Origin: Candidatus Omnitrophota bacterium
Lineage (GTDB): Bacteria; Omnitrophota; Gorgyraeia; Gygaellales; Profunditerraquicolaceae
DNA: 46,527 nt
Assembly: GCA_026387355.1 (NCBI GenBank)
Contig: JAPLLW010000017.1
Location: 1 to 46,527, forward strand
Reading direction: 5' to 3'
This document shows, piece after piece, positions 1 to 46,527 of this stretch. Position numbers and translations under genes: made by a program. The notes under the pieces are model-generated. The model saw only the letters and a program-made list of their open reading frames with translations. It ran no database searches and was not told where the DNA came from. Position 1 is the stretch's first letter; each line of letters starts with the position of its first letter.

Positions 1-120
1 CGGAGCTCTAGGAATTTCTGGAGCTTTAAATTCTGATAGATCTGGTGCTCTAGGAGTTTCCGGAGCTCTAGGAATTTCTGGAGCTTTAAATTCTGATAGA
101 TCTGGTGCTCTAGGAGTTTC
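1..120 (-). repeat. Exact 60-bp tandem repeat (two copies seen, probably more outside)
   Basis: Bases 1-60 and 61-120 are identical. On the minus strand each unit encodes ETPRAPDLSEFKAPEIPRAP, itself built of two related halves (PRAP...FKAP / EIPRAP). The array meets the window edge, so the true copy number is unknown. Perfect identity suggests recent expansion or homogenisation. Proline/alanine/acidic repeats of this kind commonly act as rigid extended spacers. Confidence 0.97.
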
Positions 121-3100
121 CACTAAAGGCCTACAAACACCATCTCTCGTAAGATTACCTATATCTGTTGGGCTTAATCCCGCTTGTGGATCTGCAAGTA
201 TTTGCCCATCCCCGGTCTGATGCGCTCTGCGGATAATACCCAATTGTTGATCAGTAAGCGGCCTGCCTAAGGAGAATTCAGCTAATGCTTTAAATGCAGC
301 TGGGTTGAATGATTCATCAGTTGGCTTAACAGCTGGAGCTTTATCCGCAAACAAACCAAAACCTTTTCCCGCAACAAGCCCCTCAGAGGCCATTAAAACA
401 TAAGGATTAGAAGTAAAATCCCTAACATGACCAGCAATAATCGTCTGGCCAAAAAATTCTCCCACACCACCGATAGAATTAGCCCCCTGCGTAATACCAT
501 TACTAAAACGATCTCCGATTGTTAAGCTCCCCTCAGGAGCGCCTTTAGCACGGAATCCCTGGACTCCGTCTTTTACCGCAGGAAATGCAAATGCTGTTAT
601 CTGCCCCCAGGCGTATGCAGAATTCTTGTCAAATGTTTCGATGATACCGGGAACCAATTCAGGAAGACTGCTTAATGTTTGACGCGTATTAAGAAAGAGA
701 TTCGGGGTAAAAGTAGTAATACCCGCCGTCCCGTCTGCTAAACCATGAACAAAACTCGATGCCTTATTATCCAACTGGCCTATATGTCTTTGACCGGCTT
801 GCTGGAAATATTTACTAGCTTCCGCATTATTATCCCAACCACCTAAGGAGCGGACTACATTATAAGCATGGCTATTATTTCTAAACCAATCTAAAGAAAA
901 TTGACCCTTAGAATTTTGTAAAGTAAAGGGTTGGGCCTCATGATATGTATCGCCATATAAAGAGCTGTTTATAGCCCTTCCTGCATCATATCCGACTAAA
1001 CCACTTTCGAATATGGCAGCGGACTTAAGCATACCTTTAAATGAATTCACCACGCTAGTTCCAAAAGCAGGAGCCTCAGGAGTAAGTGCTGCATATAATG
1101 GACGCGCACCTAACATAATAAGGCCACCGGTTACTTCAGCTTTTAATGCGCCTTTAGAACCAGGCTTCCAGCGGTCCGCATCAGATGAAGTAAGGCCATT
1201 GTATACATAGCCGCCACCTACACCTACGGTAGTCCAGACTGTTCTGGTTGCTGCAAGCTTCAAACCCTGACTCCCTACGCCTGTAAGCGTTGCAAGAACA
1301 GAAGTGGTTTCAGTACCAGCTACTAACCCCGCTTCAGGATTCTTGGTTGCAAGCGTTGCTACAGCAAAAGGGGCAACTTGAAGCCATGTCATTCCATTTT
1401 CCGCTAGTAACGCTCCGTCTTCCGCAGTGTAACTTTTCTGGTAGTGACGAAGATCTGTATGATCCGCAATAATATGCGCTGCTGCAGAGAAGTTTCTTTT
1501 TGCCCTGTCCCAATTATTCACTGTGCTATTCCTACTAGGCTGATCGAATGCATAGCTAAGTCCAGCAATTCCCGCACCAGCCGTATTAAAAACTCCTGTT
1601 CCAGCGTGAACTATCATCTTTAAAACATCTACTGTTCCTCCCCCATAATCTTTGCCCATATTCTCTAAATAGAGACGCCTTTCTTGCCCAGCTGTACCAG
1701 GTGAATTTACTTGCTCTGTACTAACTACTCTTGTCTCCTGATAACGACGAGCCTCCGGAATTTCAGGCAATGATCTTAGATTACGCTGAGCACCAGCTAT
1801 CGCTTCCTGAATCTTTAACTTTTCAGCTGGTGTGATTTTAGGATTGTTTAGATTGGCTTCCATCATCCCTATAAAACGACTTATATCAAAAAGCCGGGTA
1901 TCCTTTACGATTCTTTCATACTCATGAACAACAATCCTCTCAATAACCCTACCTTCTTGATCACAGATTTCATAAGTTTTCTCCTTGGCGGCGCCGGAAG
2001 ACGGATTATCTAAGCTACTAACCTCTTTTAAACTCCATCCTTCGGGAAGCCTGTCTTTGTAATTGTCCGGAGATATTCTTCGCTCCTGAACTAATCGAAG
2101 GAATGCTTCTGCCTGTTTGTATCTCTCATAAGGAGTACTTGCTTTGGGGGTATCTTTTTCAGTAGGATTAACCACTTGCAGCATCAGCATCTTCTGCTGC
2201 CATTGGCCATCGCCTGAATAAACCAACGTTCCCTTAGCAGACACTGCAAGCATATCTTTGGCTGTTCCAGCATATGAATGCTTAAGATTGGCTACAGTCT
2301 CACCTTCACCTTTGTCATTAACGCTAGTGCCTTCGGCAGTATAGGTAGATACAAACTTTCCAGCAGGTTCCAAAGTACCTAAGATTACATCGCCCACCTG
2401 CGTCCCTGAAGAAGCCGTGAATCTTGTGTTAGCCATGCCTATACCTGATACAGCAATGGTTTTACCATCAGTAGTTTCCTTTAATATAACCGGAAAATCG
2501 CTACCTTGGGCAAGGGCGACTAGACGTTGATTTGCTGCATCCGCGCTTGGCTCAGCAATAATATCTTGCATTCTGCCAAACCAATCTTTTGTTGTTTCCC
2601 CGGACTGTTGCGCAGTCTGTTGGCCAGAATGTTCTCCCGGCTTTGATGGATTAGGTTTAATCTGACCGTCGGAAGCGCCCATAAGCGGAACGCGGTAAAC
2701 TTCGCGCATCAGATCGCCATTAACGCCTAAAGGAGTATTATCTTTTTTATCGGGATTGAGAATAATGCCTAACCTTGAATCATTCTCGAAAATCATGTGC
2801 CTGCCCGAGTTCAGAGAGAGCGGACTAAGGGCGCGGATATTGCTTACACTTTCTGTAGGACTAAATTGCCATTGGCTTGGCCGGGCTGACTTATAATCTA
2901 CCGCTAACTGGTAATCACCTTTTAACCAAGCCTTAGTATCTATGGCTGTCTCACCTACCACAATTTTACTATCTATATGGCGAGAATTATAATCCATAAC
3001 TACCGCCCCTTCAGTAGTGCCGTTGAAAGAACGAGTTGTAGAACCGTCTGGGTTTACCCCGATTGCAGAAATAATGTCTCCTTGTTTTGAATTACCGACG

Positions 3101-6100
3101 GTGGCTTTTTCGGGAACATGCAAAGTAGTCCCGGGCAAACCTGCGCCAGATTGGAAAATCAAATTTTTCTTTGCATCCTGCCCAATTACAAGCGGCAGTT
3201 GCGTACCTTCGCCCAACCTTACTAGCTGCTGCTTTGCTAACCCATCATTTCTTTCAACAAATAAATTATAACCATCAAATTTTATCTGGGGTTTTTCCGA
3301 AGGCCCATTTTCTATACTCTGAGTACGCTGAGGCATATAAGCTTTGTCTAATTTTACGCCGTCATGAATTATTCCCTGCGTATTATTCTCGACACTCGCT
3401 AACAAGCCCCAAGTCTCGCCCTGCGACCAAACTTTAGTAATCGGCGCTTCAGAAAAAGTACCTTCCTTTTTACTTCCGCTATATAAACGCGAGTTATCTT
3501 TATCAACATCGCTCAATTTTCCCAAAACATTCCACTGGCCGGATAACGGGCTCCAGTTATAACCAAAAGCTACGCTGGCATTAACATTACCTTTATCTAC
3601 ATCCTGCACCGTAGTCTTCATATTGGTATAATGCCTGCTCAAATCATCATTAAGATTAACCATGTAGTTCGGGACTTTGCCGCTCAAGCCGAACATGCCA
3701 TAGGGATTGATATCGGTCGGGACAGTAAACTTTACTCCTTCACCAGCTACTCCTCTCAATATATGCTCGCCTGCAAAATCAGAAGCTTTTACCATTGGGA
3801 AAACATGCTTCTGGTCAGTAAATCTCGCCTCCGCTCCTATGCCGAATGAATTATCCAGCAGCTCTCCTCCACTGATAACGTACGATTCTCCTTTAATAGT
3901 TTTTTCAGCTGCCTTTGTCCAATCATTATCTGCGATGGGCCTTACAAATTCCAGCGTTCCGGACAACTGGACGCGGCTGTCGCCGGGAATAAAAGACATG
4001 TCCTGGCGGGCATTAGAAGTATAAACCTTCATCGGTTCCACAGCATTTCCATCAGAACCGCCTGAAACAGCAGCAGTCCGCCCCAACACATCCTGAAAGC
4101 TCGTATTTAAACCCGGAGGAATAACCATCATCTGGCCATTGACTTGCGCTGCTATCCCTTCTCCGCCGTTCCATCTTCCGTCTGAACCAATACCTAATCT
4201 ATTGCCTACACCGGTAAGAGGTATGCTTTGATCACCTATCTTTATGTAGTTAGCATCCGCACCGCCAATCAAATGATAAGAGCTGTCTAACAAGTCTCCG
4301 ATTACGCGGCCATTCTGCAAACCTACAGTAAGGCCTTGGATATTCGCCTTAAAATACTGATCATCTATTTCCCGATTTGCCGGAATAAAAGGATTGCCTT
4401 TTGCAACCTCAAGCGCCTGCCCGTTCTGGGCTACTTCCCAGACCCTACCCTGATGCACCAAGGTATTCATAGCCTGGGCATCAACTTGAGGATTAGAGGT
4501 TGCTTCCTTAGAAATAGGCTTAATCACATCGAGAACAGATTCTGGCCTAGTTATTTCTACCGCCCTGGAAGCATTGCCGTAACCGTGTCCTGTTTTAGTA
4601 TCAAAAATATTTACTACTCTACCCCAATCATTAATCCCAATACCGAGATTTTGAGCCTCTCCGGGAGTAGCTAATACCACATTCCTGATTGTTGTATCAA
4701 GCTGGATTTCTTTTTTGCCTTCAGCACTCTGTATTGTCAGGCTACCTTGTGATTGGCCTGCGGTATCAAATTCTAATTTAGCATGGCTATTCAATGCGTC
4801 CGTAAAGCTCACGTTGCCCGAACAATCGCCGTTAGGACAAGTTCTTAGATAACTGCTTCCGCCTACTCCATTATTATCAGCCTTATAGGAAACTTCGCCG
4901 TTGTTTGTAATTTCTATATTCAGGGTTCCATTTGCGGTTTTTATCTCCTTGCTCTCCGGAACAATGCGCCCTTCTTCTGAACCATACCTATACGCACTTT
5001 CTGCTTCACCATCCACTTCGCCGGAAGGTGTTTTTTCTAAAGATATCACTTGCCCCGTATCTAATTGTATCGAACTTACCGTACCATCATCACTAATCCC
5101 TCCCCCACCGCTACTTGCAGAATTAGCGCCTGACATAATAGGCACAACTTTTCCATCTTTTATAGAAGTTACTGTTGTTGCTGTCGAATCATCTAGAATC
5201 ATCGCTGTTACCGCACTGACTTGTCCGCTCTTAGCACCACTCGGGATCCCGACTCCCGGCATAGGATTAACAACACTTTCTACCCCCTCACGACGAATTA
5301 CTGTTGCTCCGGTATCTAACGTAACTGCTCCATCTGCTCCTGATTTGGGCGGTTCGCTAGCGAGTAGCGTGCTTCTCCATTCAGGCGAATAGTAAGTAGA
5401 AGTTCCAATTACCGCGTTTGAGGGGCTCAAAGCAACCCTTCCAAAATTATTAAGCTCCACCCCTGTCATTGTCATTGCGCTATTAAAGACACCGGGAGTT
5501 GCAGGATTGATACTTCCGGAAACAGTATTATAAGCTACGGAACCATTAATCAAAGACTGGTCTGCGGTCAAAGAAATCGGGTTAAGTGAAGTTCCAAGTG
5601 TATTGATTGGGTTCACATTGATCATTCCACTACTAGTAATATTCACAGGGCTAGGATTAAAAGTTATAGTGCTTCCCATGTTAGGCTTTGTAGGCTTAAT
5701 ATCGACCAAACCGCGCGCTATATCACCGGCAGAGTTATTAAAGCTTGCGGGATTTATGGTCCCGGAAACAGTATTATAATTTACTGAGCCGTTGATCAAG
5801 GACTGGTTTCCAGTTAAAGAGATCGGGTTAAGCGAAGTTCCAAGAGTATTGATCGGGCCAACATTTATCATTCCGCTACTAGCAATATTCACAGGGCTAG
5901 GATTAAAGGTTATCGTGCTCCCTACATTCGGGTCCATGGGAGCGATGAAATTACTATTTGCATTCCAAGAAGGATTAATAGCCGAGGGGATATTATTAAA
6001 CCTTGCGGGATCGATATCCGAAGGAATATTGTTAAAGCTTGCGGGATTTATGGTCCCGGAAACAGTATTATAATTTACTGAGCCGTTGATCAAGGACTGG

Positions 6101-7260
6101 TTTCCAGTTAAAGAGATCGAGTTAAGGGAAGTCCCAAGAGTAGCGCTCGGGTTCATGGTAATCGTTCCATTGTTTCCGACATTTACAGGGCTAGGATTAA
6201 AGTATATAGTACTTCCTGCATTAACGCTTGCGGGGTTAATGTTATTGCTATTTGCATTCCAGGAAGGATTAATCGCTGCTGGGATGTAATTTGAAATAGG
6301 CTGAGCGCTATAAGAAGACGCAGATGGAGGCGTATAGTCGGAACTGGGCCTAGAAGATGCAGGAGAGGAACAATTATTCTTTGATGCTTCATATTTCTCC
6401 TGGTAGTAATTTCCCGCTCCCTTAACCTGCTTTGCCTCCTCATCGCTTACCAGCCGGATACCTGCCGAAATCTCAGTGACTAAAGCATAACTACTTGAGC
6501 GGCTGCCGAACTCTTCCATGCTGATATAAGACTTCTGATGATTATCCAATAAATATACTTTATCATCTGCTATGCGAGTTATTAAAACATAGTGGTCGCC
6601 GTTAAAGTGAGCTATAAAAGGCACCGGTAGAGCTGATAGCTGAGAGCTGACAGCTGAGAGCTTAACAGGATAAAGTTTGTGGCCAAATGACTCGCTTGCA
6701 CGGGAGAGCGCGTATAATGAGTTCTTAATAACCTCGGGGCTTCCTTCCGGCTTAATCACATCATTTAAAATATCTGTGGTCAAAGCTAAAACTGCGATAT
6801 CCTCCTCTTGTACTTGCGCTCCCTTTAAGCGCAAGTAATCATACAGCGCTTTAGAACCGCAGGGTTTACCCTTTAACCAGTTGAAGATTTCTTCAATGCG
6901 CTCTTTTGATAAATTAATAGACTTATCTAGTTCAATTATCTGTGTTTCTGAAAGTTTTATTGCGGTTATGGGCTTGCCGGAAATCTGAAGAAGGATACTT
7001 TTGACTGCAGAAGGAATGCTCAAAGCATTGAGATCCCCAGGTAACATGGGGGTATACATATTACTCGGGCTTACGGCAGGTTTGCCCCAAATCACCCGCC
7101 AGTCATATTCAACTGCCTGGGCAACCTGTTCAGGGAGAAAAACAGCTATGACAATAAAAGCCACCACGCGCAACCAAGTCTTGAAATTAGACCTGAATTT
7201 CGGCTTGGGCTCTTCTTCTAAAACTATCCCGTCATCTGTCTGTTCAAGCGGGTCATTCAT
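1..7260 (-). CDS. Giant exported repeat protein with C39-like peptidase domain (N-terminal 2,420 residues; runs off window)
   Basis: Translating the minus strand from ATG at 7260 gives 2,420 codons without a stop to position 1, so the gene continues beyond the window. I checked every codon for stops. TAA lies directly before the ATG, which fixes the upstream limit. Residues 27-49 look like an export signal: a basic stretch, a hydrophobic core (VVAFIVIAVFL), then AQA before VEY. Residues 121-260 resemble a C39-like cysteine peptidase, with Cys134 in PCGSKALYDYL, His223 in GDHYVLI and Asp239 in LLDN. Next come low-complexity Ser/Pro and three diverged NPxSxN-type repeats (5462-6285), then a long beta-rich, Asn/Gly-rich region like large surface or adhesin-type proteins. 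A Gly/Ala-rich region follows, and Pro-rich 20-residue tandem repeats at the edge. It lies downstream of a promoter and a c-di-GMP riboswitch. Role (inference): secreted or surface-attached giant protein. No substrate can be assigned. Confidence 0.85.
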   Translation of the reverse strand, partial: MNDPLEQTDDGIVLEEEPKPKFRSNFKTWLRVVAFIVIAVFLPEQVAQAVEYDWRVIWGKPAVSPSNMYTPMLPGDLNALSIPSAVKSILLQISGKPITAIKLSETQIIELDKSINLSKERIEEIFNWLKGKPCGSKALYDYLRLKGAQVQEEDIAVLALTTDILNDVIKPEGSPEVIKNSLYALSRASESFGHKLYPVKLSAVSSQLSALPVPFIAHFNGDHYVLITRIADDKVYLLDNHQKSYISMEEFGSRSSSYALVTEISAGIRLVSDEEAKQVKGAGNYYQEKYEASKNNCSSPASSRPSSDYTPPSASSYSAQPISNYIPAAINPSWNANSNNINPASVNAGSTIYFNPSPVNVGNNGTITMNPSATLGTSLNSISLTGNQSLINGSVNYNTVSGTINPASFNNIPSDIDPARFNNIPSAINPSWNANSNFIAPMDPNVGSTITFNPSPVNIASSGMINVGPINTLGTSLNPISLTGNQSLINGSVNYNTVSGTINPASFNNSAGDIARGLVDIKPTKPNMGSTITFNPSPVNITSSGMINVNPINTLGTSLNPISLTADQSLINGSVAYNTVSGSINPATPGVFNSAMTMTGVELNNFGRVALSPSNAVIGTSTYYSPEWRSTLLASEPPKSGADGAVTLDTGATVIRREGVESVVNPMPGVGIPSGAKSGQVSAVTAMILDDSTATTVTSIKDGKVVPIMSGANSASSGGGGISDDGTVSSIQLDTGQVISLEKTPSGEVDGEAESAYRYGSEEGRIVPESKEIKTANGTLNIEITNNGEVSYKADNNGVGGSSYLRTCPNGDCSGNVSFTDALNSHAKLEFDTAGQSQGSLTIQSAEGKKEIQLDTTIRNVVLATPGEAQNLGIGINDWGRVVNIFDTKTGHGYGNASRAVEITRPESVLDVIKPISKEATSNPQVDAQAMNTLVHQGRVWEVAQNGQALEVAKGNPFIPANREIDDQYFKANIQGLTVGLQNGRVIGDLLDSSYHLIGGADANYIKIGDQSIPLTGVGNRLGIGSDGRWNGGEGIAAQVNGQMMVIPPGLNTSFQDVLGRTAAVSGGSDGNAVEPMKVYTSNARQDMSFIPGDSRVQLSGTLEFVRPIADNDWTKAAEKTIKGESYVISGGELLDNSFGIGAEARFTDQKHVFPMVKASDFAGEHILRGVAGEGVKFTVPTDINPYGMFGLSGKVPNYMVNLNDDLSRHYTNMKTTVQDVDKGNVNASVAFGYNWSPLSGQWNVLGKLSDVDKDNSRLYSGSKKEGTFSEAPITKVWSQGETWGLLASVENNTQGIIHDGVKLDKAYMPQRTQSIENGPSEKPQIKFDGYNLFVERNDGLAKQQLVRLGEGTQLPLVIGQDAKKNLIFQSGAGLPGTTLHVPEKATVGNSKQGDIISAIGVNPDGSTTRSFNGTTEGAVVMDYNSRHIDSKIVVGETAIDTKAWLKGDYQLAVDYKSARPSQWQFSPTESVSNIRALSPLSLNSGRHMIFENDSRLGIILNPDKKDNTPLGVNGDLMREVYRVPLMGASDGQIKPNPSKPGEHSGQQTAQQSGETTKDWFGRMQDIIAEPSADAANQRLVALAQGSDFPVILKETTDGKTIAVSGIGMANTRFTASSGTQVGDVILGTLEPAGKFVSTYTAEGTSVNDKGEGETVANLKHSYAGTAKDMLAVSAKGTLVYSGDGQWQQKMLMLQVVNPTEKDTPKASTPYERYKQAEAFLRLVQERRISPDNYKDRLPEGWSLKEVSSLDNPSSGAAKEKTYEICDQEGRVIERIVVHEYERIVKDTRLFDISRFIGMMEANLNNPKITPAEKLKIQEAIAGAQRNLRSLPEIPEARRYQETRVVSTEQVNSPGTAGQERRLYLENMGKDYGGGTVDVLKMIVHAGTGVFNTAGAGIAGLSYAFDQPSRNSTVNNWDRAKRNFSAAAHIIADHTDLRHYQKSYTAEDGALLAENGMTWLQVAPFAVATLATKNPEAGLVAGTETTSVLATLTGVGSQGLKLAATRTVWTTVGVGGGYVYNGLTSSDADRWKPGSKGALKAEVTGGLIMLGARPLYAALTPEAPAFGTSVVNSFKGMLKSAAIFESGLVGYDAGRAINSSLYGDTYHEAQPFTLQNSKGQFSLDWFRNNSHAYNVVRSLGGWDNNAEASKYFQQAGQRHIGQLDNKASSFVHGLADGTAGITTFTPNLFLNTRQTLSSLPELVPGIIETFDKNSAYAWGQITAFAFPAVKDGVQGFRAKGAPEGSLTIGDRFSNGITQGANSIGGVGEFFGQTIIAGHVRDFTSNPYVLMASEGLVAGKGFGLFADKAPAVKPTDESFNPAAFKALAEFSLGRPLTDQQLGIIRRAHQTGDGQILADPQAGLSPTDIGNLTRDGVCRPLVETPRAPDLSEFKAPEIPRAPETPRAPDLSEFKAPEIPRAP
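5462..6285 (-). repeat. Three diverged tandem repeats in the giant exported protein
   Basis: Three related blocks encode roughly the same run: NxGSTITFNPSPVN, a short Gly/Met/Asn stretch, TLGTSLNPISLT, then NQSLINGSVNYNTVSGTINPA. Long DNA stretches are nearly identical between copies (about 5752-5935 and 6046-6225). The first copy in coordinates, 5509-5690, is more diverged. A second short repeat, AINPSWNANSN, occurs twice. The composition (Asn, Ser, Gly, Thr) fits beta-solenoid surface proteins, but the fold is an inference. Confidence 0.85.
6530..6900 (-). other. C39-like cysteine peptidase domain
   Basis: Residues about 121-243 of the exported giant protein. The order Cys134 (KPCGSKALYDYLRL), His223 (NGDHYVLITR) and Asp239 (VYLLDN) matches the Cys-His-Asp arrangement of peptidase C39 domains of bacteriocin transporters and related stand-alone domains. 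Peptidase activity is not proven, because many C39-like domains are inactive. Between Cys and His a Ser/Leu-rich stretch is encoded by a simple DNA repeat. Confidence 0.55.
6627..6663 (-). repeat. AGCTGA/AGCTGT simple repeat inside the C39-like domain
   Basis: The plus strand shows four to five successive copies of a 7-8 base word (agctgatagctgagagctga type). On the minus strand it is read as LSAVSSQLSAL, lying between the catalytic Cys and His. It looks like an inserted simple repeat that happens to stay in frame, unlike the surrounding coding sequence. Confidence 0.8.
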
Positions 7261-7393
7261 TTATTTATTTATATTCCTATATATAAAAGCGGGAGGAAAT
7301 AACTTCCCCCTTACCCCCACCTCAACTCTAGAATGTGTGTGAGAATCTCTCATATTTTATAAAGTTCTTTGTAAAACTCTTTACTAAGTTACT

Positions 7394-7436
7394 AAAATAA
7401 AAAGCCGAACTGTCAATTACCGTCGGGTAATTCGGC
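7394..7436 (-). terminator. Intrinsic terminator coupled to the riboswitch
   Basis: On the minus strand, GCCGAA (7436-7431) pairs with TTCGGC (7409-7404), with an inner stem TTACC/GGTAA, followed directly by TTTTTATTTT (7403-7394). The 5' arm GCCGAA is the 3' end of the aptamer, so aptamer folding and terminator formation probably compete. This is the usual design of a transcription-attenuating riboswitch. Confidence 0.85.
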
Positions 7437-7543
7437 AGCTCGGCTATCCTAAGTCTATTGCGTAGACTTATAACTTACAACAAATAAGTTTAATCTAGGA
7501 CCCGTGGCTTTGCGTCCCCAGATTACTCTGAGTTTGCGTTTTC
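7431..7543 (-). promoter_or_regulatory. GEMM-I-type c-di-GMP riboswitch
   Basis: The minus strand carries the hallmark words of the GEMM aptamer in order: ACGCAAAC, then GGGACGCAAAGCCACGGGTC, a variable stem closed by TCCTA/TAGGA, and finally GGATAGCCGAGCTGCCGAA. It starts about 20 bases after the predicted transcription start and is followed by a terminator, then about 130 bases of leader before the giant exported gene. The GCAAAGCC core and the GCCG-containing 3' segment are the conserved c-di-GMP pocket and receptor elements of the family. An ON switch is plausible because ligand-bound aptamer would hold the terminator's 5' arm. The sign is inference. Confidence 0.9.
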
Positions 7544-7568
7544 GTTACGCGCTTTCAATTACATCCAA

Positions 7569-7596
7569 AGTATAACATTTAGCTAGTCGCTGTCAA
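7569..7596 (-). promoter_or_regulatory. Near-consensus sigma-70 promoter upstream of the riboswitch
   Basis: The minus strand reads TTGACA (7596-7591), 16 bases, then TATACT (7574-7569). An A/T-rich stretch precedes the -35 box (7597-7620). Transcription would start near 7562, just before the aptamer. Confidence 0.85.
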
Positions 7597-7890
7597 GTTA
7601 AAAAATAACTATTTTTGGTAACGCTTTCTCCCCAAAAAAAGGGGTCAGAATTATTTATTGGGGGGGGGGACAAATGGGGTCAGAAGGCAGGATCAACGGG
7701 GTCGATTAATGGGGTCAGAATTATTTATGAGACCATTAACTAGGCATCTTTATTTGTTATGACTTACTTTTCCGGCTTTATCCTAAGATTAATTATCAGA
7801 ATGGACATTAATCTACTATGGAAACGTCCACTCTGGACATTAAAATCACTCCAGTCGGATTGTATTTTCTACTCTCGAGCTGCGAGAGGA
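7597..7890. other. Intergenic region without a gene; repeats and a G10 run
   Basis: No ORF with a ribosome binding site is seen. The stretch holds GGGGTCAGAA-type repeats (7641-7727), a run of ten G (7660-7669), a CCCC-A7-GGGG hairpin (7631-7644), and a CTCTCG/CGAGAG hairpin just after the PilZ stop (7873-7889). The latter lacks a T tract in the minus-strand reading direction, so termination there is uncertain. Confidence 0.7.
7641..7727. repeat. Cluster of GGGGTCAGAATTATT repeats (palindromic family A half-sites)
   Basis: GGGGTCAGAATTATTTAT occurs at 7641-7658 and again at 7711-7728, with shorter copies at 7676 (GGGGTCAGAAG) and 7698 (GGGGTCGATTAAT). The same word forms a perfect palindrome inside the giant ORF at 38523-38558 and is present at 45975. 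Confidence 0.85.
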
Positions 7891-8580
7891 TTAAACCCTT
7901 AATATACGGGATAAACCCATAAGGTCCGCAGCTTCAAGCTCCACGCCAGCGCGAAACTCATTAGCTTCTGAGAGCTTTGACCAAACTGCTCTTCCTCTTG
8001 TATAAAGCGGCTCTCCTCTATCCGGAAAATGCACCCAAGCCTCAAACGGGGTATTTATCTTTATCGCCTGCTTAAGCCTTAGGCCCATCCCTTTAGCGCT
8101 AATATCATTTGTCTCAGCCGGTATCTCCTCGCCGGTATCTAAATCCAATAGCCTCACCGGCATTTTTAAGTTAAACCTCTGAAAAATTCTATGATCTTCC
8201 ATTTTCTCACCTCCCTTCTCTCTTATTGCACCATTTGACCACCCCTTTACTGCTTCGTTCGGAACATTTTTGTAAACAAATTTATAGATCTTCTCTTTAT
8301 CCTCAGCTGTTATTTTATTAAAATATAATCCATAGGTATTCTGGCCATCGATAGTTTTATGCCAGGCTACCCAGACCTGGGCATCTATGCTAATCTCAGG
8401 AGATAAAATTAGGCGTAAGTTCACATAGGTATCCACGATAAGCCTTAACCCCAGAATTACCTGCATCCCCTTAAAATTAATATCCTTGATATGACAGAGA
8501 GCGTCAGAGACAGCACCCTCAAGACGGACTTTAGCCTGTTGATTAATCTGCCATCTTGGTATCTTCCTATGCTCTTGCAT
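7891..8580 (-). CDS. Double PilZ-domain protein (putative c-di-GMP receptor)
   Basis: 229 residues from ATG at 8580. I prefer this start to an in-frame GTG at 8598 because GGAGAGG lies six to seven bases before the ATG and the start overlaps the stop of the preceding PilZ gene (TAATG). Two PilZ domains are visible. The first has RKIPR near residue 6 and DINFKG near residue 34, where the usual Ser of D/NxSxxG is Asn. The second has RIFQR near residue 132 and DISAKG near residue 161, a canonical pair. PilZ domains bind c-di-GMP through RxxxR and D/NxSxxG. The first half may bind poorly or not at all. A strong ribosome binding site inside the gene precedes the second domain. Confidence 0.85.
   Translation of the reverse strand: MQEHRKIPRWQINQQAKVRLEGAVSDALCHIKDINFKGMQVILGLRLIVDTYVNLRLILSPEISIDAQVWVAWHKTIDGQNTYGLYFNKITAEDKEKIYKFVYKNVPNEAVKGWSNGAIREKGGEKMEDHRIFQRFNLKMPVRLLDLDTGEEIPAETNDISAKGMGLRLKQAIKINTPFEAWVHFPDRGEPLYTRGRAVWSKLSEANEFRAGVELEAADLMGLSRILRV
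8200..8216 (-). promoter_or_regulatory. Internal ribosome binding site and ATG in the double PilZ gene
   Basis: The minus strand reads GGGAGGTGAGAAAATG, with ATG at 8202-8200, in frame with the gene. It would produce a 103-residue protein containing only the second, canonical PilZ domain. Either a separate isoform is made or two adjacent PilZ genes fused and kept the old start. Confidence 0.65.
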
Positions 8581-8948
8581 TATGCACCTCTCCACCACTG
8601 CTCATTTAATCCTCTTCTCTCCTGTTCAGAAAAGTTATTGTAAATATACTCTTTAATCCTGTTTCTTTGGTCATCATCAATATTGTTAAAAAATAATCCG
8701 TAAGTAAACTTTACTTCGCTTTGTTCTTGCCATGCTACATGGGCACCTAGATTAAGATTAAGGGCTTGACCCAAAGCAAGAGAAATATTGGCGAATGCCT
8801 CATCAAAAAGGCGCCTGCCCAACGAAAGACGCATCCCATTTGCGCTGATATCTTCGACAGTACAAGGAATGGTATGCGGCTGGTCCTCAATCTGCAGCTC
8901 GGCTTCCTGATTTACTGCCCATCTTGGAGCACTTCTGCGTTCGTCCAT
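8580..8948 (-). CDS. Single PilZ-domain protein (putative c-di-GMP receptor)
   Basis: 122 residues. The PilZ signature is RSAPR (residues 5-9) followed by DISANG near residue 38. Both arginines and the D-x-S-x-x-G motif are present, so c-di-GMP binding is likely. The rest is the short beta barrel (SLALGQALNLNLGAHVAWQ) and a C-terminal helix ending in a Glu/Arg/Trp-rich tail. The start has AAGGA about eight bases upstream. The stop overlaps the start of the next PilZ gene, so the two are translationally coupled. The first halves of the two proteins are similar (PRW.NQ.A near the N terminus, YGL.FN before the last helix), which suggests tandem duplication. Confidence 0.88.
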   Translation of the reverse strand: MDERRSAPRWAVNQEAELQIEDQPHTIPCTVEDISANGMRLSLGRRLFDEAFANISLALGQALNLNLGAHVAWQEQSEVKFTYGLFFNNIDDDQRNRIKEYIYNNFSEQERRGLNEQWWRGA

Positions 8949-8980
8949 CTTTTAATCCTTTCTCCGTGGCTTTTCCTATT

Positions 8981-9024
8981 TTTAGGGGCACCCTTCAGTC
9001 CAAAGCGCAGGATGTCCCTCTATC
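8981..9024. repeat. Palindromic repeat family B, intergenic copy
   Basis: An imperfect inverted repeat: AGGGGCACCC at 8984 pairs with GGATGTCCCT around 9010-9019, with AAAGCGC between. The same arrangement (AGGGGACACC, GCGCTTTG, GGGTGTCCCCT) recurs inside the giant ORF near 13000 and 38490. Here it lies between the small membrane gene and the PilZ pair. It could act as an attenuator or RNA-stability hairpin. Confidence 0.6.
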
Positions 9025-9028
9025 TATT

Positions 9029-9487
9029 TCAAGGTTTTATTTTATATCTTTCAAGATATATATGTCCGGTTTTAGAAGCACCTAACATATATATTACATA
9101 TAAACGAATAAGAGTAATTACAGCTAATATACCGACACTCCACAAGCATAAATTAGACAAAGAATATATCGCTGAAGTTTTCTTAATATATACTCTATAT
9201 ATTAGCCACCATATATCTATTATTGGAACTGTGAATAAATTCCAATACGCCAGAACCAACGCCAAGCGCCTAAAAGTATTACTTCGAAATAACAGACCAG
9301 TTCCAATTATAATTGTTAATGGGCCCAGCAAGGAAAGATAACCACTACGAATTCCCGCCAAATAATATTCTGCCAACCTATCTCCTTCCATTATTAACAA
9401 TATCTCCCAAATACCAGAAATAATATAAAAACTACCAATTATAATTGAATTAATTCTTGCGCATTTCTCTGATAATTTATTTATCAT
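9029..9487 (-). CDS. Small four-helix membrane protein of unknown function
   Basis: 152 residues from ATG at 9487, chosen because AAAGGAG lies six bases upstream. The ORF is open to an earlier ATG at 9505 that immediately follows the giant gene's stop (TAAAATG). Four hydrophobic segments are visible: SIIIGSFYIISGIWEILLI, LLGPLTIIIGTGLLF, LALVLAYWNLFTVPIIDIW and VGILAVITLIRLYVIYML. No family motif is recognised. It is translated directly after the giant multidomain ORF, which suggests co-transcription. Confidence 0.75.
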   Translation of the reverse strand: MINKLSEKCARINSIIIGSFYIISGIWEILLIMEGDRLAEYYLAGIRSGYLSLLGPLTIIIGTGLLFRSNTFRRLALVLAYWNLFTVPIIDIWWLIYRVYIKKTSAIYSLSNLCLWSVGILAVITLIRLYVIYMLGASKTGHIYLERYKIKP

Positions 9488-9506
9488 ATCGATCTCCTTT
9501 CTCATT

Positions 9507-9810
9507 TTACTGCTTATTATTATATATGGGTGTTATTACCGGAGCAACCGGCATAGGCGGAGTTACTGGCATTGACGGCACAGGATTTTGATAATAATTA
9601 TCCGGTGCACGTATATTAAAATTGTAAGTACCGGGCCATGAACCTACGCTAGGCGTATAATACGGTTGCTCCCTATAGATTGAACCGCTAGGCAACATAT
9701 GTTCTTGAAAATTAAGATTCTGAGGCTTGTATATTTCAATTCTAGGCGCAGTTACAAGGGGAACCCTTGGTATTTCAATCTTTGGAATAGGCTGAAAACT
9801 TCCTTGATTT
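9507..9810 (-). other. Pro/Tyr/Ile-rich C-terminal tail
   Basis: IPKIEIPRVPLVTAPRIEIY, GSWPGTYNFNIRAP and VPSMPVTPPMPVAPVITPI form a low-complexity tail of about 100 residues ending at TAA. Confidence 0.8.
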
Positions 9811-12800
9811 AGGTAATAACTATTGGGTGCCCGAAATTGCTGCATATATTCAGTCGATACTGGCTTATCTAATCCTATTGAATGACTAATATAGTAATCT
9901 CTTGGTGCTTTTATACCAAATCCCTCTGTTGGATTAAACATCCATTGTGTAATATCTGGTTGAATAGTAACCATCTTATCTATCCGTTGATTAAAGGATA
10001 AACCGGGAAATACTTGCCGAACTGCATTGTTAATGAATTGGGGGTTTTTATGTCCAAAATGTACTTCAGAAAGCTGGAGAAGATATTTTCTGTGACTATC
10101 AAAAACAATTCTAGCTATATCTACAGCAGGTAACCCGGAAGCTGGACTAATTGACGACATTTGAAGCCAGGTTAAGGGGTCTACCGGATTAAAGAAACTC
10201 TTAGCACCCTTATCAATTTTTGAGAAATCAGCACCTGAGAAAGAATTTACTCCAATTATTTTAATTCTTCCAGCATGAATAGCTTCAGTTATCGGAGTAT
10301 TAACTTCGGGTTTAATATGCTCGAATAAACGTTCATTAACCATTTGCCCAGCACTATGTCCGATATTTAATACATTCCCATTACCAGCAAGCTTTAGGGC
10401 CATTAATTCTACTTGCTCGAATTTCTTCTGAACCTCTGGCATCTCCCAAATTCGGCCGCTCCATTTTACTTCCATAACTTCCATGTTTCCTAACTCTAGT
10501 ATCTGCCTAAGGCGCCAATTCTTCGAAGTCTCTTCTCCCGACCCCCTACCATAAGTCTTTGGGTCAAAATCATCTATACCTGGGGTTATCACTACAACTT
10601 TTATATTGGATAAAGCTTGATTAATTAACGGTTTTACTGGATCTATTGTTCGGGATTTAACAGTATTTAATGAAAAGGCTGCGATTTGACGAATCCATGG
10701 ATTAGAATCATTTTTTAAAATAGCAACTATTGGATCTACTAAAGCGGGGATACGATGTACTTTTACTCCTAAATTCTCTAAAGCTGCTTGCCTTACAAAC
10801 TCCGAAGGATCCTTTAATTTAGGTACTAATAAGTCCAAAACCTTTGGCGCATCCGCCCTTCCAAACGCCTCCACCACAGCCTGACGCACCTGCCAGCTAG
10901 TATCATTTAACAAAGGCTTAATATTCTCGATGAGGCTTGGTTGTTTAATAATCCTATCTGCTAATCCCGCAACCGCTGCATGTCGAACCACAGGCTCTGC
11001 ATCCCTTAATGCCGAAGTAAAAACTCCCTGCACCTCAGGCGAATCAATCTTTATTAAATCTAACAACGCCGCAGACCGTACTAATGGGTTAGCATCAAGC
11101 TGCGCTAATTTTCTTACCGGCTCGACCATCACCGGTGCTAATTGTTCGCGACCCAATACCTGAAGAGCAATAAACCTGGTCTGCCAAACCGGATCATTTA
11201 TTAAAAATGCCGCTTCCGGACCGATATTAATATTCCCGGCCTGTGCCAAATTAACGATTGCTGCTTGTCTTATGTAAGGATTCGGATTTTGTAAAAATGG
11301 CTTCGCCATCTCTAGGCCAAGTGGGCTATTGGCTTGTGCAAAAGCAGAAATAATTCCTATGCGCGTATTAAAATTTTTACTGTTCAATATTCTGTTTAGA
11401 GGCTTTTTTAGTTGCGGATAGGTATCTATATATTTTGAAAGGGAAACTGCTGCAGCCGAAGAAACTCTTGGTGAGTCATCTGAAATTCTATCTCTAATTT
11501 TGTTAAACAACCAGGGATTCTCCTTAACTTTATCACTGAGCACCACTACGGCTGTCTGTCTTATTTCTTCAGTATGATCATTCAACATATCGGCTATCCA
11601 TCTTATGCTATTTTCATCCAGGTTTTGCCCTAATGATAAGATTGCCGCTTGTTTTAATACTGAATATTCGCTACTAAGAAACTTCCTAACTTCTTTCTTT
11701 GCAATAGCTTGCTTACTTATCCCTAATGCATTAATGCAAGCTAATTTAACATTATTATCCTTCTCTTTATTCAATTGTTCAATAATTAAATTAGTTATTT
11801 TTGGTTCATTGTTTTGTCTTACCGAAAGCCCTGTTACAATCGTGATACGTACTGAAACATCATTATCATTTAACCCTTCTTTTAATTTATTAGTTGATTC
11901 CGGCTTATCAACCTGTGCTAAAATAGAAAATGCAGATCTACGCAAATTTACATCAAAATTATCCGCCTCTTTAATCACATACGGGAGAATTTTCTCGCCT
12001 TGAATTTGATATAGCGCAACCAAAGCTATAGGTTCAGCTTTTAAGAAACCAAGTTCTGAGAATATTTTTAATCTATCCTTCTTAACTATTCTATATAAAT
12101 ATGGTACAGCCCGCTCGTCTCCAAGTAAACCCAGCACTACAATAGCTGTATTTTCTACCTCAGACACTGGATCATTTAAAGACTTAACAAATAAATCAAA
12201 CAATCTTTTGTCTTTAAAATTACTTAACCCGCGAATTGATGCTACGCGCACTTCTTTATCCGAATCAGAAGAACCTTTGATAAGCGCATCGAGTGCTTCT
12301 TTTCCCTCAAATCTACTCAACAAATAAGCAGCATAAGCTCGAGTTCCGGGATCATTGTTTAACCTATCGTTTAACATAACCCTCAAAATATCTGTTACTG
12401 TAGGCTCACCGAGTTGTGCCAGAATTAAAGCTGCTTGCATTTTATAAGACTGAACTTCTTCTTTTGCTGTCATATCTCCTTGATGGCTTCTGTTAAGATA
12501 TTTTATATATATATCTTTACCTCTTGAGTCCCCCAACATAATAAACGCATTTGCAGCATAAAAAGATAAATGAACATCATCACTTTTGGCCATTGCCGCA
12601 TAACTTTCAAATAACTCTTCCTGTGTCGCCCCTAATGATTTAAGAAAAGCTGATAGCTCGAGTATAGGTTGATCGTCTTGGCCAAAGCCAGGCCTTAGAT
12701 ACTCTTGAACCAACGCAGTTCTAGTTTCCTTGGTAATCTTGGATCTATTAGCAAACGACTCGGGAATTTCTGCGGACTCCCTTGCGAAAACATAGAAATC

Positions 12801-15800
12801 ATATGCTAAGCTATAGTTATAAAGTGCTCCTGTATAGTTATTTCGATTTAAACATTCTTGTGCCTTTGCAATTTTTTGAAATGTCTCAGTTTCTGCTTGC
12901 ACCAACCATCTTACTGTAACACAACCATTAAGCATAAAGACTGTTAACGTCAACAAAAGTACAGTAAATAAATTACGTACCTTATTAATCCAATCCACAG
13001 GGGACACCTTGCGCTTTGACGCAAAGGGTGTCTCTGCTTTGACGCGAAGGGTATCCCCTAGGGCCTTAATCGCCATGGCCTTGCGCAAGAATCTGTCAAA
13101 ACAAAAACGAATAATTCTTCTAAGAAACCCCGGCGGGCCGTGGTGTAATACGGACTCGCAATATTGCGCCAAGGCTCCGTCATTCCAAGGGACAGCTTTC
13201 GGTAATCCCCTTATCCCCGTAATAAGATCATTTATGATTACGCCATCAATACTTGCAAATATCATGCCTCCAAGGCGGCGCATAGTAAATTCCTTTTCTT
13301 TATCCCTTATTATTCTCACGCCGCGATCTCCAAATATCTCGCAGATTAAATCTATCTCCTCAGAGGAGGCGGCATTAAAAGCGCATTCAATTACGTTAAT
13401 TTTGTTTTCCCTGATCACTTTTGCGATGTATTGAATATTCGGCGTAAGAAAATTCGGCAAATCAACAACAGGCGAAGTATGAAAAACCCCGTAAACATAA
13501 GTGCCATTCTCTCTCCTGCCCCTAAAGACACATCCGGTACAAACCTCCAATTCGTCGGTGAATAAAACTTCACCTCCCCTTAAATTATCGGTCATAACAA
13601 GCTCATCCTGCGTAGCTCCGATATAAGTAACATTTTTATCTTCGTAGAAACGTGAGCGGATGTCCCCCGCAAGATTAAATGCTCTTTTCTTTGAGGTATC
13701 ATAGAAACTGAAGCGTTTAGCTATTTGCTCAAACCGCGGTAATCCCGTAAAGTGCATCCAAGGATAGCCCAATGCGATGACGCGCTTTAGGCTCTCCATG
13801 CGCTGCGCCAAAACAGGGTCAGGATCATTTCTAGGCACCATAATGGGGTCTGACCCCGTTTTCTCCGTTTTAATGGGGTCTGACCCCGTTTTCTTTGTTA
13901 TGGGCTTATAAGTATGTATGCTACTCCTCAAGATCGGAAGCGCTGCGGCGTCGGACTTCCCGCCAGAGAAAAGTTTCTTACTGGGAAGCGGCTGCCTGAA
14001 TATACTGTAAAATACATAAATTAACGTCCAGAATGCTCCTATGCCTGCACCCATACACAGCGCGCTGTAATAAACAGGAACCGCAAAGATAGCGCTTGTC
14101 ATCTGAATCATCGCGAATGTAGACATCTCTCCACCGCTTGCTTTTTTTGCAGCTAGCAACATAGTACTAATCGGCTCAGGAAAACCGTGTTTTAATATTA
14201 CCTCATCTCTTTCTGCTTTTGTCATATCCGAAGTAATACGATGCCGCACTGATGTAAGGAACATGATAAAAGGAAGGGATAAATATAAAATGATAACAGT
14301 GTCCATCAACCACTTGGCGAAGATAGGATCGAAACGGAATCTGCCTAAAGGAAAAACCTTCCCCTCTTTCGACTTTCTGATCAAATACCCGGATACCTTC
14401 ATGTAAATGAATAAAGGTGTGACCAACCCTACGGTAAAAAAGAAAGGAACTACTAACTTATAAGAAATAAACTTCAGGAAATGGAAAAATTCCGTTAGCG
14501 CCGGCATAAAAGGCTCAATAATAGCTTTACAGAGATAGATCGCCTGCCAGAAGAGATCCGCGATCAGATGAAAGATTTCAAATTGCATCAACCACTGGAT
14601 AAAATGCAGGTTCCTTAAGAATTCATAGATCGGCATATAAATATCCTGCAGGATGACGAGGAATGGCATCATAAAAACGAGCGGCTGGATTGTCATCCAT
14701 AAACCCATCAACGGCCGCAGGAACTTAACCATGCGCAGCCACTTCAATAGCCCGCCGGAAGAAAACGCCTTAACTTCCTTCTGCGAGAACGGCGCTTCCT
14801 CATATCCTGCTCTCGGGATCTTCCCTTCGTATTTAAGCCTCCGGGCCTTGATCTTTAAAACATTAGCGTAAGCAACGCCACCGGGATGAGACTGAAATAT
14901 GCATAAATCCCCTCCCCCTATCAACCCTATAATTATCCAAAGATCAATGGGACTTAGCTTGCGCAACTCTTTAACCCGCAGAATCCCACGGTAGAATTTC
15001 TTCTTCAGCCGCAACTGCGCTTCCGCAAGTTCTTTATTCACGCCAAAATGATATTCTCTATTGTTCCACTCGAATTTCTGATGGTAGAAATAATATTTAA
15101 GGAATTCTGACAGCGCCAAAGCCGCAACCTCATCGTGCAGGTAACGCTGAAGACCGATAAAAAGCTGATTCTTTGCAAAACGCACGACGTTCTGCATTAC
15201 AATTTCTTTTTGTATAAAATTTATACTTATTCTTCCCTCCTGCCCTTTTGCCAATTCCTTGCGCACAAGATTAACCATCATGCTGACTGCCGGCTCGTTG
15301 TAACCTGCAAGTATTTTCAGAATCCTCTCCACCCGTTCATCCTCGGAATAGGTTACAATCGGGTTAACTTTGGTATTCCTACCAAAGATTCGCTTCGCCT
15401 GGAATATTAAATAAAGTAAGAGGACAATCGGGTTAAGAAGAGCGATGTGATCTATCGCAAAGTATACTCCCCTCCATAGCGCAATCCCGAAGCGCTTTGA
15501 TAACTTAAGCATATTAGAAGAACCGGAATTTCCGTCGCTTACCATCCCCACGGTCATCGCGGCGAGGAGGAGGCCGGCTAAGGCATAAGATAAATACATG
15601 AACACTGCCAAGACAGAAACAATCATGGCTAAGGCTAAGACAATAAGAATATACGCCCTTGCTTTGGAGGTTGTGAATTTCTCAACCGCCTTATGGCCAA
15701 TATGAACACAATCGGTTGTCTCACCGGAGAAATACGTCCTCACCATCTCGCCGATACCAGCAAGAACTAGCAGACCGGTGAATATCTCTCCCAGATAATT

Positions 15801-18800
15801 CGGAAATACAATAAGCCCTAAAATAGCAGCGATTACTGTTATGACAAGCTTATACAGAAGATCCCAGTCATGGGCAGTCCATATTGTTTTCTGATAATGG
15901 ATCGGTGTTTGTATTCTTGGGCCGGCGGATGTAAATAGATCGCGTATTATCTCAAACACAAGCGTAACGAACCGCCAGCCAAAGGAGTGCGTTTTAAAAT
16001 CAACCTTGTTTTTATTTTCTAAAACCTCTCTCCAATTATTTAACTTCGAACCAGCGGCCTTATCCTGTATTTTATAATTACCTTGATTATCCTGGATAAG
16101 TTTACGTGCAATACCGACGATGGAAAGCGCATCCTGCCGGCTAAGCTCATTCCTGAATATTTTCTCAAGCTCAAGATTCATGCTATGAGGCAGCCCGAAG
16201 CCCGCGCCGACCTCATGTATTAACGCACCCTTACGCGCAGTTTCACCCAGGTAAACAATCAAGCGGCCACCCTCTCTAGTATAAATCCTATCGCAGTGTC
16301 CGCCGAATTTAAAAGGTGTATGAAGCTCATTAACAAAGATTACCTCGATAGGATTCTTAAGTGGAGAATCCCAATCATAGAGGCTTGTTCTCAACCATAA
16401 AACCTCACTGCCATGTTTCTGGCGTAATTCTTTATAACGCGGATGCCCGACCTCGATCTTGCCGCATTCATCAATAGCCCGATGCACAAACCATTCGGCA
16501 ACCCAACCCGGAACCCAACCAAACCACCAGGGGCTATTTAGAAAATGATCTGCTGCGACCAGCTGGTTAAGAAAGCCAAGATTTATCTTCTCAGGGAGTG
16601 CCTGGCGCATAATCTCTATTGCCCTCGGAGTACTTATTCCTTTAGCTGCCATAACAAAACTCAAGTTCTTTTCATGTGATGTTCCTTCAAGCAATGCTAA
16701 TGAAGCATCGCGCCAAAGAAAAGAATTAGGATGATAATGCCTCCCCTTACCATAAATAACTTTTCCTTCGGCAAGCGGCATAACCACAACACCTTCTGAA
16801 GTCCACTTTCTTACTTCCGGCTCAATCTCAGGAGGCACACCTTCAGGAAAAGCATCTATAAGCCAACCATCGGGAATCTCTCCCACTTCGGTCCAGGTTT
16901 GGAATAAATCATCGCTCCAAACCGGGCTTGCTCCGTCGATGGCAAGGCTAACTATAAATTCCATACCATTACACAAATGCTTATTCATGGGATTGCCGAC
17001 CGCGAGAACCCATTTACGTACCCTGCTGGCAATATCTACTAACCTCTGCCTATCGTATGACTCAATACCTAAAACCGGGAAAGTTCTACCGGTTATCGTA
17101 GCGCACATCCCCAATATCGGTAACGCAAGGAGCACCGGCCAGCCGAAGACGATGAATCCTAAACCGATTAACAGCACCAGAGATGCTTTTTGCGCCACCT
17201 CCAAAACCGATGTCGCTTGCCCCGCATCTTTCAAATATTCCAGATATTCATCATAGTAATATATCTTAACCCTGCCCAATTCTACCGGCTTCTCGCCATA
17301 GCTCATACAAGCAGGCATCCTATATATAATCCCTTCCCTTACTCCGCAGCCTTCAGTATGCGGCCCGCGCTCACGAAGGCGATGGACTTTCCCGTCAATA
17401 GCTAAAACTGTTCCGAACTTCTGCTTACTCCCATCCTTCCCTAATGGATTAAAACGCCGTACTATCCCATCGAATTCCTTGACTAAACCGTAGTCGGATA
17501 TATCTTCTCCATAATGGGTGTTTGCTACTCTAAAAAGACGGCCTTCCCTTACTTCAAAACCAAATCTATAAGGCGTAGGACAACAAAGCTCATATAACTC
17601 CCCATCAGTAGTCATTACTTTGCCTTCGGATTTATTTATACCACCATATCTGTCGACAATAGATACTGACCGCGTTAATTCCTCATCAACATCATTCCTA
17701 TCCTTACTTCCAGACTCAGCTTTTTGGATTAATAGTTCGTGCAGAAAATGTTTCCTTAAATTCGCCTCGAAGATATATCTTTTGCTTCCGCCTTGCGATA
17801 GTTTAGTTAATTCAAGCTGCAACCTGATATTCTCTTCAAACAATAATTGATAAGCGGAACCGCGATATTGAGCAATAATATCCTTTTTAAATTTAGTGAT
17901 ATCCATTCCAAAACTGGCATCCATAACCGAATCGTCTTCGATTAGGATATCCTCGCTCCCAGGCAGAAATATTTCATTAGTTTCTCCGTCTATCGCAATC
18001 AGGTCTCCTTCCCTGATAATAAATTCACCGATATGTAAAGTCCGGCGGCTTAAGTCAGCTACGGACCCTTGAACACTAATAATTGCCGGTATTCCTGCCG
18101 CGCGGCAAAGGGCTGCTTCATGCGATGAGCTCCCGCCATAGGTAGTCATCAACCCTACCCGCTGGATAGAGTATATATCCGAGATTATCTCCTCCCGGGT
18201 TTCCGGAACGGTAATCAAAACAACGGGGCCGCGGGAAGCATAAGACATCGCTGTTTTCATATCAAAAGCTAATCTCCCGCACATGCTCCCGGGTATAGAA
18301 ACAAGCCCCCTGCCGACAACAGCTCTTCTTACACCTGCTTTTATTTTAAACATTTTCCTTTCGGCCAGCCTTTCCTGAAGCTCGAGCAGCTTAAGAGGAA
18401 AACGCAACTCGTTTGAATTATTTTCATTTGCTCTATCTTTTTCATATCTAAGCTGACCTTGAGGTGAAAATTTGATATCTCTGGTTTGCAAAAAGTATAA
18501 TAAGCCGTCTTCTACCACAAATTCAATTTCTTGCGGGTAGCCCGCCGCCTTTTCCAGTCTATCCGCTGCATCGCAAAGTTCTCTGTAAGCCGCGGGGAAT
18601 CCAACCTGCATGCCTTCAATAGGCAATCCCGGCACCTTGCCCGAAACAATATCTTCGTTTCTTGTCCTTACCGCAAAATTTCCGCGCATTAACTTTTCTC
18701 CTGTGTCGGGATCTCGACAGAAGATTACACCGGAACACGAATTATCATTCTTATCCCCGAGCACCATTCTCATAACTATCTGCGCAAAACCTGAATCATA

Positions 18801-21800
18801 AGGAATACCGAAATTCTTGCGGTATTTGTACGCCCTTGAAGTATCCCAACTTTTATTTACTTCATTCAATGCCTGAAATAACCCGCCCCGATTATGATCA
18901 TCATCAAAAAATTCCACCATTGTGGCTGTTTTAAGTACCCCAGGCATAGAAAATTCTGGGCTGCTTCTGACGGATAACATCAGAGGTCCGGCTTCTGATC
19001 CGCTATCTTTCTTTTGATCGATGAAATCCTCTTTCTTAAGAATGCTGATCCAGCCTGCGTCATCAAAATAGGCCTTTTCTCCCGAAGGCAAGATAAACCC
19101 CCGGGGGAATCTTAAGTTCAGAACACCGAATATAATAAAACCCCAGGCCTTGTTTCCGATAACCTTGACTGACTCACGAGTTCCGAGGGGGATAAGGAGC
19201 TTCCTTAAACTAACGCTCGTTTCCATCATCCCCAATATCGGCAGCGCAAAGAATGCCTTCCAGCTGAAGACGGCCAAACCTAACGCGATTAACAATAACG
19301 GGGCCGCTTTCTGCACGGTTTCCAAAACGGTATACAGTTTGGATGGCGCGGCGGCGGGCGAGCTAGCGCCTCTTACACACTCAACAGTATTGTAGAATCT
19401 AGCCACCCCCCTCGTTATAAGCAGACTACAAGCATAAGCGCCTAAAAGAACTTCCGGTTGCGAAAGACGGAACCTCTGAATTCCGTCTTTTGCAATAGAT
19501 GAATTATTGGCAGAACGTACTGGATGCGGCAAATTGAATATATCAAAAAAGAAGAGCCTTTTTACTTGCGGGTATTCTCCAAGATATCTAAATTTATCTG
19601 GAGACGACTCCTCATTACAAACAGGAGCTCCCTGGACACTAGCAGGATACTCGCCTGCTATGCTTAAAATATCCACTCTTTTTGCAGGCATATTTCGCTG
19701 GATAATAAATTGCAGAAACAGCGGGAATTCAAATGTTGCATCCTCTACGATTAGGAGCTTACTATCTTCTCTTAAGCCATCAAGACAACCGGAAACTATA
19801 AGTTGTCGATACATACTTTCCGACCATTCTCTAAAATAAGCGTCTTCTGATAAAAGCCTGGAATAGAATTCATGGAACTGCTGCGTATAATGCTTAAAAT
19901 CCCTTGAGTCTACTCTTATATCCCTTTCTTCGTTAAGCATTAAATTCCATATTCTATTCGGGACATTAACGTTCCGAGACATGGTAAATAAACGCATCTT
20001 GCTGTCAAAATCTGAATCGTTAACCAAAAGAGACCGGTAATATACTGCTTCATAAAGATGAGACATACCGGCAGCAAGGTAAATAATACGATCGCAGCCC
20101 TTTTCGTTTGCATATTCCAGAATTGCTTCATTAACACCTGGAAAATAATCACCACAAATTTCTATATCGTACCAATTTATGCGTCTACCGGAGTTATTAA
20201 GGAAAAATCTGTCAATTTTATTTCCTTTAAAAGCGCTGATTAATCTTCCGGCAAAAGATTTAAATCTTTCTCTTTCATAAAAATTCAAACTTGCAGAAAT
20301 TTCTTTTACCCTATTGACCATCATCTTTAAGAGCCCTATGTCATCGGCTTCAGCTAGCTGTCTAAGCGTTGACAAGTTAAAAGTTTGGTAAAGTCGATGT
20401 AGGGAGCGCGAGGTAATTTCAACGGCCGCCGGTGAGCTGACGCGATCTTTCATCATCCCCAGCAGCGGCAGCACCAAGAGCGCCTTAAAACCTAATATAG
20501 GTAAAAGAGCAAAGAAAACAGTACAAAGTAATACCTTTTTTATATCAGGCGAGCCAGTGCGGCTTAAAAGCATCTTGACCGCGTCACGAATAATACCCCT
20601 ACGAATATTCTTCTTCATAACCGCTTCCCCAATACTTTTAGCCAATACGAATCGGTTCACCTTGCCTAAGAATTTCTTGTCAAACTTCATCTTGTCCATA
20701 ATCCCGCCTAAAGTCAGTCCCCGGACAGTTTCCGGAAAACCGAGCGCGGTCAACAGACGGTTCAAACGCTCTGCGTCCTTACGCTTCATGAATATCTTCG
20801 CTGCCGCGCGCATGCCGAACGCAACGCATGTCCCGTGGTCATACTTATAGAAACATGCCGCCTCGATCGCATGACCTATGGTATGGCCGAAGTTAAGAAT
20901 ATCCCGCAGCCCCCTCCTTCCTAGCTCGTCCAGAGAAACATAATAAGCTTTGATAGCCGCACAACGTTTCACAAGCCATATCAGCGCATGCGCATCGCCC
21001 TGCAAAAGAGCCAGCCGATTATTCTCGATAAAAGTGAAAAGTTCTTCGTCACAAATAACCCCGTACTTAACCGCCTCAGCTAAACCGCTTCGAAGCAGAG
21101 GCTCGGGAAGTTTCGACAAAAACGCCGTATCAATCAGGACCAACCTGGGCTGATAGAATAACCCGAGATTATTCTTTATCCTCCGGAAATTCACTGCGAC
21201 TTTACCACCGATAGAAGCATCAATCTGCGCCAGAAGTGTGGTCGGCACTTGGATCAAAGGCAGGCCCCGATTGATGTGCGCGGCCACGTACCCCGCCAGA
21301 TCACCAATCATCCCTCCACCCAGCGCGACGACAAATATATTTTTATTCTCTTTCTCTGCGTAGCTCATGAGCTCGCCGTAAAGATGATCCGCCCACTTTT
21401 TAGACTTACTGGTCTCACGGTCCGGAACCTCAAAAAACTTGATTGTGAACCCGGCAGCGCGCAAAACAGATTCAATTTCTGCCCCGAATAAACGTTTCAC
21501 CAACGGATTCGTGATTATGGCTGCGGCAAAATGCTTGGGGTCTGCAATCTTGGCCTTATGAATCAAGAATGACAAATCCTTAAAAATGCCCTTACCGATA
21601 ACAATGGGATAAGATCTTTCTCCAAGCTCCACCATAATCGTTTTAGCTGGTAACGCGGCGAATAATGAACCAGCGTTGTTTTTTTGCAACCATGCTACCG
21701 GCTTATCTTTAATTGACTTAGCAATTTCAAAAATCCTCGCAAAGCAGGATATGCTTATAGAAGTGCTCTTAGAGTTATCCCTGCTATCCGGAGGCCCATT

Positions 21801-24800
21801 CAAAATAGGGGCTTTTCGATTAATTCCCTTTAATCTATTTTTGGCTAACATAACAAACTCATAAATCCACTCATAACAAGTTCTGCAAACATGGTATTTC
21901 TTACGGTAATCACTATTATTCAAAGGCCCCCATAAGATAGCTCCATACGTACTAAACTCTTTAGCACAAAAACTACACTTAGGACTAATCATTCCCAATA
22001 TCGGTAACACAAGAAGCATCTTCCAGCCGAATAAAAACAAACCGGCAACAAGAAACATGCTTAATAAACCGAAATTTTCACCAATGACCTTAATAATTCC
22101 TTCGGGAGTAAATTTAAAATAATTTAAAAGGTCGCTTATTGAACCTGATGCCCCATATTCAAAGCCATGACCTTTTAAGCGTATTAACTTTTTGCTGCCA
22201 TGCTCCAAAATTGCTTTTGCTACTAGCGACTCTAGAATCACCGGATTTCCGTTATACAATGTCAATACCGGTACACCCTCGTCTAGCAAATCAACAAAAC
22301 CAGCATCGAGATTCTTAGGATTTGAGATAGCGATAACCTTTGCGCGCCTGCCTTGCTTCTCTAAAAGTTTACTGGTTTCAATTGCCTGGCTAACAAAGAA
22401 TCCGCTCCCAACAAAAATTACATCGGGCCTTGGCTTTACTGCGACCGGATCATAGACTAAATTATATCCCTTGATTACATCATATCCGCTAGGCCTTACT
22501 ATCGCTGGAACCGGCACAATATTTGTCCTTATGTAGACGGGCCCGCGCGGCTCAGAGAGCGCCCAGTTAAGGCAATCAAATAAATCGCGCTCATCAGCCG
22601 GTTCAAGATAGGTTATATTTGCCATAGTCGCAATCAGCCCAGGTTGACCGGTTGATTGATGAGTTGGCCCATTAAACAAACCGCAGATTCCGGCATCGCA
22701 AGTAATAAATATCACATTACTCTTTCCTTGCGCGCATACGTGGATCTGATCAGCTGCGCGGTATAAAAATTCATCTCCGATAAACACAACTACGCGCGCC
22801 TGCGGATCAGTGACAGAAATACCATGTGCTGCGGCAATCATATGCTGCTCTTTTAAACCCACATCCATGTACGATCCTAAGCTCTTAAGCGTATCGGTAC
22901 TAATTCTAAATGAAGGCAGAAAATCAGCAGCAAGTGAGTGGATTTTAAATGGCGCTCCCTCAGACTCAAATTTTGCGGCAAGAGCCTTGAAATAATCAGG
23001 TAGAGTTTTAACCATGTTATCGTATTGTTTGCCTTCAACCTGAATTGCTACTGGATAAATAGATTTAGAATGATACGAAGTATCTGCTACAGGAATAATC
23101 TTTTCTTGAGCTTTCTGAATAAACGCAGGCATATCAACAACGCCAAAACGCTCCTGCTCCTTATCCTGTATTAAAATTAAATCATCCCAATTATATCCTG
23201 TTTTTACAAGCTCTCGTCCGCTATGAACGCCTGTTCTATGGCTTTCGATTCCCGGGATACCCTTTCCTTTAACCGTATTAGCAATAATCAAGGTGGGTTT
23301 TCCTTCGCAATAAGCTGACCTATGAGCCTCTAATACCTGGCGCATGTCGTTACCGTCGGTAATCTCTATAACGTACCAACCATATCCCTCCCATATTTTT
23401 CTTATGTCAACCGCGCTTTCAACGCAAATAGTAGCGTGGCTCAATTGCTTTGTATTTTTATCAATAACAACCACCAAGTTATCCAGCCTCTCATGAGACG
23501 CATGGCGGGCTGCTTCTGAAACATTCCCTTCCTGCTCCTCTCCATCCCCTAGATGAACATAAACCTTGTACGGCCTTCCTTCAACTTTAGCAAGATGCGC
23601 ACATCCCACTCCATAAGAAAGGAGCATACCTAAAGAACCGCTCGGCGTAATATCAACTCCCGGAATAAAATGGTAGTCTTCATGACCAGGTAATAATGTC
23701 TTGTGTTTGCGGTAAGTAAACAAGCGCTCGGCTGGGAAAAATCCGGCAAGCGAAAGAAGCGGATAACGTATCGGACCCATGTGCCCTCTTATTAAAACCC
23801 TATCGCGATTAGGATGCACTGGGTTCTTCGGATCGTAACGCAAAATACCTCCGAAATAAAGAGCGGTGAGTAATTCAACACTTGAGAGCGGCCCGCCTAA
23901 ATGCCCGGATTTTGATTCTTTAAGTATTTTATATATCCATTTACGCGCTTCGCAGGCTAAGTATTGCAAAGATCTAATCCCTTCTTCATTTTCCTGCCGT
24001 AAAAATTCTTTTTTACCCTCCAGAAAACCGCGTACAACTTGTTTTTCCTCAGTAAACGGCTCCTGGCCTTTATAGCGCACTTTCTTGCTTGCTGCCGCGT
24101 CAATATACATTGCAGCCAGCATAAGCAGAATATTTTCATCATTATCACCAAACTCTTCTTTTATTCTACGATATGCTTGAACCAATTTTTCTTTATCACC
24201 AAGATTCTTTCTAAAAATATTTCCAATCCCGTGAAGCCTAATGATCGTACTTAGCGGCTCGGAAATCTTTCCTGCCAACATTGCCACAGAATGTTCTTCA
24301 TGCCCCTTCCATTCACCGCCCAATTCAAACTTACCTATATCATGTAAGAATATAAAATCCCTTAATAGCCACTGCCTGCGTATAGCAATCTCTCTTAAAT
24401 CCACAGGCACCTTCGTATCACGTCCATCAATAACCTTTAAAAGACATTCAAACATAAAACGCAGATGGTCATTTAGAATCGGACCTTCAGCGTGTGATCT
24501 GAAAATCTGAGTGGTATTTAAAATCTCACGTGCCAGTCCATATTTAGCCAAACATAACCAGCAAAAATACTTATATCTGTCAAAATTAAGCCCATGGCCC
24601 GTAAGATATGACTTAGATATAGTAACCGGAAGCTTGCCTTGTGGCTGTAGTAGCCCAAAAATAATTTTACCCGCCGCTTCTATCGAGTGTCGGGAAGGAC
24701 TATAAGTAGCCAGGAATGCCGCGGTTTCGGGAAATTCTAATAAATCAAACGGCGCGCCTAAAGCTACAACGACAAATTGCTTCTTGTCTTTGTATTTATC

Positions 24801-27800
24801 TAGCAGTGCCCTCAAAAGTTGTTTTTGATTTTGTTTATTCTCGTGGATATCCGGCAGGTATGCGTCGTAGGTAGGTATTATGATAATATCGTAATTTTGC
24901 ACTTCAGCGATTGCAGCGGGAATAATCTTTTGCATATCCGGACCCGCTCTTATATCTTTATTGAATCTCAAATCTACCGTGTATACCGCTGAATCAGGTG
25001 AGAGTCTTTTCAAGATTTCACCGAAGCGTATATCTCTAAACCATGATTTTTCAGTAAATGCGCTCATCCACGGCTTAACATCAAGTATAAGAACTTTTTC
25101 TCTACCTTCCGAGTTTATAGGTAATAACATATTGTTATTTTTAACCAGAGTAACTGATTTCTCAGCCACCTCCCTACATGTCTCTTGTGATTCCGGTTTG
25201 TCTAATACCGCCTGCAGACCCTTGCTGGTTATTGGCTCCACCACTCCATAACGAAGCAAAACTTTTATCAGGCGCCCGAAAGATTCGTTTATCCTCTCCT
25301 GCGAGAAATCCTGCGCCATCCTCCTGGCATATTCACGGTAGCGCGAATATTCCTGCAACCTCTTTGCCGTAGAACTATACACCTCATCAGGCGGCCTCTG
25401 ATGCGTAAAATCCTGAGTAAACAACATTACATCAACTCCGGCACTAAACGCATCTTTTATCGCTTCCAGCGGATCTCTCCCCTGCATTTTATAATGCGCA
25501 ACTACAGCATCCATACTTATTCCGTCGGTAAGAATCAGGCCGTCGTATTTCAGACGGTTACGTAAAATATCAATTGCTTTTGGCGAAACCGTGACTAAAT
25601 GATCCGCATCCCAGTTTTGCGCAACTACGTGCGCCAGCATTATTGAATCTACTCCCGCCTTAATTGCCAACCTATAAGGCTTAAGGTCGTCTTCGCTAGC
25701 AATTACAGTTGCTAAACCCTGATGTCCGTCGATTGCGCTATGGCTGTATGCTGGAAAGTGCTTGGCGCAAGCCATCACTCCGCCATCCTGCATGCCTTTA
25801 ATAAATGCTGCTGCGAGAACTGCTACGCGGCCCGGCCTGCTTCCGAAAGTACGCGTCCCTACATCTCTATTATTATGCACGTCGGCTATATCTATATCCG
25901 GAGCAAAATTCCAGGCAATCCCGGATGCGCGTAATTCTTCTGCAATAAGGCGGGCTGATTTATATACCAGGTCCCTGCCTACCTTTATACTGCTAATAGC
26001 GCCTAAAGCCATGTTTCCGGGAGTAATAGTATGCTTTAAATTAAGTTCATTGAGGCGGCCACCCTCCTGATTTATAGTAAAAATGAAAGGTAGGCTAGTT
26101 CTGTTCAATATCGCGTTAATATGCTGCACTATCTCTTCTACGCTTTGCATATCGCGCTCGCATATCTGAAATGGGAATATCCCGAGATTTTGTTTGATAT
26201 CTTTATGTAGTTGTAGATCAAATCCTTTTTCTATATACGGCCATAAAAGCATAAGCATCTTCTCTTCTTTACTCAATTCTGTCATAAGCCTTTTCTCAAG
26301 ATTCTTTTCAGCTGATTTTCTGACTACCTCTGCTTCATCAGTAAGCAAAACAGTTAAAAGCTTATAGGGCGCGCGCTTGTTTCTAGCAACCATAAGCCTG
26401 GCATCTCTCTCTTCATAAGTATCATTACTAATAATTCGGCTAAGTATATCCTCGGGAGTTGCAGGATTTTTACCAAGCGCATAGCGAATAGACCACGGTT
26501 CGAAAGGCATAGCTCTTAAAACTTCAGAGTTATCGCAACACAGAGCAATTATAAACCTCAAAACTAATGAACCTTTTCCATCAGGTATTTTCTGGATATT
26601 CACAGAAGCCTTAAATGAATCCGCTTCTGAATCATAGACATCGTCTAACCCCTCAACTAAATTACCGGATTTAATCATTTTTAAAACTTCATTCCTTAAT
26701 CTATTTTTTATTCCAACAATAATTTCGGCATGCCTAAACAAACCTTCTCTTAATGCATCTACGCTTCCTAACCAGGGAATCCGTCCTGCAATTCGCGCTT
26801 GTTCTTCTTCGGAAATTACAACCGAGTTTTTGGCCACAGCTTCTGCAACATTACGTACTTCAAGATAAAAATCCAAAGCCTCCTTTATCTGACGAGTCTC
26901 TACATTAGAAAATACTTCCATGGTTTCATTTTTGTTCAGGCTTCTAAGAATTTGAGCAAGCCAGAATAGTCGGCTTACATCACGCAAGGTTCCTTCTGAT
27001 CTCTTAAAATCTATAACGTTTTTATCCGGCCGTTTCATTCCAGTGCACATAAAATTAAAAGCGAATTCTTCTAAAGGATCACGTAACAGGCGAAGCTTGG
27101 CCTCTTCCGCCATCTTCCCAATTTTTTCTGCTCCGGCTACTAGGCGCAGCTCGCTGGATCTAGCTCTATCCATAATGCTATCTAATTTTTCTTCTAATAT
27201 CCCTCTTTTTACAAAAGTCTGAATCCGCGGAGAAACTTTCTCAAAATTAATTATGCTGCCGATGTAAGAATTTAATCCTTCTGCCACTCCAGCTGGGACT
27301 GTTTCGTCTGCGTACAACACAAAATCTAGGTCTGAACCACGCACTGCCCAACCCTTAGAATGCCCGCCGTAGACGAATAGCCCAAAATTATCCCGATATT
27401 GTTGCAAATGCTCTTTTTCTAAATAATACTCGAATGCCAATGTGGCAGCAAAGACATGCAAGGCGCTTATAGAACGGGCAATGGTTAGTCCAGAAGCAAC
27501 AGAAACATGCCGTGCGGATATTTTTTGCTCCTGAGCAGCTACAAAATCTTTAATGATTTTACCCAGTTCACGATTTTTTGTACGGAATTGATTAAAATCA
27601 CGGCGTAAAGTAACTAAACCGGGAGTCATGCGTATCCTCGATATAAAATGTTTTAGAAGATACCTGGTGGCCTCCTCAAAACGCAGCCCGCAAGCTGCAG
27701 GCATATCTACCTGAAGAGAATCTTCTCCGGTACTTTCAAGCACGCTAAATCCACCCCTATGATTCGTGATTGAATAATCAATTCCTCCTTCCGAACCCTG

Positions 27801-30800
27801 ATCTCCTACGCCGGCAATAAATTCCTCCTCGATGCCACATACTTCATTCAGATATTTTATAGCCCTTCCCTTATTTACGTTAGCCAGATTCACATCAATG
27901 GTACGCAGGCTTGAGTAAGCAGTACAATCAGCATTAAGCTCTTCCTTTACTATCAGGATAACCGCTCTTCTCAACTCCTCCTTTTCTTGCGCCGTAAGAA
28001 CAGGAAGCTTAATAGAAAGTGAATAACCTGATTCCCGCTTTTCCCAGAAATCAACTTTATCCGGATAAGCTTTTTTAAGTTTAGCAAATATCCGCTGCTG
28101 GGCATCTAAATTAAATATAGGCTCTCCTGCAGGATACTCATTTATTTCAGGTTGATTTGCCCGAACTACATAGGCACCACCCTCAGGAATAAAAATCAGG
28201 AAATTAAGAAGCTCTTCCGATAGGCCTCTTCGCCTAATCTCTTCTTGAATAGTCAGCAGAATACTGAAGAGATCGCGCGAGCCTGGGCCCTTCTCAGTCT
28301 CTGAAAGCTTAAAACGACGACCAGAGGTAATGCAGACATATCTTTCTTCTGCCAGAATATCAACCAGCATCCCTACAATATCCGAAGGAATTATGCGGCT
28401 TATATCAGTCAACACACAATCAACATCAAAAATAAATGCGTCATAAATATTCTTTAAAGCAGACAATAATTTACTTCCTTCTATTTTATGCCGCCTCAAT
28501 GCGCTAGCGTAATAAGCTGCGCCAAGAGCGCTTGAAAAAGAAGTATTGTTCGCTACGCTCAAGACTATATTTCTGGTCTGTGGATAGACGGCAAGAGAAT
28601 TTCTCGCGGATTTTAATAATTCAGCCCCGAATTTACCTTTTATCGGGCCTCCGGAAACAAAAGCCTGCTCAATAGGCCAGTAATTGCAAAGTTCGATGAC
28701 CGCTTCTGCTAAATACCTACCCATAGTGTTTGCTATTGCCTTGGACTTCATTCTTTCCTTATTACTCTTATCTTCAATCTCGCAATTCATCACAATATCT
28801 CGAACCACATCCCTAATTTCAGATCCAGAGAACTTTCGTTTACGATCCCAGAGATGAGTTATACCTAATTGTGTGAAATAATAACCCAGCGCTCCCGGCG
28901 TGCCATTTTGTACACCATTGCCCTTAGAACTAATATCCACACGAAGATAATGCTGTTCTTTGCGGCCTGGCGCAGCCTTTCCGTCTGGACCGGAAAATCC
29001 GAAAGCTACACTTGAGCCTAAGCCAAGATAGGCAAGATTTCCTTTTCCGGTAGTGTGCACACCGTAAAATGTTCCGGCGACCCCATCATTGCACACCGTG
29101 AAAGCGCAATCCGCGCCAAACTGGGATTCCACCCATTTCTTAAGCTTACCCGGAATCTGCTCAATCTTTTTACCTTCAGTCTCACCGTATAAATTCCTCA
29201 GCCAGCTCCCGAATACTAGCCTATCTTTTTTAACTACTGTATTCCAAGAAATGCCTACGCCATTAATTTCTTCTATTCCTAGATTGTCCTTAATATACTT
29301 ACGCGTTTCTATTATTGCTTTCGTTAAAGCTTCGAAATACTCGGATTCCCTGGCCATTGAATATGCTCCGGGTGTGTTTTCACCGATACAAACCTCTTCG
29401 CTGTTAACCACTGCTGATTTCTTGATACTTCCGCCGCCTAAATCAATACCTATATAAGTACCGCGCTTCGAACACTTCAAAGCGGATAGTTCATTGTTAG
29501 GACTACTTGGCCGGATAACCGGTGGAGAAATATCTGATTCAGTAAATTGAACTTCAACCCTCTCGGCTCCAAAGTGCTCCTTTAGTCCGTCGATGATTTT
29601 ATCGTAATATGCATAGTCTGTGCATGACTTCTTTAACGGAGTAATCCAATCAGACGATGCCTTAATCACTACCTTAGGCCCGGCATTGTTAAGCAGTGAA
29701 TTAAAAACCCGAGCCATGACATAATCTGCGAGAGCTTCTCTCTCAAATGGAATATTCTTTGACAATTTTATGGAGAAATCATTAGAGGCGTCCACTCGCT
29801 CGCTCTCCGGAAAACTAACCTCTATAACATCAAGTTCACCATCAGCATAGTTTTTCTCATGGATGTTTCGCAGACCGCCGATTGCATACTTTATTTCATT
29901 ACGCTTAAAGATAAGGCCTTGAATAGTCTTAAATAAACCTTCTTTGGTATTAATAGAATTTAGGGCCAATTTTTCCTTAATCCAATTAGCTAGCAAGCTA
30001 CGCAGATTAAACGGCAAATGTTTGGTTTTTACGACAATGGCCTCATGAATATCCTTTCCGTCTACCGATGGCTTTACTCCGAGCTTAAAATCTATCCTCC
30101 CTACAATCGGACTTAAGCAACGATGCGCATATTGGACAAGGCTTATGCGTGAAATACGCATTCTAGCAATTGATCCGCTTTCTGCATCCCACCACCCCTG
30201 CATTAATTTACCGAGCTCTCTTTTTAATTCTTCTTTCTTGTCTTTAAAGAATGCTAAATCTTTTGCAAAAGCAAGGGCCACATGAGCCTTATCATCCATA
30301 TCATGATCCCTTATCTCAAAACCAGCTTCTTCACAAAGCCTTTTTCTTAATAAACTCAGTGTCTGCCAAGAACTTTTATTAAGCGAGCGGCCGATAAATA
30401 TAATCTCTCCGGAATCATTAAAGGTTATCCCATCGATTTTTACTTCAAAAGGCTTGGTTTCTACGATTATACTAGGTATGACCCCAAGATTTGCAGGAGC
30501 CGGAGAATCAATCGATTCTCCCGGAGCAGTATAATCTCCTCCGCGCACTGCACCGACTGTAATATGCATATGATCCGGAGTGTAAACAGTAACCATCTTA
30601 TCACCTAAGATTTCTTTAATTTTAGCGGTAACTTTTATAGCTTTATCGATAAAGTCCGCTCCGCCTTCTTCTTCTGCAAAAGAAGCGCCCATTACCATTG
30701 TCGGTCCATACACCAAAAGACCGCGCTCATTTTTCAACACGCAGTTTTCAAATTTATCAGGAACAAGTTCTACAAACTTAAGGTCGGGTTGGCTTTTTAC

Positions 30801-33800
30801 TACAGCTTTGTAAACATCCTGTATCATCCCCAGAATCGGCAAAACAATAAGTATCTTGAAGCCGAATATAGGTAAGAGACAAAGGAATGCAATGCTTAGC
30901 AACACTCTAGCAGGCCCCGACGCGGCGAGAACCTTCTTAATCGTAGGCGTTGCCGTTTCTATCTTGAGCGCTACATGGGTTCCGTTGATGCGTTTACCCA
31001 CACTTTTCACTTCCTTTGTGCGTACGTCAAAGCTTTGCCCACGCGAGTATATCTGCATGGAGGACTTAAAAACACCTGCTGATTCACTTTCAATACGATT
31101 CAGCTGTCGGGGCATGATACCTGAAATAGCATGGTCGGTCCTTGTTGCGCGGCCCGATGCTCTGTACTTCGTAATATCAAATCCTATACCACCGTCAATA
31201 ATGTGCACCTCATAACTAGCCCTACCATCATCGGATATAGTCTTACGCCATAGCGTAATAGATCGACAATCTTTTGACGCTATCCCATGACAAGCGCGTT
31301 GGTGATGATTTTCATATGCATAATACAATATAGACCATATGCGATTATATCCGACACCTGCAGCTTTAAATAAATTATAAAACTTCACCCCCTTAGCCGT
31401 ATTATAAATGATATGCTCGCGAGCATACGCCCATCCCTGTTTACTTAAGTTTCTCAAAATCACTGCTACCTTATCATTATCTTTTTTTATTAACGCCTCT
31501 CTTAAATCTTCCAAAATACCAAAATCTCCATCAGCTTTAGCTGCAGCCAACGAACTGACGCGGTCTTTCATCATCCCCAATAACGGCAGCGCAAAGAGCG
31601 CCTTCCAGCCAAATATAGGCAAGAGAATTAAGAAAAGTAAAAGAGAAGCCGCATTTGCTATTGTGCTATTCGAGAACGCTGCGATGGCAGGAGAGTTTAC
31701 GTAAAGCTTGCTTGCAGCATCTAATGAGGCTATGAATAACTGTGCTACGGCAATCGGCGTCTCTTTAGAAATTTCAATATTCGAGAATTGCGGAAGCCCG
31801 CGGGTATCCGGATTACTTTCAGTCACTCCAGAATCAACCTTAAACTGAATACACACTTTAAATAAGCTACCATTTGCCAGATGATCAGCGATAATTTCTC
31901 CCAAGGCATGACGCCTTAAATGCTGATCAATGACATTACCGAAATACTGCAACACGCCTTTTGCATCTATTACCGCATTCACATAGGCCAACCCGCCTTT
32001 GACAGTCTCACTGCTCCAAGCCTTGGCGAAAGAGCGCGTGAGATCTGCGCTAGGCACATCTTCTTTTCTAGGCCTCTCTCGATTCAAAAGCATTTTGACA
32101 TTAGCAGCGACTATATCCGGATCAATTTTACTCACGCGCGCATCTGGAAAATTAAAAGAACTTTTCAGCTCACATCTTTCGGGAAGATAATTTCCATCAC
32201 CGCGCCTTACGATGTAATAAACACTTTCAGGTGTTACTCTCGCAATAATAATCGAATGCTGTGAATTCCTTAACCAATCCCCTGCTTCAAGAATTAAAGG
32301 ATTGGCTGCGCGAATCGGCTGCGGCGCAACAGGATGTAAATTCATGGCCTCAAGGTACATCGCCTCGTGCTTTGCGATCAATTTCTCGGGATCATAGTTA
32401 GCAAGTGCGTAGTTACGTCCACTCCTACCCATTCTTCTTCTATCAAGAGGCGCCATATCTATCACTCTCTTGATTGCGCGGCTCAATCCATCTATGCGCT
32501 TATTAAAATCATCATCCCATTGAACCAAAAATCCTGTCTCTTCTGATTTTATAGATTGCCTAATATTATCTATATCGTAAGCAACTACCGGTAGCTCCAT
32601 AAGCGATGCCTCAACCGGAACCAACCCAAATCCTTCGTGATGACTCGGAAACGCCACGACATCGGATACGCCATAAAATAATCTCAGCATCTCCTGGTCA
32701 ACCGCCGGACAAAATTCTATAATATCCTGTAGCCCCAGAGTCTCAACATACTCTTTGAGGTGATCAGCGAACATTTCATTACCGGTAAAAACCTGGCCTA
32801 CAAATATGACTTTGATCTTACGATTGTATAATATTTTTAGAAGGCTGCGACTCCAGGAATGAGTACGCATGAATTTCTCAAATCTTCCTATTTTCATCGC
32901 GTCATGAACAGCAAAGATAAGTTCATCCCCGCCCTTTCCGGGAGCAATTCTATTAGGCACAAGTAAAACAAAATCATCACTAACTAATTTAAGGCCAAAT
33001 TTACGATTAAGCTTTTCTCTTGCATCATATACCTCACCACCCCTCAAGGGCCGGAGTAATTCAGAATTAATCATCGGGCCAACCGTCTCCACCCTACCCT
33101 CAAACACTTTTTTAACAGCTTCCATGACATGATCGCTTACTGTCAATACGATCGTATTTTTCCCAGCGCTTAAAGCCTGCAACATATTTTCATGGTATTT
33201 TCCATTAGAAGAATCGTTGGGTTTATAATGCTGATAAACAAGGAACGGCAAAGAATTATCTGCGGCAAACTTTGCGGTAACTGCGCCCGCCTCCCAGCCA
33301 AGATTTTGATGTATAACCAGGTTTATCTTGTATTGTTTATTTACCTTTTCTAAATCTTCGACGAGCGTTTTATCAGGGCTGGATTCTATAAGAATAATCT
33401 TATTGTTCCCAATATTAATAACGAGCTGAGGTATTTTATGCTCGCCCGTATAATGGCTAGCATTATAAATGACTATCTGAGTAAGATTATCATTACGCAT
33501 AGCCAGCATTTTTAATAGAGCGGTTAAATAGGTGCTCGTTCCTTCCTTTTCCGCGACACCTCCGCCATATACAGTCAATATAGTCTTGTTATCTAATATA
33601 TGCACTAGATGAACTGGGCCATTTTGTTTTGTCTTGGCTAAATCAGCAACATATTTTTCCATCCACGGGTCTATAGGCTTACTCGCAATTCCGACAATTT
33701 CATCGGGCGGCGCGGCGGGGGGAGACGAACTGACTCCTGCTTTCTGCAACGAAGTAAGGAACGCCTCGGTGCGGGCGATCCTCTCCTCATAAGAAGGGTA

Positions 33801-36800
33801 ACCATAGAATAATTTGAATATTTGGCTAAACGCCTGTCCCAAGGCTCCGCGATCTTCAGCTCTCTCCTTCCGGACAGATTCCTTCCAGTACGCGATACTA
33901 CCCTGCGGGTCATACCCTGCAGCCTGAGCAAACTCTACGCCCAACGCATCACACCGGAGTTCCCTTTGTATCTTGCGGGTTCTACAGAGAAGCAGGATAA
34001 TGAACGCCCCGAGAGAAATTAACCCTGTGACTAAGAGATCCGAAGCTAAAATATAAAGAGAAAGCATAATCGACGGTACCCACATAACGCCTGAGCCCGT
34101 GCGAGGATCTAAATCATGGAAGAAGTCAAACTTCATGATTCCGACTCGAGCACCCAAAGCTACGTTTGAAAGATACGGTTTACCTTTTATATATGTCCCC
34201 TTACGTAAAACCGCGTGAGCAGTCTCGTGCCCTAATAATCCGGCGATAACGTTATCGGAATAAGCCAGCAATTCCTCGCCCGCCATAAGGCAAACTCCGG
34301 GAAAACCTCTGTCATTGGTATTCCCGATAGCTCCCGCATCATATGTGGGATGGACCATGACGAACCAACGCGCATTGCGCAAGAATGGATATTTAACTGC
34401 GGCCGCGCTAAGAATCTTTCTGACGATCTCCCGGATACGCAGCTCATCCGTACGCTGGGCTTCCCATTCAAACGAAATATTTTGCATCGCGTCTAACTTA
34501 GTAAACATGCGCTCACAAAACTTTTTAAAGATAAAGGTCCAGATGAGAATCATTACTGCGGAGGAAATCTTGCAGAAAAGTATAGTGCTAATCCACGCAG
34601 GCGGCCCGTGAACCAGAATTGAAGCTAAAAATGCACTGAGCCCACCGCAGGATAAAATAACAGGCATCAAGACGAAGCCGCCATCTGAGCCGGGCTTAAG
34701 TAACTTTCCCGGCGCGGCGGCAGGCGAGCCGGAAACCTTTAATGCCGGAATGATACTGTTTATCTTGGCTAAGATTTTATCGTCCGGCTGCCACTTGCTA
34801 AGGATATTATTTCCGCATATGTCTACTGCCCATCGAGGAGTTTCAAATAGTCCGGTAAGAAGTAAAATATTGTAGCCTCTTTCAAGTTTTGCCCACCTAA
34901 GAAAACTTTCCGCGCTCCTACTTACTGGTGCGAGAGGAACGAATGCTTCAGTAATAATTAAACCTATGCCATTCCCATCTTTTTCCAATTCTAAAATCTT
35001 CTCTCTTGCCTGCTCCAGGGTCTGGGCTTCAACAACTTCGAAACCATTGTGGCGAAGCATATTTACAAACGGAACGCTCCATCCGTAATAAGGTTCTACT
35101 AAAAGTATACACGGCTTTGATAGTTGGATCGCGGGGGATTTTCCATTAGAGGCCTTACCGATTGCGCTAATACTGGCAAAACCAATGATGGAGGCGGCAC
35201 GTAAAAGTTGCGGAAGGTTGAAGCTCCCTCCTGTTAAGCTCACAAGTACCTCCTCCATCGTTGGCCCGGAAGCAGCAAGCGGCGCAAATTGAGAAACATC
35301 ATAGTCAGTCATGCGCATCAACTTGAAATTCAACAGCCAGCTCAACACAAATAGGCCTGCAGCAAGCGCAAGCATAGCCATATTTTTAACCGTCAGGACA
35401 CTTACTCCGTTAAGGCTAATTAAAGAAATGCCCTGCTCATACCAAAGCCACCCTGCCCATAAAGACATTACCGCAATACCAACGATATAGCCTACGACCG
35501 TAAGCACAATGGGTAAATAAGCGAGTGTTTGCGAATTATTAATTTCTTTCGCATATTTAAAAAGTTTTCGCCAGAATATATTCAATAGCCCCAAGGCGAG
35601 CCCTGCGCCAATGCCAATCCAGACATAAGCATTAAATCCGCCCTGTGAAAGTATTATCGGCAATACCCCACCTATGGAAATGGCTAAAGCAGAGATTATT
35701 TTCGTTCCCCAGCCCCGCCTTTCATTTAACCAAAAATAGGCAAGCGGCAGGCTGACAAAAATACCCAACTGATTAAAAGATAACATTAAAGTAGGGTGTA
35801 TGTGCGGCAGGATGGAGTAGATGAAACAGGAAACAACAGGCATAAGCAGGGCAGGAATCCAGATATAAAGCTGATTTTTACCTTTAATAGATTTGAGCAC
35901 GTCCCAAAAAACAGAGAAGCCATTTTTACTAAAATTATTATTTTTAATCAAGATAATAACGAGAAAAACAGTTCCGGCAAGCACCAAATCAAAAACGAAA
36001 ACCCAGAAACTAGATTGCACCGGCAAGAGGCTATGTTTTATAACGTTCATGAAAAATATCCCGACGGCTCCGGAAAGAGTAGCAGTGATGACTAACCAAA
36101 AACGATTGCGCTCAAGCCATGATGATATATTATTTAATACGTTCGAGAGAGTTAATGGGGCGGGCGAGCTGGTGCTATCCACTATCCCCACCGTAGCTAC
36201 GGCGAGGAGTAGGCCAATAATTGCAAACAGAATTGGCGGGGCGTGGGCAAAAACCGTAGCTAAAAATGCGGCGAGGCCACCACAGGATAAAATAATAGGT
36301 ATAAAGGCGAAACCACCTCTTAAACCAGGCTTAGGTAATTTTGCCGGCGCGGCGGCGGAGCGGGTGCGAGTTATTACCGGCAAGCTGACCCAAACAGTTG
36401 TTCCCTGGGTTAAACGTAGAGGAGCAAGAACATCTGTCGACGATAATCCTTGGTTAAACTCGGCATATTTTCCATCTACCGTAATTGAACCAACGCGCAA
36501 AGACCCGCCAAGCATATTCACCATTTCTGAGACCTCAGGCCAACCGATAGAAACTCTTCCCTGCTCATTTGTTTTAATGGTAATAAGCTCCGGCCTGCCT
36601 GATGCAGATATCACAAATTGTCCGTGCGGCATACCAGCTCCGTCGTCGCTTACGGTAATTTCAAAATTTTCGCTCCTGATCACAAATCCAACACCCTGCA
36701 TCGCCTTCCCTCCGTGAAGCAAAGCATTATTGAAGATATTATTTATCAGTGAAAATGCCCAGGTAAGCGGCATATTGAGAGTGATATTCTCCACATCCCC

Positions 36801-39800
36801 GGTGATCGTAATGGCGGGCGGATTATTCTCATGGCGCATGCGAAGCAAGGCTATGACTTCATTCAAAGAACATTCACCCCTGCGGCGGGCAACCGAAACA
36901 AAACCGCGCCGCTCACTGACAAAGCGCGCATGCAAAGCGCTTGCCTGCTTCAGATAAACCAAACGTGCCTCTTCCTTCAATCTCGGCTCATCAGTCAGAC
37001 CCGCTATCTTTTCTTCGACTCCCTTAAGCGCAGATTCAGATAAACGCATTTTATGGAATGCGCGCATCGCCCGGTCAAGGCGCATAAAATAGAATAAAGC
37101 CATATCGTAATGAGTAATCTGAGGAGCGAATGGCTTGAAAATCATTAATTTTGTGGCGTATTTCTTTAGCTGTTCGTATAAACGGTGGATGTTTTGAATT
37201 TCTTTTGAAGCGGCGCCATATTCATATCCCGCTACTTTTTCAAGCACATATGCGCTTATCTCAAAGTTTGCCAGCGTCTGCAAAAGGTCGAGCTTGCCGG
37301 TATGTGAAGAGGCATGGTCGAATCCGCGGTATCCGATATAGACCCTGCGGAAGCAGGTTTCCCGCCATTGGACATAGGCATGCGGAATAATAATAAAAGC
37401 AACGGTTAAAATAACCATAGTGGAATAGATCGGCAGGATGCAATCGAGCTCTATCGACACTAATTCAAGGACCGAACCGATACAATCGCGGGTTACAAGA
37501 AGACAAATAGTAAACCAACTTATATAAATCTTTTCAGGAGAAATAATCGAAAGCCATTTTGCTTTCGAGGATTTTCCTGTGGCAGATAGACGATGAAGAA
37601 GATGCCAAAACATAAGCATCAATAGAATAACCATTACTGGCGGCGAGAGCGCCTGCGGCATGGCAAAAATCAGGGAGAAAACTACACTTAATCCGTAAAC
37701 GCCTATTAGTGATTCAAAGCCTACTGGCCTGATTATACGGCTGTCTTTATAATATTGCAGCATCCACGGAAACATAGCTTGCTTGGTTGCCGCTGATTCT
37801 ATGGTAGTTTTCATATCAACCTCAAAGGTCCCCATCAGTCTCGTGCCACTAGGTATATTAAGAGTGCTAAGGTCTTCCCGCTTCAATAATCTACTCCTCA
37901 CAACACCAGTGGCGGACTTTTGATAATATGTGCCCCTGCGCCGGGCATTGTTGCCCGCAGAAATTTCGATTAAATCAAGCCGGGTAGTTGCAACATTAAT
38001 TATATGCAGGCCTAACCCCATATTTTCCGGATAACCCGTTGTTGTAACTCCGGGTTTTACAGCTATTGAAACCGGAAGAGGCTTTCTGTTCCTTTCCAAA
38101 AATCCCCGGCCACGGTCAAGGACAACAAATACACATTCTGTTTTACCCTCGCCTGCCGGCCTGAAATACATCAACATCACACTGAAAACGCCGCCATGAT
38201 CATCAACATTCTTCAACGATTCTTCAATAACGGCAAACGCTTTATCCGCGTCTTCGATGGGCAGCGAACGAAAATATTCCCTTGCCTTGGCAGTAATATC
38301 ATTTGCTCGCCCCGAAGCACCCCAAAAATAACCCGCAGGATTAATCCTATGATTCCAATAATGAGCATCGTCCAAGAGCCGCTGTGCATCCGGTTTTGTA
38401 AGGACCGACCAGAGCTGGTTAATAAAATCCCAATTCTGTGGAGTTATGGGCAGGAGTTCTTCGCTTTCTGTAGCGCTTGTAACCCTAGGGGACACCCTTT
38501 GCTCGCATAAGGGGATCCTCTGAGAAATGGGGTCAGAATTAATTCTGACCCCATTTCTAGAGACGTCTCTATTTTGGGCGCGGCGGATAAGGCGCTGTTC
38601 AGTTCTTAAAAGCCTCCTCTTCCACCATTCTAATTGAGATTTTACGAGCTTTAAATTCTGATTTAAGCTGCGCAGAAGCGGCGCTCGTTTTAAAGCACCA
38701 ACTATGCGATTAACTTTAAGTTTATTAATTTCTTCTCGCAAATCTTCAAATTGCTGCTGACGTCGCTTGATTATTTTCTCTAAGCGTACCTCATGTGTAA
38801 TATCTTTTGTCATTGGAGAACGCTTAAACAACTGTTCGAGCAAACTTATATGGGTCGCGTAAAGTCGTTTTGTTAAAGTTGATTCTTTTTTAGTGGAAGC
38901 ACTATGGAATATGCCGATTATGTTCCCCAGCTCATCGATAACCGGACCACCGCTTCTTCCTTTAGCCATAGGATGCACATCTGTATCTATTCTTATTGCT
39001 GTGGAATTCGATAGAAGGCGCGCTCGTCCTTTAGCTACCTGCAATTCTGTACTACCAGCCGGCATCCCTAAAAAGCAGGCCTTTACAGCTTTTCCACCGG
39101 GCTTAAGCGTGTTCTGGAAAGGATTAATTTTAAGCGTCTTAAGCGCTTTTTTCACATCGCTTTTCTTAACGCGCACAAAACCTAAATCTATACCTTCCTG
39201 CGCAAATATCATCGCATCGACTTTCTGCCCGCGTAAATAATTCGTTTCTCCTGGGAAAACTACGCTAATCTTCTTGCCTCCTATCGGGACCTCATCCAAA
39301 ACATGGCCAGCTGTGGCAAAATAATAATAACGCTTATCCTCAGCGAATAGAAAACCTGACCCGGTGTTAATGTCAGCGTATATCCGCACAAAAGCCCCGA
39401 GTATTTGCTTCCAACGCGCCTGACTAATCTTAGTAAAAGGTATTTCCGGTAGGATTATCCCCAACAGCGGTAGAACAAAAAGCATCTTCCAGCCGAAGAT
39501 AGGTAAGAAGCTTAAGAAAAGCATAAGAGAAACTATTTTTGCTACTGTGCTTTTAGAGGCTGCATCCGCGGTGATGGTTGCCGCAAATCTTCTTGCCCTA
39601 GCAATCCTCGGTGTAAAATCCGGCATAGCAAATAGTTGCTCCTGAATCCAATGTTTAATTCTGAATAAAATTCCAAACTCAAATATCTTGTTATCAATTT
39701 CATCCTTGAAATCTGTCAATAAATCAGGGAATTTAGTAATTTCATATCCCGCGTCACTGGCAAATTTCATCCCTAGACGGTCGCATTCAAGCTCTTCAAA

Positions 39801-42431: not shown

Positions 42432-42443
42432 TGCAGGCTCCTA
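42429..42443 (-). promoter_or_regulatory. In-frame TAG overlapping the ribosome binding site of the giant gene
   Basis: The minus strand reads TAGGAGCCTGCATTG. TAG ends the upstream giant ORF, AGGAG is the ribosome binding site, and TTG six bases later starts the next gene. Both ORFs are in the same frame, separated by this one stop. Confidence 0.85.
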
Positions 42444-45400
42444 GATTGTCCTGTCCTTGCTAGCAAGAATATCTTCCAACACTATTCTTCTACACAATGC
42501 GCTGCGCAGGATTGATTGCCTTGGCGCTTGAATAGAAACATTAGGGGCAATAATATTAATCAAAATTGATTCTGCAAGTAACTTTTTACGTTCATTTACC
42601 ATATTACGCACTAGGCTTAACTTATAGACCCAGGATATTTTACGCAACAATTTGGTTATCTTCTCTGCTTCATTCTTTTCACCGTCTGTAACGCTACTTA
42701 AAATATTGGAACGAAAATCTGCATCCAGGTATTTATTCAATAACCGCTTCTCTGTCACCTTAGCTAAGTAGTAATAAAGCACTGCAAAGGCCAGAGCGAG
42801 CGGGATAATAAAATGCCAATAGGTACTAACTGTTAAAGCAGCCCAGGTTCCAACAAATATCATTAAAGCAACAATCCAGTGAGTAAGATAATGCGGAATC
42901 CTGAATTCCTTGCGTAAGTGCAGTTCTCCGTATTGCCTAATTGAGAAATTTAAGAGCGTTTCTTCATCTTTAGGATCATTTTCTAATTTCTTGGCTAATC
43001 TCATAAAATCTAATAATACAAACCTAAAGCTAGAGGTATGTTTTTCGGTTACATACCCGATTACCCAATTCAAGATTTCTTCCTTTTCCTTATCGGTAAA
43101 GCTGTTCCAGGCGCCAACCTCGCGCCTGATTGCCTCTGCCTCTTCATTAATTGAGCCGTGCCTCTTTTCTTCATGACAGAGAATCATGTAAATTAAGTTG
43201 GAGGAGGCAGGATTGGTCTTAGAAAACAGATCGGCACTTAGACAAATCCTTCCTCCCTTATTTAAGCCGAGTGAACCGGAGAGCCTGCCTACCATTACAG
43301 TAGTACCGTGTCTCCCTAATTCCGCAAGCTTCACCTTCAGCATAACGTTTTCCTTTATTACCGAGTTAAATTCAGAATAAGTACCTAGAATTTCTTCGAG
43401 AGAAGAAATAGCGTTCTTGCGACGCATAAACGCAGCTGGGCTGCAATTATTCCAATTATTCGATTCTTGGTTATTAAAAAATCCTGCCAGCTCTTCTGTA
43501 ACAACCGGAAAACGGGCCCTAGTCTCTTTATCGGCTTTTTTGTGAGAGCGAGACTTCTTTTCAATGCCTTCGTGGAAAGAAATTACTTCCAGGGAATCCA
43601 ATAATTTATCGCGGGGTAATTCTTGTAAGACTCGGTGGGCTTCTTCAGAAATGATTATTTCAAGTATATTCTTATCGCGTTTGTATATGAAAAAGATATA
43701 CGGTTCTAATATGTCTTCCGGAGGCGCCTGAGCGCTATAAACCAGTTTATAGAATTTAATATTCAAATATTCTTGCCCCATTGCAAAATCGGGGAATCCT
43801 GGGATAGGTTCAAGCGTAAGAAGCCCTTTTCTTATTAAATGCTTGCGCTCCTTAATCTGCCTGGGCGTTATATTTCCTAAATAGCCTTCCTTCCTTTTGC
43901 TTGAATTTTCAGGTGGAGTGAATTCAGGCATTTCAGAGCCGGGTAACGCGCAAAGTTCAACAACCGTGCGCCTTGCTGCTCTAAGCATGTTAGTGCGTAC
44001 CCTGGGATTAATCGCATTAAAATCAAGGAATGAATGAAGCCGCGGCAAGCGTCCGGTGAAAAACTCCCGATGAATAAACGCTGCGTCTACGACTGTTTGA
44101 ATCATCGCCTTACGTACATAAGCAAGATCGTCGCGATATTCATATATTTGAATCCCCATCGCCTGTAACCTCTGCTTTAATTCTGCCTTTGAGAACATCC
44201 TTAAACCTTCGCGATCGTTGATTCCGACGCTCATAATAAACTGCGCATTTTTCATAAAGAATTCAAAAAGCTTATCCTTCTTAACAATCTCTGCGGGATT
44301 GCGCGCCATCATTATCGCTGTCGTACGCAAAGTCTTGAGCCTTTGGTAGACAGAACCAACGCTGCGTTCCAATAATTCGTCAACTGTGATTTCATAAACT
44401 TCTATTTCGCCATATATAACCTTACAAGTATCAATTGTCCTATCGCAAAGTGCGTTAAACCGAAAAACCTTGCTAAAAATATTAGCCGGAACCAGATTTA
44501 GCGTTGCTTCCTTACCGTCTTCTTTCTTCCCACGCACAGTAACTACCCCTCCTTGATAAGTAAGAGCAGTCCCTCGCAATTTCTCATAAGCCTTATCAAG
44601 GTCATGAACAACAACCCAATTATCATAGTCATTAAAGTTTACCTTCTCGCGCGCTGCAGATCCATAAAGGACTATAGCTTGAAGATTATCTCCCAGCTCA
44701 GCTTTTAGCCAATTGATATAGCCGAAACGAACTTTCTCCTCTTCTGTAAGAGCGGCTGTGTATTTTATTTTCTTAGTCAGCACACAAGCAAGTGGTAGGA
44801 TCTCCATATAATGAATGAGCCGCTTTTTAATCTCGATCAAAAGCTCTACCTCTTTTCCATTCACTAATTCTTCAGCCAAGAATAAAGCTTCACCAGGTTC
44901 CAAAAGACCGACGGCTAGCATTAAAGCAGTCAGACGATTGTAAACATGAATTTTATTAAGGAAAGTTTTTGCATCACCACGGTTTTGAATAATAAAGGAG
45001 TCCATTGTAGCGATACGCGCTGCAATCTCTACCTGCAATTGGAAGATAGCACGTAGCACCTTCTCCTCATCAGGGATACCGTCAATACCGGTCAGCTCTC
45101 GAATCTTTTCGTAGCCAAAGCCCTCCTGTAGCTTATGAATAAGCGAAGGCATATAGACTGAAAATGCCCTTATTTCGTCAACTGTCCAAACAAGAGGCAT
45201 AGTATTAACCGGAATCGCATCAATCAAGCGGGTAAGGTATTCGGGAGAGGGAATTATATCTAGAATAAAAACGTGGTAATATTCAATATTGCTATAGATC
45301 CCACGATTTATTGCCGGTTGAATCTGTTGTGCAAGAATTCGCGGCTCTGGCAATGGTTGTGTAATGCTTTGTGCTTCTTTATTGCGCTTGAGCCATAAAT

Positions 45401-46527
45401 CCAAGAAATACTGTATTACCCCTGACCAAAATACCGACATATTCCCAGCAATTAAGACGATCTGATCAGGCCAATAGCTCCATCCGATATATAAACCTAT
45501 TCCCCAATAAAGGGTGTTATACGCGTAGAAACTTAAAAAATTCTTTACAAACGTCTTATAATTAATTTTAGTCGTATCATTTCGAATAATATATTTCTGG
45601 TATAAGAAACTAAGCGGTAAGGTAATAACAAAAGTGCAGACTGTTACATCTAGAATCACCTTCCATAAATTACTCGGTACAAAATATATTAAAAATCCAT
45701 ACCACGCTCCGAAGATAAGCGGACCGAAGATAAATAATCCAGCCAGCGCCCATTTAACGATCATGGCAAGGTTAATCTTTTCTCCTCTTATCATCTGATT
45801 CATATAGCTTCCGCTGCCGCGGGCAATACCACCAACAATACTCTTAGCAATTAATGCGCCCCAGAATGTAGAGCAAGCTGCCAAATAATGACAACCGAAA
45901 TAAAACGATAAGGTGAGTGTCACGCCTAGAGGAATTAACGCCAAAACAATGCGCTCAAACAAGCTTCTAATAAAGGGGTCAGAATTATTTTTTGTAACAC
46001 ACACTCCTAATAGCGGTAGGGCAAAGAATGCCTTCAAGCCAAATATAGGTAAGAGGCCAAGAATGGCAACGGCGATTGCGGTATTCTTAAGCTTAGAGGA
46101 ACAACTTACGCTGTAGCCGGTGCGGACAATCCTTTGCAATACTATATCAGGATCCTCCGCGAGTATAGCGTAGTGGCGGCGGATAGTTTTTCTGCTTACC
46201 CCACCATTAAGCAGCACCTCAGCTCTCTTAAATATAACTGCCGGCCTGAATTCAAGCAGTTGCGGATACAAAACGGCATTGCGGATTAAAAATTTAACAT
46301 TCTCATTCCCAATTTTTAAAGTCCTCTTTTTACCTAATTCGATCGCACGCATCGCCCTCAATCTATACGCTCGCGCATATACCTGCGGGCTTACCCCTTG
46401 CGCCTTTATCTCGCTTTGTATGCGCACCTTACCCTTTTGCATAAGTTGCGTAAAATCCGGTGATGACGGAGGAATACATAATACCTCAACCAGATAAGTA
46501 TCAGTATTCTCTTTATCAAATGAAGTT
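42441..46527 (-). CDS. C-terminal 1,361 residues of a further giant multidomain protein
   Basis: The frame stays open from TAG at 42441 to the window edge. The ATG at 46442 is only an internal Met, because 28 sense codons precede it without a stop. Modules in order: a helical, basic region (KTIRRHYAILAEDPDIVLQR), linker LLPIFGLKAFFALPLLGV (about 45993-46085), a membrane domain like Mpv17/PMP22 (about 45390-45960), a helical section, a nucleotidyltransferase motif (LYGSAAREKVNFNDYDNWVV, about 44690), unassigned helices, and a C-terminal hydrophobic pair (42740-42870). It ends with the single TAG, in the frame of the next giant gene. The linker shows it belongs to the same system. Confidence 0.85.
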   Translation of the reverse strand, partial: TSFDKENTDTYLVEVLCIPPSSPDFTQLMQKGKVRIQSEIKAQGVSPQVYARAYRLRAMRAIELGKKRTLKIGNENVKFLIRNAVLYPQLLEFRPAVIFKRAEVLLNGGVSRKTIRRHYAILAEDPDIVLQRIVRTGYSVSCSSKLKNTAIAVAILGLLPIFGLKAFFALPLLGVCVTKNNSDPFIRSLFERIVLALIPLGVTLTLSFYFGCHYLAACSTFWGALIAKSIVGGIARGSGSYMNQMIRGEKINLAMIVKWALAGLFIFGPLIFGAWYGFLIYFVPSNLWKVILDVTVCTFVITLPLSFLYQKYIIRNDTTKINYKTFVKNFLSFYAYNTLYWGIGLYIGWSYWPDQIVLIAGNMSVFWSGVIQYFLDLWLKRNKEAQSITQPLPEPRILAQQIQPAINRGIYSNIEYYHVFILDIIPSPEYLTRLIDAIPVNTMPLVWTVDEIRAFSVYMPSLIHKLQEGFGYEKIRELTGIDGIPDEEKVLRAIFQLQVEIAARIATMDSFIIQNRGDAKTFLNKIHVYNRLTALMLAVGLLEPGEALFLAEELVNGKEVELLIEIKKRLIHYMEILPLACVLTKKIKYTAALTEEEKVRFGYINWLKAELGDNLQAIVLYGSAAREKVNFNDYDNWVVVHDLDKAYEKLRGTALTYQGGVVTVRGKKEDGKEATLNLVPANIFSKVFRFNALCDRTIDTCKVIYGEIEVYEITVDELLERSVGSVYQRLKTLRTTAIMMARNPAEIVKKDKLFEFFMKNAQFIMSVGINDREGLRMFSKAELKQRLQAMGIQIYEYRDDLAYVRKAMIQTVVDAAFIHREFFTGRLPRLHSFLDFNAINPRVRTNMLRAARRTVVELCALPGSEMPEFTPPENSSKRKEGYLGNITPRQIKERKHLIRKGLLTLEPIPGFPDFAMGQEYLNIKFYKLVYSAQAPPEDILEPYIFFIYKRDKNILEIIISEEAHRVLQELPRDKLLDSLEVISFHEGIEKKSRSHKKADKETRARFPVVTEELAGFFNNQESNNWNNCSPAAFMRRKNAISSLEEILGTYSEFNSVIKENVMLKVKLAELGRHGTTVMVGRLSGSLGLNKGGRICLSADLFSKTNPASSNLIYMILCHEEKRHGSINEEAEAIRREVGAWNSFTDKEKEEILNWVIGYVTEKHTSSFRFVLLDFMRLAKKLENDPKDEETLLNFSIRQYGELHLRKEFRIPHYLTHWIVALMIFVGTWAALTVSTYWHFIIPLALAFAVLYYYLAKVTEKRLLNKYLDADFRSNILSSVTDGEKNEAEKITKLLRKISWVYKLSLVRNMVNERKKLLAESILINIIAPNVSIQAPRQSILRSALCRRIVLEDILASKDRTI
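44560..44710 (-). other. Nucleotidyltransferase-fold motif in the upstream ORF
   Basis: IVLYGSAAREKVNFNDYDNWVVV matches GSxxR...DxD of polymerase-beta-type nucleotidyltransferases. The second Asp of the pair is followed by Asn (DYDNW), so the metal site is nearly intact. Confidence 0.6.
45390..45960 (-). other. Mpv17/PMP22-like membrane domain
   Basis: About four helices with GPLIFGAWYGFLIYFVPSN (compare GPxxHxWYxxL of Mpv17), LPLSFLYQKYI, YWGIGLYIGWSYWPDQIVL and FWSGVIQYFLDLW (compare the family's terminal WxxYLSW). The likeness is motif level only. The family is mostly known from eukaryotic peroxisomal and mitochondrial inner membranes. Confidence 0.4.
45975..45992. repeat. Family A half-site beside the linker
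   Basis: GGGGTCAGAATTATTTTT is in the coding frame (KNNSDP on the minus strand), within 20 bases of the linker repeat. The same word is at 7641, 7711 and 38530. Confidence 0.85.
45993..46100 (-). repeat. Transmembrane linker repeat (LLPIFGLKAFFALPLLGV) in the upstream ORF
   Basis: DNA keeps ACTCCTAATAGCGGTAGG and AAGAATGCCTTCAAGCC, matching the copies in the 10,974-residue gene. It separates the basic helical start from the membrane domain. Confidence 0.92.

Follow-up and report, generated by a model that had tools for sequence, protein, structure and literature searches.

Giant genes of the Omnitrophota are among the largest predicted genes known. The LiM protein of Velamenicoccus archaeovorus is a giant Omnitrophota protein of 39,678 aa (Seymour et al. 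2023, PMC10066038), whose peptides were three-fold higher in attached cells and for which an extracellular coat has been proposed (PMC10066038). The published giant ORFs of the phylum (PMC10066038) resemble the locus described here in more than phylum and size class, since both have many predicted membrane segments, poorly conserved bodies and Tad genes in the same genomes. However, the published giants are described as having few annotated domains and an adhesion or surface role (PMC10066038), while the locus described here is dense with enzyme modules and genome-specific repeated linkers, and a c-di-GMP-I riboswitch sits on its conserved C39 head.

The structure of this gene also has partial analogues in unrelated systems. 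The AROM pentafunctional polypeptide and the NRPS and PKS megasynthases likewise carry many enzymes per chain, but they serve one pathway, while the modules here come from unrelated pathways. Viral-type polyproteins share the long chain, the internal proteases and the membrane spacers, but here the gene is bacterial and far larger, and cleavage is only putative. Giant Omnitrophota ORFs were already known; what appears to be new is the enzyme-linker anatomy and the riboswitch-C39 head, neither of which was found in the literature searched, a body of work that excluded bioRxiv and most subscription papers. An enzyme chain of this kind challenges the view of giant bacterial proteins as mainly adhesins, cell-wall enzymes or megasynthases.

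A giant reading frame and its amber codon

The window is the whole stretch of DNA analysed, the first 46,527 nucleotides of contig JAPLLW010000017.1 (C17; 105,423 b) in assembly GCA_026387355.1 of a tiny, uncultured Candidatus Omnitrophota bacterium, and every gene, module, linker and regulatory element placed in it below lies on the reverse strand. Of the giant Omnitrophota reading frame that the assembly contains, it covers the downstream third, and behind this lie the riboswitch and head that open a second giant gene. The first-pass annotation had reported an unbroken frame of 10,974 codons at 9507-42431, and this is confirmed: the ORF has a TTG start, encodes 10,974 aa and contains zero internal stops where one would be expected per ~16 codons at the observed base composition (log10 P(open) = -313), and GC1 exceeds GC2 across all of its 500-codon windows, as in coding sequence. 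Its assignment to an Omnitrophota giant gene is likewise borne out, both by named relatives with the head described below and by giant frames in relatives. What does not stand is the claim of one polypeptide of 10,974 aa as a unit, because its start falls inside a domain that is continuous in three relatives (G076, G088 and G089).

This number of codons represents a part and not the whole, because the 5' boundary of the ORF is one in-frame TAG (42441-42443) and the frame is open upstream. The upstream ORF, whose C-terminal end occupies 42444-46526, continues in the same frame for at least 20,993 codons and is still open at the end of the contig; a 28-N scaffold gap lies in this region, just outside the window edge. 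Upstream and reported frames together come to at least 31,970 codons, one amber codon included, and, with the TAG inside a domain continuous in three relatives, the window would therefore hold part of a gene of at least that length. Against a giant-gene threshold of >20 kb, the reported ORF alone spans 32.9 kb, and at least 95.9 kb with the upstream part. A 158-aa membrane protein (9029-9505) is encoded after the giant ORF.

The giant gene is very probably real and translated. That it might be an artefact of assembly or binning is suggested by the metagenome-type assembly and the one scaffold gap at the window edge, but is barely credible, given that assembly errors make stops instead of removing them and that the same head stands on giant frames in unrelated assemblies. 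Circularity of the contig, which would join the ORF at 1-7260 to the upstream ORF, is not supported: the contig ends do not overlap, and a second head is found on contig C15.

The TAG is the single in-frame stop inside its conserved domain (42288-43442). In the alignment with G076, ILASKDRTI*EPALVAMVEMI is matched to ILASTDRTVYEPCFVAMVELI as one domain without a break, and the G076 codon at the TAG position is TAT (Tyr). An alternative genetic code or amber readthrough is unlikely, since no CTA-anticodon tRNA occurs among the 44 tRNAs found in the genome and TAG also terminates other ORFs of this genome. The TAG is most likely to be a point mutation, an error of the consensus sequence or the mark of a recent break; if real, it would cut the chain. 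Alternatively, the upstream and reported ORFs could be two separate genes, with true initiation at the TTG (42431). In favour are a Shine-Dalgarno-like match, TAGGAG, 7 nt ahead of this TTG and the use of TAG as the stop codon at the ends of other ORFs in the genome. However, a single domain, which aligns unbroken to all three relatives, takes in both the TAG and the ~60 codons that begin the reported ORF, and a new start at this position counts against two genes because it would yield half a domain; we consider this alternative doubtful.

Modules of the chain

Module calls for the reported ORF are Pfam matches above cut-offs, unless noted otherwise. From its 5' end, the ORF encodes a glucosamine-6-P isomerase/6-phosphogluconolactonase-like (NagB/6PGL) module (41313-42095), a PAS domain (40893-41225), an M48-like peptidase module (a; HEVAH; 39564-40316), which self-comparison relates to a second such module further on, and a trypsin-like peptidase (Trypsin_2; 38910-39365). 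These are followed by a GHKL ATPase (HATPase_c; 36375-36755), the second M48 peptidase module (b; HETAH; 33771-34442), a family-4 glycosyltransferase (GT4; 32343-33407), a weak HAD/sucrose-phosphate phosphatase-like match (27795-28112; NCBIfam SPP subfamily, E 2e-4), a nucleotidyltransferase/GlnD-like module (26718-27404) and a glycoside hydrolase of family 3 (GH3) with its N and C domains (24609-26159). Further downstream are a transketolase with all three domains (N/pyr/C; 22083-23993), a 3-dehydroquinate synthase (20604-21611), for which DHQ_synthase and DHQS_C are far above cut-off, a pyruvate phosphate dikinase-like module (PPDK_N/PEP-utilizers; 17964-19004) from which the PEP-binding barrel is absent, and, near the C-terminus, HEAT repeats (10632-12344). 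An internal lipoprotein-signal-like segment (LTVFMLNGC; 12897-12974) stands just before the HEAT repeats and looks like the relic of a lipoprotein gene that became fused into the frame.

The upstream ORF adds radical SAM, PPDK/PEP-utilizers, a 2Fe-2S/NuoF set, two SLOG, UDPGP, M50 and M54 modules, along with protein kinase, glutamate dehydrogenase-like, Rce1, GNAT, PALP and sigma-70 modules. NRPS/PKS adenylation, carrier or ketosynthase domains were absent from the Pfam scans. Giant genes of the phylum reportedly carry a divergent SecA DEAD domain, according to a preprint; no SecA is present in the assembled part of this chain, and the one SecA of the genome is a separate frame of 976 codons.

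These matches support the first-pass description of a mixed metabolic, signalling and proteolytic chain, although the 'at least twenty modules' that it counted are reached only if unannotated segments are included. Among the enzymes that it named, transketolase, 3-dehydroquinate synthase and GH3 are upheld and the HAD phosphatase is weak, but a ROK kinase and an EamA transporter had no family match at E <= 0.01. Three features had escaped it: the repeated linkers, the stretch at 1-7548 with a riboswitch and conserved head, and the status of the enzymes as diverged extra copies. Free-standing genes elsewhere in the genome encode a dehydroquinate synthase (C29) and a transketolase (C36) that are 47% and 42% identical to the respective modules. 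The dehydroquinate synthase module matches solved enzymes along its length, falls narrowly short of the NCBIfam aroB equivalog cut-off of 305 with 302.5 bits, and retains 62/68 columns that are invariant among 16 free-standing relatives, with which it shares 41-46% identity. The transketolase module aligns to solved transketolases across all domains, and its N domain retains 65 of the 102 invariant columns of the free-standing group. Judging from these comparisons, the enzyme modules are diverged extra copies of which at least some have been under constraint until recently.

One further domain, HExGA (HE-[FLV]-GA-xxGL-xH-xxN), is repeated along the chain, at about aa 1459, 6927 and 12159 of the upstream ORF and at 16134-16319 of the window. 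Within the order, its profile finds mostly giant or contig-limited frames, including frames of 39,957, 35,009, 16,498 and 11,118 codons; the domain seems to be lineage-specific, is found mainly in giant open frames and may be a zinc peptidase. The closed 35,009-codon frame of G096, of which ~10,000 residues were scanned, contains HMGL-like, APH, MoxR-type AAA, VWA, GGDEF, MalK-type ABC and patatin modules, and module content varies between genera. The first-pass annotation had suggested looking for stops between the modules in a second genome; run in part, this comparison found the relatives' own giant frames unbroken, up to the 57,756 codons of the largest frame behind a head, but made of other modules.

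Linkers between the modules

In the body of the chain, enzyme, kinase, protease and HEAT modules follow one another, and short, repeated, genome-specific hydrophobic linkers connect them where domains end. The commoner linker is a hydrophobic element of ~35 aa with the core LLPIFGWKALFALPLLGMM, of which 13 copies are present, all in the two giant ORFs (upstream and reported) and absent elsewhere in the genome; none was found in the 57 relatives searched. One copy lies in the window's portion of the upstream ORF (45987-46106). In the reported ORF they occur at 39453-39563, starting at the end of M48 module a, at 31569-31679 and 30810-30932, at 21987-22076, 6 aa past the transketolase, at 20439-20549, ~20 aa past the dehydroquinate synthase, and at 19209-19331 and 17094-17216. 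A second type (AAAPAKLPKPG...ILSCGGLAAFLA) is present in two copies (36165-36356 and 34524-34682). The reported ORF thus has nine linkers, counting both types; not one of them overlaps a domain, against 3.9 expected (P = 0.006), and four begin 4-23 aa past a domain end. An unannotated segment between linkers (30933-31568) gave a predicted fold, made without an alignment, with pLDDT 38, too low for use.

The linkers look conserved as protein, because pN/pS between the 13 copies stands at 0.41 in the reading frame, compared with 0.66 and 1.64 in the two shifted ones. A mobile DNA element was considered and rejected, since the copies differ at synonymous sites (pS 0.65) and so are not recent. Their hydrophobic stretch of ~28 residues with one Lys is short for a classical transmembrane hairpin. 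A hydropathy scan of the giant ORFs gave multiple predicted transmembrane segments, and every giant examined has isolated hydrophobic segments, at roughly one per 1,000 aa. A genome of another genus, G073, carries a linker family of its own within a series of giant ORFs that encode enzymes of glycogen metabolism and a kinase; homology between its linkers and those described here was not detectable (hhalign probability 1.4%).

Lineage-specific linkers combined with varied modules, as also seen in G073, could also belong to a self-processed polyprotein, translated whole and then cut by its own proteases at the hydrophobic linkers into separate membrane-anchored enzymes. The chain has proteases of at least five families (M48 twice, trypsin-like, M50, M54 and Rce1-like) in addition to a C39 head, and its linkers, with their conserved core, sit at domain ends. 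However, the linkers lack the double-glycine motif cut by transporter C39 enzymes, the proteases could have other targets, and cleavage sites are not demonstrable from sequence, and we rate self-processing as unlikely.

A palindromic repeat, GGGGTCAGAATTAATTCTGACCCC, occurs at 7620-7730, 38529 and 45975 of the window and at C17:63735 and C17:72063, both between genes and in frame inside the giant ORFs, where it is read as NSDP[IF]; a REP-associated transposase-like gene is found on C15 near 22,566-23,312. In-frame copies of a repeat that is also intergenic are what might be expected of neutral accretion, in which fused genes and old intergenic repeats persist in a tolerated open frame and most modules are no longer useful. 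The partial PPDK, the relaxed transketolase N domain and the differences in modules from genus to genus could be read in the same way. It is nevertheless hard to explain neutrally how one frame stays free of stops over >31,000 codons, while the linkers and the dehydroquinate synthase are constrained and conservation of the head and riboswitch extends across the order; neutral accretion is therefore quite improbable.

The conserved head

The second giant gene (1-7260) runs off the contig after 2,420 codons. Its head (6472-7260) combines a signal or anchor helix with a C39-peptidase fold, detected by Pfam (C39, 35.7 bits) and by Foldseek (3b79, 6mpz and 3k8u). The fold is shared with the C39 domains of PCAT/ComA-type transporters (TM 0.74 to 6mpz, the PCAT1 peptidase), and Cys134 and His223 are invariant in 21/21 heads, but the head lacks transporter domains and is fused instead to an N-terminal anchor and a giant body. 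Peptidase activity is uncertain because the oxyanion-hole position looks different, with Trp where Gln is expected (judged by eye); the third, Asp position is variable.

The frames of G076, G096 and G130 start with the same head. Of 128 genomes from the order, 62 have it, and across the phylum it is present in 117 of 384, mostly once per genome. Many head-bearing frames are short, in part at least through truncation at contig ends. All named records with the head are Omnitrophota or Omnitrophica, except for one labelled just 'bacterium'.

In the same genome, a second giant head with its riboswitch lies in a Tad locus (C15:25948-41955). The frame behind it breaks at 409 codons beside a duplicated stretch and resumes in other frames, which indicates an assembly error or a damaged copy. 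The two heads (C17:7639-6703 and C15:25577-26517) share 94% DNA identity over the first 60 codons and ~59% beyond, a pattern such as recent copying or conversion of riboswitch and anchor would leave. The combined upstream and reported ORF has no head of its own on C17, and the joining contig is missing; our guess is that it begins with the C15 head.

The N-terminus of the head resembles an export signal (AVFLPEQVAQA), which is odd for enzymes that require cytosolic cofactors. It would suit export as a surface coat or a weapon of predation, along the lines put forward for Velamenicoccus, with the whole chain secreted and its enzymes acting on prey, and so would the nearby Tad genes, the GH3 module and the attachment-linked LiM peptides and proposed coat (PMC10066038). 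Yet transketolase, dehydroquinate synthase, PPDK, NuoF, sigma-70 and protein kinases require cytosolic substrates, as do the GGDEF and HMGL-like modules in G096, and the chain has few adhesin-like domains, making export an improbable role.

Probable regulation by cyclic di-GMP

Directly before the head is a c-di-GMP-I riboswitch (7431-7548; covariance model 59.5 bits, gathering cut-off 35), followed by an intrinsic terminator (7403-7445; dG -23.4) that overlaps the aptamer 3' end by 15 nt. The head is further preceded by two small genes with three PilZ domains, a c-di-GMP receptor family (7891-8948). Across several scans taken together, the riboswitch stands ahead of the head in 27/32 genomes, the exceptions being G030, G039, G040, G073 and G080, and it does so in 20/20 named MAG loci, from genomes partly shared with the set of 32. 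Only two c-di-GMP-I matches in this genome are above cut-off, each at a giant head (C17 and C15); a third, sub-threshold match scores 34.4 bits (G000:C29:211193-211264). A strong terminator follows the riboswitch in 17 of 22 loci, its 5' arm overlapping the last 14-26 nt of the aptamer, and from this overlap we infer an ON-switch arrangement.

In scoring above the gathering cut-off and in its predicted competition with a terminator, a usual expression platform, the element resembles other c-di-GMP-I riboswitches (RF01051, RF03167), but it differs from them in its target, a giant multi-enzyme gene, and in a near one-to-one association. The head-bearing genes are probably switched on by c-di-GMP. 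Conserved head and near-universal riboswitch together offer a sequence marker for giant genes, even in broken assemblies, a testable handle on the timing of their expression, and a possible link to contact with surfaces or prey. Tad pilus genes lie upstream of the heads in G076, G096 and G073 and on C15.

Possible working of the chain

Sequence alone does not decide between a tethered chain, a polyprotein, an export coat and neutral accretion. The reading we favour, to which we would give nearly an even chance, is a c-di-GMP-switched, membrane-tethered multi-enzyme chain. We propose that c-di-GMP rises on surface or prey contact, as the Tad pilus genes adjoining the giant heads may suggest, and that the ligand-bound aptamer would then block the overlapping terminator and allow the giant mRNA to be transcribed. 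The chain would be synthesised on the membrane behind its anchored C39 head, and each linker would dip into the membrane as an anchor. The outcome would be a membrane-tethered multi-enzyme array that keeps extra enzyme copies together; as the working form of the giant gene, such an array is plausible but tentative, and the chain could possibly be cut afterwards. More speculatively, and rather less probably, these loci might represent a new class of polyprotein system, with one or two loci per genome, turned on by c-di-GMP through a riboswitch, in which a C39 protease head leads extra metabolic and signalling enzymes on fast-diverging membrane linkers that are cut or tethered as a temporary set for the contact stage. 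The giant ORF on G096:C9, which itself sits behind a c-di-GMP riboswitch, includes a GGDEF diguanylate cyclase domain, and feedback is possible there.
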